This document shows, piece after piece, positions 1-64,000 of a DNA stretch of 64,000 nt. Position numbers and translations under genes: made by a program. A model generated the notes under the pieces. It did no database searches, had not been told where the DNA came from, and worked only from the letters and a program-made list of their open reading frames with translations. This DNA comes from a virus: IMG/VR virus record IMGVR_UViG_3300020190_000033, positions 18,227 through 82,226 of that record; one strand, given 5' to 3'. How positions within the stretch are numbered: position 1 is the stretch's first letter; the number at the start of each line of letters is the position of its first letter.

Positions 1-1479
1 ACGATATATTTGGCATATCGGATAAATGCTTCGACAAACTACACCATAGGGTTTGCGGTAAATAATATACGCGACCGCTGGAGTCACTTTGCACTAACAC
101 GCTACAGCGGAACTCTTTATCTTGCCCAAAATGGATATTCATTGGCGGCGACCAAGATAGATGACAGCTTGAGTTTGGTGACTTCTTTGGACTTCACGGG
201 GGCAAGCAATGGAAGCCTCTACATAGGCGGAGATAAAGCCCAAACCGCCAATTATTACTTTAATGGATACTTATCGAACTTCCGTATGAGCGTTGGAGTA
301 GCAAGATACACCTCTCAAGATGCACCCTTTACGCCTCCATCGACACAACTCTCTACAGATGCCAACACCAAACTTCTACTCTTAGCTGTTTCTGATGCCA
401 CTACAGACAGTAGTGGTTTATCCAATACCATGACGGCAACAAATGTGGAGCGAGAAGATTTTAGTGGGGCTTATGGGAACGACAAGCTGAGTGTGGCAGT
501 ACAGACTTCTAGTACGCTTTACAGTAGTGCTGCTCAGTTCTTTGTGTACTCGGAAAACGATTATTATGCCCGACAAGCCCAAGGGGACAACACATATCCT
601 ACCCTTGTGTCGAGCCTTCCGAGATTTATGGAATTCCCTACCAATGCCTTGGCTTATGAGGGTTTATATAAGGGCTCATTCTCTGCCGCTGTAAGTGCGG
701 GTTATTCCAATACATCCCCGACACAAGCGGATTTGATCTATAGAGCCTTATCTACGAGTACGATTAATCATCGTATCGAGGAATATAACTCTCCGACACA
801 ACCTACCGAGTATAAAATATTCGCTAGGTTAAATAACGATGCGAGCCCTACGCCTGAGTTCAACATCGCTTTTAAATATACGGATAATACATGGGGTAGT
901 TATTACAACTTATTCCCTTCTACAGGGGCATTGAATGTAAAACGCAACTATCTTCACACACTTAGAGTTAATACAGACGGAACAACAACATTCACACAAG
1001 ATACAACGGGTCAGACGGCTATTTATCCATACGCCACACAAGTGCGATTGTATGCCTATTTCAAGAACCTTGATAATGGATTAGGGGCTGCCGCAGACCC
1101 ACAATCCAAGATATTGCTCCGCACCGATCCTTCATTAGGTGTTGTGACGGGGAGAGTAGTGAGTGTGCCTAGTGAGTACTCAGGCACGGGTGGATTAATC
1201 CCCAAGTCCGAAATAACGAACACAAATAATGTGTCTCAGGTTTCTTGGTCTGTGACTACAGGGACAAAATACAGACTTTATTTGGATAAGGACGCGGGCG
1301 TTGATTTAATCCTAGCCTTTAGAGCTTACACCTACTCGGCAGGTGCAACGGACTACAACACTCTGTATGACTCAAACAATCCGCCTGATTACAGATCATT
1401 TTCTAACCTGATCTGTCAGCAAAACTTGTTTCTTCAGGTTCTTGAAGACGGAAGCATCCTCATAACCCAAGCCTCATAA
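1..1479 (+). CDS. Tail-surface protein with LamG-like domain, 5' truncated
   Basis: The reading frame is open to base 1, so the true start lies outside the window; a TTG at base 10 is the first possible start inside it. Roughly the first 110 visible residues resemble a laminin-G/concanavalin-A-like fold: a W-x-H-x-A-x-T-R stretch, 'SLYIGGD', then 'FNGYLSNFRMSVGVARYTS' and a proline-rich 'FTPPS', a pattern common in phage tail and adsorption proteins. The remaining ~380 residues are beta-rich, Ser/Thr/Tyr-rich and unrecognised. It opens a plus-strand series of large virion genes, so a sugar-binding or host-contact role on the tail is inferred. The fold is fairly sure, the exact role is not. 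Confidence 0.7.
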   Translation, partial: TIYLAYRINASTNYTIGFAVNNIRDRWSHFALTRYSGTLYLAQNGYSLAATKIDDSLSLVTSLDFTGASNGSLYIGGDKAQTANYYFNGYLSNFRMSVGVARYTSQDAPFTPPSTQLSTDANTKLLLLAVSDATTDSSGLSNTMTATNVEREDFSGAYGNDKLSVAVQTSSTLYSSAAQFFVYSENDYYARQAQGDNTYPTLVSSLPRFMEFPTNALAYEGLYKGSFSAAVSAGYSNTSPTQADLIYRALSTSTINHRIEEYNSPTQPTEYKIFARLNNDASPTPEFNIAFKYTDNTWGSYYNLFPSTGALNVKRNYLHTLRVNTDGTTTFTQDTTGQTAIYPYATQVRLYAYFKNLDNGLGAAADPQSKILLRTDPSLGVVTGRVVSVPSEYSGTGGLIPKSEITNTNNVSQVSWSVTTGTKYRLYLDKDAGVDLILAFRAYTYSAGATDYNTLYDSNNPPDYRSFSNLICQQNLFLQVLEDGSILITQAS

Positions 1480-1500
1480 ACCACCCATCATAAATCATTT

Positions 1501-1516
1501 ATAGACGCAGGTCTAT
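1501..1516 (+). promoter_or_regulatory. Small hairpin upstream of gene at 1541
   Basis: A perfect 6-bp inverted repeat, ATAGAC and GTCTAT with loop GCAG, lies 25 nt before the start at 1541 and just upstream of the CAGGAG ribosome-binding site. It could be a 5' leader hairpin or a weak terminator for the preceding gene. There is no T-run, so a leader role is preferred. Confidence 0.35.
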
Positions 1517-1540
1517 GAACTAACAACAGGAGTATCCGAA

Positions 1541-2212
1541 ATGATGATCATCACAGGAAAAGTACACGCACTTGTTCGTAACTGCAAGGGCGAGATTGTT
1601 CAGGAAGTCTTTGGGCCGAACGCCGTGGTGGAGATGTCCAACAATATCCTGATGGATGCGGTCTTCCCTAAACTTGGAACAAATGCAGCCCCCACAGCGA
1701 TTCCCAATCGCCCTGAGGGAACAAACATGACTGATAATACAACCTTCCCCTCAGGAGGAAACTTCATAGGGGCAGGGGGAGCGGATCAAACTATCCAAGA
1801 AGCGGCGAGGAACCACATAGCTTATATAGCAATTGGCGACAATGAAGGTTCTAACGACACAGGTGTGGCGAACCAAAACCAAAAGGTCACTATGGTGGAT
1901 ACAGATTTCAATCCCACCGATGCTGTGACCGTCTATGCTCGGAGAGTCGATTCCGTGACCTTCCCTGCATACAACCAAGTACGCTTCACAACAACTTATT
2001 CCACAGCACAAGGAAACCTAGCGGGCGGGATTGCCGAAATTGGATTGTGGACGGCAGGGAACAATGCCGATGCGGATGGATTCCTGACCAATGAAGTGCC
2101 TACGGCATCGACCAATATGAGACTTTTTGCCCGTAAGATTTTAGCGAATACCATCACCAAGACAGATGACGGTACATTAGAGATCAACTACACGCTTACT
2201 TTTGGTGCTTAA
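1541..2212 (+). CDS. Virion-associated protein, 223 aa
   Basis: Unnamed phage structural-type protein. The N-terminal half carries a phrase typical of tail-associated proteins ('AVVEMSNNILMDAVFPKLG'), followed by 'AYIAIGDNEGS'. The C-terminus runs 'RLFARKILANTITKTDDGTLEINYTLTF', the W/Y-x-hydrophobic-T-F ending seen in many phage fiber-associated or adaptor proteins. The neighbour at 2305 has the same architecture (central 'GVGTGASGN', end 'ITWRLTF'), so the two are probably distant paralogs. CAGGAG lies 9 nt before the ATG. Encoded in the tail-surface cluster; precise role unknown. Confidence 0.7.
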   Translation: MMIITGKVHALVRNCKGEIVQEVFGPNAVVEMSNNILMDAVFPKLGTNAAPTAIPNRPEGTNMTDNTTFPSGGNFIGAGGADQTIQEAARNHIAYIAIGDNEGSNDTGVANQNQKVTMVDTDFNPTDAVTVYARRVDSVTFPAYNQVRFTTTYSTAQGNLAGGIAEIGLWTAGNNADADGFLTNEVPTASTNMRLFARKILANTITKTDDGTLEINYTLTFGA

Positions 2213-2268
2213 GTTTAGGGTATTGTAATGCGACGCTAGGTCTTGGGAGGCTTGCTAGTTATTAAATA

Positions 2269-2298
2269 CTCCATCACCTAGCCCCATAGGTAATGGAG
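2269..2298 (+). promoter_or_regulatory. Hairpin covering the ribosome-binding site of the gene at 2305
   Basis: CTCCATCACCTA at 2269-2280 pairs with TAGGTAATGGAG at 2287-2298 with one mismatch and a 6-nt loop. The right arm contains part of the GGAGGA ribosome-binding site of the gene starting at 2305, so folding would hide it. Similar arrangements recur in the window. Confidence 0.5.
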
Positions 2299-2304
2299 GA
2301 CAAT

Positions 2305-2961
2305 ATGATCAAGTCTCAAATCCCTGCCCCTAAGACATCAGCTATCCAATTTGGACTTGGGTTTTCTGAGCTAGGTGTTAAAGTCAAAGGCGATGTGTTT
2401 GGAGTTCTAATCCACGCAGATGGATCAGAAGAAGTGGTATTGGATAAGTCTAATATCTACACATTAGATGGGGGCGTATTAGCTGCGTTGTTGTTCTCGG
2501 GTGACGCAAGAGCGAGGGCAATAGATATGCTCGGTGTGGGTACGGGAGCGAGCGGAAATGCACAATCCCCTGATGTTGCGGATAATCGCCAAAGAAGACT
2601 CCAAACACCACTCTATCGTAAGGAGTTTTCTACTCCCATTTTCCGTACCTCTTCGGGAGCCATTTCGGAAGATGGTGATGGTAACTCAATTCCCACCAAT
2701 ATTGTAGACTTCACAACCACCTTTGAGGCGAGTGAAGCTGTTGGTGCGTTGACTGAAATGGGTCTTTTATCCACATCGAGCGGGGTAGAGGGTTCCGTCT
2801 TTGACCCTGTACAAGAGTCGGGATCAGATGTGGTTTTCCCAAGTAGAGACACCACAATTGATATCACCGAGTACGATGTGTTGGTCAATTATCTCACTTT
2901 TCCCGTGATAAACAAACCCAATGGATCAGTCTTAGCCATAACATGGCGACTCACCTTTTAA
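2305..2961 (+). CDS. Virion-associated protein, 218 aa
   Basis: Unrecognised structural-type protein that ends 'LAITWRLTF', matching the ending style of the 1541 gene. It also contains a central 'MLGVGTGASGNAQSPD' segment and 'GALTEMGLLS', paralleling 'AIGDNEGSN' and 'GIAEIGLWT' in that neighbour, so the two are likely diverged duplicates. An ATG four codons upstream (2293) exists, but GGAGGA at 2295-2300 is correctly spaced for the ATG at 2305, which I chose. It lies in the tail-surface gene series; function unknown. Confidence 0.7.
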   Translation: MIKSQIPAPKTSAIQFGLGFSELGVKVKGDVFGVLIHADGSEEVVLDKSNIYTLDGGVLAALLFSGDARARAIDMLGVGTGASGNAQSPDVADNRQRRLQTPLYRKEFSTPIFRTSSGAISEDGDGNSIPTNIVDFTTTFEASEAVGALTEMGLLSTSSGVEGSVFDPVQESGSDVVFPSRDTTIDITEYDVLVNYLTFPVINKPNGSVLAITWRLTF

Positions 2962-2976
2962 GAGCGAGTATCCATA

Positions 2977-5900
2977 ATGACTAAGTTTCTATCTACCGTA
3001 AGCAGAAATCTATCCCCCTCCAACTACTCTTGGGACTCCGTTGTTCATCAACAATCCCGCCCTCTATTGGATAGTGAACTCAATCTATCCCAAGACATCC
3101 TCTCCGAAAAGTCTCGGATTGACCTGCCTTCAGGCATCCTTTCCCGTTATCCAATAAACGAGTCGGTTGGCAGTCTTATTTTCTCTCCCACTACTCCAAA
3201 TGAGTTTGGGGTAAATCCCTTTAAGGCGTTGGTGGCGGGGAAAATCCTTGAAGTAAAAGGAACCAACTCCACAACAGATGTGAATAAAATCTACTTGCCA
3301 GCCCCTGAGACGACCTCAGGTCCGGGTACGGACTTAAAGAGAACGGATTTCGTATTCCTTGAAATGTGGCTTCAAGAAGTAACCCCTTCTATGAACGCTC
3401 GCTCTCGACTAAGGGTTGTAGGGGTTCTTACAGGCGATACTCTCACTATTGGTGATGGGATTAATCCTGATATCATCCTAACTGCGGATACCGACTTCTT
3501 TGTTGGTGTTTCAAACCCCCACACGGCAAGAAACATAGCGGAAGCCATCAATGATTATGATGGACTCAACCTAGGTTTGACAATTGGCGGGGTCACCATC
3601 ACGGCTGAAACAAGAGGCACGGACTTTTTATTTCTTCTGATGACGGGAGGTGCGAACGGAAACAATATCACCTTTACCCCTAGTTCTCTCACATCTATTG
3701 AGGTCATCAACTCACCCTCAGGGGGGACAACGGGTACGGGTAAACCTGATGCGGATCATATTTATTATGCGGGGAATGTTCTTTCGGATAGTTCATTGTG
3801 GTTAGACGATAATATCCAAGACCCAAATATTTCCACATCGTCTAGTAGAAGAGTGCAAATCCAATATCGGATTAGAGTTCACTCTAGCACCTTCTTTAGT
3901 CCTGTGAGCACACCCTTTGGGTTAGACGATGGGAGCATTTATGCTCAAGGGGGTGCAGGTACAGAAGTGGTGGGTCGCATCTTCTCCCGTCATGATACGG
4001 ATCATGGATTATGGATAGCAGGAGATGGAGACTTAACATCTTCTACCGAGTTTTCTAGCGTAGACGGATTTGTCTATGCCATCCCATTGTTCTTTGTCTT
4101 TAGACGAAACCAAGCCGATACTGCAAGCGGGTATGGGTTTAATCCAAATGACGATGCCAACACAGGTTTGTTATCCACCCATGATGGGACATTCACAAAT
4201 GCTGTCATTTGTGTTGATCCGATTCCACTTGGGGAATCGGATAGACCTGATGGTCTATTTGCGGATGAAATATCCACATCTGATGTTTTAGACTTACGAA
4301 GAAGAGTTTTCCCACAAGGTGTAGACTTCTCAGCCGCTCTTGAATATCAGTTCCACGCCTTATTGGATAACACAAACAGAACATGGTTCTTAGACGAGTC
4401 GGTGTTTAACACTTATGCGGACGGCACAGGTGGCATATCCACAACACCCATGGTGTGTGATGTGTTTGGCTTATCCGATTTAAGTGCGGGTAATTATAAG
4501 AGAGACTTTGATCGTGTTTCGAGGAGATTCAGTACTGCCCCTTTGATTGAGCGGACGACTATAGTTGCCTATCCACAAGGTACAACATCCCCAACGGGTG
4601 TGAGCGTTGCCTCAGCAGGTGGTGATCCTCTGAAGTGGTATGAAGGCGATGTTATCGAGATTGACTTCTCAGGTTTAAACTCAAGATCAGACGCTTTGTG
4701 GACGACCTTTGAGCCTTTAGACCCTGAAACCGATAACCCTGTTGACTTTTGGGTGAATGGAACCCGTATCCTTGATATTGGATACTGCTGGCATGACGAT
4801 ACCGATGGTACGGGCAACACGGATAACACAGCCAAGTTTTCTAAGATAGAAGTGTTATCCGAAACCTTGGTGCGATTAACCCTAGATAGGAATGATCAAC
4901 TCGCCAATAGAGGCGATGGGGTTACTGCCCCTGCCCCTACGGATTGTCTTGTTGGTGATGCAACAGGGAATACGGGTAGTGAATATGGGATATACATAGA
5001 AGTGATCCTTGAATACCCTGCCTCGGATAAGGGCTTAACAGAAACACCAATCAGTACACTTCAACCTGATGTAACGGCTTATCCAAGAGGTGCAGTTTTA
5101 AACTTTCCTGTGGGTACGGAGCCACACTCAGATGCGGACAATGAGAAGCCATTAGTTCACTTAGAAGATCAAAGGCGAGAGTTATCCATTGAGTACATAG
5201 GTGAACAACGCACAGACGAGTTTGTTGCATATAGTGGCACGGCGGTAAGACTCCCCTATCGGATTTTTTATGATCCCACGGATGTCCTTACATTACCTGA
5301 GGTTTATGACCGTTCAGGTGGTGCAAATGATGGGGACTTATTGGCTTTAAACTTGAGCGAGTGTCAATTTGGACAAGCAGAGACAATACTTGTTTGGACA
5401 GCCGACAGCACCACTTTCCCTAGACTTGTGGAAGTGACTTGTTATCCATTATTGGCGTGTGTTCCAAATAATGTGAAGTTCTTCGTCTATTATCGAGGCG
5501 TGTGTCCCCAAACTTGCGGGACAAAAGCGGGGAGTGTCAACTCAGGTGTCGGAGGTCTTTGTCCTGATGAGTTGGAGCTAAAACCTTTAGCTGTATCTAG
5601 GAACATCACCACCTTGCTACAGGGTGCAGGTGCAGGTAGCTCAGGTTATCCATTTTATGCCCCTTATGAACAACTTGGCACAAGTTCTAGGGCAGAGGAT
5701 ACTTATGGATACACGGAATGGGGTGTATTGAATGGAACAGAGGTTTATTTGGATGACTTAAGGATAAATACAGGGATGGTGGACTTGCCGAGTTTCGTTC
5801 CGTTCGTCAGTTCTGTAGGAGTGACCTTGGGGGAGATTTCGGGTGGTGGTGTGCCTGTCAAAGATGATGAAGGTCGGGTGATTTATCCGACTTTAGAAAA

Positions 5901-6156
5901 CGCGAGCTACTTCCCCTCGGCATTTGCTAAGAACTTAAGTGCTTACTACAGAGACTACAAGACTTGCCTGCCAATACTGATGCGTGTGGACTCAGATGCA
6001 CACACACTTTATCGCAAAAATGAAGTGGTGTTGGTGGTGTTCATTAAGACAACACCTTGGGGCGAAGGTGTTGCGGTGGATATGAGAGAAGACAATACGA
6101 ACCTCGTGGTGGCTTGTGTGTATCGCACAACACATCTCATGTTGTTGGGAGAATAA
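2977..6156 (+). CDS. Large tail-surface protein, 1059 aa, paralog of the 12566 gene
   Basis: The first ~420 residues align by eye with the N-terminal part of the 1727-aa protein at 12566. Shared blocks are 'PLLDSELNL', 'RTDFVFLE(M/V)W', 'RRVQIQYRIRV', 'DGFVYAIPLFFVFRRN' and 'DGLFADE...DLRR'. The remainder is a long Asp/Thr/Ser-rich beta-type sequence with several Cys ('CYPLLACVPNN', 'CPQTCGTKAG') and no catalytic motif I recognise. The shared N-terminus probably docks both proteins to the same virion site, with the C-terminal parts differing; this is inference from architecture. The start has only a weak GAGCGAG-type ribosome-binding site, 16 nt after the previous stop. Confidence 0.72.
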   Translation: MTKFLSTVSRNLSPSNYSWDSVVHQQSRPLLDSELNLSQDILSEKSRIDLPSGILSRYPINESVGSLIFSPTTPNEFGVNPFKALVAGKILEVKGTNSTTDVNKIYLPAPETTSGPGTDLKRTDFVFLEMWLQEVTPSMNARSRLRVVGVLTGDTLTIGDGINPDIILTADTDFFVGVSNPHTARNIAEAINDYDGLNLGLTIGGVTITAETRGTDFLFLLMTGGANGNNITFTPSSLTSIEVINSPSGGTTGTGKPDADHIYYAGNVLSDSSLWLDDNIQDPNISTSSSRRVQIQYRIRVHSSTFFSPVSTPFGLDDGSIYAQGGAGTEVVGRIFSRHDTDHGLWIAGDGDLTSSTEFSSVDGFVYAIPLFFVFRRNQADTASGYGFNPNDDANTGLLSTHDGTFTNAVICVDPIPLGESDRPDGLFADEISTSDVLDLRRRVFPQGVDFSAALEYQFHALLDNTNRTWFLDESVFNTYADGTGGISTTPMVCDVFGLSDLSAGNYKRDFDRVSRRFSTAPLIERTTIVAYPQGTTSPTGVSVASAGGDPLKWYEGDVIEIDFSGLNSRSDALWTTFEPLDPETDNPVDFWVNGTRILDIGYCWHDDTDGTGNTDNTAKFSKIEVLSETLVRLTLDRNDQLANRGDGVTAPAPTDCLVGDATGNTGSEYGIYIEVILEYPASDKGLTETPISTLQPDVTAYPRGAVLNFPVGTEPHSDADNEKPLVHLEDQRRELSIEYIGEQRTDEFVAYSGTAVRLPYRIFYDPTDVLTLPEVYDRSGGANDGDLLALNLSECQFGQAETILVWTADSTTFPRLVEVTCYPLLACVPNNVKFFVYYRGVCPQTCGTKAGSVNSGVGGLCPDELELKPLAVSRNITTLLQGAGAGSSGYPFYAPYEQLGTSSRAEDTYGYTEWGVLNGTEVYLDDLRINTGMVDLPSFVPFVSSVGVTLGEISGGGVPVKDDEGRVIYPTLENASYFPSAFAKNLSAYYRDYKTCLPILMRVDSDAHTLYRKNEVVLVVFIKTTPWGEGVAVDMREDNTNLVVACVYRTTHLMLLGE

Positions 6157-6160
6157 GATC

Positions 6161-9100
6161 ATGCCTAAGAAGTCTATCAATCAAAACGATGTGGTCATCA
6201 CCTCAAACAGAGGAACTGATGAAGCCTCTTGGTTAATTGGTCTTTCCACTAACAATACACTATCCGTTAGTGCTAGTGATGTGTCTAGTTCGGGGGCTTT
6301 GGGGGGCTATCTCGGTGGGAATGTCCAAGTTAACTTGGACGATCTTACATCTGCCGCTCTACAGGATCAACCCCCTCGAATAGGATATCCCCCCATCACA
6401 TACTCCAACAGGAATGGAGTCATCGCTTCACATGACGGAAGACCCGATTGGGGCGGAGCTAAGATTAACGATAACCCACCTTGGAAAACTATCCATAAAA
6501 AGTGGGCTGAAGAAAGAGAGTTACCCCACAAGGGTGTGGGAGTTAAGCAAAATGATTCAGTTTATGGGGATTTAGCACGAGAGCAATACAAGTACATAAA
6601 CGAAGATGGCGTTTATGATGTGGTGGCTTTATCCTATAGAGATGATGGAACGAATAGCTACTATGGAATAACGACACCCACTACTCCCGCACTCCCGCAG
6701 TTTTCCTCTGGCTTGAACATCGACATTCGACAAGCTGTACCCCGCCGCGTCTATAATCTCGGACTCAATGATAACACCATTTATCCATTTTTGCATGGTG
6801 GAACAGGTATAGCGGAAACTCAATCAGATATTTTCAACTCGGCTACAGGGTTAAGTATTGGTTTTACAGGAGACTTGGCAACAGCGAGCTTGGGCGTAAA
6901 GAACTCTTTGGAGCCATCACTTGTTGTAGTCCCCTCCGCTCAAGTTTATGACCCCTTAAAATCTTACGACCTTCTCGATGCTACTTCTACGGATAATGGA
7001 TTGGATAATGTGGGGTTGGTTGTTTCGGGCATCTTATTCCCTGCGGATAGGGGGACATTAGCTTTAATCCGTTTCCCCTCAGACGAGGACGGAGTAAGTG
7101 GTTCTATCCTCACACCCGCTGCCTCCACTCAAGATGTACTAGACCGCGTGGTGGCAGCAATCAACCTTGGTCAAGGTGTTGGTTTAAACGATGGACAACC
7201 CGGTGGAGCGTTGTTCAATAATCTAAACAATACGGACTTCCCTAGTCGTTTAACAGGGCAGTACGACCTATATGAACTTCATACAGGTAACTACATTCCC
7301 CACTCAACCCGATCAGGGGCTATAGGTGGATTGACAGGGGATAAGACCAAAGGTCAGGTCAGACTTCTTTCTGACCCTATGGCGTTCAACATCAGTTCTT
7401 CGACTATCACAGGGGGCTTACCTGTTTTGTTCTCGCCTTATGTGTGGGACACCACATCAGGCACACAGACCTTAAAACAAGACAGAAACTTCCTCAGCTA
7501 TAGACTACCTTTGTTATCCGATTACTCCCCCACAGGGTTAAAAACTCCCCCTGAGGAAAGAGATAGGTTCTATGTTAAGAACAGACCCAACAAGGAAGAA
7601 TATGATGTGGATTATTATCCGACCTTCGACACGGCTGGCGGATATTTGACTTTTGGTGAGGTTGATAACTATAGTTATCAGGTTGCTCGTTATCGTCATG
7701 TGGTGACTTTGATAGAAGATTACATCGACCACCTGACAAACACCACAGGCGTGGAGGGAGAAAGCAACTTTGGTAGCTTTGCTCTTATCCATTTCAAGAC
7801 GGAGGCTGCGTTTGAGAGGCTTGTGAGAGATGGTATCGCCCCTTCTGATGAAGAAGTATATAGCAAGAACCTCATCTCTTACTCCGACATTAAAAGCAAT
7901 ATCGGTTACTCTCTCGGCACTTCAGGTAATGATGGCTTATTGGATAGTTCAGAGTCGTATGAGAGAAATGCAGGGTTGTCTATATTTAGACCAAATGTGA
8001 GCTTTGAAAGAAGAGCCTTACCCCCTGTAAAAGTATCCATCTCCCATGAGACAAAGACAAGATCATATCATCCAAGTGTAGCTGCCGAGACTACGATAGA
8101 TAAGCTGAATAGCTACTTCATGTTCGTCTCAGGGGTTATTTATACACACCCGACTACCCATAAAGGCTATACAGGACACGCAGAAACACGAGGCGTGGAT
8201 GCGGAATTTGTCCTGCCTGAAAGTATCCGTTATAGCAGGATGTCCACAAAGATTGGGGTTTGGCAACAAACCGCAGCTTTCTTTGGTGGGACTTCTTACT
8301 CTTACACCTATTGGGATGGGGCTGAAGAAAACTCAAGTAGTCCTTTTGCTACTATCCGTCCTCTTTCACAAGTGCTGTTATCCGAGTACACAGCACAAGA
8401 TAACTTGTACGCTAATAGCTACGAGTATCTAAACTCAGACCCTTTGGCATCTCAGTTTGAGTTCTATCCAAAACATCAGCAAATGTGGATAACCTTACAG
8501 GGGTTTAATGGTGAACTAGACCCAGCGGGTTATGTGTTCACGGAAGTTTTGCCCACGGGAGATGCCCCACATCCCATAACAGATTTGTCTCTTTGGGATA
8601 AGAAAGACGGCTTGTGTGTCTTTAGTTCTGTGGGAGGCAGAGCAAGTGTACTTGTCAACAATCCATATCTTCAGCACTCCAACTTGGGGGTAGATCGCGT
8701 TGCTGACAGCGTTGAGTACTCAAATATAGCCAAAGTGCTTTACCATAGTTCCCGCAAGGTATCGCTTCTTGAGCTGTATGGACATCGACTATCCCCACAA
8801 GGCACCACAAGTTATTATGAGCCCCCCTCGACAACAGGGATCGACACCATCACAAGTGTCACCTACAGGGAAAACCCCGACTTTCCTTCTGGGGCATATA
8901 TTTGGGGAAGCGATGGTGTGGGCATCGTTTATAACGAGTACAATCAAAACTTCAAATATGTCTATTTGTGGATAGATTGGGCAACTAATCCCACCTACCC
9001 ATCACCCAAAGCTATGGGTCAATCGTTTGCCATATACCGCTATGACGAAGAAGGATACAAGGTCTACCAAGACTTGGAGTTATTGCCTGTAGGTGGTGAT

Positions 9101-11752
9101 GTAGATAATGGATATGCACTAGAGGCGTGTGCAGGATGGGATTGGGTAGATTCAATGGATGCCGACTTGTCTGTCCCGACAAGTTCAGCTTTCCGTTACC
9201 CTGTTGATCGACCCATTTATAGACCACTAGAGAACTCTAGCTCGGGAAGAACAACGGATAAAACTCACGCAGATGGGCGTTTCTTAGCTATTAAAGGTGT
9301 GACCTATTACATAGAGGTTTTGCCCTCTATCGACACTAGTGCACATACAAACCCTCTCCTTTGGAATGAAGTAACACAAGTGCTACAGGCGAGAGATGAA
9401 ACAACCGTCTCAGCAGCGGATGATTTGTGTTTAGGGTTCAGCAATGCTGTATCTACCCCCGCATCTACTTACTACAATCTTTACTACAACTACTCGACTG
9501 TGCCGTTGACACAAGTGGAGACACTAATATCTGACCCCGCTCCATCAGATCATCCGAGTGCGATACAGGGGGCGATATTGGCACTTAGGAAGCTGTTTCT
9601 AAATGCAGCTACGGGGTCATTTACATATACTGCCACACCTGTAGCCAACCCGCATCCCTACACCACATCCGTAAATGCAGATGGGACGATGAACTACGGA
9701 TATAGGATAGTGGAGATTGTCCCTTCGGGGAGCAGGCAACTGCCTGAGTATGGAAATCTTACTATGGATACAAGGGGATTCATTTCGGTGTGTGGAGTGG
9801 GCAATCCACCTACGAATGCAGGAGATGATATCCTCGCGGTGTCTGATCCTTCATACGCGAGAAGGGTGCCTTTGAGGTCTTTATTCACCTTGCGTAAAGA
9901 CACACAAGAGAGGTTCTTAGACGAGTCTTATCGAGTGGAGTCGTTGTTCACCGATATGGAGACTGACTCTTTCAGATATAACTCAAACATGGTTGAGAAC
10001 CTTAGAGGGCCAGGGCTTGCGTTTCCTACAGAGGGAGAGAATATAGCGGGTTATATCGCTTTCCCCGTGAGAGATGATTACTTTATTACTCCAAGTAATC
10101 CGCAGAGTGGAATACAGGTTTCCGAATATCGGGTAGCACCCCACGGAAAAGCGGGTTACCTGCGTAACAGTCTTCACCTTAGAAGAATAGACTCCAACTT
10201 TAGGGAGGCTCAGGTAATGGGCTTCCCTAACAGCACAAGAAATCTCCTGAGCGGGTCAAAATATGGATGCCCCCCTCGTGGGGTCTTGGTCTATCCATTT
10301 AATGACTTTGAAATGGATACTTCTATATTTTTGGGGGAGGATTTGGCGAGCAACACGATGCTCTCTGCAAATAGGGGTTTTCATACGCCCAACTCAGAAG
10401 GAGCCAATCCGAACGCGGGGGATGGTTGGATAGACGACTTGGTAGCTGAATACCCTATCTTAAGACACGCACAACCGCAGTACAACAATGTATCTGCGGG
10501 AGACATAACAAGTGTAGATGTGAATTATGTTAGGGCATTTGACGCGAACTTTGGAAAAGACCCTCGTTTAACGCCTCAGCATCCCTATTGGAACAAGGAT
10601 TGGACAGAAGCGACCACAGGTGGTGCCAATATCTATCGTTCATCGACATCTGCACAGAACTATGGGTTGATTGAGCAAAACAAATGGAACCGCGTGAGCC
10701 TTGATGATCAGGGAGTTATCCAATTTGCTCCCTTGAAGTTAAGGTTGGTGGGTGTGGATTGGGATATGATCTCTTATGTTGATCCGAACTTCCCTTTACA
10801 GCGTAGAGACGGATATGTGCATGAGATAGGTGGAGAGCTATATCTTATGCGTAAGAGAGTAATGAGAGTATTCGTTAAGGTGCCGGGTCTAACCACTTGG
10901 CTAGATGCGGGCGTAGTGGATGGGACAGAAGGGGAGAGTTATCTTCATTATGATGCGAATGCGTCTTTGATAGGAGGTCGCGACCCTAATGGATCAACAA
11001 ATGAGAAGTCTCACCCAACCACAGACGGAGCAGGTTGTTGTGTTAGATATGAGGAAAAATATCTTCCTGAAGAAGGTGTGGTGTGTCTAGATTTAGATTT
11101 GAATGTTGGGTTCATACCTGCCTTTAACAATAGGTCTATCACCACACAAGACACCTATTTAGGCATCAGCACATCTATTGATCTAAGATACGACAACACT
11201 CTTTCGGATAGTTTGTTTGAGTTAGAACCTGCACAAGATGGATACCTAGTGGAATCTAAGAGAGGGAGCAACAATGAAGCTCCAATCCTAGTAAAGGTTA
11301 TCCTTTCTGACCCTGAGTATCCAAAATACGAGGTGAATGGAGGTGGAGACTTATTAGGTTTAGGTGGGTTTACGACTTATCCCGTGGGGGATTTGGGTGT
11401 TACAATCAAGGATATCAAGCCAGCCCCGAATAAGAGTTATATTGGTCATTCGTACCCTGCGGACGACAGAAGTCCGACATGGACGAGAAGGGGTCTTATG
11501 GGGATAGAAGTTTTACGACCTGATGGTTCTAACTATGATTACGATCAAGCCATAGCTAGACCTGACTTTTGTGGTTTGAACCTTCATGAAGATGTGGGTT
11601 TGCACTATTGGAAACAATCGGGTGCAGATGTTTATGAATGGTATCAGCCCACACTATCCAATATGACGAATAAGATAATCTATTCTCATGAGGTGGATGC
11701 GGCAACGCGGGTGGGGAACTTGAGTTCATTGACCAATAAGGGAGAGGGTTAA
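6161..11752 (+). CDS. Giant virion protein of unknown function, 1863 aa
   Basis: The open frame extends further upstream, but the ATG at 6161 follows the previous stop (6154-6156) by 4 nt and has GGGAGA nearby, so this start is chosen. No known domain is visible. The sequence is rich in Tyr, Asn, Pro, Asp and Gly, without membrane segments or coiled coils, and reads like an extended beta-structured tail or fiber component. It sits between the two paralogous large proteins (2977 and 12566), suggesting one co-assembled structure. No link to the neighbours by sequence was found. Confidence 0.65.
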   Translation: MPKKSINQNDVVITSNRGTDEASWLIGLSTNNTLSVSASDVSSSGALGGYLGGNVQVNLDDLTSAALQDQPPRIGYPPITYSNRNGVIASHDGRPDWGGAKINDNPPWKTIHKKWAEERELPHKGVGVKQNDSVYGDLAREQYKYINEDGVYDVVALSYRDDGTNSYYGITTPTTPALPQFSSGLNIDIRQAVPRRVYNLGLNDNTIYPFLHGGTGIAETQSDIFNSATGLSIGFTGDLATASLGVKNSLEPSLVVVPSAQVYDPLKSYDLLDATSTDNGLDNVGLVVSGILFPADRGTLALIRFPSDEDGVSGSILTPAASTQDVLDRVVAAINLGQGVGLNDGQPGGALFNNLNNTDFPSRLTGQYDLYELHTGNYIPHSTRSGAIGGLTGDKTKGQVRLLSDPMAFNISSSTITGGLPVLFSPYVWDTTSGTQTLKQDRNFLSYRLPLLSDYSPTGLKTPPEERDRFYVKNRPNKEEYDVDYYPTFDTAGGYLTFGEVDNYSYQVARYRHVVTLIEDYIDHLTNTTGVEGESNFGSFALIHFKTEAAFERLVRDGIAPSDEEVYSKNLISYSDIKSNIGYSLGTSGNDGLLDSSESYERNAGLSIFRPNVSFERRALPPVKVSISHETKTRSYHPSVAAETTIDKLNSYFMFVSGVIYTHPTTHKGYTGHAETRGVDAEFVLPESIRYSRMSTKIGVWQQTAAFFGGTSYSYTYWDGAEENSSSPFATIRPLSQVLLSEYTAQDNLYANSYEYLNSDPLASQFEFYPKHQQMWITLQGFNGELDPAGYVFTEVLPTGDAPHPITDLSLWDKKDGLCVFSSVGGRASVLVNNPYLQHSNLGVDRVADSVEYSNIAKVLYHSSRKVSLLELYGHRLSPQGTTSYYEPPSTTGIDTITSVTYRENPDFPSGAYIWGSDGVGIVYNEYNQNFKYVYLWIDWATNPTYPSPKAMGQSFAIYRYDEEGYKVYQDLELLPVGGDVDNGYALEACAGWDWVDSMDADLSVPTSSAFRYPVDRPIYRPLENSSSGRTTDKTHADGRFLAIKGVTYYIEVLPSIDTSAHTNPLLWNEVTQVLQARDETTVSAADDLCLGFSNAVSTPASTYYNLYYNYSTVPLTQVETLISDPAPSDHPSAIQGAILALRKLFLNAATGSFTYTATPVANPHPYTTSVNADGTMNYGYRIVEIVPSGSRQLPEYGNLTMDTRGFISVCGVGNPPTNAGDDILAVSDPSYARRVPLRSLFTLRKDTQERFLDESYRVESLFTDMETDSFRYNSNMVENLRGPGLAFPTEGENIAGYIAFPVRDDYFITPSNPQSGIQVSEYRVAPHGKAGYLRNSLHLRRIDSNFREAQVMGFPNSTRNLLSGSKYGCPPRGVLVYPFNDFEMDTSIFLGEDLASNTMLSANRGFHTPNSEGANPNAGDGWIDDLVAEYPILRHAQPQYNNVSAGDITSVDVNYVRAFDANFGKDPRLTPQHPYWNKDWTEATTGGANIYRSSTSAQNYGLIEQNKWNRVSLDDQGVIQFAPLKLRLVGVDWDMISYVDPNFPLQRRDGYVHEIGGELYLMRKRVMRVFVKVPGLTTWLDAGVVDGTEGESYLHYDANASLIGGRDPNGSTNEKSHPTTDGAGCCVRYEEKYLPEEGVVCLDLDLNVGFIPAFNNRSITTQDTYLGISTSIDLRYDNTLSDSLFELEPAQDGYLVESKRGSNNEAPILVKVILSDPEYPKYEVNGGGDLLGLGGFTTYPVGDLGVTIKDIKPAPNKSYIGHSYPADDRSPTWTRRGLMGIEVLRPDGSNYDYDQAIARPDFCGLNLHEDVGLHYWKQSGADVYEWYQPTLSNMTNKIIYSHEVDAATRVGNLSSLTNKGEG

Positions 11753-11754
11753 CC

Positions 11755-12552
11755 ATGCCAGCCATTTTTGAACGCTCTACGGATAAACTTATCCAAGTGA
11801 TCCCTAATTACCCTGCCTCATTAGAGATGGCGGGTAAGTATGTGGTTGATTATCCCGATTATTTCAGTTTGGACATAGACGAACTGAGCGTCACGCCAGG
11901 TGACGAAGCGACAATCAAGGCGGCAATACTATCTGCCAAGGATAGTCTTTATGAGACATCTTTTGCGACCTATGACAACATCCTTACGAACAATCTCATG
12001 GGTTTATCCGATATTGCTCCTTCTGCCCCCTTGAGTTTTGATTCAGCAGCGTTATTCCCTTGGGCGGCAACGGGAGAATTTTTAAGCCAAGGCATAAAGA
12101 CATCCGACACAGCTAATGGATTTGCTGTAATGGGGAGATACCCAAGCGTAAACCACATAGGTGGTGGTGTGGTTACTAATGACGATACGCTAACAGGGGC
12201 GAAGTGCGTAATCACTAAAGAAATAGACATCACGGCATACACATCTGATGGATTGGGACGATCAGAGTTTATGGTTTATTTCAGAAGTGCGTTGAAGTCT
12301 TATGTGAAGGATATTTCTTACTTAGAGGGGGTAAATAGTTCTCAGCGAGGGGGTTTGTTTTACACACAATCGGACAAGAGTTCACCAAATGGGCTTAGAC
12401 TATTTATTTCAGCCGACAATGGACTCAGCTATCAGGAAATGGATAGTTTAAGTTCTTTTGTCTTTCCCGTGAGGAAGGACGCGATCAGATTAGCGTTTGT
12501 GAACTTCACGAACGCAGATATCCACCTACTCTCTTTCACCTTGATGTTCTGA
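11755..12552 (+). CDS. Virion-associated protein, 265 aa
   Basis: Starts 2 nt after the preceding stop with GGGAGAGG upstream, so it is translated with the giant neighbours. The N-terminus is 'MPAIFERSTDKLIQVIPNYPASLEMAG', and a mid-section 'ALFPWAATGEFLSQGIKTSDTANGFAVMG' is followed by beta-type sequence ending 'ADIHLLSFTLMF', a hydrophobic alternating end like other small genes in this cluster. No family recognised. Position suggests a connector or accessory subunit of the tail-surface assembly. Confidence 0.62.
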   Translation: MPAIFERSTDKLIQVIPNYPASLEMAGKYVVDYPDYFSLDIDELSVTPGDEATIKAAILSAKDSLYETSFATYDNILTNNLMGLSDIAPSAPLSFDSAALFPWAATGEFLSQGIKTSDTANGFAVMGRYPSVNHIGGGVVTNDDTLTGAKCVITKEIDITAYTSDGLGRSEFMVYFRSALKSYVKDISYLEGVNSSQRGGLFYTQSDKSSPNGLRLFISADNGLSYQEMDSLSSFVFPVRKDAIRLAFVNFTNADIHLLSFTLMF

Positions 12553-12565
12553 AAGGGCAGATAAC

Positions 12566-15500
12566 ATGGCGAATGACAATTATGGGACAAGTGTAAGTAG
12601 AACTCTCAGCACGGACAATACTCGGTTTGCAAATGTTGTTTGGCAAGCGGGTAAGCCCCCTTTGGACAGCGAGTTGAATCTCGTGGGTCAGCTTGCATGG
12701 GAGAATCAATCGGATTTGGTTAGGTCTTTAACACACAGCGGGTTCTTACTTGATCCCCGAGATAATCTACAGGATTTCGTCTTTAATCCATTGTGGTCAA
12801 ACTACTTTGAATTTGGATCAGAAGATCGCATTCCTCCATCAGCACTTGTGAATGGTTGGGTCTTACCCCTCGCAGGTAGTGATACGGATACTGATGTCTT
12901 ACCACTATCCATTAAGTTACCACCCCCACCTACAACGGGTACACGGACAGACTTTGTGTTCCTAGAGGTTTGGAAAGTGGTTCTCCCCACAGGAGCGGCT
13001 AGCATCATTAAGCCCGCTAATGGATACATTTATGATCGTGGAAATGTGGTGAATGGGAAGTCATTAGAAGATGAACTTGTTGACCCTGAAGTTGGCTTTG
13101 AAACGACCAAAAGGGTTCAGGTGCAGTATCGACTTCGGGTGGAAGCTGGCGTTGATCTCACTTCTTATGTGGAGGGATTTTATCCAAGCATCCTTGCACA
13201 GGGACCAACATCCGCAGCGGCAGGAGGAGCCTTCACTAATGACACTTCGGATAAGGGTTTGTGGAGAGCCACACATGGGGATACGGCAGATGGGTATGTT
13301 TATGCCCTGCCCATAGGAGCGGTCTTCAGAAGAAACTCATCCGCATACATCATGAAAGACCCTACAGGGGGAAATCAAAACGGAGCTATCAATAGAAAGC
13401 CCTCCGCTTCAAGCGTCAATGATGCAGGGATACTCACACAAGCTACGCTCACCAACAACATCACAGCTTCATTTACAGGAAGCATCAGCATATCCAATCT
13501 GACCAACTCAGGGATAGACGATGCCGATTTTATGGATATCTCTCCAAGATTGTTGATCCTTGGCGAGGGTTTAGAGACTGAGGTGGTCTCTATAACTTCG
13601 GTAGGTGCAGGTGTCGTAAACCTTTCCGAAAGAGGACGAGCGGGAACACAGCCTAAAAGACACATCGCAGGTACAAAAGTATCCATTTACAATGGGCGAC
13701 CTGATGGTAAATATGCGGACGAAGTTCATGCACAAGACTTCTTGGATATGAGACACGCTGTGCGTGTGGGGGAATGGGACTATCAGTCTTTGTTGGTAGG
13801 TGCAGTATCCGATCTAATCGGGAATAAACTGCGGACAACTCAAAAGCAAAACTCCTTGGGTTCAGACAGCAGGGGTGTGGTTGTAGAAGAAGTAAGCCTT
13901 CTTCATCACACAGCCGTCAATAACACACACAAACTCGATGCCCCTAATGGTATCCGTAATGTATGGTCAGATACCGCTGTTCCCCAATATGGAATCACAC
14001 TTTATTTAGACCCCTCTGTATCTACAGATGCTCGGGGCTTAACTACTGCAACTCTCGACTCAACAGAGGCGGGCTTTTGGGAAATAGGTGCGGATTTACA
14101 GCCTAACGCATTTTTGTACCCTGCGGGATTAAATAAGGGTTCCGCTATTTTCCTTTCTCTCGATGCTTCGGTAGGCAATCTTGGATATGGTGTAAAAGGC
14201 AGTACTCCTAATAAGAGAGGTGTAAGGCTTTTATCTCCTAAGGAAAATGCCTACGAAAACCGCTTTTACAATACTGCTCCCCCCGTGAAAATCGAACTTC
14301 AAGGGGATGAAACCGAATACTATCCTAAGTCAACAGGGCAGTATGAGACACCTTTCATGGTGTTAGGTGATTTACTAAGCTCTATAGACTTCTCTGCGGA
14401 TACCACGAATAACATAAAAACCCTTTACCTATCCGAGGTGTCTTACTCCTCTGCGAGCGTGACAGCATTGGGAACCTTTGAGAATGAGGTAAAGGTTTAC
14501 GCCTTTAAGACAGGAACCACATACAACTCGGCATGGGCTAACACATCCATTTACGCTGGGGAAACCACCTATGAGACACTTATCCTTAATGGTGGGGAAG
14601 ACCTATCAGGAAGGTCTTCTGAACTTTATGCCCTGATTTATGGAGACCCAGCTAATCCCGATAACAATGGATTGTTTAGGGTTATCTCAGCGGGTGTTGT
14701 AAATAAGAGCGTCTTTTACGAAAACACCACAGGTACAGAATGGACACCTGCGAACAGGGAACAATGGATTGTTTGTTTGCCTGTCGGGGATAACACTAAC
14801 CCCACACCCGTAAATAACCCGAGCGTTTCCTTATCTTTTGAGTTAAGAACGGAATACCTTCGGGATACGGATAGTTCTGCTGTGGTGGCGATTACATCGA
14901 GTGATCTAGCCACGGCGGATTCGTTCTATTTAAGCCTCTCTGTGCAATACCCCGCAGGATTAGGCGGGACAGCAAATGTGGCTGATGATATTCACTATAT
15001 TGGGGTACAGCCTTCAGATACGACCACATTCTTGAGAAATGCGGTTTCCGCCCTCGACCCCTCTCCCGGTCAAGTCCCCTCTCTGAACCTAGACGAGATA
15101 ACCCTTCCGAGTAAAAACCACCTTAGCCTTTGGAATAGACTTGGGAGCAAGGGTTGGGGCAGTAGATCGGATAGTTCTAGTTTAGGATTAAGTTATGGTG
15201 GCGTGGTGGTGAACAATGAGACGGATAGAGAGGCGGAGGCGTTTTATGATAGCGGGAGCAAGACAATCTTGCTCCAAGCCTATCAGAAGAAGAATGTCAT
15301 CCTGCACACGAAACAAGCCGCATCAGCCGTTATCCCCCCTGTTTATTTAGACAGCACACCCACCGATGATGCGGGCATTTTTGAAACCACACATCGTGGT
15401 GTATTCGTTTTGCCCCAAACGATCATGCCTAGATTTGGCAGACAAGATATCCCACTACACACCTATTTGGGTTCAGGGGATTCGTTCTTAAATGGATTAA

Positions 15501-17749
15501 ACCACTTATTCACAGATGTGAGCGGAAACTCTGATGCCGTCTTTAATCTAATTGGCGGCAGGGATAACCATGGGACAGCTAATGTTTATCCTATGCTGTT
15601 TGATACCGCAGGGACATCTTATGGGACATATGACTCGTCTCTCTCATCGGGTGCGTTTACCTTAACAGCTCGCAAGGTGAGTTTATCCGTACCCACTAGC
15701 GATTTCGGTGCGGTCTTGAACGGGATTGAACTCCCTCCGTTTTTGGGCATAGCTCGCGTCTATGGTGTTTACGAAAGAAGTAACTACGATGCCTATCTCG
15801 CACAAGCAGGTGGACACGACTCAACAAGGATAAACCCCGTTGTAGCCATTACTAATGGATCGGTCGTGAACCTTCTGAGAACGGATACTTCAGACTTCAC
15901 AATGTATATCAGACAAGGCGGGGCTGATGTTGATATAGGTCAAACAGGCTGCCATACTTATGTCTTAACTGAACACGCTCTCGACATCACACGCATCCCC
16001 ACTTGGACAACAGGGAATGGGTTTGACAACTTTGAGTACATCGTAGAGGCAGTTGTTTTCGGATTCGCTCAGAACTTCATCAATCAAAATCGCTTTGTGA
16101 TGATGAGAAACCACAACGGACTAGGAACTACCTTAAGCGGAACGGATAACATAACAGCAAGGGTTGGGGCTTGCATCCCCTTTGCTTTACCCGTTGGTGC
16201 CGAGGTGGGGATAGCTTACAGCCGTACTCCGTATCAGGGAAATGTTTACCACACCCAAACAGGTATTGGATTAAACGATGACGATCAGGTTGTTCCTTAT
16301 GGGAGACTTGATCGAGATGATGCCTATACCTTCAGCGGGTCTAGACTTCAGGACACCAACACCGTTGAAAATATCAATCTAGCCAATCCAAAAAATCTTC
16401 AGGTATTGGCTTCTATGGACTTCTACACAACCCTAGGTACAGGCGGAATCGGAGGCAACTTCTATCCGTCAACCTTACAAGACTCAGGATACTCCTCAGG
16501 AAGCAGGATGCCAACAGCGGCAGGTGAACTGCACCCTCAAACGACAAATGGTGTGTTTAACGAAGCCACACAAGGCACCAAAGGTTTCGTTTCCCTGTTC
16601 TTATTTACTAACGCCCACCCCCGCTATAATAATGCCACAGCTGGTCTTGTCATAACCCTAACGGATACAAAGCTAGGCGTTACAAATACAGTCGAGTACA
16701 ACACGCTAGGTGTTACTAATTTATCCGATGCCGTGGGACTTATTCAGAAGCAGTTGGTTTTATTTGAACCCTCTTACAAGACTTATGTAATCACGGGTTT
16801 CCCTGAGGCGACTGATACTAAATCTTACATCTGTCTTTTAATCGAGGCTCCCACTACGGATAAAACGCATGAGATAAGCGTGAACTTAACGATTGATGGA
16901 AAGACATCTCCGTATGTTGGACAAGATTTCCAACTCTTTGAGGGTGCTAGAGAGAAGCCCTTAACGATGTTGTTTAACTCATATGTGGAAGGACGCTTAC
17001 CAAGCGTATTGAGAACAAAGACGAAGGCGAGTTTTGTAGAATCCGTAGCAAGGGTGAATAATGCAGGTGAAGGGAACACACCGCTTTCACTTGTCGGCTT
17101 AACGAGTCGATTGCCCTTAGGTGTCTTGGTGAGAGACTTTGACTTTCTGTGTGAGGATATCCTAAATGATGGTTCTAGCTATTTGGGATCAAACATAGGT
17201 CAAGTAAGTACAAGAGCCTTATCCATTCCTGTAGACGCTTTTGGTCAGCCTTATACGCAGGTGGCGGGGGTGGTAGGTGATACCCTTCAGCTTTGTGATG
17301 GGGATAGACTGCAATACACGAAATGGAATGGACTGAGCGGCAGTAAAAACTATCTGATAGCGAGGGGTGGGGGAAGTGTATTTGGTGTGAGTGGGGAATC
17401 CGCAGGTGGTCCACTCACCTTCCTCGCATCATCTTTTGGAGAATCTGAAATGCCCGTCTTAAAGGGTTCTGTTTTGGCAGGACGGGCTATGTTGGTTAAG
17501 AACTCTGAAGAGGTCAGTCCTGTCTCAGGTGGTCTCGTGTCTAGGGGTGACGAGATACAACTTTTGATAGTCACCTATTGTGTAGACCCCACAGGCGGAG
17601 CCCTTAGTCTTGGTGGTGAAGTGTCTCCCTCGGGCTATGGAGAAGGCTACGCGGCGGCTGATAGATTTAGAATAAGAGGATTGCCCTTAATCAAGTCTTA
17701 TAATGACAGCATCCAAAGTGGAGTTAGACCTGCACCTTATAACCCCTAA
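12566..17749 (+). CDS. Giant tail-surface protein, 1727 aa, paralog of the 2977 gene
   Basis: N-terminal ~430 residues are homologous to the 1059-aa protein at 2977: 'PPLDSELNL', 'RTDFVFLEVW', 'KRVQVQYRLRV', 'GYVYALPIGAVFRRN', 'DGKYADE...DMRH'. An inserted segment around residues 295-370 ('ITSVGAGVVNLSERGRAGTQ') resembles a small beta repeat. The C-terminal ~1200 residues are unique, Gly/Ser/Asp/Tyr-rich and without recognised catalytic motifs. AAAGGG lies upstream of the ATG. Likely a long fiber or baseplate-peripheral protein; the shared N-terminus is probably the attachment part (inference). Confidence 0.72.
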   Translation: MANDNYGTSVSRTLSTDNTRFANVVWQAGKPPLDSELNLVGQLAWENQSDLVRSLTHSGFLLDPRDNLQDFVFNPLWSNYFEFGSEDRIPPSALVNGWVLPLAGSDTDTDVLPLSIKLPPPPTTGTRTDFVFLEVWKVVLPTGAASIIKPANGYIYDRGNVVNGKSLEDELVDPEVGFETTKRVQVQYRLRVEAGVDLTSYVEGFYPSILAQGPTSAAAGGAFTNDTSDKGLWRATHGDTADGYVYALPIGAVFRRNSSAYIMKDPTGGNQNGAINRKPSASSVNDAGILTQATLTNNITASFTGSISISNLTNSGIDDADFMDISPRLLILGEGLETEVVSITSVGAGVVNLSERGRAGTQPKRHIAGTKVSIYNGRPDGKYADEVHAQDFLDMRHAVRVGEWDYQSLLVGAVSDLIGNKLRTTQKQNSLGSDSRGVVVEEVSLLHHTAVNNTHKLDAPNGIRNVWSDTAVPQYGITLYLDPSVSTDARGLTTATLDSTEAGFWEIGADLQPNAFLYPAGLNKGSAIFLSLDASVGNLGYGVKGSTPNKRGVRLLSPKENAYENRFYNTAPPVKIELQGDETEYYPKSTGQYETPFMVLGDLLSSIDFSADTTNNIKTLYLSEVSYSSASVTALGTFENEVKVYAFKTGTTYNSAWANTSIYAGETTYETLILNGGEDLSGRSSELYALIYGDPANPDNNGLFRVISAGVVNKSVFYENTTGTEWTPANREQWIVCLPVGDNTNPTPVNNPSVSLSFELRTEYLRDTDSSAVVAITSSDLATADSFYLSLSVQYPAGLGGTANVADDIHYIGVQPSDTTTFLRNAVSALDPSPGQVPSLNLDEITLPSKNHLSLWNRLGSKGWGSRSDSSSLGLSYGGVVVNNETDREAEAFYDSGSKTILLQAYQKKNVILHTKQAASAVIPPVYLDSTPTDDAGIFETTHRGVFVLPQTIMPRFGRQDIPLHTYLGSGDSFLNGLNHLFTDVSGNSDAVFNLIGGRDNHGTANVYPMLFDTAGTSYGTYDSSLSSGAFTLTARKVSLSVPTSDFGAVLNGIELPPFLGIARVYGVYERSNYDAYLAQAGGHDSTRINPVVAITNGSVVNLLRTDTSDFTMYIRQGGADVDIGQTGCHTYVLTEHALDITRIPTWTTGNGFDNFEYIVEAVVFGFAQNFINQNRFVMMRNHNGLGTTLSGTDNITARVGACIPFALPVGAEVGIAYSRTPYQGNVYHTQTGIGLNDDDQVVPYGRLDRDDAYTFSGSRLQDTNTVENINLANPKNLQVLASMDFYTTLGTGGIGGNFYPSTLQDSGYSSGSRMPTAAGELHPQTTNGVFNEATQGTKGFVSLFLFTNAHPRYNNATAGLVITLTDTKLGVTNTVEYNTLGVTNLSDAVGLIQKQLVLFEPSYKTYVITGFPEATDTKSYICLLIEAPTTDKTHEISVNLTIDGKTSPYVGQDFQLFEGAREKPLTMLFNSYVEGRLPSVLRTKTKASFVESVARVNNAGEGNTPLSLVGLTSRLPLGVLVRDFDFLCEDILNDGSSYLGSNIGQVSTRALSIPVDAFGQPYTQVAGVVGDTLQLCDGDRLQYTKWNGLSGSKNYLIARGGGSVFGVSGESAGGPLTFLASSFGESEMPVLKGSVLAGRAMLVKNSEEVSPVSGGLVSRGDEIQLLIVTYCVDPTGGALSLGGEVSPSGYGEGYAAADRFRIRGLPLIKSYNDSIQSGVRPAPYNP

Positions 17750-17770
17750 AGATTCTCCACCAAAGGCATT

Positions 17771-18067
17771 ATGGACATAACACCTAAAAACAAGGGCTGT
17801 AGAATCCCCAATAAGTGTACAGGTTGTGGCAAGACCTTGCCCGATTCTAAGCTAGGATGGGGATTGGTTTGGGGTGACGGCTCAGGCTTTTGTGCTAAGT
17901 GTCTGTATCATATTCGTAAGGCTATTGGATACTTTGAGAGAACCAATAGAACTCTTGCACCGAAGAAACGCCTCTCGCTAAAAGAACAACGAGAACAGGC
18001 GACACAACGAGAACAGGCGGCACAAAAGGAAACTAACCATGTCGATACAAATGATCAAAATGAATAA
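17771..18067 (+). CDS. Small zinc-finger-like protein, 98 aa
   Basis: Contains C-x2-C at residues ~17-20 ('CTGCGK') and a second C-x2-C at ~43-46 ('CAKCLYH'), a layout expected of a zinc ribbon or treble-clef fold. The C-terminal third is highly charged with a short repeat ('EQ-REQATQREQAAQKE') and is probably helical. AAAGG precedes the ATG. It overlaps the next gene by 29 nt. DNA/RNA binding or a protein-interaction role is possible; nothing more specific can be said. Confidence 0.65.
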   Translation: MDITPKNKGCRIPNKCTGCGKTLPDSKLGWGLVWGDGSGFCAKCLYHIRKAIGYFERTNRTLAPKKRLSLKEQREQATQREQAAQKETNHVDTNDQNE

Positions 18068-18335
18068 TCCCATATATGCCGTAGTATCCAATATGTTCAA
18101 ATCCCCTTTGGGAACCTTCCCAAGTGACAGACTATCCGTTTTGGGGTTTACCCTTGGATATTTCCCAAGGGGAGTTTCATTGAGCAGGGAGGGATTGACC
18201 ACTCGTCTTGAAGTATCCGAAAAGGATAACACCTTGTATGTGGGCTCTGATGGGAGGACATACAAGGTGTTAGAAGAAGCGATTGTGGGGCTATTTGAAC
18301 CCCATCTGAAACATGAGATTAATAAGAGGCTTTAA
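18039..18335 (+). CDS. Unknown protein, 98 aa
   Basis: Begins inside the end of the zinc-finger gene, with AAAGGA 9-10 nt upstream of the ATG. The sequence ('NPIYAVVSNMFKSP...LYVGSDGRTYKVLEEAIVGLFEPHLKHEINKRL') looks like a compact alpha/beta protein without signal or membrane segment. Its end overlaps the stop of the minus-strand gene at 18332 by 4 nt, so the two operons converge here. No family recognised. Confidence 0.55.
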   Translation: MSIQMIKMNNPIYAVVSNMFKSPLGTFPSDRLSVLGFTLGYFPRGVSLSREGLTTRLEVSEKDNTLYVGSDGRTYKVLEEAIVGLFEPHLKHEINKRL

Positions 18336-18694
18336 TCTTCCTCCGCCAAATCATCAACGCCGATATCCTTCTTCTTTTCCTCGATGGGGGTCTTAGAGGG
18401 TGCAGGTAAGAGCTTTATATCAAGCGTAGCACCAAACAACTGCCTCTTCGACAATGAACGAATCGTCTCGGAGTCCCACTCCTCCACATTGTAATACTCC
18501 GTATCCTCAAAGTCGAACATATCCGTTTTGGTGAGCGGGAGCTTCAGAGCCTCAACCTTTGAGGGGGCAAACTCCGTGCGGAGGATTTTGTACTCGCCTT
18601 CATCATCAGACTTGGCTGACAAGACAATCCCAAATGAAAACTGATCCTTGTTGGCAGTATTTAAGAAAAATGACAATCCGCGTCTCGGCTTCAT
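18332..18694 (-). CDS. Unknown acidic protein, 120 aa
   Basis: Starts 'MKPRRGLSFFLNTANKDQFSFGIVLSAKSD' and ends in a charged tail ('KKKDIGVDDLAEED'). No known motif. It converges on the 18039 gene. About 33 nt upstream of its ATG, on the same strand, is an exact TATAAATA, so it may be expressed from its own late-type promoter. Confidence 0.62.
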   Translation of the reverse strand: MKPRRGLSFFLNTANKDQFSFGIVLSAKSDDEGEYKILRTEFAPSKVEALKLPLTKTDMFDFEDTEYYNVEEWDSETIRSLSKRQLFGATLDIKLLPAPSKTPIEEKKKDIGVDDLAEED

Positions 18695-18726
18695 AAAACC
18701 TCTTTAAGGGGTGAGGGTCACACTTT

Positions 18727-18734
18727 TATTTATA
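18727..18734 (-). promoter_or_regulatory. TATAAATA octamer, possible late-type promoter
   Basis: On the minus strand the octamer TATAAATA, identical to the consensus late promoter of T4-type phages, stands about 33 nt upstream of the start at 18694, a sensible distance for a transcription start plus leader. No -35-like element is obvious, as expected for that promoter class. The assignment rests only on the match and its position. Confidence 0.35.
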
Positions 18735-18784
18735 GATTTCGCGGCGATGAACCGCCTCGTTCTACGAAAAAACCTGCCAAATCC

Positions 18785-19078
18785 TTAACGGATATCAGCA
18801 CAAAGACGAGCTAACAAGATACCTAAAGACTCCCCAACAAGCGGCTCGCCTCCATCCACAGACACCGACCACTCACCTTCTATCCGTTTTAGTTCCACTC
18901 GGGAGCCTCCCAACAGATAAAGTAGACAACCAATGGTGGCAGGGTCTTCTAAGCAATAACCTTCGGGTCTCCACTTTTGTGCGTCTATCTTTTCATTAGA
19001 AGCCCTCCAAGTTCCATCAAAGTTAAGCTGATGTAGCCTCCATCCATTTCTGTCTTTCATCCCTGCCAAGTGTTTCAT
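18785..19078 (-). CDS. Unknown protein, 97 aa
   Basis: Two in-frame GTG codons precede the ATG at 19078; AAGAGG is best spaced for the ATG. The sequence has a Trp-rich N-terminal half ('NGWRLHQLNFDGTWRAS', 'KWRPEGYCLEDPATIG') and a hydrophobic C-terminal half. No recognised family. It lies behind the 18332 gene on the same strand with a 90-nt gap. Confidence 0.55.
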   Translation of the reverse strand: MKHLAGMKDRNGWRLHQLNFDGTWRASNEKIDAQKWRPEGYCLEDPATIGCLLYLLGGSRVELKRIEGEWSVSVDGGEPLVGESLGILLARLCADIR

Positions 19079-19151
19079 CACCACCTCTTAATGTGTGGGG
19101 TTGGGTCGATGCCGATTATACGAAGTTTAATAGACTATATATCGAAGTACG

Positions 19152-19183
19152 CAAGAACCATAAGAATCAAGAACCATAAGAAT
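19152..19183 (+). repeat. Perfect 16-bp tandem duplication
   Basis: The unit CAAGAACCATAAGAAT is repeated twice without interruption in the leader of the metallopeptidase gene, ending 16 nt before its ATG. It may be a slippage product or a doubled binding site. Confidence 0.8.
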
Positions 19184-19199
19184 TATGGAGTCATAGTCT

Positions 19200-20858
19200 A
19201 TGCTAGACGACAAGAAGATACTAGACATGAAGCGTGAGTGGCTCACTTACAGCAAGAATGTCCCTGATCGCTTAACGCCTCAAAATAGGTTAGAACTATC
19301 CAAATATCTGCACAGATACGCAAAAAACTTGGATATGGGATTACGAGCTTTCCGATACGATTTAGAGGTGGAATCGTATCGGACAGAAAACAAACCCATC
19401 AAGCATGAGATAGAGTATGTGATAGAGAAGACTGCGACTGCGTGGTGGGGCTTCTTTTTAGCCATAAACGAGATGGCGGAAACTCTCAGAAAGAGTTCGG
19501 ATACAGCGGACTCTCCCGAAAAGATTGAGCAGGACAAGGCTGAACTTAAAAGCAAGTATCCAAATACGGATTGGGATGATTACTTTGAAAGAAATCCTCG
19601 TAAAACCCAAGCCGAGCTAGACCGCATCAAGTTCGAGCAGATACTCCCCACACTCAAAACGGATAAAGCCCGTGCTGAGAGGAAGTGGCGTGACTTTTGG
19701 AATGTGCTTAAGGACTTATCCGATTTCTTGTCGAGGCACGATTTTACAGATGTGGGTGTTGAGACTTCGTTTTCAGAGGAGAGACAGACGGTGCAGGGTG
19801 TTCCTGTAGGTTTTGTGGGCGGTTTGTCTTTTGAGGATAAGAAGCTGATCGTGAATGAGCATATCCCGTTCTATGTGGGGAGGGTAAAGGAATACTTCCC
19901 TCGGTTGCTCAACTACCAACTCCCTTTTGTGTTTCACGGGTCGGAAACATCTGATTGCGGTACTGCTGCCGCGTGTTATAAGGGTAAACGGATAGAAATA
20001 ACAGCTTCTGGGTTCAGATTCAACAGAACTAACAAGGAAGCGATGTGTCATATTTTAGCACATGAGATGGGACATCACTATTTTGATATCTTGTCGGGTT
20101 CTGCTAAAGACTTTTGGACGAGTGCGATTAAGGGTGACTTTGGAGATTTAGACCTAGAAGAAGTTGGCAAGATTACGGATAAGATCAATCGTGAGAGTGA
20201 TCTTAAAGAAGCATATCCAATCCTGTATCTACAGGATTATGCTCTTTTTCATAAACGACATAAAGATTATTACTCGCTTGAAAGTGCCGTTAAAGCATAT
20301 CGAGATGGCAAGATTGGGAGGTTCATTAAGGTTCCTATGAACCCCATCACGGGATACGCGGTTAAGAACCCCGAGGAAGCCTTTTGTGAGGCGTTTGGAA
20401 TGCTTGTAGCTTATGGAGCAAACGCAGTATTGGGTAAGATAAAATATCTACTCTCGGTTGTCTTATCGGGACACCTTAAGATTTCTTCAAGAACTAAACG
20501 GGCATCGGATAAGGCATACAGGAGTTTATGGTTATCCAAAATAGACTCCCTACCACATTCAGGCGATGATCCTTTGCTTATCCAATATCGAGATCAACTT
20601 GAAGCTGGATACAGGCTTAGGGGAGAAGCGGAGAGGGTCATAGAAGAACGCTTGGCAATTAGATCGAAACCAAGCGTATTATCTCAGCCTTTGCCTGTTG
20701 ATGAACTAAGGACATTATGGCTAATAGCCAAGAGGAAGAAAGATATCGAATCTATGGAACGGATAAAAGCGTTAGGTCTTGACGCACGAGATGGAAAGCG
20801 ACCTAGCCTTTTAGATGTGGTGGATTTTAAAAGGCTTCAGAAGCTACTCAACTCTTAA
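19200..20858 (+). CDS. Zinc metallopeptidase-like protein, 552 aa
   Basis: The HExxH zincin motif is clear: 'MCHILAHEMGHHYFD' with His288, Glu289 and His292. About 100 residues later 'NPEEAFCEAFGM' (around 390-401) offers glutamates for the third zinc ligand, as in gluzincin-type enzymes. The N-terminal ~190 residues are helical and charged, and the C-terminal ~120 also look helical ('EERLAIRSKP...DELRTLWLIAKRKKD'). There is no signal peptide. A phage intracellular or virion-carried protease is implied; its target is unknown. GGAG lies 11 nt before the ATG, after a doubled 16-bp repeat. It converges on and overlaps the 20848 gene by 11 nt. Confidence 0.75.
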   Translation: MLDDKKILDMKREWLTYSKNVPDRLTPQNRLELSKYLHRYAKNLDMGLRAFRYDLEVESYRTENKPIKHEIEYVIEKTATAWWGFFLAINEMAETLRKSSDTADSPEKIEQDKAELKSKYPNTDWDDYFERNPRKTQAELDRIKFEQILPTLKTDKARAERKWRDFWNVLKDLSDFLSRHDFTDVGVETSFSEERQTVQGVPVGFVGGLSFEDKKLIVNEHIPFYVGRVKEYFPRLLNYQLPFVFHGSETSDCGTAAACYKGKRIEITASGFRFNRTNKEAMCHILAHEMGHHYFDILSGSAKDFWTSAIKGDFGDLDLEEVGKITDKINRESDLKEAYPILYLQDYALFHKRHKDYYSLESAVKAYRDGKIGRFIKVPMNPITGYAVKNPEEAFCEAFGMLVAYGANAVLGKIKYLLSVVLSGHLKISSRTKRASDKAYRSLWLSKIDSLPHSGDDPLLIQYRDQLEAGYRLRGEAERVIEERLAIRSKPSVLSQPLPVDELRTLWLIAKRKKDIESMERIKALGLDARDGKRPSLLDVVDFKRLQKLLNS

Positions 20859-21399
20859 GTGTTTCTCTTATCCAATTCATATAGGTATCAAGGCTTAGGG
20901 TAAAGTTTTTATACAGGGAGGGAGCCAAGTTATCGCTAAACCATGTGGTTTTGTAGTACGCAGATGTGGCGGGCTTAGAGAACAGGATAAGCTGTATACA
21001 ACCCGTGGTGTCTTTAGGTATCCTGAACCCCGTGAAAGATTTGCCATCCGTGTAGGTGGGGACGAAAACATTATTCATATCGCTACACCACTCCACCTTT
21101 ATGGTAAAGTCAGAGGAGTGTTCAGCCGCCATAGTGTAGACTATGGTGGTGTTGCTTTTGTTCTTATGCAAGGATACATCATAGAAGCCCATTTCAGTCA
21201 ACCACACAAGTAGTATCTTGTGGAGCGTATTGGGCGTGATCTGATTATTTTCATCACAAAAGTAATAAAGGTGATCGTAATTTACATCCATCGCCTTTTT
21301 CTTCCCATCTACCTTGATCAGGACAGAGGGTAGAAACATCTCGATGTTAGTGGAGTGTCCCCCTGTACTCATATCGACAAGTGACATTGAATATATCAT
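20848..21399 (-). CDS. Unknown protein, 183 aa
   Basis: Begins 'MIYSMSLVDMSTGGHSTNIEMFLPSVLIKVDGKKK'. It is a soluble mixed alpha/beta sequence with a Phe/Tyr/Trp-rich C-terminal part ('YYKTTWFSDNLAPSLYKNFTLSLDTYMNWIRETLKS'). Its ATG immediately follows the stop of the upstream 21690 gene without spacing, so the pair is co-transcribed and probably coupled. No family recognised. Confidence 0.6.
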   Translation of the reverse strand: MIYSMSLVDMSTGGHSTNIEMFLPSVLIKVDGKKKAMDVNYDHLYYFCDENNQITPNTLHKILLVWLTEMGFYDVSLHKNKSNTTIVYTMAAEHSSDFTIKVEWCSDMNNVFVPTYTDGKSFTGFRIPKDTTGCIQLILFSKPATSAYYKTTWFSDNLAPSLYKNFTLSLDTYMNWIRETLKS

Positions 21400-21690
21400 T
21401 TAGTTTTCCTTGACCTTGCCCTTGCTGTTAATCGAGAGCGTACACCCCTTATTATCGGTAAAGATGGTCATCCGCCCCTCTTTTTTCCACACAACTCTTA
21501 GAGTATCCGTTCCCACATTGAAGGTGACGGAACCCTCCGTATTCGGGTTGATTGACCATGACATAGGGGCAATCTTAGAGGCATCACCAAGTACTAGGGC
21601 GGGCTTTGTGGTGATCACCACGACCTCCCCCGCTTTGACGAGGGCGAACCCACCACCCATGATCTTGCCGAATGTTTTGATCTCGTACAT
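21400..21690 (-). CDS. Unknown small protein, 96 aa
   Basis: The start at 21690 is set by AGGAGA 6 nt upstream; the frame is open nine codons further but without a ribosome-binding site. 'MYEIKTFGKIMGGGFALVKAGEVVVITTKPA' followed by alternating beta segments suggests a small beta-barrel or sandwich. It is the first gene of a two-gene minus-strand unit with the 20848 gene and diverges from the lytic enzyme gene at 21821. Confidence 0.6.
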   Translation of the reverse strand: MYEIKTFGKIMGGGFALVKAGEVVVITTKPALVLGDASKIAPMSWSINPNTEGSVTFNVGTDTLRVVWKKEGRMTIFTDNKGCTLSINSKGKVKEN

Positions 21691-21758
21691 AGTATCTCCT
21701 ATAGGGTCACACCACATCTAATAAGACAGAATGGGGGTTGGGACACAGAAAAGGATAG

Positions 21759-21799
21759 TATCCCAACCCGAGCTATCTATTATTAATGGGGTGTACCCC
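21759..21799 (+). promoter_or_regulatory. Conserved TATCCCAA leader element, copy A
   Basis: TATCCCAA at 21759-21766 is followed by exactly 28 nt ending in GGTGT (21790-21794), including TATTATTAATG, then GGGGT-GT-ACCCC, a short perfect hairpin. The same order and spacing occur at 27809, 26641 and 31012. The element precedes the lytic transglycosylase start at 21821. It could be a phage-specific promoter followed by a 5' hairpin, or an RNA leader; the conserved spacing is what the sequence shows. Confidence 0.65.
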
Positions 21800-21820
21800 C
21801 TCTACGAAGAGAGAAGCATA

Positions 21821-22396
21821 ATGAGCAAGTTGGATATACTCAACATCATCATCAAGCTGTTGGTTTTGGATAATGCTCAGGGTTTGGATAAACCCGCAGT
21901 TAAGGCACACCTCAATGAGGTAGCCTCGGCTATATACGCGGAGGGGGGAGTGAAGGCGGGTGTGCCTCATGAGAGGCTAATCAGCTTGGCGTATAATGAG
22001 AGTAGGTTTGGATACAAGTATGTGGGGACGGGAACCTACCCTAAGACCTCATGGGGGGCGTGTGGTGTGTATCAGCAAGTCCCCGCCTACTCCACCATCC
22101 CCACCACCTGCGACAAGTTGGGGAAAAATATCCGTCACGCCACAAAGGTGGCGGTTGGGTATCTGAAGTACATGAGGGCAAGGTGGAAGGTATCCAATAC
22201 GGATAAGATGGATACCTTAATGTGTCACTACTACAGCGGCAACACTTGTGATGTGGAGGCGAAGGGTTATGCCTCACGGCACAAGAAGATTAGACTCAAG
22301 GCGATCAGTCTTGTGGGCAAGAAGAAGGTTGTTGTGGGGAAGAAGAAGGTTCTTGTAGCCTCACGGAAAAAGGGGCTCCCTCCTGCAACTATTTAG
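21821..22396 (+). CDS. Lytic transglycosylase-like peptidoglycan hydrolase, 191 aa
   Basis: The motif 'LISLAYNESRFGYKYVG' followed by 'SWGACGVYQQVP' is the E-S-R-F and G-x-x-Q pattern of SLT-type transglycosylases, with Glu60 as the presumed catalytic acid cleaving the glycan strand. The C-terminus is strongly basic with a repeated 'VGKKKVVVGKKKVLVASRKKG', possibly binding cell-wall polymers or DNA. No signal peptide is visible, so export would need a holin, or the protein may be virion-borne. The start at 21821 is preceded by purine-rich GAAGAGAGAAG; the frame is open upstream but would read through the leader element. Confidence 0.78.
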   Translation: MSKLDILNIIIKLLVLDNAQGLDKPAVKAHLNEVASAIYAEGGVKAGVPHERLISLAYNESRFGYKYVGTGTYPKTSWGACGVYQQVPAYSTIPTTCDKLGKNIRHATKVAVGYLKYMRARWKVSNTDKMDTLMCHYYSGNTCDVEAKGYASRHKKIRLKAISLVGKKKVVVGKKKVLVASRKKGLPPATI

Positions 22397-22444
22397 TATA
22401 ATGCCTCGGGGTCGAAGGTGAAAGCTCTAAACAAAGGATAGGTG

Positions 22445-23050
22445 ATGCTAAGTTTTTTGTACTCTACAGTAAACGCGGGAAAGACAGCTCATTTGATAAT
22501 GAGAGCACACTCTTGTTCCGAAGCTGGCATTAACCACGAGGTTCTTGTCCCTGAAATAGCATCTAAGAGAGATGGCATATCTCGTGTTTCCTCTAGGATA
22601 GGGATACAGAGAGGAGCATCGTCTCTTAAAGGCGACACTTGTCCTTATGAGTATATTATCTCTTGTAACGAAAGAGCCTTGAGGGTTTGGGGCAAGCCTA
22701 ATCCGATTAAGATAGTTTTTGTGGATGAGGCTCAATTCTTAACAAAGGCTCAGGTGGTGGGGCTAACGCGGATAGTGGATGAGCTAGCTGTTCCTGTTTT
22801 CGCCTATGGCTTAAGAACGGACTTCAAGGGAGAGTTATTTGAGGGCAGTTCTTATTTACTTGGTTGGGCGGATAAGGTGGAGGAGATATCCATATTTGGT
22901 AAGTCAGAATATGGGGGATTGGTGGAGCGAGCGACTTTCAACATGAAAGTCGATTTAGAGGGTAAGCAGGTAGTCAAGGGAGACTCGATTGATCCAGGGT
23001 TTGGATACCTTCCTGTATCCCGCAAGAGGTTTGGTTTAACGAAGTTTTAA
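22445..23050 (+). CDS. tdk: Thymidine kinase, type II
   Basis: Phosphorylates thymidine to dTMP to feed phage DNA synthesis. Seen: P-loop 'YSTVNAGKTAHL' (Gly12-Lys13-Thr14), Walker-B/catalytic 'IVFVDEAQF' (Asp94-Glu95), and the lasso-region sequence 'VFAYGLRTDFKGELFEGSSYLL', diagnostic of the type II family. Length (201 aa) is typical. The usual structural-zinc CxxC pairs are absent: where family members have 'C-x2-C-x-A-T-F', this protein has 'ISIFGKSEYGGLVERATFNM'. A GTG directly precedes the ATG; AAAGGA fits the ATG at 22445. It overlaps the sigma-like gene's 3' end by 4 nt. Confidence 0.9.
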   Translation: MLSFLYSTVNAGKTAHLIMRAHSCSEAGINHEVLVPEIASKRDGISRVSSRIGIQRGASSLKGDTCPYEYIISCNERALRVWGKPNPIKIVFVDEAQFLTKAQVVGLTRIVDELAVPVFAYGLRTDFKGELFEGSSYLLGWADKVEEISIFGKSEYGGLVERATFNMKVDLEGKQVVKGDSIDPGFGYLPVSRKRFGLTKF

Positions 23051-23673
23051 GCGTCTCTACGCTGTAAAAGAGAAGCGACCTGAGACCTTATCTCTTTGAC
23101 GCAAAGATTGACCCTCTTCATTTCCCAGCCTAGTTCTTGGGCGATGTGTGCGTGTTTGGTGCCTTCCATCATGGCATCGAACACTTTGAGTAAGTCTCCT
23201 TGAAAAGATGACCTTACTTGTTCGATTAAGAAGTCATCTTCTTCGGTGGAGTAATGAGATGCGAGATTTGATGTAGCGGCATCATCTTCAGAACCAACAC
23301 ATTCGCGGTCATTGTGTAGTTTCCGCTTCTTGACAATGTTCATGACAACGCAGTTCATGACCATGACGACATAGGTAGAGAAGGCAGACTTCTTTGGGTC
23401 ATAGGGACAAGTGCCTTCGTTACGGATAATCAGTCCTTTATAAACCTCTTGGAGGACATCTTCGGGGTCTAATCCGAGACGAGCGACTTGTTTTGCTTGG
23501 CGTTTGTAGAACAAGAGTCGGATGTCGGACGACTTTTTATTGATGTCGATTCCGTGGGGTTTCTTTTTGATTGGGTTGAACTTCTTTTTGAAGTCAAAGC
23601 TGAGTATCGCATAGACCCCCTGATGCCATTTTTTGTTTGGCTGCACTTGGGTATAGTCAACAAGGCACTCCAT
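23047..23673 (-). CDS. Sigma-70-family-like transcription factor, 208 aa
   Basis: Region 2 is visible at residues ~54-118: 'LGLDPEDVLQEVYKGLI' then 'YDPKKSAFSTYVVMVMNCVVMNIVKKRKL', matching the D-D-L-x-Q-E and F-x-x-Y helices that bind the RNA polymerase clamp and the -10 element. A C-terminal helix-turn-helix-like stretch, 'TKHAHIAQELGWEMKRVNLCVKEIRSQVASLL' (~172-203), fits region 4. This is the ECF-like two-domain layout. A phage-encoded sigma factor would redirect host RNA polymerase; the TATCCCAA element is a candidate target (inference). GGAGAG favours the start at 23673 over an ATG 12 nt upstream. Confidence 0.78.
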   Translation of the reverse strand: MECLVDYTQVQPNKKWHQGVYAILSFDFKKKFNPIKKKPHGIDINKKSSDIRLLFYKRQAKQVARLGLDPEDVLQEVYKGLIIRNEGTCPYDPKKSAFSTYVVMVMNCVVMNIVKKRKLHNDRECVGSEDDAATSNLASHYSTEEDDFLIEQVRSSFQGDLLKVFDAMMEGTKHAHIAQELGWEMKRVNLCVKEIRSQVASLLQRRDA

Positions 23674-23738
23674 ATAACTCTCCATAAAGGTGGGTTCAAA
23701 GGAGTACCCGTTATTGCCTAATTAACCTAGGGTGTCAA

Positions 23739-24749
23739 ATGAAACTTGCAAAGCAAATACTACTGCTGGCGTGGGTCAAAGAGAAGACACAGATCAACCC
23801 TAAACGCCTATCGGATAACCTGACAAGAGATCAGCTTTCCGAGTTGTTGGGGTTATTGGATAAGCTAAAGAGCTTAGGGGGAGTGTTCACGCCGCAGGAA
23901 GTGATAGAGGAGTATCTCGAAGATAATGGTGTGGATTTATCAGCCCCGAAAAAGTGTTCATCAGGGCAAAAGATAGATATGGTTCTTTTAACTGCAACAC
24001 ATCCAAAATTGGATAATGGGTGTGTGAGCGTTTTTTTAAGCCATTTATTATTGGCACACGGCTTCAAGAACACCCGTTCAAACAGGAGACTTCTGACTAA
24101 ACACTTTAAGGAGTTGGGTTATCAGCTATCCAAAAAGGAGCTGATAACTAGTCCACATAGAGAGTTATCAGAGGTAGTGCAACTAAAGGAGGCATATGAA
24201 CCGAAGTTCCCCTCAGGTCTAGATGTGAGTGAAGCGGAGCCGAAGAAGCGTAATGCTCACATAGTGGATTGGCTTTATGAAGGTCATGAAGTGCAGGTAG
24301 GGGGAGAAGCATACACAAGAAAAAATGTGAACGCTCGTTGGGAAGCCTTTATGGTGAGACGGATGCACGAGTTGTATGAGTCAAGCGAGCTACCTTATCT
24401 ATATAAGCACCGAGTACAACGCGGGGTCTTTGATGATGTCGCTGAAGTACGCATGATCTTCCAACTAGCTATCCGAGATGTGTTTAAGCCGATGAACATA
24501 ATAGATTGGGTCACTCTCTCAGTCGGGTATGAACTGCCTTTGTTTGATTCGGCGGATAGCCAACATAAAGAAGTCTTGGTGTCCACCTGTACCGACAGCG
24601 TATTGGGGATTTTGAACAAGACACTTGTAGACGGAAAACCGCTAGCTATTGACCCCAAAATGGTAAGTGGTTGGTTAAGTCTGTTGGTTATTTCGTATGT
24701 CGAGGATGCTCTAAGCCAATTCAAAGGAATGAGATGTCATACCTCCTGA
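23739..24749 (+). CDS. Unknown protein, 336 aa
   Basis: Diverges from the sigma-like gene across a 65-nt gap. Helical, charged N-terminal part ('KLAKQILLLAWVKEKTQINPKRLSDNLTRDQLSELLGLLDKLKSL'), then an alpha/beta remainder with 'NARWEAFMVRRMHELYESSELPYLYKHRVQRGVFDDVAE'. No signal peptide or catalytic motif recognised. The next gene starts 16 nt before its end, so the two are coupled. Confidence 0.62.
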   Translation: MKLAKQILLLAWVKEKTQINPKRLSDNLTRDQLSELLGLLDKLKSLGGVFTPQEVIEEYLEDNGVDLSAPKKCSSGQKIDMVLLTATHPKLDNGCVSVFLSHLLLAHGFKNTRSNRRLLTKHFKELGYQLSKKELITSPHRELSEVVQLKEAYEPKFPSGLDVSEAEPKKRNAHIVDWLYEGHEVQVGGEAYTRKNVNARWEAFMVRRMHELYESSELPYLYKHRVQRGVFDDVAEVRMIFQLAIRDVFKPMNIIDWVTLSVGYELPLFDSADSQHKEVLVSTCTDSVLGILNKTLVDGKPLAIDPKMVSGWLSLLVISYVEDALSQFKGMRCHTS

Positions 24750-25480
24750 TTTTAAGTCTTTCTTTCCAATGTTTATTGGACGGACTGCAACAAGCCTCCC
24801 GAGTTAATATCCTGCCGAAGTGGAAGTTTGTTTATTCTCGCCCCGCCGAGTATGGAGACCAACTCAGATTTCTTCAACACGCTTGGGAGGATGCAGAAAC
24901 CGATCCAAGAATACTAGCACTCGCTTGGATGGAAAGTCGGATAAGACCAACTATCCATAAAGGAGATAATGGTAAAGCCTGTGGGGTGTTTCAAATTCAT
25001 GCTAGGTATTCGTATCCCGCTTTCACAAGGGGACATTGGAATAATTGGAACCCTGAGGAACACAAAGAAGCTATCCAAAAAGAGTGCGTCAAACTAAAAC
25101 ACCCTAAATACGCAGTCCAAGTCATGAGGAAGTTCCTCCACCTTTTTGACGAAGAAGATTTACACTCCTGCCACCACCAAAGCGGTATCCGTGGCTCTTG
25201 TAATGATTGGTATAAACAACGCCTTGATTATTGGATAACATTTTTCCAATATAAACTCGTAACCTGTTCTAATGGAGATATGTCGATGGCTATGATGCGT
25301 ACAGGAACCCCTACTTCCGCTACACCTATTGAGATGGTTCAGGGATATCTTGATGGGATGCAGGGCAAGTCACCTTCTTCTCAGTCCGATGTCTATAAGA
25401 CAGGATACGAACTCGCCCTTAAAGTTAAACGCGGGGAAACCGAAGCTCCAGCTTGGGCTATCACCCACCAAAATGGATAA
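24734..25480 (+). CDS. Lytic transglycosylase-like protein with N-terminal hydrophobic segment, 248 aa
   Basis: Starts inside the end of the previous gene with AAAGGA upstream. Residues ~2-18 ('SYLLILSLSFQCLLDGL') form a short hydrophobic segment that could act as a signal or signal-anchor. 'RILALAWMESRIRPTIHKGDNGKACGVFQIHARYS' (residues 59-93) is a transglycosylase active-site pattern with Glu67 as presumed acid and 'G-V-F-Q-I' as the second motif. The C-terminal ~60 residues ('TPIEMVQGYLDGMQG...YELALKVKRGETEAPAWA') may be a separate small domain. It is the second wall hydrolase in 3 kb, so one may act in entry and the other in lysis (inference). Confidence 0.75.
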   Translation: MSYLLILSLSFQCLLDGLQQASRVNILPKWKFVYSRPAEYGDQLRFLQHAWEDAETDPRILALAWMESRIRPTIHKGDNGKACGVFQIHARYSYPAFTRGHWNNWNPEEHKEAIQKECVKLKHPKYAVQVMRKFLHLFDEEDLHSCHHQSGIRGSCNDWYKQRLDYWITFFQYKLVTCSNGDMSMAMMRTGTPTSATPIEMVQGYLDGMQGKSPSSQSDVYKTGYELALKVKRGETEAPAWAITHQNG

Positions 25481-25486
25481 CGCTAC

Positions 25487-26158
25487 ATGGACGATGGATG
25501 GCTTAAACAAGGTTTTGCAAGCCCCCTAGAGACATATCGACCATACCTCCTCTCTAGAGGTGTCAATAGCCAATCCACTATCCATTTCCACTCTTGGAAC
25601 CCCCATTCAAATGTCCAAGACCCCCGTTTTAAATCTATGTTTGGACAACAAGGGGAACGCATAAAAGAACACCTGATTATTCCGATCTCCTCCCCTAGAG
25701 GTCAAATCATCGGACTTGAAGCCCGCTCTCTTTCTGAAGATGGACAAAAGAAAGTCCTTCAGTATCGTACACCACACTCTCAATGGAACCCTTACCTACT
25801 CGGCTCTCAAAATGCTTTTAAAGCCCTTTGGGAAGGACACGACCTTTGGATAGTCGAAGGTGTGTTTGATCTGATCGCAGTTGAAAAATGCCTCTCTAAT
25901 GGAGATGCCGTTTGTTCAACCCTCCGTGCAGGTATGGACGCAAATACTCTCGCATCCATCTCTCAGTTTTATACTCCCATGTCCACCATCTATATCTGTT
26001 ACGACAATGACGAAACAGGAAGAAAGAAATCTCTTTGGCTTCATAAGGAGATGTCCCGCCTCGGAATCCGTTGTGTAGAATGGAAGTACAGAGGAAAAGA
26101 CCCCGGAGAAGTTTGGAAAGCTGGCGGTCTTCAGGGTCTAAAGAAAATGTTTTATTAA
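25487..26158 (+). CDS. DNA primase, TOPRIM catalytic domain, 223 aa
   Basis: Makes RNA primers at the replication fork. Seen: 'PISSPRGQIIGLEARSL' (DnaG-type RNA-polymerase N-subdomain), 'DLWIVEGVFDLIAVEK' with the TOPRIM glutamate Glu124, and 'IYICYDNDETGRKKSLWLHKEMSRLGI' with the DxD pair Asp173/Asp175. It lacks the N-terminal zinc-binding domain and C-terminal helicase-binding domain of bacterial DnaG, being about one third of that length, as in several phage primases. It starts 6 nt after the transglycosylase stop. The likely partner helicase is at 42465. Confidence 0.85.
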   Translation: MDDGWLKQGFASPLETYRPYLLSRGVNSQSTIHFHSWNPHSNVQDPRFKSMFGQQGERIKEHLIIPISSPRGQIIGLEARSLSEDGQKKVLQYRTPHSQWNPYLLGSQNAFKALWEGHDLWIVEGVFDLIAVEKCLSNGDAVCSTLRAGMDANTLASISQFYTPMSTIYICYDNDETGRKKSLWLHKEMSRLGIRCVEWKYRGKDPGEVWKAGGLQGLKKMFY

Positions 26159-26212
26159 TAGATCATCTATCATATGCACCTAATCAAGACAACCTGATCA
26201 GGAGCATAAACC

Positions 26213-26638
26213 ATGAGAAGAACCGCTAGTGAAATCTTAAGTGACCTTGAAACCCGCATCGCACGCTTAGAGCGTCACGCTTCCAAGTCCCGTTTCGCTG
26301 ACGATATGTGGGCGGATGACCTTGAGGCGGATGATATGTTCGCTGATGAGATGTTCGCAGGGCGTACTTGGGACGGCAAGGGGAATCAGAAAGACTACAA
26401 CAACCCACCCGCCCCAAAAAATCAAGCAGATTGTTACTCCGCAGACAATTGGGAAGGACTCGGTAAGCCCGGTCAGGGCGAAACCTGTTATCGTCTCCAC
26501 AACAACTACGGCGAAGCCAACTCAGGTAAGCCGGGTTCAGCCGCTAGAAAAGAGTACAACAGGAGATACCGTGAGGAGTGGATGGACTCTGCCTCCATCA
26601 AGAGACCTGAGGGTAAGAGACCAGGCGGTCGTAGATAG
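26213..26638 (+). CDS. Tagged protein: shared N-terminal tag plus acidic repeat, 141 aa
   Basis: Residues 1-25 carry the tag seen on several unrelated proteins here ('MRRTASEILSDLETRIARLE'). Next comes an acidic repeated segment, residues ~29-49, built from 'ADDM/ADDL/ADEM' units, then a Cys/Asn/Gly-rich middle and a basic end ('EGKRPGGRR'). No known fold. AGGAGC precedes the ATG, and the 10-bp palindrome CCTGATCAGG overlaps that site. The tag may direct these proteins to one place, such as the prohead interior (inference). Confidence 0.68.
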   Translation: MRRTASEILSDLETRIARLERHASKSRFADDMWADDLEADDMFADEMFAGRTWDGKGNQKDYNNPPAPKNQADCYSADNWEGLGKPGQGETCYRLHNNYGEANSGKPGSAARKEYNRRYREEWMDSASIKRPEGKRPGGRR

Positions 26639-26640
26639 AG

Positions 26641-26710
26641 TATCCCAAGGGGGTTTCTCCGTTATTAGTTAGGTGTGAGAGATACACACCAACCCCCTCA
26701 GGAGATGATC
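26641..26710 (+). promoter_or_regulatory. Conserved TATCCCAA leader element, copy C, with competing stems
   Basis: TATCCCAA (26641-26648) plus 28 nt ending in GGTGT (26676). Visible pairings: GGTGTG (26672-26677) with CACACC (26685-26690); GGGGGTT (26649-26655) with AACCCCC (26691-26697); TCTCC (26656-26660) with GGAGA (26701-26705), the ribosome-binding site of the gene at 26711. The second and third pairings cross, so they are either mutually exclusive or form a pseudoknot. Confidence 0.62.
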
Positions 26711-26938
26711 ATGCCCAAGCTCTTCATGACCCGCCACAAGCTCCACGGCACCCTCGACCTCACCGTCCACACCGCTCACCACATCAAGCTCCTCAGCATC
26801 CTCCCCCACGCCAAAGTCCTCGTCAAGACCCCGACCACCACGATGCTTACCTTGAAGTACGACTCCTTCAAGGGGAAGGATGGGTCGGAGGAGGTGGTGG
26901 GGGTGTTGCGTGGATACTACGAGATTGTGGAGGGGTGA
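26711..26938 (+). CDS. Unknown small protein, 75 aa
   Basis: The start is set by AGGAGATGATC before the ATG. Basic, His-rich N-terminal half ('MPKLFMTRHKLHGTLDLTVHTAHHIKLL'), then 'YYEIV' near the acidic end. GC content is clearly higher than in the neighbours, with C-rich codons (ctc, acc, gtc) in the first 130 nt, suggesting recent acquisition. It is directly behind leader copy C. No family recognised. Confidence 0.6.
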   Translation: MPKLFMTRHKLHGTLDLTVHTAHHIKLLSILPHAKVLVKTPTTTMLTLKYDSFKGKDGSEEVVGVLRGYYEIVEG

Positions 26939-26958
26939 CCCCCCCTTGGGGATGTTGA

Positions 26959-27324
26959 GTGATAAGGCTCGGTGACTACATCCTTTATGGGAAACACTTA
27001 AAGCTACGCCAAGTCTTGTCTCTGAACACCTTACATGGATATGGGGTGAGTAATGGCGTATGTGTTCCCCTTAAAGATATCTACGCAGTAGTCCCAACCC
27101 TTTATCAGCCACAGACCTTGACTAATGTCAACATACTCGTAAACGGATACCTTCCAATATATCGGCATATATTATTGTGCCTACCACCCTCTACAACGGG
27201 TGACCTAGTAAAGGTTTATATACCCCATGCAGGGGTATTAGAGGGTGTTGTTTCCCATTGGGAGGGAAGCTCAGTTTTTATATTTGAGCTAGTGTCACAC
27301 GCCAAAATAGTTCTCGTAGCGTGA
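26959..27324 (+). CDS. Small paralogous protein, SH3-like?, 121 aa
   Basis: Begins with GTG ('MIRLGDYILYGKHLKLRQVLSL') and shares its N-terminal pattern with the next gene ('MGNIGDFMVWGGNQLRFARILE'): G-D-aromatic-hydrophobic-x-aromatic-G then L-(K/R), and later '(Y/F)A(V/I)(V/L)PT'. The two are tandem paralogs. The G-D-x-V/I start and alternating beta pattern suggest a small SH3-like barrel. The ribosome-binding site is weak (GGGG). Confidence 0.5.
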   Translation: MIRLGDYILYGKHLKLRQVLSLNTLHGYGVSNGVCVPLKDIYAVVPTLYQPQTLTNVNILVNGYLPIYRHILLCLPPSTTGDLVKVYIPHAGVLEGVVSHWEGSSVFIFELVSHAKIVLVA

Positions 27325-27354
27325 ATCTAGTGCAGCACAGAAAGGATAAAAGAG

Positions 27355-27771
27355 ATGGGTAATATTGGAGACTTTATGGTTTGGGGGGGAAATCAACTGA
27401 GGTTTGCCCGCATCCTCGAAAAACACTCACAGGGCTTGTTTTACGGATACTTGAGTGATAATGGCAAAATAAAGTATATAGCCGATCCTTTCGCTATCCT
27501 TCCCACGCACTATGCGGAAATATCCCCAACATCTTCGGATCGTATCATCGTTTGTGGGGATAAAAGTTTCATATACTTGAATTGGGAAGAAGCGAGTGTG
27601 AGTTTTTTCGGTAGCGGGGTATTCGAGATTTACTTTGAGGGCAAATTATATTTGGGGGTTGGCACAGCTTGCCCTCATGCCTTTCGAGGCGTAGAGGGGA
27701 GGAGGAGTTACTTCTTCTTTACTGAGATCAAAACTAATACTCTTTACGCTTTGCCCTCAAGCAAGACCTGA
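27355..27771 (+). CDS. Small paralogous protein, SH3-like?, 138 aa
   Basis: Paralog of the upstream gene (see 'GDFMVWGGNQLRFARILE' and 'PFAILPTHY'). It has AAAGGA upstream of its ATG and looks like all-beta sequence with conserved Gly-Asp and aromatic positions. Function unknown. It ends just ahead of leader copy B. Confidence 0.6.
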   Translation: MGNIGDFMVWGGNQLRFARILEKHSQGLFYGYLSDNGKIKYIADPFAILPTHYAEISPTSSDRIIVCGDKSFIYLNWEEASVSFFGSGVFEIYFEGKLYLGVGTACPHAFRGVEGRRSYFFFTEIKTNTLYALPSSKT

Positions 27772-27808
27772 TAATCCGTAAATGATCCTCGCTTAGGTCT
27801 TATAAGGG

Positions 27809-27878
27809 TATCCCAACCCGAACTATCCTATATTAGTGGGGTGTGAGAGATAGACCCCCCTTAACTAAGGAAATTGAG
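27809..27878 (+). promoter_or_regulatory. Conserved TATCCCAA leader element, copy B
   Basis: TATCCCAA (27809-27816) and 28 nt to GGTGT (27844), with CTATATTAG in between. Downstream, TTAGT (27833-27837) can pair with ACTAA (27864-27868) and GGGGT (27838-27842) with ACCCC (27854-27858), making an 11-nt loop. ACTAA abuts the AAGGA ribosome-binding site of the ligase gene at 27879. The first 14 bases are identical to copy A. Confidence 0.65.
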
Positions 27879-28777
27879 ATGAAGTACCACAAGCCTCAGC
27901 TTGCCAAGACTGCTGACGAGAAGTTCTTATCCGCCTGTAAGGGTAGCCACCTTGTGGTGGCAGAGATGAAACTCGATGGGCATCGCATCATGATTGCCCA
28001 TGATCAGGCATGGTCTCGTATAGGTAAGGAGATCAAGTCGGTGGGGCATATTCAGCTCACTTGCCCGCTGGCTTAATGCTTGACGGGGAGTTGATCCCTC
28101 GGGCAGGGGTGGAGGGTTCCGATGTCGTTTCTCATCTCAGAGCGAATGACCCTGAGGCACTTGAGTTTGTTATCTTTGATGTCCTCTATGTAGAGGGACA
28201 AAGCGTGATGAACCTGCCTTGGTTGGAGAGGCGTAAGATCATTGAGAACCTACCCTCTTTCACCAACACTCGACTTTCTGTTTTGTATCCTCTGTCTCAG
28301 TACACGATTGAGGATTTGATGGCGTTAGCGGCAGATCGAGGGCATGAGGGCATCATGCTCAAAAAGGTTACGGAACCCTACAAGGAGAATAGCCGCTCGG
28401 CTTGGGTGAAGCACAAGTTTACGGATACTCATGATGTGGTCATTGTGGACGCTAATGCCAAGCCCTCAGAATGGCGTGTCCGTCCAGGAGAGATGGGTAC
28501 AGATGGTATCTTGTACCCTCAAGGTCGTCACTCAGACCCTTGGCTTGCAGGTCATGTCGGACTGAGTTATGGATATTATGACCAACAGGGGGTTCTTCGT
28601 GTGGTTGGTTCCCTTGGGGAAACGGGAACGCCTGAAGATATGTCCGCCCATGTTGGAAAAGTTGCAGAGGTTAAGGGTTATGGATTGTATCCCACAGGGG
28701 CTATTCGACACCCTGTGTTCCTCCGCTGGCGTGACGACAAGCTACCTACCGATTGTGTGTTTAACTTCGCCAACTAA
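27879..28777 (+). pseudogene. ATP-dependent DNA ligase, interrupted by a frameshift
   Basis: Seals nicks in DNA using ATP. First frame (27879-28076): adenylation motif I 'EMKLDGHR' with nucleophile Lys31. Second frame (in use by about 28058): 'LPAGLMLDGEL', motif III-like 'LEFVIFDVLY', motif IV 'HEGIMLKKV', motif V 'AWVKHKF', and a C-terminal OB-type part. The fused product would be ~300 aa, a normal small phage ligase. The frame changes by -1 between 28028 and 28073; no strong slippery heptamer is present, though GGGG (28043-28046) and CCC (28064-28066) lie there. It is either a true mutation, a one-base sequencing loss, or less likely recoding. AAGGA precedes the ATG. Confidence 0.8.
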
Positions 28778-28780
28778 CTC

Positions 28781-29162
28781 TTAGTCGCCGTAAACATCCA
28801 ACTCACTTAAATTGCCCATGCGAGGTCTGCCCCTATAGTTAGGGTTCGCATAATGTAAGGGGTCTCCTGTAATATCCTGAACCACCGCAGTCATCTCCTC
28901 CGCTGTCCTAGCCCTTGTATTAAAGGCTTCTTGGAAATTAGCAATGAATTCCTTCTCAGAACAGCGGAATACCATATCTCCGTCTCTGTCGAAGTCGTAC
29001 TGCAAGAAGGTGGCACCATCGAAGTAGTCGTGATATAATCCTACTATATCACCGTAGTACTTACCCGCCGCTGTCCTCGAAGTGGAACCCGCACGCCTTT
29101 CAAGGCGTGCGGGTTCTCATCTCAAGGCTTCTTAAAACTTCACTAGCGGTTCTTCTTATCAT
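28781..29162 (-). pseudogene. Tagged gene broken by a +1 frameshift near its N-terminus
   Basis: From the ATG at 29162 the tag 'MIRRTASEVLRSLEMR' is read, then the frame ends early (TP-stop). Shifting by one base continues the tag normally ('PARLERRAGSTSRTAAGKYYGD') and stays open to the stop at 28781, with 'QYDFDRDGDMVFRCSEKEFIANFQEAFNTRA' in the body. Removing one A from the AGAACCC at the start of the palindrome restores a tag of exactly family length. The intact product would be about 126 aa. A leader nearly identical to other tag genes precedes it. Sequencing error and real decay cannot be separated here. Confidence 0.72.
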
Positions 29163-29205
29163 TATCAAATCTCCAAGGGGGTAATGGATAGGGGTTAATA
29201 GATAA
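29163..29205 (-). promoter_or_regulatory. Conserved leader of a tag gene (short form)
   Basis: Read on the minus strand: ACCCCTATCCATTA, a C-run, then TTGGAGATTT and the ATG. This repeats the 3' part of the leaders at 45740-45804 and 29682-29755 with the same spacing. TTGGAG is the ribosome-binding site. Confidence 0.6.
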
Positions 29206-29234
29206 CTTGTAGGGGTCTCTAGATGACGGATATG

Positions 29235-29681
29235 TTAATCCACTCTGCGACCTTTGATGTCTTTCACAGCAGAGGCAATACCGATAGAAACTTCTGTTCT
29301 GAAATCAGTAGGCACCCCGCCCGATGGGGTGATAACGCAGTCAATCTCTAGCTTCAAGAGACCACCTGAACGAAATTCACCACTTCCCGAAAACGAATTC
29401 CAAGTACCCACCTGAATACTCTTGAACTCAATATCCGCATCGTGATCAAGGTCTACTCTACTCTCCTTCTCAAACTGAGATTGAACTGCCCGCACTACTG
29501 CATTATTTACCCCATCCCCAAAGAATTTAAAAGCGTCGAATTTCATTAGGGATTTCTGTACGACAGGTTCTATACCCTCACCCATCTGAACATAGAACAT
29601 ACCATTACTTGCGGTACGACCTTCGAGGCGAGCAACGCGAGCCTGTAGATGACGGATAACATCAGCAGCACTTCTTCTCAT
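29235..29681 (-). CDS. Tagged protein, 148 aa
   Basis: Residues 1-25 form the recurring tag ('MRRSAADVIRHLQARVARLEG', then 'RTAS'). A 30-bp stretch coding for the end of this tag is identical to the gene at 45805. The body ('MFYVQMGEGIEPVVQKSLMKFDAFKFFGDGVNNAVVRAVQSQFEKESRVDLDHD...') is a soluble alpha/beta domain with a beta-rich end ('LLKLEIDCVITPSGGVPTDFRTEVSIGIASAVKD'). The 45805 protein may share its general layout. Function unknown. Confidence 0.7.
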   Translation of the reverse strand: MRRSAADVIRHLQARVARLEGRTASNGMFYVQMGEGIEPVVQKSLMKFDAFKFFGDGVNNAVVRAVQSQFEKESRVDLDHDADIEFKSIQVGTWNSFSGSGEFRSGGLLKLEIDCVITPSGGVPTDFRTEVSIGIASAVKDIKGRRVD

Positions 29682-29755
29682 GATTGAAACTCCAAGGGAT
29701 TAATGGATAGGGATTTATCCACTCACGCTTGGAGAGAATATAGATAAACTATAAA
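29682..29755 (-). promoter_or_regulatory. Conserved leader of a tag gene (long form)
   Basis: On the minus strand: AGTTTATCTATAT, CTCTCCAAG, 6 nt, TGGATAA, CCCTATCCATTAATCC, then TTGGAG and the ATG. Order and spacing match the plus-strand leader before 45805. GTTTATCTATAT is a plausible -10 type region, but no promoter can be proven by eye. Confidence 0.6.
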
Positions 29756-29784
29756 AGCCTTAAATCTCTAAAGGAGTGTGACAT

Positions 29785-30966
29785 ATGTTCTTTGAGTACG
29801 ACAAGAAGCCGCTGATGAGCTTAGACGAATGTGAAATAAAGGTGGGAGACAGGGTTCAAATTCCACCTAGCTTGTGGGTCGAGATTAGGGAATCGTTTAC
29901 GCAGGAGGCTATTACTGCACATTTGGGAAATGTGATCAAAAGATTGCCCTTTCCAATTAGGGAGTACACGCAACAAGAAATACAAGATGACTTGAACGCA
30001 TTGAGAGCGGAATCCTTGAAATATGAAGTATCTCCTTGGAGCACCCCACGGATAAACACACCAATGAACTTGGTTTATGGTTCTAAGCCTATCTGCCTGA
30101 TAGGAAACAATAGTGGGCTAAAAGTATCCAATATCCAAACTCAGGCTATCCGTATGGAGTGTGGGTTAAAGAAGCAGGGTGCTCCGATGGAAGAATGGAG
30201 GAACGCCCATGCGAAAAAGAGCAACTTCTTTAGATGTCTGTTTGGGATACTTTCAGAGGAAGTGTCAACTAAGGGGATAGAGAACTCGATTTTGTATCGA
30301 GCGTTAAAGATGCACACCTATATGGCGAGTCAGTTTAAGCCTAGCGTAGCGAAATCTATTTATGACCTGTTTGGTGCGAAGAGGGTCTTAGATTTCTCAG
30401 CAGGTTGGGGGGATAGATTGGTTGGGTTCTTGGCTAGTGGGGCGGAGAGTTATGTAGGGATTGATCCGAATACCAAACTGCATGAGCCATATAGACGGAT
30501 ATCGGATAGTGTAGGTGGAACTAAGGCAACGGAGTTTATTTGTTCTCCAGCTGAAGAAGTGAACTATGGGGGCATTTCGTATGATTTTGTGTTTACAAGC
30601 CCGCCATATTTCGACACCGAGAGATACTCGGAAGAACCTACACAAAGTTGGATAAGACACTCCACATTGGATAAATGGTTGAATGGGTTTTTATTTGAGG
30701 TATTGGGCAGGGTCTATGGTGGTCTTGAGGATGGAGGCAGGTTAGCTGTGAATATATCGGATAAGAAAGGCGAGGGAAATATCTGCCAACCGATGTTGGA
30801 GTTTATGGATAAACTAGGTGCGACTTATGAGGGCGTGATTGGATATAAAATGCACAAGAGGAACGGGATAGGTCTTGAGGGGAATTTCTGCGAGCCTGTT
30901 TTTGTTTGGAGCAAGGGGGGAGCCCCTGAGCCGAAATGGATAACCGATAACTTCTTTGGTGTATAG
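29785..30966 (+). CDS. DNA methyltransferase-like protein, 393 aa
   Basis: SAM-dependent methyltransferase. Motif I 'VLDFSAGWGDRLVGFLASGAESYVGIDPN' (from ~Asp203) binds AdoMet, and motif IV 'FVFTSPPYFD' (Thr271-Tyr275) is the TSPPY catalytic signature typical of exocyclic amino methylation (N4-cytosine, less often N6-adenine). The C-terminal 'KKGEGNICQPMLEFMDKLGATYEGVIGY' continues the fold. The N-terminal ~195 residues have no recognised domain and may hold target recognition. AAAGGAG precedes the ATG. No partner restriction gene is nearby, so self-protection of phage DNA is the likely role. Confidence 0.8.
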   Translation: MFFEYDKKPLMSLDECEIKVGDRVQIPPSLWVEIRESFTQEAITAHLGNVIKRLPFPIREYTQQEIQDDLNALRAESLKYEVSPWSTPRINTPMNLVYGSKPICLIGNNSGLKVSNIQTQAIRMECGLKKQGAPMEEWRNAHAKKSNFFRCLFGILSEEVSTKGIENSILYRALKMHTYMASQFKPSVAKSIYDLFGAKRVLDFSAGWGDRLVGFLASGAESYVGIDPNTKLHEPYRRISDSVGGTKATEFICSPAEEVNYGGISYDFVFTSPPYFDTERYSEEPTQSWIRHSTLDKWLNGFLFEVLGRVYGGLEDGGRLAVNISDKKGEGNICQPMLEFMDKLGATYEGVIGYKMHKRNGIGLEGNFCEPVFVWSKGGAPEPKWITDNFFGV

Positions 30967-31011
30967 TCTAGGTGGGCAAACTGAAACCTCTTTGATGTGG
31001 GGTCAAGAAGG

Positions 31012-31074
31012 TATCCCAAGGGGGTGTTCTCCGTATATGTGTGGTGTGGCTACCACACATATGGAGAAGCAAAG
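31012..31074 (+). promoter_or_regulatory. Conserved TATCCCAA leader element, copy D, with strong hairpin over the RBS
   Basis: TATCCCAA (31012-31019) plus 28 nt to GGTGT (31047). A perfect 11-bp inverted repeat, ATATGTGTGGT (31035-31045) and ACCACACATAT (31052-31062), has a 6-nt loop. TTCTCC (31027-31032) can extend the stem by pairing with GGAGAA (31063-31068), the ribosome-binding site of the gene at 31075, leaving only a 2-nt bulge. Confidence 0.7.
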
Positions 31075-31278
31075 ATGATCATAAAGGGACTTGAAGAAAA
31101 GTTTTATGGACTCAATGAGGTTGAGTATTCGCTGAGTAAGCTCGGCTTGACGGAGGCAGGGATTATAGACCTGTGGAATGGGGACTATATTGCCAATCCG
31201 TTTGGGGAGGATTGGTCTTCTCTCAGCAGTTACAAGAAGTGTGCGTTTATGGATAAACTTCTTGACATGGGGGAGTGA
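31075..31278 (+). CDS. Unknown small protein, 67 aa
   Basis: Starts after GGAGAAG and leader copy D. The sequence 'LEEKFYGLNEVEYSLSKLGLTEAGIIDLWNGDYIANPFGEDWSSLSSYKKCAFMDKLLDMGE' looks like a helical, possibly helix-turn-helix-sized, soluble protein. No family recognised. The upstream frame would run through the leader and is not used. Confidence 0.6.
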   Translation: MIIKGLEEKFYGLNEVEYSLSKLGLTEAGIIDLWNGDYIANPFGEDWSSLSSYKKCAFMDKLLDMGE

Positions 31279-31317
31279 GATATAGTAGGGGTGTGGCACA
31301 TAAGTGAGGAAATACCT

Positions 31318-31404
31318 ATGTGTCTACTATATACGCTAATAATTGCCTTTTCTTATGGGATATTCGTAAGGGAGGCGATTAAGCATTATCGTTCTAATGG
31401 GTAG
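31318..31404 (+). CDS. Small membrane peptide, 28 aa
   Basis: An ATG preceded by GAGGAAAT opens a 28-codon frame with a hydrophobic helix at residues 2-19 ('CLLYTLIIAFSYGIFVRE') and a basic end. TATAGTAGGGGTGTGG stands about 20 nt upstream, recalling the downstream half of the TATCCCAA elements. Such one-helix peptides are common in phages, but at this length chance is possible. Confidence 0.4.
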   Translation: MCLLYTLIIAFSYGIFVREAIKHYRSNG

Positions 31405-31416
31405 ATTGTTTATGAT

Positions 31417-31442
31417 GCGTCACCGATGAAAGAAGGTGACGC
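31417..31442 (+). promoter_or_regulatory. Hairpin over the ribosome-binding site of the SWIM gene
   Basis: GCGTCACC (31417-31424) and GGTGACGC (31435-31442) form a perfect 8-bp stem with loop GATGAAAGAA. The AGAAGG ribosome-binding site is split between loop and stem, two bases before the ATG at 31445. Confidence 0.6.
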
Positions 31443-31444
31443 GA

Positions 31445-31825
31445 ATGAGACGGACATCTGCTAAATTAAGTTTAGTCTTAGAGGGATTAGACACGGGTGT
31501 GGTGTCTAATTCAGAGGGTTTAGTCGCTTCGGTGGTGGGTTCTTTTGAAGAACAGCTAAAGAAGTCTCCCATAACCTTTAAGGTGGGGGATTACGAGGTG
31601 GTGGTGGAAGCGTTTGATGGGGAGGGCAGGGAATTGGATATCCATCTAAGGTGTAGTTGTAATTATTGGCAGTATCAGGGACCTGAGTATCACGCACAAA
31701 AAAATGGATACTTGTTTGGTAAACCTAGGGGAACGGCGAGCAAGCCTGATTCAAAAGACCCTAAGGGGAGCCACAAGGTGTGTAAACACGCCTATGCGGT
31801 TTTATCTACCTATTTTGGAGTGTGA
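31445..31825 (+). CDS. SWIM-type zinc-finger protein with tag-like N-terminus, 126 aa
   Basis: Residues 70-72 'C-S-C' and 113-115 'C-K-H' give the CxC...CxH pattern of SWIM domains, which bind zinc and often contact DNA or protein. The spacing region contains 'NYWQYQGPEYHAQ' and 'YLFGKPRGTASKPDSKDPKG', a combination I associate with phage-specific members. The first residues, 'MRRTSAKLSL', resemble the shared tag but lack its second half. The start at 31445 is chosen over a GTG at 31436. A hairpin covers the ribosome-binding site. Confidence 0.72.
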   Translation: MRRTSAKLSLVLEGLDTGVVSNSEGLVASVVGSFEEQLKKSPITFKVGDYEVVVEAFDGEGRELDIHLRCSCNYWQYQGPEYHAQKNGYLFGKPRGTASKPDSKDPKGSHKVCKHAYAVLSTYFGV

Positions 31826-31827
31826 CG

Positions 31828-32208
31828 ATGCCGACCTATGATTTTCTCTGTAGTTCCTGTGAAAACCGCTTTACCAAATCGCTGAGGATGTCAGAGCGAG
31901 ATCAGGAGACAAGATGTCCTGATTGTGAAGCTGTGGGTAAGAGAGTTCCTTCGCTACCTCAGTTTATCCTTGTTGGGGATGGTTGGACGGGTAAAAACTT
32001 GAAGATAAAGCAACAGATGGCGGAAAAGAACTCGAAGCTAGAGATGAGGCAAAACGAGATGAAGCGTGATGCACCATCAGTCACACTAGCTCCAAATGTG
32101 GATGGGGAGAGGGTGGATAGTTGGGCTGATGCTCAAAAGCTGGCGGCATCAAAGGGAAAAAACGCAGACAGCTACAACACACTAGTGCAGAAAGAGAAGG
32201 TTAAGTAA
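31828..32208 (+). CDS. FmdB-like zinc-ribbon protein, 126 aa
   Basis: 'PTYDFLCSSCENRFTKSLRMSE' then 'TRCPDCEAVGKRVPS' is the two CxxC zinc ribbon of the FmdB/regulatory-protein family at residues ~8-32. The rest is basic and helical ('KNLKIKQQMAEKNSKLEMRQNEMKRD'). GGAG is well placed for the ATG at 31828; the GTG at 31822 is too close. It overlaps the next gene by 1 nt (TAATG). Transcription or assembly regulation is possible; the function of phage members is unknown. Confidence 0.7.
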   Translation: MPTYDFLCSSCENRFTKSLRMSERDQETRCPDCEAVGKRVPSLPQFILVGDGWTGKNLKIKQQMAEKNSKLEMRQNEMKRDAPSVTLAPNVDGERVDSWADAQKLAASKGKNADSYNTLVQKEKVK

Positions 32209-32918
32209 TGTCTAGAGGGCGTTTACTTCCAAGTTTGAACTATCGCTCTAAGGGGCTGATAGATGTCTCTATCCCCAATCAATCCCTAAGGGGGATGGAT
32301 GAGGTAAGGGTTTATGGAGCGTCCAATTTGATGGATGCTTTTAACAATCCAATAGAGATACTGCGAACTCGATATGATGTGAACTTCAAAAGTTCATCCA
32401 TTTTGAGCCAGCGGCTGAGTGTCGAGGAAAGTAGTCGAGATTTGACCCGCATGGTGTTCAATCTGAACGATTTTTCTACTGCCCCTCCGAACCCTAGAAT
32501 CCCTACGGATGAAGAGGTGTGTTTTATCCGTTTGAGAGGAAAGATGAGGGCGACTCAAGAGCTAACGGATTTCGGCCCCGTTGTTGTGGTTGTGCCTTAT
32601 GATTTCTTTAGTGTGACAGCACCGATCTTCACCGTTGTAGGTACTGCACCCGACATCAATACAGGTGCAGTACCTGACAATTTGGGTGTTGGAGCGATCA
32701 ATATCCATTTGCCGTATTTTAGCCAAACCATCAGCGTTCAAAACTTGGATGACACGGATAACCTGTATGTTTCTTGTGCGGCGGGAATGAGTCCAACGAT
32801 CATACGCCCATTGGATACTTTGAGTCTAACAGGTGGTGCAGTACCTGAGTTCTTTCTAGCGGGAGATGGTGCAACCCCCCAATTTACGATACGGACGAGC
32901 CTTGTAAATAGGGGTTAA
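32208..32918 (+). CDS. Virion-type protein, 236 aa
   Basis: Translationally coupled to the zinc-ribbon gene. Contains 'RGMDEVRVYGASNLMDAFNNPIEILRTRYDVNFKSSSI' and ends in a beta-sandwich-like part ('ISVQNLDDTDNLYVSCAAGMSPTIIRPLDTLSL...FFLAGDG'), a style seen in small virion decoration or tail proteins. Leads directly into the three-paralog cluster. No specific family recognised. Confidence 0.6.
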   Translation: MSRGRLLPSLNYRSKGLIDVSIPNQSLRGMDEVRVYGASNLMDAFNNPIEILRTRYDVNFKSSSILSQRLSVEESSRDLTRMVFNLNDFSTAPPNPRIPTDEEVCFIRLRGKMRATQELTDFGPVVVVVPYDFFSVTAPIFTVVGTAPDINTGAVPDNLGVGAINIHLPYFSQTISVQNLDDTDNLYVSCAAGMSPTIIRPLDTLSLTGGAVPEFFLAGDGATPQFTIRTSLVNRG

Positions 32919-32923
32919 TAATA

Positions 32924-32977
32924 GTTTCTTTATATTGAGGTGCAGTATTGTAGATACCCCCCCAATAGGAGAGAAAC
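32924..32977 (+). promoter_or_regulatory. Nested inverted repeats bracketing a ribosome-binding site
   Basis: GTTTCT (32924-32929) pairs with AGAAAC (32972-32977), and TATTG (32933-32937) with CAATA (32963-32967). AGGAGA lies between the right arms, immediately before the ATG at 32979. The stems are short and the interior long, so this is weaker than the other leader hairpins. Confidence 0.35.
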
Positions 32978-32978
32978 G

Positions 32979-33686
32979 ATGCCGTATATCATCGCGAGGC
33001 GTAGTGAAATTCAAAATGGTTCGATTCAGGTAACGGATTTATTTCCCGATCAGAGTCAAGCCAACCTTGTGAACGACCCTGCCCCTCAGGGTCCTTTTTA
33101 TGTCAGAGTTCCCAATATGGGTAACTCGGGCTTTTTCCGTCCCGTTCTTGCCGAGATTGCAGACGAGTCGATTGTCTTTGCTCGTGAGGCAAGAGGACTA
33201 GTTTCCTACATCATTAAAAATGTAGATGCCGTGAATGGTGCAGGAACTCGTACCGTGACTGTCACACAGGCGGAGACGATTGCCAACGCCATCTTAGCTA
33301 GAGCCCAAGGTGGCTTGGCTTTGGCAGAGGCGAACATCAACGCTCTTTTAGTCGCCACCTTGGGTGAAGGTGCGGCTATAGACGCGGGGGACAGCACAGC
33401 ATCAGTCGATGCCATTCTTCAAATCCTAGCTGGAGAACAATATGTGATCGAAGCAGGATATGTGGTTCAGGACGCGGAAGGCGACCATGTGGTGGTTATC
33501 GCGGATACTAGCCTTGGTGCCACGATGAGAAGACTTGTTGAGAGAGATACTTCTTGGCAGGTGTCTTTCAATGAAGGAACTCTTGCAGGGCTTGTCGCCG
33601 CTAGACCTAATGGCTTCGCAGGTAATACCGCTACCACCCCCCTCGTTGCCGTCTACAATACAGACGGCACCGTCTATAACGGATAA
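32979..33686 (+). CDS. Virion paralog 1 of 3, 235 aa
   Basis: First of three tandem homologs sharing an N-terminal 'N-G-(S/G)...(I/V)-T-D-L-F-P-x-(Q/K)-(S/T)-Q-(A/S)-N' block, then 'PAPQGP-(F/Y)-Y-x-R', an Ala-rich helical middle ('AETIANAILARAQGGLALAEANINALL') and an ending in 'PLVAVYNTDGTV'. A repeated middle signature is 'GDS-T-A-S/T-(V/L)-x-(A/N)-I-L-x-I'. A virion structural role is inferred from neighbours and composition. AGGAGAG precedes the ATG at 32979. Confidence 0.65.
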   Translation: MPYIIARRSEIQNGSIQVTDLFPDQSQANLVNDPAPQGPFYVRVPNMGNSGFFRPVLAEIADESIVFAREARGLVSYIIKNVDAVNGAGTRTVTVTQAETIANAILARAQGGLALAEANINALLVATLGEGAAIDAGDSTASVDAILQILAGEQYVIEAGYVVQDAEGDHVVVIADTSLGATMRRLVERDTSWQVSFNEGTLAGLVAARPNGFAGNTATTPLVAVYNTDGTVYNG

Positions 33687-33696
33687 GGAGTCCATC

Positions 33697-34395
33697 ATGC
33701 CTTTCGTATGCACACCTAGAGTTACCAACTCTACCGATGGTGGTGTCGCCCTACAGATTACTGATCTCTTCCCTCACAAGACACAATCCAATGCTGTCAT
33801 CACACCCCGTTTTCAGGGACCTCGTTATCTCTATGCCCACGGCAGAGCGTTAACTCAAACTGTATCTCTAAACGCTGCTTTTGACACTACAGCAGAATTC
33901 AAGGGTTTAGCCGCCTATATTCTCGCTACGATTGCGAGGGCTGCGGCGGGTGGTCTAGCTCTCACAGCCGCTCAGGCGAATTTCATCGCTGCCGACATCA
34001 TCGCCATCATGGAGGGTGGTGGTGCTTTGACGGTCGATGCTATCAACGCTAAGATTGCAGTTCGCACGGGTGGAAATAACGGCATTGGTATTGGCGGTTC
34101 TGTTGCTACCGTGCTTCAGATCCTTCAGATTGTGTCGGGTTATAAGGTATTCACCCTCCCCGCAGGAACTTCTGTAGGTGGTGACGGTGGTGTTTATAAC
34201 TTCATCCCCGCAGGTCTTGATGCGAGGTTTACTGACCCCACGGATGTAGCGAGCCTTTGGACAACTTTTGAGTCGAGCTTTTATGTATCCGCTAGGAGCG
34301 GACAGCTAAAGAAGGCTCAGACTAGAAGACTTGCTAACGGCGATCTCGCACCCTTCGTTGTCTGTTATGCAGATGACGGCACACTCATTCAGTAA
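33697..34395 (+). CDS. Virion paralog 2 of 3, 232 aa
   Basis: Homolog of the flanking genes: 'LQITDLFPHKTQSNAVITPRFQGPRYLY', 'LTAAQANFIAADIIAIMEGGGALTVDAINA', 'GGSVATVLQILQIVSGYKVFTLPAG', end 'PFVVCYADDGTLIQ'. AAGGAG precedes the ATG at 33697; a longer upstream open frame overlaps paralog 1 and is not used. The 10-nt spacing to its neighbours indicates one operon. Confidence 0.65.
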   Translation: MPFVCTPRVTNSTDGGVALQITDLFPHKTQSNAVITPRFQGPRYLYAHGRALTQTVSLNAAFDTTAEFKGLAAYILATIARAAAGGLALTAAQANFIAADIIAIMEGGGALTVDAINAKIAVRTGGNNGIGIGGSVATVLQILQIVSGYKVFTLPAGTSVGGDGGVYNFIPAGLDARFTDPTDVASLWTTFESSFYVSARSGQLKKAQTRRLANGDLAPFVVCYADDGTLIQ

Positions 34396-34406
34396 GGATA
34401 AAACCC

Positions 34407-35072
34407 ATGAATAGCCCCGTAATTTGTATCCGTGATTTGTCTATCCCTAATGGGTCACTTATGATCAAGGATATGTGGCCGAACAGGTCTTTGGCAAACC
34501 CTGTGGTCGATCCCGCTCCTCAGGGACCTCGTTATCTTCGTCAGCCTGAGAACACCCTTCCTGTGGTGGTTGCAGATGTGGTGACAAGAGAAGTAAGTGG
34601 ACTTGCCGCTTATCTCTTAGTGACAGTTGACGCAGGTGACGCAGGTGCCAACTTCACCCCTGCTCAGGCTAAGACTGCCGCTGATGATATCATCTCAGAA
34701 ATGAGGACAGGGGGTGACTTAGATGTTGCCACCGTGGAGGGAATTCTAGCCGGTGTGGTTGAAGGATCGGGTATTGTTGGTACAGGGGACTCGACCGCTA
34801 CCTTAGGCAACATCTTGGCGATTGTTGGTGGTGCGAAGTTTGTGGTGCCAGCGGGAACTGATGTCGGTGCGGTTTTCCAAACGGAAGCGGCTCAAGAGGC
34901 TTTATTTGATACGGGTGCTTATGCCCCCATCGTAAATGAAGATTCGAGCTTTTGGATTTCCTTGGCTCAGGGTAACTTGTTCAAGGCTAAGAACAATCGT
35001 GTTAACCCTGTCACAGGTGCTGCATTAGACCCCTTAGTGGTTGTTTATGATGTGGATGGGACTGTGCTGTAA
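34407..35072 (+). CDS. Virion paralog 3 of 3, 221 aa
   Basis: Third tandem copy: 'LMIKDMWPNRSLANPVVDPAPQGPRYLRQP', 'FTPAQAKTAADDIISEMRTGGDLDVATVEGIL', 'GDSTATLGNILAIVGGAKFVVPAG', end 'PLVVVYDVDGTVL'. All three share a 'stalk' N-terminus, Ala-rich helices and a C-terminal beta end, consistent with alternative subunits of one assembly. AAGGA lies upstream. Confidence 0.65.
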   Translation: MNSPVICIRDLSIPNGSLMIKDMWPNRSLANPVVDPAPQGPRYLRQPENTLPVVVADVVTREVSGLAAYLLVTVDAGDAGANFTPAQAKTAADDIISEMRTGGDLDVATVEGILAGVVEGSGIVGTGDSTATLGNILAIVGGAKFVVPAGTDVGAVFQTEAAQEALFDTGAYAPIVNEDSSFWISLAQGNLFKAKNNRVNPVTGAALDPLVVVYDVDGTVL

Positions 35073-35073
35073 G

Positions 35074-35298
35074 ATGAAAATCGCCTTAATGGATAAGAAG
35101 GCAGTAAGTGCTTTCGTGTCGAGACAAACATTTGAGGGAAGAGTCTTGGTTTCCACAGGGACTGAACTTAGAGCCTCTTGGGGCTCTAAGCCTATTATTG
35201 CTAAGTGGATTTCGGATAAAATTGTCCGAGAGACTTCTGAGGATAAGGGTGTGAAGAAAGCACTTGAGTTACTATCGGAAGTGTTATCGGACAAATGA
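35074..35298 (+). CDS. Small protein, 74 aa
   Basis: Starts 1 nt after the stop of paralog 3 and has no clear ribosome-binding site, so it is probably translated by coupling. 'MKIALMDKKAVSAFVSRQTFEGRVLVSTGTELRASW...VKKALELLSEVLSDK' is a short alpha/beta protein. Function unknown; paired with the DUF5659-like gene that follows. Confidence 0.52.
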   Translation: MKIALMDKKAVSAFVSRQTFEGRVLVSTGTELRASWGSKPIIAKWISDKIVRETSEDKGVKKALELLSEVLSDK

Positions 35299-35309
35299 GG
35301 ATTGGATAA

Positions 35310-35573
35310 GTGAGGGTTTTGGACATAGAGCCTGCGGAGTTGTACAAGACATCCGACTTGTATTTTGCAGCCTTCCTTAAAGCTGCGGGCTTAGACCTGC
35401 TCACCTCTGAAGTATTGGATAAGAAGGTGTTGTTTGTCTTTGAGCGGGTGGATTTGATTAAAGATTTGAAAAGGGAATACTTTAATCGAACCGCTCGTGT
35501 TCCTGCTCTTACTTTTGTTGATGAGATCAGAAGCCTCAAAGCCCTAACACATATGACAAGAGAAGGCTCTTAA
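35310..35573 (+). CDS. DUF5659-like protein, 87 aa
   Basis: Begins with GTG. 'LYKTSDLYFAAFLKAAGLDLLTSE' followed by 'VLFVFERVDLIKDLKREYFNRTARVPALTFVDEIRSLKALTH' matches what I know of DUF5659: T-x-D-L-x-x-A-A-x-L followed by a hydrophobic strand and a helical end. Function of the family is unknown. It may act with the preceding 74-aa protein. Confidence 0.58.
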   Translation: MRVLDIEPAELYKTSDLYFAAFLKAAGLDLLTSEVLDKKVLFVFERVDLIKDLKREYFNRTARVPALTFVDEIRSLKALTHMTREGS

Positions 35574-35574
35574 A

Positions 35575-35619
35575 GGTTTTATCTAATTTTGGTGTGTAAA
35601 GCCAAAGGAGAATAAAACC
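35575..35619 (+). promoter_or_regulatory. Nested hairpin spanning the RBS and abutting the ATG
   Basis: GGTTTTAT (35575-35582) pairs perfectly with ATAAAACC (35612-35619), and inside it TTTGG (35588-35592) pairs with CCAAA (35602-35606). The AAAGGAG ribosome-binding site (35604-35610) is enclosed and partly paired; the ATG at 35620 follows immediately. Confidence 0.55.
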
Positions 35620-35979
35620 ATGACCCCTATCATGATTCATGTGGAAGAGGGCAAATCTGTTCCTTGTCCTATTGCGTGGACAGATGAGCTAGGTCGCCCC
35701 TTAGATGTAGAGGGCGTAGAGGCTTCTCTCTACACCTATGTGGGGAATGTAAGAACTATCCTCCAAGAACCTGCCGTGATGGTTCAAACAGATCAACCTC
35801 ATAGATATGTCTTAAGATTTACAATCCCTGAAGGTTATTTGGGAAAGTACCTTTATGTTGGCTTTAGTGCTACGCTTATTTCGGATAACTCTACGCTCTA
35901 TGCGGACATGATCCTTTATGTTATTGACCCCTTATCAGATGGGGGAATAACCCCAAGTCCCATCATAAGGGTTTTGTAG
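35620..35979 (+). CDS. Small virion-type protein, 119 aa
   Basis: 'IHVEEGKSVPCPIAWTDELGRPLDVEGVEASLYTYVGN' followed by strand-rich sequence is immunoglobulin-like in feel, similar to small phage baseplate or head-completion proteins. The gene at 36372 has a comparable Ig-like layout ('GPNDLRIEFYLSDGTPYDPHSITYAFYGN'), so the two may be related. Precise role unknown. Confidence 0.55.
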   Translation: MTPIMIHVEEGKSVPCPIAWTDELGRPLDVEGVEASLYTYVGNVRTILQEPAVMVQTDQPHRYVLRFTIPEGYLGKYLYVGFSATLISDNSTLYADMILYVIDPLSDGGITPSPIIRVL

Positions 35980-36030
35980 TTCTTTTATTTATTTACTCCT
36001 CATAACCTCTTTGTCCAACGGAGATAGAAG

Positions 36031-36372
36031 ATGAAAGTAAAAGCTGAACTTGTCCGTATCGCCCAAGAAAACCCCAAACTCCGCTCGATCATCATTCCTG
36101 TGGTGAAGAGCAACGATGTCCAAAAGATGATCCATCTTGCCAAAGCTATTTTGGCGGAGGAAGAAGCTAAGGCTGAGGAGCTTAAGGCTGAGGAGCTTAA
36201 GGCTGAGGAGCCTAAGGCTGAGGAGCCTAAGGCTGAGGAGCCTAAGGCTAAGGAGCCTAAGGCTGAGAAAAAGGCATCAGAGAATACTCTCCGCAAGCAG
36301 ATTATCCGTTTAGCTTCAGAGAGACCTGAGCTTAGGGAAGTTCTTATTCCCCTGTTGAAGGCTAATAAGTAA
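36031..36372 (+). CDS. Repeat protein with duplicated helical motif and KAEE linker, 113 aa
   Basis: Two copies of one motif flank a charged linker: residues ~7-28 'LVRIAQENPKLRSIIIPVVKSN' shortened as (L/I)(V/I)R(I/L)A-x-E-x-P-x-LR-x3-IP-x2-K, and residues ~91-112 'IRLASERPELREVLIPLLKAN'. Between them (46-80) lie seven near-identical five-residue units, KAEE(L/P). I have met the LR-x-x-(L/I)-(L/I)-P-L-L-K pattern in large-phage proteins of unknown role. It may tether two partners through a stiff helix. CGGAGA lies upstream; the stop overlaps the next ATG. Confidence 0.65.
   Translation: MKVKAELVRIAQENPKLRSIIIPVVKSNDVQKMIHLAKAILAEEEAKAEELKAEELKAEEPKAEEPKAEEPKAKEPKAEKKASENTLRKQIIRLASERPELREVLIPLLKANK
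36166..36270 (+). repeat. 15-bp tandem repeats coding for KAEE(L/P)
   Basis: About seven copies of AAGGCTGAGGAGC(C/T)T stand head to tail inside the 36031 gene. Copies differ by single bases, so copy number probably changes by slippage or recombination. Confidence 0.85.
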
Positions 36373-36692
36373 TGTCTGTTGTCTTTAGACAAAGACAGGT
36401 ACTTGGTCCGAATGATTTAAGGATAGAGTTTTATTTGTCCGATGGGACACCTTATGATCCGCACTCCATAACATACGCCTTTTATGGGAACGATCCGATT
36501 ATGGGCTTGTGGAGGGTAGGCGGTGGGGGTCGCCTTCCCTTTCAGGAAGCGGAGGGTAAGTATTTTGTGGCTGAAACTCTAACCACAGCATTTAGACCTG
36601 GGTCTTACTTCATCGAGTGGACGATGAAGAGGACAAGCACATCTCCCTTAGAAATAGCTAAGAAACAAGAGTTTGCATTTGTAGCGGGGTAA
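36372..36692 (+). CDS. Small virion-type protein, 106 aa
   Basis: Overlaps the stop of the previous gene (TAATG). 'VFRQRQVLGPNDLRIEFYLSDGTPYDPHSITYAFYGNDP...FRPGSYFIEWTMKRTS' looks like an immunoglobulin-like beta sandwich, similar in layout to the 35620 gene. Probably a virion accessory protein. Confidence 0.58.
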   Translation: MSVVFRQRQVLGPNDLRIEFYLSDGTPYDPHSITYAFYGNDPIMGLWRVGGGGRLPFQEAEGKYFVAETLTTAFRPGSYFIEWTMKRTSTSPLEIAKKQEFAFVAG

Positions 36693-36709
36693 GTTTATCC
36701 CTTTTTAAC

Positions 36710-36736
36710 CCTTTATTGTGTGTTATCCAATAAAGG
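36710..36736 (+). promoter_or_regulatory. 9-bp hairpin over the ribosome-binding site
   Basis: CCTTTATTG (36710-36718) and CAATAAAGG (36728-36736) pair perfectly, with a 9-nt loop. AAAGGAG, the ribosome-binding site for the ATG at 36746, is largely in the right arm. Confidence 0.6.
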
Positions 36737-36745
36737 AGAATGAAG

Positions 36746-37111
36746 ATGGGAAACTTTTGGATAAGGGACAGCGGTGTGAATACCCTGAAAGGGGTAGAGG
36801 GGGATGTGGATAATCCTCCCGTGTTGCCTGCGATGTTGATCGTTACGATGCTGAACGAGAACCAACAGGCAAGGGATGATTTTGAGTTCTTGTTTCCAAC
36901 TATGAGTTCTTTGGAACAAGAGCGTCTTACGGAGTTATTTTCCTATTCAAGACCTCCTTTGGAATACCCGCAGGTATCTGAGGATAAGTTCCAACGCAGG
37001 GCAAATGACTTGGTGGTGCGTAGGTTGGATACGCTGCCAAAAAGTATCAACACATCGGATAACAAGTACTCGGGTCCTGTGATCCGATTGACCCTTCCAC
37101 CAAGGAGATAA
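36746..37111 (+). CDS. Unknown protein, 121 aa
   Basis: The AAAGGAG site at 36732-36738 fits the ATG at 36746 better than the ATG at 36740. 'MGNFWIRDSGVNTLKGVEGDVDNPPVLPAMLIVTMLNENQQARDDFEFLFPTMSSLEQERLTEL' has no recognised domain. It lies between virion-type genes and a membrane protein in the same operon. Confidence 0.55.
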   Translation: MGNFWIRDSGVNTLKGVEGDVDNPPVLPAMLIVTMLNENQQARDDFEFLFPTMSSLEQERLTELFSYSRPPLEYPQVSEDKFQRRANDLVVRRLDTLPKSINTSDNKYSGPVIRLTLPPRR

Positions 37112-37114
37112 GTC

Positions 37115-37474
37115 ATGGGTACAGACCAAGAAGATGATGGATTTGATATAGAGGACTTGAATAAACTCCCCTTAAAAAGCAAAAAGTTTCTCGCGTATTT
37201 AATATCCGAGGTCACTTGGAAACTTGTGCTTTTCGTAATCTTATTTCTTTATCGGGATAAGATAGATTACTATGCTTTCTTTATCTTATTGGCAATAGTC
37301 ATCACCAATGGATTTCTTCAAATTGGATACATATTGGGTGAGGTTGCCTTAGACAAATATTCTAGGGTAGCTAAAACAGCGTTATCCAATAAGCGTGTGG
37401 GGGGCAGGAAACCAAGGCAAAAGATAGAAGTGGATAAACAGACAAAGATTCTGATAGATGAGGATGACCTATGA
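37115..37474 (+). CDS. Two-helix membrane protein, holin candidate, 119 aa
   Basis: An acidic N-terminus is followed by two predicted membrane segments, about residues 35-50 ('WKLVLFVILFLY') and 52-76 ('DYYAFFILLAIVITNGFLQIGYILG'), and a basic/charged cytoplasmic tail ('NKRVGGRKPRQKIEVDKQTK'). Size and topology fit a holin or holin-like protein, but lysis enzymes are 12 kb away, so this is only a possibility. It overlaps the topoisomerase start by 4 nt. Confidence 0.55.
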   Translation: MGTDQEDDGFDIEDLNKLPLKSKKFLAYLISEVTWKLVLFVILFLYRDKIDYYAFFILLAIVITNGFLQIGYILGEVALDKYSRVAKTALSNKRVGGRKPRQKIEVDKQTKILIDEDDL

Positions 37475-38829
37475 GTGCTTCATCTCAGTACGCAACGAGC
37501 ACGCTAAAAGTTTTTAAAGCCTTGGCTGTGTCTTTAAAGCACTACAAGGCACCGATGCCATCAGGTGACGAAGATGAACAAAGACTCCACATCAAGTCCA
37601 TATTGGATAAGATAAAAGAGCTACCTAATGTGCTGAGGTTTTTGGATAATAACATAGGTAAGAGTGTAAATGTGAAGCCTGTGAAGTCTGGCAGGGCAGG
37701 TGCTGTAAGGCTTTTGGCTCAGTATTTAGGAGGGAAATACTCAATGGGGGAGATGTCTGAAAAGGCTAGGGGGTTCTTTCAGAGGAACTACGAAGCGAGG
37801 TCATTATATAGGGGACAAAAACCCCTCCTAGTGGCAATTCCTGAAGAGATAAGAACCTACTTGCCTCCCAAAATCGTGGTTAAATTGGATAACGCGGGGT
37901 ACATCAAAGAGATAACGGATATGTACGATAATGTGTCTTATGGGTTGTTGGAGAAGATTACAGCTCAACAACAACTGCTGAGAGAGTACAAATCCATAGA
38001 GAAAAAGATAAAGGTCGGGTTAACATCTAAAGATGAAACCGCTCGATACTTATCAACCATCATGGGGATCATCATGGAAACAGGCATCCGTCCTGGGAAT
38101 AGGTCTAATGGAATAAAAGAGATTTTGGATAAAGGTGAGGTGAAGAAGGAAACCTTTGGAGCTATCACTTTAAAGAGGCAGCACATAAAGGTGAAAGAAG
38201 GCGAGATACAGCTACAGTTCCCCGGTAAGAAAGGTACGCTCAACAACGCCGTCTTATTGGATAAAAAGGTTATCCGTGCCGTCTCTGATATAGCCGAGGG
38301 ATTAGAACCTGATGATTACCTTTTCGGTGATTTAGACTATGATGACTTATCCGCATACTTCAATAAAAACTTCAAAGGACTACGGATAACTGATTTTAGG
38401 AAACTAAGGGCAACCAAAGAGGTATTTGAAGGGCTTAAAGCGGAACAAACAGAGCTATTTAAAAGGATTAAGTCTTTTGTAGATTTGGAGGTTAAAGAGC
38501 AAGAGGCGAGGGTAATTAAAGAGATTGTGCGTGCTCTTAAAAAGGTTCACACGCAGGCTCAGGTGGCACTTAGCCATGAGTCCTCGAAGACGACTGAGAA
38601 GTCTTACATCAATCCGCAGGTTTTATTAGCGTTCCTCTCTAGGGGTGGGCTTTTACCCACTCTAGAAGAGTGCGTACTATCAGGTAAAACCAAACTTGAG
38701 TTCAATCCCCTTGCATTTATCCAAAACGCGAATAAAATAGCCACCCTAAGGTATCCTATTACGACTAAGTGTGCGGGATTGGATAGATGCTTATCCGATA
38801 TTCTGTTCGACTTGGTAGACAGCATCTAA
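37471..38829 (+). CDS. Type IB DNA topoisomerase, 452 aa
   Basis: Relaxes supercoils by forming a 3'-phosphotyrosine nick. The catalytic set is visible: 'IIMETGIRPGNR' (Arg207), 'LQFPGKKGT' (Lys253/Lys254), 'ITDFRKLRAT' (Arg310), 'ALSHESSKTT' (His369) and 'EKSYINP' (Tyr379). This order and the 'T-x-K-S-Y-I-(N/D)-P' nucleophile motif indicate the poxvirus/eukaryote-like topoisomerase IB family rather than a site-specific integrase, whose motifs are related. The N-terminal ~180 residues are DNA-clamp-like and basic. The last ~60 residues after Tyr379 are longer than in minimal enzymes. Confidence 0.82.
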   Translation: MSASSQYATSTLKVFKALAVSLKHYKAPMPSGDEDEQRLHIKSILDKIKELPNVLRFLDNNIGKSVNVKPVKSGRAGAVRLLAQYLGGKYSMGEMSEKARGFFQRNYEARSLYRGQKPLLVAIPEEIRTYLPPKIVVKLDNAGYIKEITDMYDNVSYGLLEKITAQQQLLREYKSIEKKIKVGLTSKDETARYLSTIMGIIMETGIRPGNRSNGIKEILDKGEVKKETFGAITLKRQHIKVKEGEIQLQFPGKKGTLNNAVLLDKKVIRAVSDIAEGLEPDDYLFGDLDYDDLSAYFNKNFKGLRITDFRKLRATKEVFEGLKAEQTELFKRIKSFVDLEVKEQEARVIKEIVRALKKVHTQAQVALSHESSKTTEKSYINPQVLLAFLSRGGLLPTLEECVLSGKTKLEFNPLAFIQNANKIATLRYPITTKCAGLDRCLSDILFDLVDSI

Positions 38830-38838
38830 GGAGTTGAG

Positions 38839-39042
38839 ATGATCCACCACAGCCCTAATCTGAAGTATTTTGTGATTGCAGTCATTTATTTTGCCGTGCG
38901 GATAGTGGCAGATTCCCTGCCTGCGGTGGGGAATACAAAGATTCACTTTGAATACTTTGAGGAAGTCCCCTATTACCAACCTGTATGTAACGACAAGGAC
39001 AAGGATATAGATATGTCCTTTGACGAGGATTATGGTTGCTGA
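38839..39042 (+). CDS. Small membrane-anchored protein, 67 aa
   Basis: AAGGAG precedes the ATG. Residues ~8-25 ('KYFVIAVIYFAVRIVADSL') form one hydrophobic helix; the rest is a polar, acidic tail ('CNDKDKDIDMSFDEDYGC'). Membrane location is inferred; function unknown. Confidence 0.55.
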   Translation: MIHHSPNLKYFVIAVIYFAVRIVADSLPAVGNTKIHFEYFEEVPYYQPVCNDKDKDIDMSFDEDYGC

Positions 39043-39628
39043 TATGGATAAAAACCCATTTGGAGGTGGTAACGCCGTATCTCTTTACATCCCGATTACG
39101 GACATAGAGCAAGAGTTCTTATCTCGGTTGGTAGAGAGTAAAGAAGTTCAGCTTATTGTTCATGATTGGGGATTTGTAGAGTCGCCTCGATTAACTTTTG
39201 GGGATAAGAACCTTCATGTGCATTTCAAGTTGCAGTTCGACAGACCCGATCCGCCTATGGCTGTTAGGGCATTTGATTTAGAACTGAGGACTCGAAGCGG
39301 AATTTGTCTCTTCCGTCAAAAGATGAGCACAGAGTACGCGGGAGAACCTTTGTTGGTCGGAGCTGGACTTGAGTTTGATATGGTGTGGGACATCGCCATT
39401 CGATTTATTGATCCTAAGTTAATCAAAGCCCTTATGCCGCAGACATTAGGTATCACTTCTAGGTTAGAAGATACAGCTACACATGAAATGACAATCTTGG
39501 GAAATATGAACCTTTCCCAAGACCTTATCCGTAAAGCACACGATTTACGGACTAAAGAGTTACTGCTTCCTAGTTTGGTGGCTAGAGCAAAGCAAGAAGC
39601 CCGGGTGAAGGCACAGCGTAAGGTTTGA
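39032..39628 (+). CDS. Unknown protein, 198 aa
   Basis: Two ATGs (39032, 39044) are possible; GAGG just upstream favours 39032, which overlaps the preceding gene by 11 nt. The N-terminal ~110 residues are beta-rich ('GNAVSLYIPITDIEQEFLSRLVESKEVQLIVHDWGFV'), followed by helices ('NLSQDLIRKAHDLRTKELLLPSLVARAKQEARVKAQRKV'). No family recognised; a virion role is possible from context. Confidence 0.58.
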   Translation: MVADMDKNPFGGGNAVSLYIPITDIEQEFLSRLVESKEVQLIVHDWGFVESPRLTFGDKNLHVHFKLQFDRPDPPMAVRAFDLELRTRSGICLFRQKMSTEYAGEPLLVGAGLEFDMVWDIAIRFIDPKLIKALMPQTLGITSRLEDTATHEMTILGNMNLSQDLIRKAHDLRTKELLLPSLVARAKQEARVKAQRKV

Positions 39629-39630
39629 TA

Positions 39631-39673
39631 ATCCATTTATCACTTCAGCTTATGTGGGAGGTGATATATGGAT
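39631..39673 (+). promoter_or_regulatory. Long hairpin enclosing RBS and start codon
   Basis: ATCCATTTATCACTT (39631-39645) pairs with AGGTGATATATGGAT (39659-39673) with one mismatch and one wobble. The right arm contains both part of the GGGAGGTGAT ribosome-binding site and the ATG at 39668, so the folded form should block initiation. Confidence 0.65.
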
Positions 39674-40126
39674 ATAAACGAACGCCTGAAGATGCTTCAT
39701 ATGAGAATAGCTGCACTTGAGGCTAATGCCCCAAGTGCAGAGAGCCATTTCTTTGATAACCCTCAACACAAGGGAGTGAGGGAGTTCGGAGAGTCTGAAG
39801 CTATTTCAAATAGCCCTGAAACAGCGACCAAAGCGGTCAAGAACTCGGACGCTCCCGACCGAGGTGTGGCGAAAGCTAAAAAAGAGAGTCTGCTTGCTCC
39901 ACCTCCACCCGAGGAAGTTCTCGAAATTCAACCTGGAGCAAATCAGTTTTCGACACTCAGTCAGCTTTTAGTCGAAACAAAAGAACCCATAAAGGGGGTT
40001 CCCCAAGGTTATGAGGATATGCCCAAGGCAACGCCAATCAAACCAACAAGCGAGAAAACCCACAAAGAAGAGAAACAAGAAGCAGTCCAAAAGATGATGA
40101 GGAGACTAGGCTATGGCCTCCGTTAA
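39668..40126 (+). CDS. Coiled-coil/linker protein with tag-like N-terminus, 152 aa
   Basis: The first ~20 residues ('MDINERLKMLHMRIAALEAN') resemble the second half of the shared tag (L-x-x-R-I/V-A-x-L-E). The remainder is Pro/Glu/Lys-rich and probably disordered ('LLAPPPPEEVLEIQPG'), ending in a basic helix ('QKMMRRLGYGLR'). It overlaps the next gene by 14 nt. A scaffolding or tethering role is conceivable; no family recognised. Confidence 0.55.
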   Translation: MDINERLKMLHMRIAALEANAPSAESHFFDNPQHKGVREFGESEAISNSPETATKAVKNSDAPDRGVAKAKKESLLAPPPPEEVLEIQPGANQFSTLSQLLVETKEPIKGVPQGYEDMPKATPIKPTSEKTHKEEKQEAVQKMMRRLGYGLR

Positions 40127-40676
40127 TCTTAACAAAACATCGGACGATATAGACGCACACTTTGTGGGGGATAAGTTCCCCGTCGTAGCTGGTCCTATCC
40201 TTAGAGCCACTAAGTGGAAGGCAGGGCTGTTTGTCCGTTATGTAGAAGATGAGATAGAAACAAACAACTTTACGGTGGAACAATCTAATGGCAGGGAAGT
40301 TGTTGGATTTCTCTTGTTTGGGAGCGAAGATTACGCTGATGCAAGACAATCCAATTTCCGTAACTTTACATCTTATCAAAACACATCTGCACTTGCCTCT
40401 TCTAGCGGCTCGGCTACACTAACCATGATCAGCGGAGGAGCTAGATACCTGTTCAAAAACTTTGAAACTATTGCCCTTGATGCAGGAGGGGTTCGTCAAG
40501 GTGGGGCTATCACATACAACCTTAATGAACCCCTTAAAATATCCGAAAACGGACTTCTTTGTAATGACCCTGATGATCGTCTATCTCTTGCGATAGGTGG
40601 CGATCCGATTGTGGTAGGCTTCTGCTCCAAGAAGCCAGGTATAGATGGCAAGTTGGGTATTGACCTTAAGTTCTAG
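40113..40676 (+). CDS. Virion-type protein, 187 aa
   Basis: Beta-rich sequence with 'VGDKFPVVAGPILRATKWKAGLFVRYVEDEI' and 'VVGFLLFGSEDYADARQSNFRNFTSYQ', ending in 'LSLAIGGDPIVVGFCSKKPG'. It looks like a structural or decoration protein. It overlaps the preceding gene and converges with the HTH gene at 40666 (11-nt overlap). Confidence 0.58.
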   Translation: MASVNLNKTSDDIDAHFVGDKFPVVAGPILRATKWKAGLFVRYVEDEIETNNFTVEQSNGREVVGFLLFGSEDYADARQSNFRNFTSYQNTSALASSSGSATLTMISGGARYLFKNFETIALDAGGVRQGGAITYNLNEPLKISENGLLCNDPDDRLSLAIGGDPIVVGFCSKKPGIDGKLGIDLKF

Positions 40677-40971
40677 CCTTAAGTCTATTACGGATAGTTC
40701 GATCACAAACACCAAACCATGATCCTATCCGTCTGTAGTCCCAACCCAATGATCTCAATCTATCGACCTCGCTCAAGTCGATGGGGGTCATCTTTCTGTT
40801 CTTGCTGTGTCCTTGTTTGCGTAACTTACAACCCGCTTCTATTAGCCTATTACGGATAGTGTTCGAGGAAACTCCATAACGCTTCGCTAGGATACTAAAG
40901 CTGTCTCCCTGCTCATAAGCCTCTACAATCTGTGCGACAGGCAATGAAATCACAGCTTCCCCTCCAACCAA
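40666..40971 (-). CDS. Double helix-turn-helix DNA-binding protein, 101 aa
   Basis: Two HTH units are visible: 'PVAQIVEAYEQGDSFSILAKRYGVSSNTIRNRLIEAG' and 'LSEVDRLRSLGWDYRRIGSWFGVCDRTIRNRLKA', each ending in the recognition-helix phrase T-I-R-N-R-L. This is the bipartite HTH of transposases and homing endonuclease DNA-binding parts. It overlaps the HNH gene by 22 nt on the same strand and may supply its site specificity (inference). Confidence 0.7.
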   Translation of the reverse strand: MVGGEAVISLPVAQIVEAYEQGDSFSILAKRYGVSSNTIRNRLIEAGCKLRKQGHSKNRKMTPIDLSEVDRLRSLGWDYRRIGSWFGVCDRTIRNRLKART

Positions 40972-41390
40972 CTCAGGTCAAGTATCCATTTCTTACCTGA
41001 TCTTTCGCTCCATACCTTAAAGACATTTTGTACTAGCTTTTCCATATCTTCCACGGATAGTCCGTTTACAATGGCTAGGTGGGTCATGACGGAGACAACA
41101 TCTACCTTAAGGGCGAGCGTTCTACCTAAGTGTTTTGCCTTGTGGCAGAGCGGACACAAGGCAATAAGTCCCTCTAGCTTTTGGATATTCTTTTGGTCGT
41201 CATAAGACCAAATCTCATGACACTCGACAGGGTGTGTTGATCCTTTGCCGCCACACACCTCACAAACATAACCTGCCTTCTTGTAACACTCTTTCCGCAG
41301 TTTATCCCAACTTGATTTGGATAGATTGGCTTCATCTCTTAGGTTGTTCCCCCAACTTGATTTGGGGACAAGTTCTATATTCAGCTTCAT
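40950..41390 (-). CDS. HNH endonuclease, 146 aa
   Basis: Zinc-bound HNH motif: 'GYVCEVCGGKG' (Cys43, Cys46), 'VECHEIWSYDD' (His58) and 'LIALCPLCHKAKHLG' (Cys79, Cys82, His87). The N-terminus has the family's repeated 'PKSSWGNNLRD/SKSSWDKLRK'. It is a nicking or cutting endonuclease of the phage homing type. It sits with the HTH gene on the minus strand between plus-strand genes, consistent with a mobile insertion. Confidence 0.75.
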   Translation of the reverse strand: MKLNIELVPKSSWGNNLRDEANLSKSSWDKLRKECYKKAGYVCEVCGGKGSTHPVECHEIWSYDDQKNIQKLEGLIALCPLCHKAKHLGRTLALKVDVVSVMTHLAIVNGLSVEDMEKLVQNVFKVWSERSGKKWILDLSWLEGKL

Positions 41391-41772
41391 GGGATTAAGA
41401 CTCCTCCTTCAGGGCGGTAGTATCTTACTTATAACTATCCAATTTACGGAGCAAAGATTGAACCTACTAAGGCACACCAAGTTTAGGCTCAAGGCTGATA
41501 TGGAGTTTATCACCACGGCTGAGATGGGCGATCTTCATGTGATTCTTCTACAGGATGAAACCGATCACCTTAGCGTGAAGTCACAGGACTTACTTACACG
41601 CAAAGAAATGGATTTATCTGTGTCGCATCTTAAGGAGAAGTTTATTTACACAGGTTGCCCTGCTAACCTGCGTTACCTGATGGACTTTATCCGTCATGAG
41701 GGGCAGGAACCCTGCTCTCAATCGGATAAGTTCGCATTAGCGACTCAGTTAGAGTCGCTGTGGGTCAAGTAA
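41389..41772 (+). CDS. Unknown protein, up to 127 aa
   Basis: The C-terminal ~65 residues ('LSVSHLKEKFIYTGCPANLRYLMDFIRHEGQEPCSQSDKFALATQLESLWVK') look real. The start is unclear: the ATG at 41389 overlaps the HNH start and has no ribosome-binding site, and an ATG at 41500 is an alternative. It lies between divergent and convergent minus-strand genes. No family recognised. Confidence 0.5.
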   Translation: MGLRLLLQGGSILLITIQFTEQRLNLLRHTKFRLKADMEFITTAEMGDLHVILLQDETDHLSVKSQDLLTRKEMDLSVSHLKEKFIYTGCPANLRYLMDFIRHEGQEPCSQSDKFALATQLESLWVK

Positions 41773-41944
41773 GAGAGTATCCCTTACTGAGGTAAAGGAC
41801 AACCAAGTCCTCAATATCATCCTCCTTGATTGGCTTGATGGTGATTTTCCCCTTGCTCAAGTCGCCAATCATCATGTCTATGTGACCATCCTCCATCGAC
41901 ATAAATGACACCCATTGCCCACCCTTCTTTAACCGAATATCCAT
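41765..41944 (-). CDS. Small protein, 59 aa
   Basis: AAGGAG stands before the ATG at 41944, which is preferred over much longer upstream readings that are low-complexity. 'MDIRLKKGGQWVSFMSMEDGHIDMMIGDLSKGKITIKPIKEDDIEDLVVLYLSKGYSLT' is a compact alpha/beta sequence. Function unknown. Confidence 0.58.
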   Translation of the reverse strand: MDIRLKKGGQWVSFMSMEDGHIDMMIGDLSKGKITIKPIKEDDIEDLVVLYLSKGYSLT

Positions 41945-41981
41945 CTTAGTACTCCTTGTGAGTGACACGCTACTAATAATG

Positions 41982-42158
41982 GATAAACCGATATGGGATA
42001 CGAACATGACGGAAAAAAAGACGAAGAGAGAAGAAAAGAAGCTGAAGTACCTAGCCAAGTTAGAACAGCTAAGGGAAAAGGAAAGATTGTTATTGGAGTA
42101 TCTAGCTTGGCTAGAGAGGAATAACCCACCAATCATCAAAGGCACCGATGTCGATTAG
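41982..42158 (+). CDS. Small coiled-coil protein, 58 aa
   Basis: Strongly helical and charged ('KTKREEKKLKYLAKLEQLREKERLLLEYLAWLERN'), predicted coiled coil over residues ~10-45. Starts at a GTG (~41958) and ATGs at 41982 and 42006 are all possible, none with a strong ribosome-binding site. It overlaps the 3' end of the GIY-YIG-like gene by 48 nt. Real coding is likely from composition but not certain. Confidence 0.42.
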   Translation, partial: DKPIWDTNMTEKKTKREEKKLKYLAKLEQLREKERLLLEYLAWLERNNPPIIKGTDVD

Positions 42159-42461
42159 TTCATAGATGTCATCGGGGATATAAGAGACGCAATCATGGGA
42201 GAACCATTCTCCGCTGAGACGGAAATCTTTTAGATGTTCATGTAGGTAGCGTTCTCTCCACGCCCAACCCTGAAAGAAGGCTATGAGACGCAGTTCTTCG
42301 CCATTCCCTGTTTGTAGTTCTCGTATGCGTTTATGTGGGTCTTTAGCCCGACCTATTTTGATGTGTCCCGTCTTATGAGATTGGATAAAATAAAGGTAGT
42401 CAGAGCCTTTTTTTTGAATTTGTCTTTGTAGGTGCAGGGATTTTAGGATATTTGAGTCCAT
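42111..42461 (-). CDS. GIY-YIG/T5orf172-like protein, 116 aa
   Basis: 'SDYLYFIQSHKTGHIKIGRAKDPHKRIRELQTGNGEELRLIAFFQG' followed by 'RERYLHEHLKDFRLSGEWF' matches the T5orf172/MUG113 branch of the GIY-YIG nuclease superfamily: a Y-x-Y...I-K-I-G core, a catalytic-type Arg in 'KRIREL' and the E-x-x-(L/H) helix. Nuclease activity is possible, but many members are uncharacterised. It is downstream of the replicative helicase on the same strand. Confidence 0.7.
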   Translation of the reverse strand: MDSNILKSLHLQRQIQKKGSDYLYFIQSHKTGHIKIGRAKDPHKRIRELQTGNGEELRLIAFFQGWAWRERYLHEHLKDFRLSGEWFSHDCVSYIPDDIYELIDIGAFDDWWVIPL

Positions 42462-42464
42462 GCT

Positions 42465-44015
42465 TCAGAGGTCTTCCATGAGGTCTTCGAGGGGGTCTTT
42501 TTCTTTCTTAGAGGATTTGGGATTGGGCTTTTGATTATTTTTAGGTTTAGGGGAAGATTGAAACTGAAGGGGCATATCGAGGATACGCCCATAAGGCCAG
42601 GCGACCTGAGCTTCAAACTCTTCAAATGGAGCTTGATCACGAGACTTCAGACATTGGTATTTGATGCAGGACTTTTCCTTCATATCATCACCGAACCAAT
42701 TGGAGATGACCACATCTGCGGAGCGTTCGGCTTCGTTTGCATAGCTAAGGTGTGTGAGGTTGTAAGAACCACCATTCTTCTCTGCGGCTTTATAACCTTC
42801 ACGGCTAATCTGAAACAGACAAAGGATAGGGACACCTTCTCCTTTGTTGAAACCCAAAGCGGTCTTCTTCAGATCACGGATAACTTCATTCAATCTATCC
42901 GTAGTACTCGACACCCATTTACGAGGAGAGAGCAAAAGGGCATGGTCAACCACGATCATTTTAACAGGTTCGCTTTGTGCCAAAATCTCTGCTTTTGTGC
43001 GGAGGTTTTCCACCGTGAAATCGAGCGTGTTGGGATCAGCTACCTCAAAACGGATACTGCCGTAAATACCCTCTTTAACACCCTGATCAAGGTCTTGCGT
43101 AACATCACGCAAAAACGCTTCTTCATCAGGGGTCAATAAGCCCGTCTTGATGCGTTGAGGGTCTATTCCTACATCAGGGTTCTGCGTCTGTTGGATACCT
43201 AGAGCCATGCGTTTTGCTCTAAATTTGGGGTGCATGGAGTGGTAGATGTACAACATTCTACGACATTGATTGTAGTGCATCTCAAGCGAAAAATATATCG
43301 TGTTTGTTCCACCATATACGGCTTGGTTATAAACCCAATTCATAGCTGATGTGGACTTCATGTGTCCTGTAAACGCGGCTAGTATATACAATTCCTTCTT
43401 TCTAAACCCACCCAATGCAGAGTCAATAATGGATAGTCCTGTAATGGGTAGTTTTTCGACCTTTACATCTTTGGCTCTCTGATATTCCTCCCAAAAGTCA
43501 GCACTATCTGATAGAGCTTCCCCACCGAGACTTCCACCAAAAGTCGGCGTATTAATTTTCCCTATCTCAGATACAAGGAAGTTGCTTGCATCTCTAGCCC
43601 CTTTCAGGAGCCTTTTCTTCTTCCCCCCATCTTCTTTCACCTCTAGCCCCGACTTGGCGATGGTTTTAGCTTCTGCCATAGCTGTAGCTAGTTGTACTTG
43701 TCGAGCCTCCTCCACCTTACGCTCCACCTCCAACATAAAGTCCCCTCTATACAAAGGGGCGGAAGTGGCTAACTGCGTGACCTTATCTACTTCATCAAAG
43801 CCTTGATTGGCATTGAAGTGATCAATAAGTGTCTCTTGTGTGGGCAGATGCCCATGTATCCGTACAAAGGTTTGGATAAAATCATAAATATTGGTCTCGG
43901 CAGGGTCGGGGAAAACATAAATGCTTCCCCTGAGAGAACAATAGCTCTGAAACATCAGATTAGTGTCGTCCCCAACTCTTGGGTCGGGAAGGATACTTCT
44001 TAAGATTTTACTCAC
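42465..44015 (-). CDS. DnaB-like replicative helicase, 516 aa
   Basis: RecA-fold hexameric helicase unwinding DNA at the fork. Seen: 'ITGLSIIDSALGGFRKKELYILAAFTGHMKST' leads into the P-loop (Gly217-His-Met-Lys220-Ser221-Thr222), 'TIYFSLEMHYNQCRRML' (motif H1a-like, Glu), 'KMIVVDHALLL' (Walker B, Asp357) and 'VPILCLFQISREGY' (H3). The P-loop is unusual because Met replaces the glycine that normally precedes the lysine. An N-terminal domain of ~185 residues fits helicase/primase contacts. The C-terminal ~35 residues are Pro/Lys/Asp-rich and disordered. It overlaps the upstream loader-like gene by 4 nt. Confidence 0.82.
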   Translation of the reverse strand: MSKILRSILPDPRVGDDTNLMFQSYCSLRGSIYVFPDPAETNIYDFIQTFVRIHGHLPTQETLIDHFNANQGFDEVDKVTQLATSAPLYRGDFMLEVERKVEEARQVQLATAMAEAKTIAKSGLEVKEDGGKKKRLLKGARDASNFLVSEIGKINTPTFGGSLGGEALSDSADFWEEYQRAKDVKVEKLPITGLSIIDSALGGFRKKELYILAAFTGHMKSTSAMNWVYNQAVYGGTNTIYFSLEMHYNQCRRMLYIYHSMHPKFRAKRMALGIQQTQNPDVGIDPQRIKTGLLTPDEEAFLRDVTQDLDQGVKEGIYGSIRFEVADPNTLDFTVENLRTKAEILAQSEPVKMIVVDHALLLSPRKWVSSTTDRLNEVIRDLKKTALGFNKGEGVPILCLFQISREGYKAAEKNGGSYNLTHLSYANEAERSADVVISNWFGDDMKEKSCIKYQCLKSRDQAPFEEFEAQVAWPYGRILDMPLQFQSSPKPKNNQKPNPKSSKKEKDPLEDLMEDL

Positions 44016-44734
44016 GATAACCGCACTCTCTTATGTGTCGCCTCAGGTAAAGCATAAGTGCTAGCCGAGGGCTCATTGGATAACCCCTGTACCCTTGTGG
44101 TTGGGGTTATCTGCTCATTGATGCTTAAACGAATCCGTTCCCATCCACTTATAGTATCCTCCACAGCACGGCTCCATGAGAGATGTCCCTCTTGAAGGGG
44201 CTTCGTGGGCTCTTCTACTATCCAAGTCGGCTTGTGTAAATGATTACGCAACTCAATTGTCTCGACTAACACCTCTGACATTGCAGAGTTCCTTGCCCTT
44301 TTCACACCCAAACGGATAATAAGTAAATGCGGACTCTCAGCTAAGTCCTCAAGGGAAGAAACCATCAAGTCCCTTTTGTAATCGGGATCGGCTATCTCTG
44401 AAGAGTTTAAATTCGCTAACCAAGCTGACATAAGCGTAGCATCATTTACTACCTTCACAAACGCTTGTGGTTTACGCCAATCAGCAAGCGATGACCTAAG
44501 TGATACCTGCAACGCGGGTATCTCGGCATTGATCAACAAACACTCATCTATCTTGCCGCACAACATAGATTTCTTTTTGATCGGAACCTTGGATAAGTTC
44601 GTCCACGCCTTTTCCGCTTGTTGATCTAATGCCCTATTGAACACACACTCGCATTGGATAGCCCTTGGTATCCCATAAGCCCCCTCTTCGGTTTGTGTGT
44701 ATCCAAAACCATTACACTTCTTACAAGTCGTCAT
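44012..44734 (-). CDS. Zinc-ribbon protein, possible degenerate DnaC-type helicase loader, 240 aa
   Basis: The N-terminal 'CKKCNGFGY...AIQCEC' is a four-cysteine knuckle, as found in some phage and Gram-positive DnaC/DnaI-type loaders. A later stretch 'HLLIIRLGVKRARNSAMSEVLVETIELRNHLHKPTWIVEEP' has the layout of the Walker B and sensor region of DnaC-like AAA+ proteins, but no P-loop is present. Position immediately upstream of the helicase, with a 4-nt overlap, supports a loader or helicase-partner role. Loss of ATP binding is an inference from the missing P-loop. Confidence 0.58.
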   Translation of the reverse strand: MTTCKKCNGFGYTQTEEGAYGIPRAIQCECVFNRALDQQAEKAWTNLSKVPIKKKSMLCGKIDECLLINAEIPALQVSLRSSLADWRKPQAFVKVVNDATLMSAWLANLNSSEIADPDYKRDLMVSSLEDLAESPHLLIIRLGVKRARNSAMSEVLVETIELRNHLHKPTWIVEEPTKPLQEGHLSWSRAVEDTISGWERIRLSINEQITPTTRVQGLSNEPSASTYALPEATHKRVRLS

Positions 44735-44811
44735 CTACGCCTCCTTTTGTGCGTGTCCCTTCGCTTCATTATAGACCTACACCCCACCTGCTCTATCATT
44801 TATCGCTCCCT

Positions 44812-44913
44812 ACCAAAAGATCATTATTTTTCTTCTTGCCGAATAGATACCCCCCATACCTTTTGCGATAGTTTATTTATATCCCCTCCAAGTCATCAAT
44901 GGATAACCCTTAT
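44812..44913 (+). repeat. 102-bp direct repeat, copy 1 (leader of the 44927 gene)
   Basis: This block recurs at 45678-45779 with about 2 mismatches. It contains AAAAGATCATTATTTTTC, CCGAATAGATACCCCCCATACC, GTTTATTTATAT and CCCTCCAAGTCATCAATGG (shown in parts). It ends 13 nt before the ATG of the 44927 gene. On the minus strand the octamer TATAAATA occurs at 44874-44881, 140 nt upstream of the 44734 gene. Confidence 0.85.
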
Positions 44914-44926
44914 GGAGACCAGGATC

Positions 44927-45661
44927 ATGATAAGAAGAACCAAGATGTTTAGAACCGCATCCTCATCAGATTTTACTGCTATTGGCTATGGGTCAGACGC
45001 TCGGTCTGTATTCCGTGAACTTGTACAAGATGCTCAAGATGACTATGGTAGCGGCGGAAATACGGGAACTATTGCTGAAAAGGATAGCTATAAGATAGTT
45101 GCGGAGCCTATGACTCAAGCCCAAGCATATAAATACGCAGATCAACATATAAGTGAATATGACAAGTATGGTCCCGCAGGTTGTATTCCCATAGTTGAAT
45201 CAAAGGTTGTTGCACAGAAAGAATTTGAGGTTAAAGTTAAAGCAAAGACTAGAGAGGAGGCAATGAATATTGTTTCAGAACAGCTCAAAACGGGGCAAAA
45301 GCGAGCTGGCACCACAATAGAAGTTAATTTTACTAATGTTACTATGACAACACCCGCAAGCAAAGGAACAGTTGATGGGTCGCCATCAACTGTTGGCACC
45401 AAATACATGATTGAGGGGTGGGAGGCACATCCAAGGAAGTTTTCGACAAAGCGAGAAGCTATTGAACATTATATGGCGTTTGCGGGAAGCCCAAGTTGGG
45501 ATAATAGACCTTGTACCTTAGTGAAGGTGGAATCGCTAACTGTATTATCTTATGTGCCTTCGGCTAAACTCCCTACTTTTACTTTAAAAGGAAAAAGGGT
45601 TCAAGTCATCTTAGATACAAAAATTAAGGGGTTTTTGTTCTTTGGTTGGGCAGCAGATTAA
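44927..45661 (+). CDS. Large-phage conserved-type protein with tag-like start, 244 aa
   Basis: The N-terminus 'MIRRTKMFRTASSSDFTAIGYGSDAR' is followed by 'FRELVQDAQDDYGSGGNTGTIAEKDSYKIV' and 'ISEYDKYGPAGCIPI', a combination I recall from many small proteins of large phages. The C-terminal part is an alpha/beta domain ('KEFEVKVKAKTREEAMNIVSEQLK', 'SYVPSAKLPTFTLKGKRVQVILDTKIKGFLFFGWAAD'). The start is set by the shared leader and GGAG. The first residues copy the 'MIRRT' of the tag genes. Function unknown. Confidence 0.68.
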   Translation: MIRRTKMFRTASSSDFTAIGYGSDARSVFRELVQDAQDDYGSGGNTGTIAEKDSYKIVAEPMTQAQAYKYADQHISEYDKYGPAGCIPIVESKVVAQKEFEVKVKAKTREEAMNIVSEQLKTGQKRAGTTIEVNFTNVTMTTPASKGTVDGSPSTVGTKYMIEGWEAHPRKFSTKREAIEHYMAFAGSPSWDNRPCTLVKVESLTVLSYVPSAKLPTFTLKGKRVQVILDTKIKGFLFFGWAAD

Positions 45662-45679
45662 GTGCTGTTTATGCAGCAC
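45662..45679 (+). terminator. Hairpin after the 44927 gene, possible terminator
   Basis: GTGCTG and CAGCAC form a perfect 6-bp stem with loop TTTATG directly after the stop codon. No T-run follows immediately, so termination efficiency is doubtful; it could also be the upstream edge of the duplicated leader. Confidence 0.35.
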
Positions 45680-45779
45680 CAAAAGATCATTATTTTTCTT
45701 CTTGCCGAATAGATACCCCCCATACCTTTTGCGATTGTTTATTTATATCCCCTCCAAGTCATCAATGGATAACCCCTAT
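45678..45779 (+). repeat. 102-bp direct repeat, copy 2 (leader of the 45805 gene)
   Basis: Second copy of the block at 44812-44913, offset 866 bp. Immediately downstream the conserved tag-gene leader continues: CCCTATCCATTAATCC, TTTGGAG and the ATG at 45805. The duplication therefore carries a whole promoter and leader region. Confidence 0.85.
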
Positions 45780-45804
45780 CCATTAATCCTTTGGAGATTT
45801 GATC

Positions 45805-46242
45805 ATGATCAGAAGAACTGCAAGTGAAGTTCTAAGAAGCCTTGAGGCTCGCGTTGCTCGCCTCGAAGGTCGTACTGCCAGCCGCAGAACTGCTTTCGGT
45901 AAGAGTGTCTATAAAGGCAAATACGGGGCGATGCTTTATATCACTCAGGTTTCAAAACTTATGGCGGAGCAATGGAATATCTTACACCCTGAGGACTTCG
46001 TAAGCGGTCGTCAGATTGAAAGCCTTTTTTCAAAGTATATTGACAGCCGTGTCAAAGTTCAGTTGTTTGACATCGCTATTCTTGAAGGAAGGTATACAGC
46101 CACAGGTGATGCTGGGCTTGAAGTTACATTTGAGCCGGATTTATATGATATGCCTCAATTGCCAGGGAGGCAGAAATTTACACTAAGTTATGAGATGGAT
46201 AGAGGGGATATTATGGGCAGCCTAGAAATTCGACCCGCTTAG
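45805..46242 (+). CDS. Tagged protein, 145 aa
   Basis: The clearest copy of the tag: 'RRTASEVLRSLEARVARLE' then 'GRTASRRTA'. The body ('VYKGKYGAMLYITQVSKLMAEQWNILHPEDFVSGRQIESLFSKYIDSRVKVQLFDIAILEG...LEVTFEPDLYDMPQLPG') is an alpha/beta domain ending in strands, similar in size to that of the 29235 protein. The ATG at 45805 follows TTTGGAG. Function unknown. Confidence 0.7.
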   Translation: MIRRTASEVLRSLEARVARLEGRTASRRTAFGKSVYKGKYGAMLYITQVSKLMAEQWNILHPEDFVSGRQIESLFSKYIDSRVKVQLFDIAILEGRYTATGDAGLEVTFEPDLYDMPQLPGRQKFTLSYEMDRGDIMGSLEIRPA

Positions 46243-46283
46243 AGACATATACCCGAGATGTTTGGCGGTCGTTAATGCACCGA

Positions 46284-47885
46284 TCACTTGACGCGGATAA
46301 AGTCCTTAGCATCCTCTAGAAGCCCATCGAAGATATCGGATAGCTCGGACTGACCGAACTCAACTACGGCATCTTCCTCGCCATCTTCTTTCAGACGCTT
46401 TCCAAGTACGGCTTCAATGAGTCCCATCTTAGCCTTGAGGGTTTTCATAACACGCTCATCTATGGTCTTAGGAGCACATAGGTGATAGCTATAAACCTTA
46501 TCATGTATAGACCCAATACGAATCATGCGTCCGACAATCTGTAGGTAGTCGCCAGCAGACCAAGGCGTATCGTAAAAGATGACGGCTTTGGCGAGCTGTA
46601 GGTTCACACCTTCCGCCGCCGCCATCGTGATCAAACAGATGGTGACATCAGACTTGGGGTCTTGAAACTTCTGTTGAGAGATGAGTCGTTGTTCTCCCGA
46701 CTCCTCACCTGTGATGCGGCAGGTTTTAATGCCTTTGGATTCTAGTTCTCCCTCAAGGATATCTATCATGCCTCTAAAGCGAGAGAAGATGATAACCTTC
46801 TCACCCTCCAACTCAGTATCCAATAGATCATGTAGGGTTTCAAGTTTCCCTGAGTCGCCTTCTACATCGACAAGGGCGGGGTGATTTACGATTTGTTGAC
46901 ATATCGTCACGGATGTGAGCTTTGACACTTCCCTTTCAGAAAGTTCACCTGTGGTCTTATCCAAATACTCCAACAATCCATTAAGGGCTTCCTTGTATTT
47001 ATCCTTTTGGATATTGGATAGATCACATTCAACGATTTTGGTGGTGAGTGGGGGTAGTTCTTTTGCGACTTCGTGTTTGGGTCTGCCGATAAAATAAGGG
47101 TCGATGTGTTCCCGAAAAGACTCAATATCTTTCTTGCGATGTCCGACAACGATTTGGATACGCCTTCGGGAGCCAGGGATAGATTGTTCCCTAGTGACGC
47201 AGTAATCACGCATGAACTGCGTTTTGGTAGTAAAGAGATCAGGTACGGTGACCTTGTAAATAGCCCATGCTTCCATGAGTCTATTTTTGATGATAGTCGC
47301 GGATAAAGACCACACACGCTCTGCGGCACCTGCGATGTGTTTACACACTTGATGAACTTGAGCGGTGTCGTTTTTAAAGGCTGTGGCTTCATCGAAGATG
47401 ACGACATGACCGACCATGGGTTGTAGCCGTTCAAAGTCTTGAACGGCAGTACGGTAGCCCATAATCAACACCTTAGGTCCTGTTGCTGAGAGATAGGCAT
47501 CATAAACCTTCTCACGCTTGGCTTTGGTGCCTAAGACTTTAAAGACTTGAACCCCTGTGGTGAAGCGGTCGAACTCCGACTCCCATTGACCAACGGCACT
47601 CTTGGTGGTGCAAATGATGGCAGGAATATCAGGGCGTTTATCCCAAAGATAAGAAAGGGCTGCGATAGACTGAAGCGTCTTGCCAAGACCCGTGTCATCT
47701 CCAAGTACAAACCTTGGCATCGCCAACAAGTGCAAGATGCCCTGCACCTGATATTGACGAAGAGTCAACTCTTGACCCGTTGGGAGATGCGTTCTGAGAA
47801 TCTTGGAAACGGGCGGCTTCAGATTATCCTTTGTTCTTATCTCACGCAGTTTTTCTATTGTGGCGAGTAGCTTCTTGTCCTGCAT
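46284..47885 (-). CDS. SNF2-type DNA helicase/translocase, 533 aa
   Basis: Superfamily 2 ATPase. Seen: Q-type 'LRQYQVQGILHLL', Walker A 'LGDDTGLGKTLQ' (residues 62-72), Walker B 'VVIFDEATAFKN' (DEAT 165-168), motif III 'VWSLSATIIKNRL', and in the C-lobe 'KVIIFSRFRGMIDILE', 'LITMAAAEGVNLQLAKAVIFYD' and motif VI 'QIVGRMIRIG' (449-458). This is the SNF2/RapA-like layout of dsDNA translocases used in phage recombination or repair (for example T4 UvsW is a related type). It lies upstream of the tag genes on the opposite strand. An RBS (GGAG) is present. Confidence 0.85.
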   Translation of the reverse strand: MQDKKLLATIEKLREIRTKDNLKPPVSKILRTHLPTGQELTLRQYQVQGILHLLAMPRFVLGDDTGLGKTLQSIAALSYLWDKRPDIPAIICTTKSAVGQWESEFDRFTTGVQVFKVLGTKAKREKVYDAYLSATGPKVLIMGYRTAVQDFERLQPMVGHVVIFDEATAFKNDTAQVHQVCKHIAGAAERVWSLSATIIKNRLMEAWAIYKVTVPDLFTTKTQFMRDYCVTREQSIPGSRRRIQIVVGHRKKDIESFREHIDPYFIGRPKHEVAKELPPLTTKIVECDLSNIQKDKYKEALNGLLEYLDKTTGELSEREVSKLTSVTICQQIVNHPALVDVEGDSGKLETLHDLLDTELEGEKVIIFSRFRGMIDILEGELESKGIKTCRITGEESGEQRLISQQKFQDPKSDVTICLITMAAAEGVNLQLAKAVIFYDTPWSAGDYLQIVGRMIRIGSIHDKVYSYHLCAPKTIDERVMKTLKAKMGLIEAVLGKRLKEDGEEDAVVEFGQSELSDIFDGLLEDAKDFIRVK

Positions 47886-47935
47886 CTTGTTTCTTCTCCA
47901 TAGGTGTCTCTCTCCCCTCTACCTATAGATATCCA

Positions 47936-48391
47936 TTAAGGGAAAAGCACCCGCAGGAGGCTGATGTACTCGTAAGAGTGTTTGATGTTCATCTTAAGTT
48001 GTGCCATCTGTATACGGATAACCGACATCTCTACACTACCCGCCGCTATCCATAACCTTGCGTATGCCTTGCTTGCCCACTCCGTAAATATCCACCTACA
48101 AATATTGGATAACAGCTTTAACGCTGCTCGTTCTTCTTGTGGTGTGATGTTTTGAACTTTTCCGGGCTTGAAGTATTCAGAAGCTATTTGCCCTAGATAA
48201 CGGGTTTCTTGTGAATACCTACTCATGTAAGAAGGGAGCTTGCCGCTTATCCAATAGCGATAAGCGATTGTAATCTCACGCTCACTCGCCCCTGACTTCT
48301 TGGACATATCCAAAACACCCTGAAAAGCGAGCGGAACTAGAGCCTTAAAGGACTCGACCACTCTTAGAGTTCTCTTTTGGATGATGTCCAT
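47936..48391 (-). CDS. Unknown helical protein, 151 aa
   Basis: The ATG at 48391 follows the stop of the upstream gene by 4 nt; an in-frame TTG at 48406 is less likely. 'MDIIQKRTLRVVESFKALVPLAFQGVLDMSKKSGASEREITIAYRYWISGKLPSYMSRYSQETRYLGQIASEYFKPGKV' is mostly helical. No family recognised. It is part of a two-gene unit with the 48396 gene. Confidence 0.58.
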   Translation of the reverse strand: MDIIQKRTLRVVESFKALVPLAFQGVLDMSKKSGASEREITIAYRYWISGKLPSYMSRYSQETRYLGQIASEYFKPGKVQNITPQEERAALKLLSNICRWIFTEWASKAYARLWIAAGSVEMSVIRIQMAQLKMNIKHSYEYISLLRVLFP

Positions 48392-48395
48392 CAGC

Positions 48396-48887
48396 TTATC
48401 CCTCAAGGAGCTTGGTTGCTAGAACTGATTTTAATCGAGTTATAAGTGTCGAAAAGTAATCCCTTGTATCCCTAGGTAAATCCAATAAGCCTTCTCCAAC
48501 CTTTTTGAAATCTTGTTTAGACAACGCATATGCCAAATCTTCGTGTCCAAGGTCTTTAAACTCCTTAACCAAAGGATCAAATACCTGTTTGAACACCTTA
48601 TCCATTTTGGCATCCGCTATCCGAGATAAGGAAGCCTTTTTGTTTCTCCCTGCGAAGTACTCATCAGGGTCTTTTTTACAGGAGGGGGAGTTAGGCTCTT
48701 TGTACTTGCAGTAGATTGACCACGCCACCGGCCAAGCCTTTTCAGGAGGGTAATCCTTTTCCTCCTCAAAATACTTCACCTTATCTTCAACATACTTGGG
48801 AAGCCCCTCGGCATTTTTGGTGGGCATAGTGTGGGTTGAATAACCTCCCCACGACTTCTCGCTAGAGTTAAATGCTTTACGACTCAT
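48396..48887 (-). CDS. Unknown protein, 163 aa, with 'KAW..AWS.YCKYK' segment
   Basis: Contains 'PKYVEDKVKYFEEEKDYPPEKAWPVAWSIYCKYKEPNSPSCKKDPDEYF' (residues ~30-78), a recurrent segment in uncharacterised large-phage proteins, with two cysteines that could bind metal. The C-terminal ~75 residues are helical ('MDKVFKQVFDPLVKEFKDLGHEDLAYALSK'). It diverges from the tail block starting at 48969. Confidence 0.6.
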   Translation of the reverse strand: MSRKAFNSSEKSWGGYSTHTMPTKNAEGLPKYVEDKVKYFEEEKDYPPEKAWPVAWSIYCKYKEPNSPSCKKDPDEYFAGRNKKASLSRIADAKMDKVFKQVFDPLVKEFKDLGHEDLAYALSKQDFKKVGEGLLDLPRDTRDYFSTLITRLKSVLATKLLEG

Positions 48888-48968
48888 TCCACACCTCTTT
48901 ACTAGATCGTTTATATTATTGGATAAATAAACGGATTATTGAAACCCCCCCGAGATATGGAGGACACC

Positions 48969-49808
48969 ATGGCTAATAATGACCTAAATCCCGTTGCGGG
49001 AGGACCTCAGGGTTCTTCACCCCTTTACAGATACGGCACAACTCCCAACACTCGTACTGCGGTCTCTCAAAAAGTCCGCATGATGACACCCGCTTATGGG
49101 GGTCGGGGACTCCTCTATCAAATCGGGGTCTGTTCAGAAATAAGTGTTGGAGACACAAGCCGTGGCACCGATATGGTTAGGGGTGTTGGTTTTGGTGACA
49201 AGATTGCCGAGCGTGTACCTCAGGTTTCAGAAATAGGTTCTCTGAGCTTTACCCGTGCTCTTCTTTATTTATCCAATGGGCATCAGGCGTTTGGTTACGC
49301 GGGTGGTGTCGATGGTGCGGTAAGAAGTCTTCAGCACCATCGTTGGCCCTTCGATACGGAGCATCAGCTTGTGTTATCGCACTTGGCTAATGCGGAACTT
49401 GGATCGGATAGAGACTCCGTATCAGGTCTTAAGGATATCGACTTTAGCGGGCAAAATGTAACAGGTGCATCTACGGCATACACCAATCAGAAGCTGAAGG
49501 CTATTTTGTCTTATTACGAAGGTTGTTGGATAACATCCATGGGCGGCATCACAGCGGCGGCTGATGGTGGACAGATCACTCAGTCTATTGCGGCTGACTT
49601 TACAGACCTACATGACTTGTTCAGCACCTATGGCGAGTTCTTACCGACAGGTAACGATCCCACGATTGGTCAAAATGGTTCTATCCTTTATGCAGGTAGA
49701 AGTTCTGCTCAAGCGAATGTCACGACAGGGTTTACCCTTGGCGACTTCAACTTCTCTGCTCTGACGGGGGCGATTACGGAACTCGCCAACCCTCCTAATC
49801 CTGAATAA
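48969..49808 (+). CDS. Tail tube-like virion protein, 279 aa
   Basis: GGAGGA precedes the ATG at 48969. The protein is beta-rich: 'GRGLLYQIGVCSEISVGDTSR', 'EIGSLSFTRALLYLSNG', 'ILSYYEGCWITSMGGITAAADGGQITQSIAADFTDL'. Its place just upstream of the two chaperone-like genes and the tape measure is the usual position of the tail tube subunit, which is the basis for the call; sequence alone is not diagnostic. A 7-bp inverted repeat (CGTTTAT/ATAAACG, 48908-48932) lies in its leader. Confidence 0.58.
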   Translation: MANNDLNPVAGGPQGSSPLYRYGTTPNTRTAVSQKVRMMTPAYGGRGLLYQIGVCSEISVGDTSRGTDMVRGVGFGDKIAERVPQVSEIGSLSFTRALLYLSNGHQAFGYAGGVDGAVRSLQHHRWPFDTEHQLVLSHLANAELGSDRDSVSGLKDIDFSGQNVTGASTAYTNQKLKAILSYYEGCWITSMGGITAAADGGQITQSIAADFTDLHDLFSTYGEFLPTGNDPTIGQNGSILYAGRSSAQANVTTGFTLGDFNFSALTGAITELANPPNPE

Positions 49809-49873
49809 AATGTGAGGTGGGGGGTATAAGGTTGCCGAACCTGAACTACGGATAACATGAGAGACAAATACCT

Positions 49874-50425
49874 ATGTTGAATCTAAGCCAGCTCAATAAG
49901 CTATTGGAGCCGCTATCCAATATTGGCAAGGGGGAAAAGATTGTGGATGTTGCGGGTGTTCCTGTGACATTGCGTAATCTGACACCCCTTGAAGAAGCGG
50001 AAGTGCAAAAGTCCCTTCCCACAATAGAAGGCGATGGGGCGACTCCACTAGAGTTTGTGGATACTTTTAGACGAGAGACCTTGGCAAGGTCGATTGTTCA
50101 AGTGGGGGGATTGGATTTGAGAAACTTGGATTATGTGGAGACGGGGGAGGTGTTAGGAAATGGAAAGCCTGTAAAGGTATCCAAAACGGAGGCAATGGTG
50201 AAGATGATTTCTTCATGGAGCCGACCTGTATTTACAAAGCTGTTTGAGCAGTATGGGGTTTTGATAGAGGAAGTGGAAAATAAATTGGATAAGAGTTTGG
50301 CGATAACCCCTACGGATATGGAAGAGGAGAAGAAGAACTTAGAGGCAAGATTGGCAGAGGTGACCAAGAAGATTGAACTAGAGAAGATGGGAACACCTAC
50401 GGCAAATCCTTATGAAGGCTTATGA
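49874..50425 (+). CDS. Tail assembly chaperone-like protein (first frame), 183 aa
   Basis: Upstream of the tape measure, this 183-aa protein has the layout of a small tail chaperone: 'VVDVAGVPVTLRNLTPLEEAEVQKSLPT' at residues ~24-55 and a charged, Glu/Lys-rich C-terminus ('EEEKKNLEARLAEVTKKIELEKMG'). Its last 14 nt overlap the 50412 gene in the +1 frame. In many phages the two tail chaperones are made by frameshifting at this point; a canonical slippery site is not obvious. Confidence 0.6.
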   Translation: MLNLSQLNKLLEPLSNIGKGEKIVDVAGVPVTLRNLTPLEEAEVQKSLPTIEGDGATPLEFVDTFRRETLARSIVQVGGLDLRNLDYVETGEVLGNGKPVKVSKTEAMVKMISSWSRPVFTKLFEQYGVLIEEVENKLDKSLAITPTDMEEEKKNLEARLAEVTKKIELEKMGTPTANPYEGL

Positions 50426-51464
50426 TCAGTTACACAGATCGGTACGGACAGGGGGAGTAGGACTTACGCTCACCATAAATGAGGGTAGGTCATTCAATTT
50501 TCGCCTGCCGTCTATCGAGGATTATGAAAGGAGCAAGGATTATGATGGCTCCATGTATAAACAAAACACCTATTTGCTCGCTTCATGTTTAGTCGAAGCG
50601 GGGGGATTTACCATACCCCCTTCTATGCTATTGGATAAGATTGAGTATATAGAGGGGTTTGGGACACAGCTATATCGGCGTATGGTGTATGGGTTGTCTT
50701 ATTATATTGGGAAGAGCATAGAAACTGAGGCGTATTTTGAGGCTTTCTGTTACGAAAACATGAGCAGAAATCTTTGGTTCACATGGAAACAATCCAATTC
50801 GCTTGGCTATCCTATGGACTATAGGGATTATCCATTAACGCCGTTACAGGTAAATTGGATAGCGTACAATGTGATGGAGGATGAGAGAGAGAAGATACAC
50901 CACGCTTGGACACATTCATTTTTTGTGGCGAGTAGCATGAACCCTAAGGGGGTAGAAAAAGTCCGTCAAAAGTGGGAAGAAGCGGATAAAAAAGAAAAGG
51001 ATTACAGAGTTCAGGTGATGGAGGCTGCGAGAAAAGGATTAAAGCTATCCGACGAGCAAAAAGATCGGATAGCTCAGACGAAAACCATAGAGGATTTGCA
51101 GAGAGAGTATAGGTCTTGGGTGGATGGAGAAGAAGATGAACATGATAGGCTAGTGGGTAGATACAAAGATTATGTGATGGGTCAAATACAACAAAGAAAT
51201 GTGAGAGACAGAGCAGCGGAACATAACGCAACGGCAGGGGAGTTATTGAGTGCATTACAAGCTAGTTCTTCTATCGGGTCACCCATAAGAACGCTATCGG
51301 ACGATGAAGTAGCTCGTATTGCCGCTGAGAAGGCGAGAAACCGAGGGGTTGTGAATGAGATGTCTGAATACGACACAAAGGTTAAACACCTACTCAATCC
51401 CAAGTTCACTCAGGAGCCACCTCCGTCATTGATGGATCAAATCTCTAATCGCAAGGTCACATGA
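50412..51464 (+). CDS. Tail assembly chaperone-like protein (second frame), 350 aa
   Basis: Follows the 49874 gene in the +1 frame. The ATG at 50412 has no ribosome-binding site upstream, so expression depends on coupling or on a frameshift from the first frame. N-terminal 'GLTLTINEGRSFNFRLPSIEDYERSKDYDGSMYKQNTYLLASCLVEAGGF' leads into a helical C-terminal half with coiled-coil-like charge ('RQKWEEADKKEKDYRVQVMEAARKGLKLSDEQKD'). Position, not motif, gives the call. Confidence 0.58.
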   Translation: MKAYDQLHRSVRTGGVGLTLTINEGRSFNFRLPSIEDYERSKDYDGSMYKQNTYLLASCLVEAGGFTIPPSMLLDKIEYIEGFGTQLYRRMVYGLSYYIGKSIETEAYFEAFCYENMSRNLWFTWKQSNSLGYPMDYRDYPLTPLQVNWIAYNVMEDEREKIHHAWTHSFFVASSMNPKGVEKVRQKWEEADKKEKDYRVQVMEAARKGLKLSDEQKDRIAQTKTIEDLQREYRSWVDGEEDEHDRLVGRYKDYVMGQIQQRNVRDRAAEHNATAGELLSALQASSSIGSPIRTLSDDEVARIAAEKARNRGVVNEMSEYDTKVKHLLNPKFTQEPPPSLMDQISNRKVT

Positions 51465-51480
51465 ATGGGAGGTTTGACAA

Positions 51481-54400
51481 ATGGCAGTAAACGCTTCAAC
51501 GCAGTTTCAAGAGATACTTAAAGAGTTCGGTTCTTTAGCGGGAAAAGACTTTTTTAAGGGTTCTGTTCAATCAGTATCCAATTTGACCAAGCAGATAGAG
51601 TCGGCAAGGGGCATCACCACGGAGATGGTGAAGAAGAACCTTGTTTTTACTGCGACTAGCCTTGATAAAGTCACAAGAAACATCGAGGCGGCGGCTCAAG
51701 AACAAGTCTCGATGATGAGGGGAAATCTCAAAGCCCTTCAAAAGGCACAAGAAGAACAAAACCACGCTGAAATAAACCGACTTGAAGCCGTTATCCGTGA
51801 AACACAAACCCGTTATGATGCTTTAAATAGGCAACAACAAACAGAGCTAAACAATGCTCTTAAGTTTTACAAACAGAGCGAGAAAGCCTACAAACAACAA
51901 GAGGAAAGGCTTACGGCAAGAAGGGATAAAATAGAAGAACTTGGCAAGGTCGGAGCGGTTGCTTCGCAGGGTTTAGAAGGGCTAGAGAAAGCCTTAACGG
52001 GGTTCACGGGCTCTCTTCAGAACCTAGATAGTTTAGCCGAGGGATTCAAATCAGGTGGTGAAGCCCTGAGTAAAGGATTGAGAGGGTTACAGGCTAGGGC
52101 TGCTAAGAAGGCAGAGGATAGCGGTGGCGGCATTATAGGAGGATTGTCTGTCGGCTTGGGGAAACTATCCACAGCCGCATTAGCTATCACAGCGGTTGTC
52201 GGCGGGGCTTTAGCCATCTTTAAGGTCATGCAGGGGCTAGAGGAAAAAGTCAAAGAGTTCAACAAAGGACTCATAGACACCGTTGGTGTTAATGATCTTC
52301 TCCTAGATGGTACGCAGGGTGTGGGTGAATCTTTAGCTGTGTGGAGAAAGGCATTTACTGATGCTGATTTTGCCAACTCTATGGGCATGACACTAGATGA
52401 AATTAAGGCACTCCCAGGGGCATTAAAGAGTGCAAATCTGATTGTAAGAGATTTCGGCGGCAGTTTATTCAAAATGAAAGATTTTATTTTTGGTGCTAAG
52501 GCGGCAGCTGTAAGTTTGGGCGTGTCTTTTGAAACCGCTCTTGAGCGAAGCACCTACTTCAAAGAAGAACTAGGAATCATCGGTGAAAGCGGTGATCTAC
52601 TCAATAAAATATCCGAAGAATTCGCCAACATCCGAGATATGGCACTCCAATCAGGCTACTCCACAGATGCATTTTATCAGAAAATAAAGTCTTTAACCGA
52701 TGGCATGGAGAACATGAACAATAGGACTGAAGAAGCGGGTCGCCTTCTACTTTCCTTTACTCGCGTCTTGGGTGCTAAAGGGGCTAATGCTTTCTTAACC
52801 TCTATGGGAGCAGGACTCGGCGGAGAGGGATACACCGAACTCATCAAAAGACAAATGCTCACAGGTCGTAAACGGATAGTTCCCATTTTACAGACTGAAG
52901 CTGAGTATATGCACAAAGTACTCAGTAAGGATTACCAGAAGGCTCTTGGTGAAGCCGATACCAAGACGATTTTGGCGAGAGCAGGTCTTGTTCAGTTTGG
53001 TATAGACATGGAGAAAGATATGAAATCTCTCCAACAAATGACAATAGAGCAACAAGAAGATTTAGTTAGCTCTCTCTTGGCTAATAAGACAACAGAAGGC
53101 TTGGGGAGAGAGATACAAAAGCTAATCACCGTTGCTAAGGGGTCTAAACAAGGGGCAACGGGAGGACAAGTATCTACCGCTATGGGGGAACTAGGTGCTA
53201 CAGGAAGCATCGCCCTTAAGTATGCACAACTTGAAGCTCACCTAGCGGGCAAGTCAATTGACTCGATGACCGATATCCAAAAACTTGCTCTCGAACAACT
53301 TAGCGGACTGAGCAAAGAACAAATCGAACAATTTAGAGTTATCCAAAGGAAAATGAGAGGCGATCTTCGCTACGCTAGGTCTTTAGCCACTAGCGGAAGA
53401 GAAATAACTAAAGAACAAACCGAACGACTAGAAAAGATGGGACTCAAAGTCGAAGGTGGGAGAATTCTATCCAAAGATCGAGGTTCAGAAGTAAAAACCG
53501 AAACGGATTACCTGTTGGCTCAAAGGGAAGCCCTTGAATCCATAAAAGAAAAAACCGATGCCTATACACAAGAAGCTCTCTTACAAGATGTGGCGGAAAA
53601 TACACTCACATCTGCCGATATGATCAATAACCACCTAGGGGAGATACTTATGAACCTCTCCTCTTATGTTGTCGGCATATTCAACTTTATGGATAAAGAA
53701 ACCACATCGGAAGATAAGACCACAAGAGATGCAATACTTGGAGAACTAGCCGCAGAGATCAAAACACTCAACGCACAAAACCAAGATGAAGCAAAACAAG
53801 TGCGTCAAATAGAAAGCAAAATGGCTAAGAGAGCCGCTGAACTAGCTAAAAAAGGTGAAACCACCGACTATGATGAGGAATACCAAAAGCTAAAACAAGA
53901 TAAAGAGAATACTCAAAAGGACATCGAGACAAGAAAAAATAAATCCGAAGTCTTGAAACGCCAAAGGACACTTATCCGAAGTGGAGAGTTCTCCGTTAAG
54001 GGAAAGATTAAAGGCGACATCCTCTCAGGTTCTCAGGTTACTGCTGCATCTCAGCTTGCAGGTGAAGGTATTGATATCGGACTGAGCCCTGCCGCTCAGG
54101 AGACCGTCAAAGACCTACAAACCATAAGAGGACTTGGTTTTGCCTCTATGGATGAGATGGTGAACTACCTAGTAAATCATGCATCCGATGATGACCCTAG
54201 GTCAAGAGAGGTAGAAAACTTTTTAACCGAAAAGGGCTACACAGTAGCTTTTCAAAAGGAAGGAGCTACCCACTTAGTTGGGTCACAAGACCCCTCAGCA
54301 GCAACCATAAGCCCCGCAGCAGCAACCCTAAGCAACTCGCTTTTAAAGGGTGCTGTACTCATGAAGGGGGGTAATATAGTACACGCCACAGAAGGGGCTA

Positions 54401-55200
54401 GGTTAACAAAACTTGATGCCCTTGGGCAGGTACAGCCTTTTGAATTATCCGAAGGTGCTCTTGACGCTAGGGTGCAGGCACTTCGTACTAAGCAAGAAGC
54501 CGCCGCCAGGCGTGAAGGCACCAGCGTCCACGGGACATCAACCCCTATTATATTAAGGACTGATGAAGAACTAAAGGCGGAAGCAGAAAGACAACTTTAT
54601 GCGGAGGGTGAGTTACTAACAGCTAAGGGGGGTGTAAAGCCTGAGGATATACAGGCGGCGTTTGCGGTAACACCTTCTGAAAGAGTCCAAGAAGCCAAGG
54701 ATGATGCGAAAGGACTGACCCCATTAAATCCGGAGGTTAGGACAGCTACCATAGAGATGGAGCGAGAGGCTGCGAAGAAGATAGCGGAAGATGAAAGAAG
54801 CAGGAATAAAGCGGATTTACTAACGGCACTAAAGCTAGGTTCAGATGCCTCAAACGATGCAATATATCAGGCACTTCAAACTAGACCTGCTCTTGGAGGC
54901 TTGGCTCAATCCGCAGGTTTCTTTTTAGATGACCCTGAGATCACATCAGCGGACGACTTGTATGTATCAAAATACGGAGTATTTAAGCTAAATCCGAGAG
55001 ACTTGCCGTCCATGTTGGGAGGAGGGGTAGCGTTCACCAAACCGGGAGGGGCAGTAGATCAGTTGGCAAAGGGTATGGGGATGAACATAGGGACTGTGAC
55101 GATTCATGTAGATGGGTCAAAGTCGCCAGAGGAGACGGGTAAGGCGGTGGTGGGGGAACTTCTTAAACTGAAAAAGCGTAAGGAGGGTAAGGCAATATGA
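51481..55200 (+). CDS. Tail tape measure protein, 1239 aa
   Basis: Sets tail length and is ejected with the DNA. It is the longest gene of the tail block and follows chaperone-like genes. The first ~210 residues are long coiled coil ('QFQEILKEFGSLAGKDFFKG...EQNHAEINRLEAVIRETQTRYDALNRQQQTELNNAL', in parts), followed by a hydrophobic segment around residues 225-250 ('LSTAALAITAVVGGALAIFKVMQGL') typical of tape measures. Later parts are helical with charged repeats. At 0.15 nm per residue it predicts a tail of about 185 nm. GGAGG precedes the ATG. Confidence 0.8.
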   Translation: MAVNASTQFQEILKEFGSLAGKDFFKGSVQSVSNLTKQIESARGITTEMVKKNLVFTATSLDKVTRNIEAAAQEQVSMMRGNLKALQKAQEEQNHAEINRLEAVIRETQTRYDALNRQQQTELNNALKFYKQSEKAYKQQEERLTARRDKIEELGKVGAVASQGLEGLEKALTGFTGSLQNLDSLAEGFKSGGEALSKGLRGLQARAAKKAEDSGGGIIGGLSVGLGKLSTAALAITAVVGGALAIFKVMQGLEEKVKEFNKGLIDTVGVNDLLLDGTQGVGESLAVWRKAFTDADFANSMGMTLDEIKALPGALKSANLIVRDFGGSLFKMKDFIFGAKAAAVSLGVSFETALERSTYFKEELGIIGESGDLLNKISEEFANIRDMALQSGYSTDAFYQKIKSLTDGMENMNNRTEEAGRLLLSFTRVLGAKGANAFLTSMGAGLGGEGYTELIKRQMLTGRKRIVPILQTEAEYMHKVLSKDYQKALGEADTKTILARAGLVQFGIDMEKDMKSLQQMTIEQQEDLVSSLLANKTTEGLGREIQKLITVAKGSKQGATGGQVSTAMGELGATGSIALKYAQLEAHLAGKSIDSMTDIQKLALEQLSGLSKEQIEQFRVIQRKMRGDLRYARSLATSGREITKEQTERLEKMGLKVEGGRILSKDRGSEVKTETDYLLAQREALESIKEKTDAYTQEALLQDVAENTLTSADMINNHLGEILMNLSSYVVGIFNFMDKETTSEDKTTRDAILGELAAEIKTLNAQNQDEAKQVRQIESKMAKRAAELAKKGETTDYDEEYQKLKQDKENTQKDIETRKNKSEVLKRQRTLIRSGEFSVKGKIKGDILSGSQVTAASQLAGEGIDIGLSPAAQETVKDLQTIRGLGFASMDEMVNYLVNHASDDDPRSREVENFLTEKGYTVAFQKEGATHLVGSQDPSAATISPAAATLSNSLLKGAVLMKGGNIVHATEGARLTKLDALGQVQPFELSEGALDARVQALRTKQEAAARREGTSVHGTSTPIILRTDEELKAEAERQLYAEGELLTAKGGVKPEDIQAAFAVTPSERVQEAKDDAKGLTPLNPEVRTATIEMEREAAKKIAEDERSRNKADLLTALKLGSDASNDAIYQALQTRPALGGLAQSAGFFLDDPEITSADDLYVSKYGVFKLNPRDLPSMLGGGVAFTKPGGAVDQLAKGMGMNIGTVTIHVDGSKSPEETGKAVVGELLKLKKRKEGKAI

Positions 55201-55823
55201 CAGCCATGCTGAAATCCCCGATGACCCTTCAAAAGGGGGAAGCGGGATTAGGGATACGCCCATTTGTGTTTGACATCATTGCACCTGATGGTGTGACTTC
55301 ATTACTGCCTGACAACTTAAAAATGGTTCTTCATGTGAACCCTAAGGGGTTAGACTTCTCTTATTCAAAGATCGTGACAAGAGATCAGACCATGATGGGT
55401 TGGGTAGAGACTTATTTTGGGGACGCTGTGTTAACGATAAATTTTGAAAATGTGTCGGGTGCTTTTATCCGACCATTTACGGGTTTGTCGGCAATAACGG
55501 GAGCTGTGGGAGTAGGGGGGCAAAGTTATGGCACGAACATAGGCGGGACACGCAGAGATACAATCACCTATGACAAGTACTTGGACGCTCTAGCGTTATT
55601 TCATAACAACGGCTCCATTTACGATGATTTAGGGAATGTAGCCCTACAAGGGCGGATAAAGGTGACTTTTGATGGAGGCACTTGGTGGGGTTGGTTTCAA
55701 AGTTTCAGCGTAACGGATAGTGCGGAGAGTCCCTATCAGTTTTCTATGTCTCTAGCGATGCAGGTGGAACGCGAAACCCACGGTATCCGTACTCAAAATG
55801 GATACTCTCCGACAGGGGGTTGA
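55197..55823 (+). CDS. Baseplate protein (paralog of the 55828 gene), 208 aa
   Basis: Overlaps the tape-measure stop by 4 nt (ATGA). It contains 'MVLHVNPKGLDFSYSKIVTRDQTMMGWVETYFGDAVLTINFENVSGAFIRPF', matched in the next gene by 'FLINPTSFAVNYTDIQNYGDQTKYGFIFYRWGEDLTKISVSCRLGAFIAG'. This shared NP-x(5)-Y-x-(K/D)-I...-Q-T-x-x-G-(W/F) pattern marks a small baseplate/tail-collar family. Likely next to the hub in the tail tip. GGAGGG precedes the ATG. Confidence 0.65.
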   Translation: MTAMLKSPMTLQKGEAGLGIRPFVFDIIAPDGVTSLLPDNLKMVLHVNPKGLDFSYSKIVTRDQTMMGWVETYFGDAVLTINFENVSGAFIRPFTGLSAITGAVGVGGQSYGTNIGGTRRDTITYDKYLDALALFHNNGSIYDDLGNVALQGRIKVTFDGGTWWGWFQSFSVTDSAESPYQFSMSLAMQVERETHGIRTQNGYSPTGG

Positions 55824-55827
55824 TTGT

Positions 55828-56784
55828 ATGAAAGCCACCACAGCCACAGCCCCATATGTAGACCTATACACGACCGATGAGTTTATCCTATTCCCTGAGG
55901 ATAACTTGGGGACTATTCCCCTTGATCCTGTTAATCAGCAACACCTTAGGTCTTTCTCTCCATTTGTGTTGTCGATAAATCCGCCTCAGATGGGAAACTA
56001 CACCACCAATGCAGGGAGACCCTTTAGGTCTCCCTTAGGCATTTCGGATAGTCAAAGGTATTCAATAGACACGAAGCGAGCGAGATTGATTTCACCTAAT
56101 ATCTCGACAAGGGCAAGTACTCCAATATCGAGTGGTGGGGTTGAACCAAGTGTTCCGTATCTGCAAGCGGGTGTAGTGGATAGAGATGTAGTGATTGACG
56201 CTGTTCTTCAGCATCAACAACTAAGACAACTCCCACCAATCATCTTTTTGATCAATCCGACATCTTTTGCGGTGAACTATACGGACATACAAAACTACGG
56301 AGATCAGACTAAATATGGGTTTATTTTCTACAGATGGGGCGAAGATTTAACAAAGATTTCTGTCTCGTGTCGGCTAGGTGCTTTTATAGCGGGCAGGGAG
56401 AACCCTAATGAGGGATTAAATGCAGAAGGACAAATGAAGGGCATCTCAGGGCTTCAGTTTGTCTCTCGCAGAGACTCGGCTGGATGGAGACAACTTATGT
56501 CTATTTTTGCCATCTATCGTAATAGCGTGACTATTGCGGATAGACTTGGAAGAAGCCGTGCTTACCACGACATTGGAACACAATCTATCCATTATGATGG
56601 GCAAAGATATGTGGGAAGAATGGATAGTTTTACATTTGGGATAACGGAGGAGAATCAGTTGGGGGGTGTGGAGTTTAGTTTTGATTTTGTGGTGTATGAA
56701 CACCATCAAGACAGCTTTGAGATGAAATCATCTCTTAGTCCAATGTATCCGCCAAGTGCGACTTGGTTGGGGGGACTGACATGA
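55828..56784 (+). CDS. Baseplate protein, 318 aa
   Basis: Contains the same NP...Y...Q-T-x-x-G-F block as the 55197 protein (here around residues 140-190) and an N-terminal copy of a similar motif ('FVLSINPPQMGNYTTNAG', ~50-67), so the fold may be duplicated within it. The end 'PMYPPSATWLGGLT' overlaps the hub gene by 4 nt. The ATG at 55828 is chosen because the earlier open frame lies inside the previous gene. A baseplate wedge or tail-tip role is inferred from position and shared motif. Confidence 0.62.
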   Translation: MKATTATAPYVDLYTTDEFILFPEDNLGTIPLDPVNQQHLRSFSPFVLSINPPQMGNYTTNAGRPFRSPLGISDSQRYSIDTKRARLISPNISTRASTPISSGGVEPSVPYLQAGVVDRDVVIDAVLQHQQLRQLPPIIFLINPTSFAVNYTDIQNYGDQTKYGFIFYRWGEDLTKISVSCRLGAFIAGRENPNEGLNAEGQMKGISGLQFVSRRDSAGWRQLMSIFAIYRNSVTIADRLGRSRAYHDIGTQSIHYDGQRYVGRMDSFTFGITEENQLGGVEFSFDFVVYEHHQDSFEMKSSLSPMYPPSATWLGGLT

Positions 56785-59700
56785 AGATCGAAAATAGACC
56801 CTACGCAGGCAATTGGACATCGGACATAAAAAACAAGTACCGAAGGGTACGAAGTTGGACACCCGATGCAATAGTTCAGTTCAACGGAGATACCTCCGTT
56901 CCGGGCTGTAATGAGTGCAAGAACAAGATAGACTTCCAAGCATTTATTACATCTGTGTCAGTAGGAGCTGGCGTTACGCCCAACTCGAATAGCTGTTCCA
57001 TCAATGCCATTATTCCTAGAGCATATGGAGACAGCGTATTTAAAGATGGCGAGTTTATCCTAATACCCGGAGTCGAAGTTAATGTGTACTTCCGTGGGTT
57101 CTTCAAAACGGATGAACTATTAGGTGCAGGGGATACTATCCGTCTCAATGAAGAAGATGTGGATTTATCCAAAGTAGAGATGCGTCCTTATTATCCCGTT
57201 TTTCATGGAGTATTAAGCGGTGTTGATGTTGATCAAACCCTTCAAGGGTCTTACTCCATAAGCATGAGCTGCAAGGCACTTTTAGCCTTTTGGGAAAACC
57301 AACAGGTAAACACAAACGCAGGTTATTTTGCCGCTCAACCCACAGAGTCAAAGGGCAGCATTCAACTAACGGGGCATAAATACACCGATATGACCCCCCA
57401 TCAAATCATCTATGACCTTTATCTAGACTCGGGTGGTTCCGCACAAGGTACAGGCTTCGCTCTACAGAAAACGGATAACATGAAGGCAAAGTCCGTAACA
57501 GGACAGCAGTTTTATTCTCTTGCCCTTAGATATTGGGAAAACCGCTTTGAAAATGGATTGTATGGGCTGAGGATGTATGGCGTATCAGGCAGACTTTATT
57601 CAGCTACTGAAACAGCCCTTTTATCCGATGTCTCAATCAAAGGTAAAAAGAACGAGTTTGTATCCGTAATCAAAGAAGCCTTACAACCTCACGCTGACAA
57701 GAAGCCCAGCCCCCTGCTTAAACGCTTCATGGAAGCAGGTTTGGTTCAGTATGACTCCAACGATAGGAAACTTCTTCGCTTACCTGATCTTCAGTTTCTA
57801 ACTCAGGCATCTGAGGATGATCGAGGAGGCGGCGTAAATGTACGAGCACTTAAAGAGTTTATTACGGATATCGGAGCCTTGGGTCAAGTGAGTATGTTTG
57901 AGTCTAGCTTTACGAGCAAGCTCTCTCTTGCAGGAGATGTCGCTCAAAAGTGCGGTTATGAGTTCTTCCAAGACCTCGATGGGGATTTGGTCTTTAAACC
58001 ACCCATGTATAACCTAGATACTTCAGATAATCGCGTCTATCGAATCCAAAGGGAAGATATTTTATCCATTTCGTTCGGAGTGACAGAGCCTGAAGCGACC
58101 TATGTTATCTGTAAAGGTGGACCCTTTAGAAATATATCGGGTGTGATCGACTCAGGCGAATGGGGAGTAAAAGGAACCTATGTCGATTACCATCTAGTGG
58201 CGAAGTTTGGGTGGAAAGAACACTCCTTTGACACGAGCTTCTACAACACTAAAAGACAAGCCTATTATGCCGCAGTTGTTGAATTAGACCGCATCAATAA
58301 AGGCATGAATACCTGCAACATCTCCATACCACTAAGACCTGAAATTAAACCAGGTTATCCAATATATATCGAACACATAGATTGTTTCTATTATGTCGAA
58401 TCCGTAAGCCATAGCTTCTCTTATGGAAGTTCAGCCACAACAGGACTCACTCTCACTTGTAGACGAAAGAAGTTTATCCCTCCCGGCGATGCTGATGTTG
58501 ATTATGCCAATGATCCCGCCCGTGCCGTTGACCTCGGAAGAACAGACCTCCCCAAGAAATACCTATACAAAAAGGTTAAACTATCCAATGATCTAGGCGA
58601 CTCTTATGAAACCCGTAAAATAGCGGGATTTCCTAATGTCGTTATGGCTCTTGACCCTACGAAGATTGACCCAGGTTTTTTGACCTTTTCCATAGACTTT
58701 CAAGCCATAGGTGGTCTTGGAACTGCACAAAGAACTGCCTACAGAAACAACCTGATTATTGAAGCCAAACGCCTCAAAATCCTAGAAGTAGCTGACGACG
58801 GAGACCTGTTCAATGGACCTTGGGTTTTGAAACTACCCAACACAAATAATCCAAGCGGAGAACCCATAAAAGGTAACTTGTCGTTGGAGGGTGAAGGGTC
58901 ACAAACAATAACCCGAAATAAAAAAGGTGTGGTGGTCACTCGTAGAGATGGCTCTGCCGTTACACGCAGAACTTCCAAAAAAGATGGAGTCATCATCAAA
59001 GGAGAATCCGAGCTAGAAATAGCCGCAGTAAAAAGACAACAAGCCAGCCTCAAAGCTGCTCAACTCGCTGCACAAGGTCAAAGAGGCAAAGCACAATCCA
59101 TTAAAGACCGCGAACAGGCACAACTAGAGTTTGAGCAAACTATCCAATCCCTGAGGGGGAATGCGGAGAGTGGGTTTACAATAGTGGATTTGCTCACCGC
59201 AGTTAAGGAAGCACGATACTCAACCAAAGAGAACTCGGCAATAGAGGCAGGAAGCACGGCTAATATCCTCAGACTTCTTCAAAATAAGAAAGCATCTTTT
59301 GGACCTCAGCTACCTGGATATTACCGCTACTTCTCTTCTTCTCACCCTGCCCCCGAACACCAAGCCCCCGACTTAATGGATGCTGAAGTGACCGAAAATG
59401 CGGAACAGGCTAGGCTTACTCTGAAAGAAGGTCGGATAGATGACACCGATGTAAATATGGTCTTTAGCGAAGGTGGAGGAGATTCGATTTATTACTCCGA
59501 AGGTCTGATTAAAAAAGGACTTCTTACCCGCACTCAGTATTCCAACGACTTTGAAATCGTCCCCACAAAAGATATCCTCACGCTCTCTTTTCAAAAGCAT
59601 GGGACTCTTGAGAAACGCAAGGTCACCACCACATCACCTAAGGCATCAGGGTGGGGAGTAAGGGGTCAGACCTTTTGGACGGGCTTCTTTAATAATATCC

Positions 59701-60908
59701 GAAGTTTCCTCACTAAAGAAATCCAAAAGGGAACACAGAACGCTCGCGTCCTAGCTGACTCGTTGTTTTCGGATAACTTCGCAGGGGCTTTCTTCAATTC
59801 TGTCCTGCCCAACAAGATGTTCCCCGATACCACCGATAATGATCTAATCACAACGGATAGCGTTTTTACCGTGGTTGGCTCCTTGAGAGGTGTGATGATC
59901 AAACATCATGAAGCCCAAAGACCGAATTATTATGGAGATGGCTTTGATGCCGTCACGGCATTAAATGGGACTCTGGCGGATATGAGATCAACTTTTAAGA
60001 ATGCGGATAGGTTCTTCCCAAGCACGGCGGTTTCCAAGACAACGGCTGAAAAGACCACATGGTCAAAAGACACCTTTGTGTCTCCGATATTCCCTGTGTC
60101 GGATGAAAATGGATTTGAGGTTTTTGGAGCGTATCAATATGGGAGGGGGTTAGAAATATCCAAAGGCGGAAGTTTTGATCAGCTTTTGGTGCAAGACCCG
60201 ACGCGGGTCTTTTCGGCTAAAGACCTGCAATCTTTTGTCTTGGACAACAATGGGAGTCCTGAGGGAACGAGAGAGCAAAGGGGGAAGGTTATTGCAGAGA
60301 AGCTAAAGGAAATAGAAAAAGCGGGCAGATTAGACATCATAGATAAGATAGCCTCATCGCGGGGTTTAGAAAGGGGAGACTTATTAGGGAATGTGTCGCA
60401 GGAGATGTTGAACAAATTAATGACGACACTAGACGAGCAGGTGATAACGAATGTGCCGAAGAGGATAAGCGAGATAACCCCACCGAGCAGGGGAGATGCG
60501 ATGTGTAGATGTAAGGCACAGAGCACGGACTTGGAGTTATTGGCACTAGCATCAGACACATCAAACTTTGTATCTGTGGGGAATGCGATTAAGACGGAAA
60601 TGGATATAGTGAACAATGTGGGTAGAGAGATAGCGAGCCGAGAGACGGATTACAGGACACACGAGGCGGCATTGAGGCATGATTTAGACGCACAGGGAGG
60701 TGAGGGTACATTTAAGAGACTGACGGGGGCATTTGGGAGGGTGGGTGGGTCTGTAGTTGAGGATTATGAAAACTTGGTTTCTGAACTAGGGTCTACGGAG
60801 GAGTTGTTATCTGAGACATTGGATACTTTGGTGGAGAGGGCAGGAGAGATAGGTACAACGGATAGGGAGAGAGTGGAAGCGGCAAAGAAGCTAAGAGGGA
60901 GAGGTTAA
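56781..60908 (+). CDS. Baseplate hub protein with long C-terminal extension, 1375 aa
   Basis: The first ~580 residues resemble the gpD/gp27-like hub: 'FITSVSVGAGVTPNSNSCSINAIIPR', 'FHGVLSGVDVDQTLQGSYSISMSCKALLAFWENQQVN', 'SLAGDVAQKCGYEFFQDLDGDLVFKPP', 'ILSISFGVTEPEATYVICKGG' and 'IYIEHIDCFYYVESVSHSFSYGSSATTGLTLTCRRKKFIPPGD'. Hubs form a trimeric ring under the tube. The other ~800 residues are an unusual extension, partly coiled coil ('ELEIAAVKRQQASLKAAQLAAQGQRGKAQS'), with 'GDAMCRCKAQS' near the end. The extension might carry a wall-interacting or spike-holding part. The start overlaps the previous stop (ATGA). Confidence 0.72.
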   Translation: MKIENRPYAGNWTSDIKNKYRRVRSWTPDAIVQFNGDTSVPGCNECKNKIDFQAFITSVSVGAGVTPNSNSCSINAIIPRAYGDSVFKDGEFILIPGVEVNVYFRGFFKTDELLGAGDTIRLNEEDVDLSKVEMRPYYPVFHGVLSGVDVDQTLQGSYSISMSCKALLAFWENQQVNTNAGYFAAQPTESKGSIQLTGHKYTDMTPHQIIYDLYLDSGGSAQGTGFALQKTDNMKAKSVTGQQFYSLALRYWENRFENGLYGLRMYGVSGRLYSATETALLSDVSIKGKKNEFVSVIKEALQPHADKKPSPLLKRFMEAGLVQYDSNDRKLLRLPDLQFLTQASEDDRGGGVNVRALKEFITDIGALGQVSMFESSFTSKLSLAGDVAQKCGYEFFQDLDGDLVFKPPMYNLDTSDNRVYRIQREDILSISFGVTEPEATYVICKGGPFRNISGVIDSGEWGVKGTYVDYHLVAKFGWKEHSFDTSFYNTKRQAYYAAVVELDRINKGMNTCNISIPLRPEIKPGYPIYIEHIDCFYYVESVSHSFSYGSSATTGLTLTCRRKKFIPPGDADVDYANDPARAVDLGRTDLPKKYLYKKVKLSNDLGDSYETRKIAGFPNVVMALDPTKIDPGFLTFSIDFQAIGGLGTAQRTAYRNNLIIEAKRLKILEVADDGDLFNGPWVLKLPNTNNPSGEPIKGNLSLEGEGSQTITRNKKGVVVTRRDGSAVTRRTSKKDGVIIKGESELEIAAVKRQQASLKAAQLAAQGQRGKAQSIKDREQAQLEFEQTIQSLRGNAESGFTIVDLLTAVKEARYSTKENSAIEAGSTANILRLLQNKKASFGPQLPGYYRYFSSSHPAPEHQAPDLMDAEVTENAEQARLTLKEGRIDDTDVNMVFSEGGGDSIYYSEGLIKKGLLTRTQYSNDFEIVPTKDILTLSFQKHGTLEKRKVTTTSPKASGWGVRGQTFWTGFFNNIRSFLTKEIQKGTQNARVLADSLFSDNFAGAFFNSVLPNKMFPDTTDNDLITTDSVFTVVGSLRGVMIKHHEAQRPNYYGDGFDAVTALNGTLADMRSTFKNADRFFPSTAVSKTTAEKTTWSKDTFVSPIFPVSDENGFEVFGAYQYGRGLEISKGGSFDQLLVQDPTRVFSAKDLQSFVLDNNGSPEGTREQRGKVIAEKLKEIEKAGRLDIIDKIASSRGLERGDLLGNVSQEMLNKLMTTLDEQVITNVPKRISEITPPSRGDAMCRCKAQSTDLELLALASDTSNFVSVGNAIKTEMDIVNNVGREIASRETDYRTHEAALRHDLDAQGGEGTFKRLTGAFGRVGGSVVEDYENLVSELGSTEELLSETLDTLVERAGEIGTTDRERVEAAKKLRGRG

Positions 60909-60909
60909 G

Positions 60910-63192
60910 ATGACAGCAACAGATTTAATGAGAGAGAGGCTAGAGTTTGAGAGTAGATCACAGGGTTGGTCTGCGTTATCATTGGGGATAGCGATAGTAT
61001 TGGAGATACAATGGGAGGAGTTTAGGTGTACGCTTCAAATCCTGCATGGAGCGGGAGCGGATACCACAATGAATGGCGTAGAGTTGATGATGCCATCTAT
61101 GGGGAACAGGCACTTTTTGGGTGGGATACCTGAGAGGGGAGACAAGTGTGTTGTGGGATGGTTTGCAACGGAGACAAAGGGGGACACATCGCAGAAAACC
61201 CCTGCGATATTAGCTTGGCTTCCTGCGTCTAGTTATTTGGGACATGAGTGGATACCTGTTCAAGGCATCACACCTGATGAAGGGTTGATGGGGAACTTGA
61301 AAGACCGACAAAAGATCAGGTCTTTTTATCAACGGATAAGGCACAAGCTAAAGCACTACAATGCGGGGAACATCGGAGCATCATCTGCACAGGGATCGGA
61401 TTTGCTCTTAGATGAGAGTGTTCATTTATCCAATAGACGCTCAAATGAGATCATATTAAGAGATCAAGATCAGGCGATTGTTTTTAGGTCTTTACAGCAG
61501 TTTCACGCTTTGAGTGGGGCGAGGGTTTATGGGGGCATGGTTCAGCGAGATGCTCGTTTGTTACCTAAGGAGATGTTTTCAGACGGGATCAAGTGGGACG
61601 CGGCTGTTCAGCTTGATGAAGAGGGCAATCCATTCATCCCACAAGAGACTTCTTTGTTAGACATTTCCAAACTTGATCCACATCCACTTTTCAATCGGGG
61701 TAATGACTCTTATGTAGATGCTGAGGGCTCTTTTCATTTATCCAATACCCTGTTTGAGAGAGACACGCCATCGGGAACGATGCCTAAGAGCATAGACCCC
61801 TATCGCTTTCTTTATCAGGCTGGCTTGGTTTCGGATAAGTTTAAGGATGAGACGGATAACTATTTAGGTGAGGTGTATGGAGGGAAGTCGATATTGAGGG
61901 TTGGAGATGTGTTCAAAGAAAACGCGATGTTAAATGGAAATGCGTTTACGGAATATCGGATAGAGGTTACGCATACAACGGATGGTTCTTTACCTGTAAC
62001 GGAACAGACGGATGGGTTTGACAGCGATAGAGTACCTGAAACAAGAGGGGGTTCAAATAACACGCCCTTTATCGAGTGGGTCATTGGAACCCCTGTTGGG
62101 AATGATCCATTTTCAACGCTAGGCAAAGAGACCTACGGATTGCCTTTAGTCTCTGAGATAAAGGATACATTAGGGATACTGAAGGGAGCAACGGAGTCCA
62201 CTTCGTTGGTGGATCATTCAGCAACTTTATTAAGAGTAAAGCCGATAGTGGAGGCATTGGACGACACCTTCATAACGCTCACAAAGGGCGGCAAGTTTAG
62301 AGCGTTCATTTCATCCCCTGCCCCTGATGCCGTTCAGGTTTTAACCAAAGGCGGGGTAGCGATTAATGCAGGGGGTGAGATATCCGTTAGAGGGTCGAGT
62401 TTATCCTTGAGTGGGGACACGGGATTGGCTGTGACATCTGCGAGCGGAGCCATAAATTTATCCGCCAGCGGAACAAGTATCCAAAATGGGCAAGAGGTTT
62501 CTTTATCCATATTGGGTAAGAAGCGAGTGAGTATTCAGAGCAATGTGGCGATAGAGTTTAAGGCACCCTTGGTAGATTTCTCAAATGCGGGAGAGATTAG
62601 ACTAGCGAGTCAAAGTCAGTTATCTTTGAACACGGGGGCGGGTATGGAGTTATCGGCACAGTCGATGAAACAGGTTGCATTGGGGGAGTACAACCTTGTG
62701 GTATCGGGACCGACAAACTTCAATACGGCTCAGGGTGCTTCTCGATCAGTCACCATAGCGTCCAATCCTGCATCAGGTAGTGCAGGTCCTTCGGATAGTT
62801 ATTTGAATGTGTTTGGAGGAAGAACAGAGACCTATTTGGGTGTCACTACCAACACCAAAACGATTGCTTCAGGGACGGAAACAAAAACGATTGTAGCGGG
62901 TACGGACACCACCATTGTTGGCACCAACACACAAGTGATTGACCCCACGGGATTCAAGTTCTTAGCCCCTGCGGGAGGTGTGGTGATACAAGCGGGGTTG
63001 GTAGTATCCGTAAATGCCACATCTGTCGTGATGACGGGAACAGCGAACATCACTTTATCTGCACCTTCGGTTTTATTATCCTCACCGGGTGCTTCTTTTG
63101 GACCGATTGTTTGTGGGTCGGATATTCATCCTATACTTGGAGTACCATTTGCCACCTTTTGTCCCCCAAGAGGGCAAAACCTTTCGCCCTAG
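60910..63192 (+). CDS. Baseplate central spike protein (gpV-like), 760 aa
   Basis: N-terminal ~110 residues form an OB-fold-like domain ('LGIAIVLEIQWEEFRCTLQILHGAGADTTMNGVELMMPSMGNRHFLGGIPERGDKCVVGWF') typical of phage spikes. The C-terminal ~300 residues are strongly beta-helical, with short Ser/Thr/Ala/Gly turns ('LSLSGDTGLAVTSASGAINLSASGTSIQ', 'VVSVNATSVVMTGTANITLSAPSVLLSS'), and end in 'CGSDIHPILGVPFATFC', whose His and Cys could bind the metal ion found at spike tips. It punctures the outer membrane or wall. It follows the hub by 1 nt with GGGAGAGG upstream. Confidence 0.8.
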   Translation: MTATDLMRERLEFESRSQGWSALSLGIAIVLEIQWEEFRCTLQILHGAGADTTMNGVELMMPSMGNRHFLGGIPERGDKCVVGWFATETKGDTSQKTPAILAWLPASSYLGHEWIPVQGITPDEGLMGNLKDRQKIRSFYQRIRHKLKHYNAGNIGASSAQGSDLLLDESVHLSNRRSNEIILRDQDQAIVFRSLQQFHALSGARVYGGMVQRDARLLPKEMFSDGIKWDAAVQLDEEGNPFIPQETSLLDISKLDPHPLFNRGNDSYVDAEGSFHLSNTLFERDTPSGTMPKSIDPYRFLYQAGLVSDKFKDETDNYLGEVYGGKSILRVGDVFKENAMLNGNAFTEYRIEVTHTTDGSLPVTEQTDGFDSDRVPETRGGSNNTPFIEWVIGTPVGNDPFSTLGKETYGLPLVSEIKDTLGILKGATESTSLVDHSATLLRVKPIVEALDDTFITLTKGGKFRAFISSPAPDAVQVLTKGGVAINAGGEISVRGSSLSLSGDTGLAVTSASGAINLSASGTSIQNGQEVSLSILGKKRVSIQSNVAIEFKAPLVDFSNAGEIRLASQSQLSLNTGAGMELSAQSMKQVALGEYNLVVSGPTNFNTAQGASRSVTIASNPASGSAGPSDSYLNVFGGRTETYLGVTTNTKTIASGTETKTIVAGTDTTIVGTNTQVIDPTGFKFLAPAGGVVIQAGLVVSVNATSVVMTGTANITLSAPSVLLSSPGASFGPIVCGSDIHPILGVPFATFCPPRGQNLSP

Positions 63193-63201
63193 GAAAGAAC
63201 C

Positions 63202-63615
63202 ATGAGACTTCTTTATTTTGCGTATGGGTTAAACCTAGATACAAACGCGATGATGGAGATGTATCCCTACACGCAGTTTTATTCTTTCGCTGTTTTAAAA
63301 GACTTCTGTCTTTGTTTTAAGGACGGGTATCCCTCTGTAGAGGCTAAAGGGGATCACTTTGTAGAGGGAGTTCTCTACAACATCGCCCTCGATGACCTGA
63401 AAGCATTGGATAAGCAAGAGGGCTATCCGTTTTCATCTATGCGGTCTAGCACGGACATCATAACGGATAGTGGGAAGTTGGTGAAGGCGATGGTGTACAC
63501 CACCTTAAAAGCCAAGTCCCAAATCAGCACAGAGGCTGATAACTTTGAGTATCTAAAAAAGTTTTATTACCGATATGGTTTTGATAAACGCAATCTAAGT
63601 CTTGCCTCGTCTTAG
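63202..63615 (+). CDS. Gamma-glutamylcyclotransferase-like protein, 137 aa
   Basis: Fold markers of the GGCT/AIG2-like family are visible: 'LYFAYGLNLDTNAM' (usual Y-G-S-N-L, here Y-G-L-N-L), 'DGYPSVEAKGDHFVEGVLYNI' and 'LKALDKQEGYP' with Glu73 in the position of the catalytic acid. Such enzymes release pyroglutamate or cleave gamma-glutamyl amines. In a phage it could act on host glutathione-related or amine conjugates (speculative). AGGAAAG precedes the ATG; it overlaps the minus-strand gene at 63612 by 4 nt. Confidence 0.68.
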   Translation: MRLLYFAYGLNLDTNAMMEMYPYTQFYSFAVLKDFCLCFKDGYPSVEAKGDHFVEGVLYNIALDDLKALDKQEGYPFSSMRSSTDIITDSGKLVKAMVYTTLKAKSQISTEADNFEYLKKFYYRYGFDKRNLSLASS

Positions 63616-63866
63616 AGACCCTTCATCTTCAGTTCTTTGTTGAGACGAACGATCATATCGAGGATGCGGTTACTGCAAGATACCCAATCCCCGAAATGAT
63701 CTTCGCTCACGATGACTTCAGGCATCTCTTGCATAATGATATCCATTTCCTTGATGCAAGAAACCATCTTCGATGCAGAGGACTTAAAGTCCTGCACGCT
63801 GAAGGTCATCTCTTCAAGATCAATGGCTAAATCTTTCATGCGTCCTGCGGTTCTGTCGTTTCTCAT
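63612..63866 (-). CDS. Unknown small helical protein, 84 aa
   Basis: 'MRNDRTAGRMKDLAIDLEEMTFSVQDFKSSASKMVSCIKEMDIIMQEMPEVIVSEDHFGDWVSCSNRILDMIVRLNKELKMKGL' (in parts) is rich in Met and acidic residues and mostly helical. AAAGAG precedes the ATG. It converges on the GGCT-like gene. No family recognised. Confidence 0.6.
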   Translation of the reverse strand: MRNDRTAGRMKDLAIDLEEMTFSVQDFKSSASKMVSCIKEMDIIMQEMPEVIVSEDHFGDWVSCSNRILDMIVRLNKELKMKGL

Positions 63867-63926
63867 GTTGTTATCTCTTTACTCAAGTGGTTTAGCACCT
63901 TTGGTCGATAATAAACAAACTACAAA

Positions 63927-64000
63927 TCAATTATCCGAGTCATCCGTCTCTTGATAAGAGGCGAGAACCGAGTCGGTTTCCTCGTGATAAATCTCAAGTC
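63927..64000 (-). CDS. C-terminal end of a minus-strand gene cut by the window edge
   Basis: From the window end, one minus-strand frame reads 'LEIYHEETDSVLASYQETDDSDN' and stops at 63927-63929. The acidic end resembles a normal C-terminus and the direction matches the 63612 gene, but only 23 codons are visible. Confidence 0.4.
   Translation of the reverse strand, partial: LEIYHEETDSVLASYQETDDSDN

What the first reader, a model, noticed from the sequence alone, without database searches (positions are those of the whole stretch)
26213..46242. A portable N-terminal tag on otherwise unrelated small proteins
The stretch 'RRTASEVLRSLEARVARLE' and close variants begin the proteins at 26213, 29235, 45805 and the broken gene at 29162, and partial forms begin 31445, 44927 and 39668. 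The bodies do not resemble each other. A transferable basic, amphipathic tag suggests a common targeting signal, such as packaging into the prohead like the T4 capsid-targeting sequence, or a tether to the nucleoid or a scaffold.
Basis: partly seen in the sequence, partly recalled or inferred. Interest (0 to 1): 0.75.

Follow-up and report, generated by a model that had tools for sequence, protein, structure and literature searches.

The report
Phage head-packaging tag on unrelated proteins
Huge bacteriophages attach the same short helical tag, flanked by what looks like their head protease's cutting motif, to dozens of otherwise unrelated proteins, most likely to load them into the virus head for delivery into the next host.

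Summary
The tag is real and far more widespread than the window shows. A ~24-residue element, M(I)RR[TS]ASE[IV][IL]xxLExR[IV]ARLE[RK]xA[S], begins proteins at 26213, 29681(-) and 45805 and a truncated gene at 29162(-). It recurs in about 50 IMG/VR records, with up to ~30 tagged genes in one huge-phage genome; a DNA pattern for it hits 48 viral stretches and none in 257 Gb of prokaryote genomes. The 174 tagged proteins have 120 unrelated bodies, nearly all orphans. 161 of 163 tags carry the trimeric coiled-coil signature R-h-x-x-h-E. Tagged genes share a promoter-like motif with head and tail operons. A motif at the tag's ends, [RK]xAS, is strongly enriched in head proteins (89 vs 10.8 expected), brackets the head maturation protease's catalytic domain, and is at chance in tail proteins. 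Best reading: a coiled-coil capsid-targeting tag trimmed by the head protease, analogous to the T4 capsid-targeting sequence but not shown to be related to it. Packaging and cleavage are inferred, not shown.

The parts
26213..26638 (+). tagged protein, 141 aa; tag = residues 1-24 (26213-26284); body has an acidic ADDLEADDMFADEMFAG stretch and a small Cys-containing domain
   Evidence: relatives G011_185540 and G030_212878 are also tagged
29235..29681 (-). tagged protein, 148 aa; tag = residues 1-25 (29607-29681)
   Evidence: AlphaFold2 helix 5-20, then body
29739..29751 (-). promoter-like motif TAGTTTATCTATA upstream of the 29681 gene
29100..29162 (-). truncated tag gene MIRRTASEVLRSLEMRTRTP-stop, 20 codons
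29085..29116 (-). perfect hairpin overlapping and following the end of the truncated tag gene
   Evidence: -32.4 kcal/mol, z -8.5
44812..44913 (+). 102-nt leader repeat, copy 1 (contains TAGTTTATTTATA at 44869-44881)
44927..45661 (+). protein with degenerate tag (MIRRTKMFRTASSS, helix missing); homologue of a tagged protein in another phage
45678..45779 (+). 102-nt leader repeat, copy 2, 98% identical (promoter-like motif at 45735-45747)
45805..46242 (+). tagged protein, 145 aa; tag = residues 1-26 (45805-45882)
   Evidence: AlphaFold2 helix 6-26
39668..40126 (+). N-terminal coil similar in style (MDINERLKMLHMRIAALE) but intrinsic to its own family

Best explanation
The element is a capsid-targeting (head-packaging) tag. 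It is a short parallel coiled coil, predicted trimeric, at the N-terminus (occasionally the C-terminus) of many small unrelated proteins that are made together with the virion proteins. The coil lets them co-assemble with a coil in the prohead core, or with each other. The phage's head maturation protease then cuts at [RK]xAS motifs flanking the coil and frees the bodies inside the capsid, to be delivered with the DNA. Shown from sequence: the tag, its portability, its coiled-coil signature, the promoter-motif association and the [RK]xAS bias toward head proteins. Inferred: that the promoter-like motif is a late promoter, that [RK]xAS is the protease site, that tagged proteins enter the head, and that they are injected.
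For: (1) Tag on 120 unrelated bodies, about 30 of ~500 genes in one genome. (2) 161/163 tags hold R-[ILVM]-x-x-[ILV]-E against 1/163 in a control window; leading PDB profile matches are GCN4 variants including 2o7h (HLENRVARLEK) and coronin-1; AlphaFold2 gives a separate helix bounded by the flanking motifs. (3) TAGTTTnTTTATA lies upstream of tagged vs untagged genes in 22/30 vs 40/473 (P 7e-16), 8/12 vs 28/289, 9/15 vs 10/351 and 4/5 vs 6/132 cases in four genomes; it also precedes the head operon, portal region, a virion structural gene and baseplate genes. (4) [RK]xAS: 89 vs 10.8 expected in head proteins, first among all motifs of that form; at expectation in tail proteins of five genomes; near residues 25 and 270 of the head maturation protease in four genomes with none in the catalytic part; same bias in LR745208 and Tunturi_5 head regions. 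(5) In MRR-type tags the N-flank site is present in 109/125 and a strict site after the coil in 41/125 vs 4/122 in a control window; in two C-terminal tags the site lies between body and coil. (6) Third codon positions 45% identical against 78% for first/second: selection on the protein.
Against: No virion proteomics exists for these uncultured phages. The G031-type tag (MRHLTASQKIAxLExRIARLEK) lacks a strict N-flank [RK]xAS and mostly the C-flank one. Only a third of MRR-type tags have a strict site after the coil (73/125 with a looser form). No partner coil in the head core was identified. LR745208, with a 42% identical protease and 61% identical terminase, has no tag. [RK]xAS was noticed because of the tag, so only the head/tail contrast tests it independently, and the head sets of the genomes are homologous. 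The promoter motif was derived from tagged genes.
Confidence: 0.6

Rival explanations
1. Portable oligomerisation module: the tag simply trimerises each protein (or mixes them into hetero-oligomers) in the infected cell or on the virion surface, with no packaging role.
For: R-h-x-x-h-E signature in 161/163 tags; PDB matches to trimeric coiled coils; the coil is conserved across all tag types while flanking sites vary; C-terminal placement is tolerated.
Against: Does not explain the promoter-like motif shared with virion operons or the head-protein motif [RK]xAS at the coil's ends. One shared coil on ~30 co-expressed proteins would mix them indiscriminately, which is odd for specific oligomerisation.
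Confidence: 0.2
2. Passenger of a mobile regulatory cassette: promoter, leader, ribosome site and first codons are copied as a DNA unit by recombination and the tag rides along with little function, comparable to the promoter/stem-loop cassettes of T4-type phages (recalled, not tested).
For: 102-nt leader copied at 98%; truncated tag gene followed by a strong hairpin; first seven codons 80% identical in DNA within G011; tags more alike within than between genomes.
Against: Codons 8-21 vary at third positions (45% identity) far more than at first/second (78%); C-terminal tags exist without the leader; tag conserved between phages of different lineages.
Confidence: 0.1
3. Targeting to another phage-built compartment or assembly in the cell (phage nucleus, membrane-bound prohead site, nucleoid).
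For: A shared basic amphipathic helix on many proteins is compatible with any receptor.
Against: The promoter motif shared with virion genes and the head-protein motif at the tag ends point to the head. Phage-nucleus genes were not specifically searched for.
Confidence: 0.07

Closest known systems
[quoted passage not shown]
   Same: Short N-terminal element shared by otherwise divergent small proteins; 10-19 residues; targets the prohead core; removed by the head protease (PMC9026906). Here the same layout: shared N-terminal tag, head-protein motif at its ends, promoter motif shared with virion genes, non-conserved bodies.
   Different: No evident sequence similarity; the tag is a coiled coil with R-h-x-x-h-E; the candidate cut motif is [RK]xAS, unlike the gp21 motif; the protease found matches phrog_18299 while T4-type PF03420 gave no match (no positive control); ~30 cargoes per genome rather than a few; can sit at the C-terminus.
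Propeptides of giant-phage head and ejection proteins (SPN3US, phiKZ)
   Same: N-terminal regions of packaged head proteins removed by the prohead protease, two of them only 20 and 24 residues; serine preferred after the cut (PMC10052503).
   Different: SPN3US motif is AxE and most propeptides are long; they are not one shared portable tag.
Trimeric coiled-coil segments with the R-h-x-x-h-E motif (coronin-1, GCN4 trimer variants)
   Same: Heptad register and the Arg(g)-h-x-x-h-Glu(e) signature (PMC3653964; PDB matches).
   Different: Those are oligomerisation segments of single proteins, not a tag shared by over a hundred unrelated proteins.
P1 Dar antirestriction head proteins
   Same: Head-associated proteins that counter host defence (PMC12810830, abstract only); a DarB-like protein of the related phage Tunturi_5 carries [RK]xAS sites (5 vs 0.86 expected).
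   Different: No tag of this kind is known to me in P1.

Membership tests
T4-type capsid-targeting sequence | short shared N-terminal element on proteins with divergent bodies | tested here: met
   174 tagged proteins, 120 body clusters
T4-type capsid-targeting sequence | proteins are packaged in the head and ejected | not testable with these tools
   needs virion proteomics; phages uncultured
T4-type capsid-targeting sequence | tag removed by the head protease at a motif shared with core proteins | tested here: inconclusive
   [RK]xAS shared with head proteins and flanking the protease domain; cleavage itself not observed
T4-type capsid-targeting sequence | head protease of the gp21 family (PF03420) | tested here: inconclusive
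   no match in 17 records, but the search had no positive control; the protease found matches phrog_18299
T4-type capsid-targeting sequence | made together with the core and shell proteins | tested here: inconclusive
   shared upstream motif with head and tail operons; no transcription data
trimeric coiled coil (R-h-x-x-h-E) | Arg(g)-h(a)-x-x-h(d)-Glu(e) within a heptad pattern | tested here: met
   161/163 tags; heptad d=A5, a=9, d=L12, a=16, d=L19 read from the alignment
trimeric coiled coil (R-h-x-x-h-E) | forms a trimer | not testable with these tools
   no multimer prediction or biophysics available; AlphaFold2 monomers show only a helix
a described Pfam or PHROG family for the tag | match to a curated model by many members | tested here: not met
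   no recurrent family among 117 members in Pfam or PHROGs

The most novel reading that the evidence does not exclude
A clade of huge phages uses a modular address label, [RK]xAS-coil-[RK]xAS, that works at either end of a protein to load some thirty different proteins into each head; the maturation protease releases them and they are injected at infection. In effect it is a virion-borne delivery signal with a large interchangeable cargo set.
Probability: 0.42. Interest if true: 0.85.

Novelty: new variant of a known kind. Interest (0 to 1): 0.7.

Why it matters
If right, the tag and its flanking motif give a sequence-only way to tell which orphan genes of uncultured huge phages are packaged and delivered, a class that is normally invisible without proteomics. 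It would extend the capsid-targeting principle, best known from a handful of T4 proteins, to dozens of cargoes per genome, with a new coil-based packaging signal. The [RK]xAS motif also predicts the cleavage rule of a head protease family that includes the cultivated phage Tunturi_5, where it can be tested directly.

Tried and rejected
31445 as a tag: rejected, orthologues share the same non-coil start. tblastn of the tag and of whole tagged proteins in INPHARED: no tagged cultured phage found (the 26-aa query may have been masked as low complexity). T4 gp21 protease family PF03420: no match, no positive control. Function from bodies: Pfam gave only pentapeptide-repeat and WGR domains with confidence, PHROGs mostly unknowns. 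Foldseek of the 29235 model: no significant match. Tag in LR745208 and Tunturi_5: none. Two weak profile hits in G042/G047 are an internal coil (ELEARVAELE), not tags. T4-type and phiKZ/SPN3US-type cleavage motifs in the tag: looked for by eye, not convincing. Literature for the string MRRTASE: none. Basophilic kinase site (R-x-x-S) as another meaning of [RK]xAS: considered; less likely because sites bracket the protease domain and are absent from shell proteins, but not excluded.
Full report
WHAT WAS CLAIMED. The window is bases 18227-82226 of an 82,226-base IMG/VR virus record, a tailed phage with long tail and baseplate-type genes. A near-identical, longer record (108,527 b, G001) exists.

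THE TAG IS REAL. The DNA encodes MRRTASEILSDLETRIARLERHAS at 26213, MRRSAADVIRHLQARVARLEGRTAS at 29681(-), MIRRTASEVLRSLEARVARLEGRTAS at 45805 and MIRRTASEVLRSLEMRTRTP-stop at 29162(-). The last is cut short and runs straight into a perfect hairpin (-32.4 kcal/mol, z -8.5). The genes at 44927 and 45805 share a 102-nt leader at 98% identity. A degenerate DNA pattern for the tag finds 48 stretches of viral contigs and, slightly relaxed, none in 257 billion bases of prokaryote genomes. A profile search matched all 34 source records, with 33 hits in a 375,691-b record and 20, 17, 14, 14 and 13 in others, and about 18 further records. Tag types differ by lineage: MRR[ST]ASE in G011/G021, MRTASEVLRSLEARIARLEGRTAS in G030, MIRRTASEVLRSLEARVARLEGRT in the window's own group, MRHLTASQKIAQLESRIARLEKQA in G031. 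Tags are more alike within a genome than between genomes (excess identity 0.14; permutation maximum 0.08).

PORTABILITY. With the tag removed, 174 distinct proteins form 120 clusters, 91 of them singletons. The tag sits at the extreme N-terminus in nearly all. Four are C-terminal, among them a 410-aa zincin-like protein and a 142-aa protein. The same body occurs with and without the tag in different phages: a WGR-domain protein (tagged in G011 and G021, not in G031), G030_214384 against G011_149082, and the window's own 44927 protein, whose relative L163_4691 is tagged. One body carries a different N-terminal helix in place of the tag (G031_76942). In G011, third codon positions of codons 8-21 are 45% identical between copies and first/second positions 78%: selection acts on the protein, not just on a copied DNA cassette.

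WHAT THE TAG LOOKS LIKE. The invariant residues fit a heptad pattern with A5, position 9, L12, position 16 and L19 in the core, and R15-h-x-x-L19-E20 is the Arg-h-x-x-h-Glu trimerisation motif described for parallel three-stranded coils (PMC3653964). It is present in 161 of 163 tags against 1 of 163 control windows. Profile search of PDB sequences returns GCN4 variants, including 2o7h with HLENRVARLEK, and coronin-1, at weak but leading E-values. AlphaFold2 models (single sequence, low confidence) give a separate helix at residues 6-26 and 5-20. Trimer formation itself was not tested, and the source paper notes that the motif also occurs in some dimers.

PROMOTER CONTEXT. TAGTTTnTTTATA lies roughly 50-80 nt upstream of most tagged genes. 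It precedes 22 of 30 tagged but 40 of 473 untagged genes in G011; 8/12 vs 28/289 in G021; 9/15 vs 10/351 in G030; 4/5 vs 6/132 in G001. The untagged genes include the first gene of the head operon, the gene just before the major capsid gene (G021, G030), the portal-region start, baseplate-type genes and the homologue of Tunturi_5 virion protein gp329; the helicase genes looked at are not among them. I read it as a late promoter (inference). The motif was defined on tagged genes of G011, so the other genomes and the structural genes are the better tests.

THE HEAD-PROTEIN MOTIF. G011 encodes a major head protein (phrog_2522, 2e-51), a head maturation protease (phrog_18299, 5e-14) and a portal. 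The tag begins R-x-A-S and often ends [RK]-x-A-S. Counting [RK]xAS against shuffled sequences (observed/expected): head operon 14/2.2, 9/1.9, 12/2.1, 17/1.2 in four genomes; a terminase-adjacent protein 9/1.1, 10/1.2, 10/0.7, 8/0.7; tail and fibre proteins 9/8.1, 5/5.1, 10/7.9, 7/6.2, 5/3.5. Among all motifs of the form class-x-residue-residue it ranks first in head proteins (89 vs 10.8; next best 13 vs 1.1). The major head protein and its neighbour have none; the acidic scaffold-like protein has 3-9. In the protease the sites fall at residue 25 and near 270 in four genomes, with none across the catalytic stretch, as expected for self-processing. The bias also holds in the head regions of LR745208 (31/11.2, three other regions near chance) and of the cultured phage Tunturi_5 (DNA ejection protein 5/0.9, DarB-like 5/0.9, the large tail proteins 0-1). 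In untagged proteins the motif clusters in the first 30 residues. The simplest reading is a head-protease recognition site; this is inferred.

PUTTING IT TOGETHER. MRR-type tags have the N-flank site in 109 of 125 and a strict site just after the coil in 41 of 125, against 4 of 122 in a control window. In two C-terminal tags the site separates body from coil (RRSAS, RLAS). So the rear site would free the body of an N-terminally tagged protein, and the front site that of a C-terminally tagged one. Together with the promoter-like motif shared with virion operons, small size (median 161 aa) and orphan bodies, this matches the T4 internal-protein system, in which 10-19-residue propeptides target non-conserved proteins to the core and are cut off by the head protease (PMC9026906). 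It is an analogy, not shown homology: different sequence, a different protease family as far as tested, and far more cargoes. Weak points: G031-type tags mostly lack strict sites; the receptor coil is unknown; the related LR745208 has no tag; there is no proteomics.

VERDICT. The capsid-targeting interpretation is partly supported by indirect evidence, and the coiled-coil nature is established at sequence level. New variant of a known kind.

Noticed in passing
G011 (L085-L104) 11335, 15198, 71020, 91902, 97191, 203249, 261617, 276239 N-terminal; 53586, 257901, 271122 towards the C-terminus: A second portable motif, RVASRYMKA, near either end of several proteins; it contains [RK]xAS and was never found at residues 41-72 in the stricter count.
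   Followed up: partly
window 26213-26638; G011 50555-52096; G030 212036: An acidic ADDLEADDMFADEMFAG-type stretch is shared by the tagged 26213 family and the scaffold-like head protein.
   Followed up: no
window 36031-36372: Protein with AEELK/AEEPK 15-nt tandem repeats flanked by two copies of a RIAQENPKLRSIIIPVVK-type motif; the same motif starts a 350-aa protein in G001.
   Followed up: no
window 19200-20858; L054 1068-2993; G011 72288-74183; L177 4629-5858: Several large proteins with HExxH-like zincin signatures; one relative carries the tag at its C-terminus.
   Followed up: partly
L085 3258-7343 (-): The terminase of the 375-kb relative is interrupted by an intein with a LAGLIDADG domain.
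   Followed up: no
L054 3378-3764: Protein resembling S-adenosylmethionine decarboxylase (by eye only), with the promoter-like motif upstream.
   Followed up: no
window 48396-48887: Protein with a KAWPVAWSIYCKYKEPNSPSCKK stretch followed by NKKAS; looks like another recurrent phage motif.
   Followed up: no
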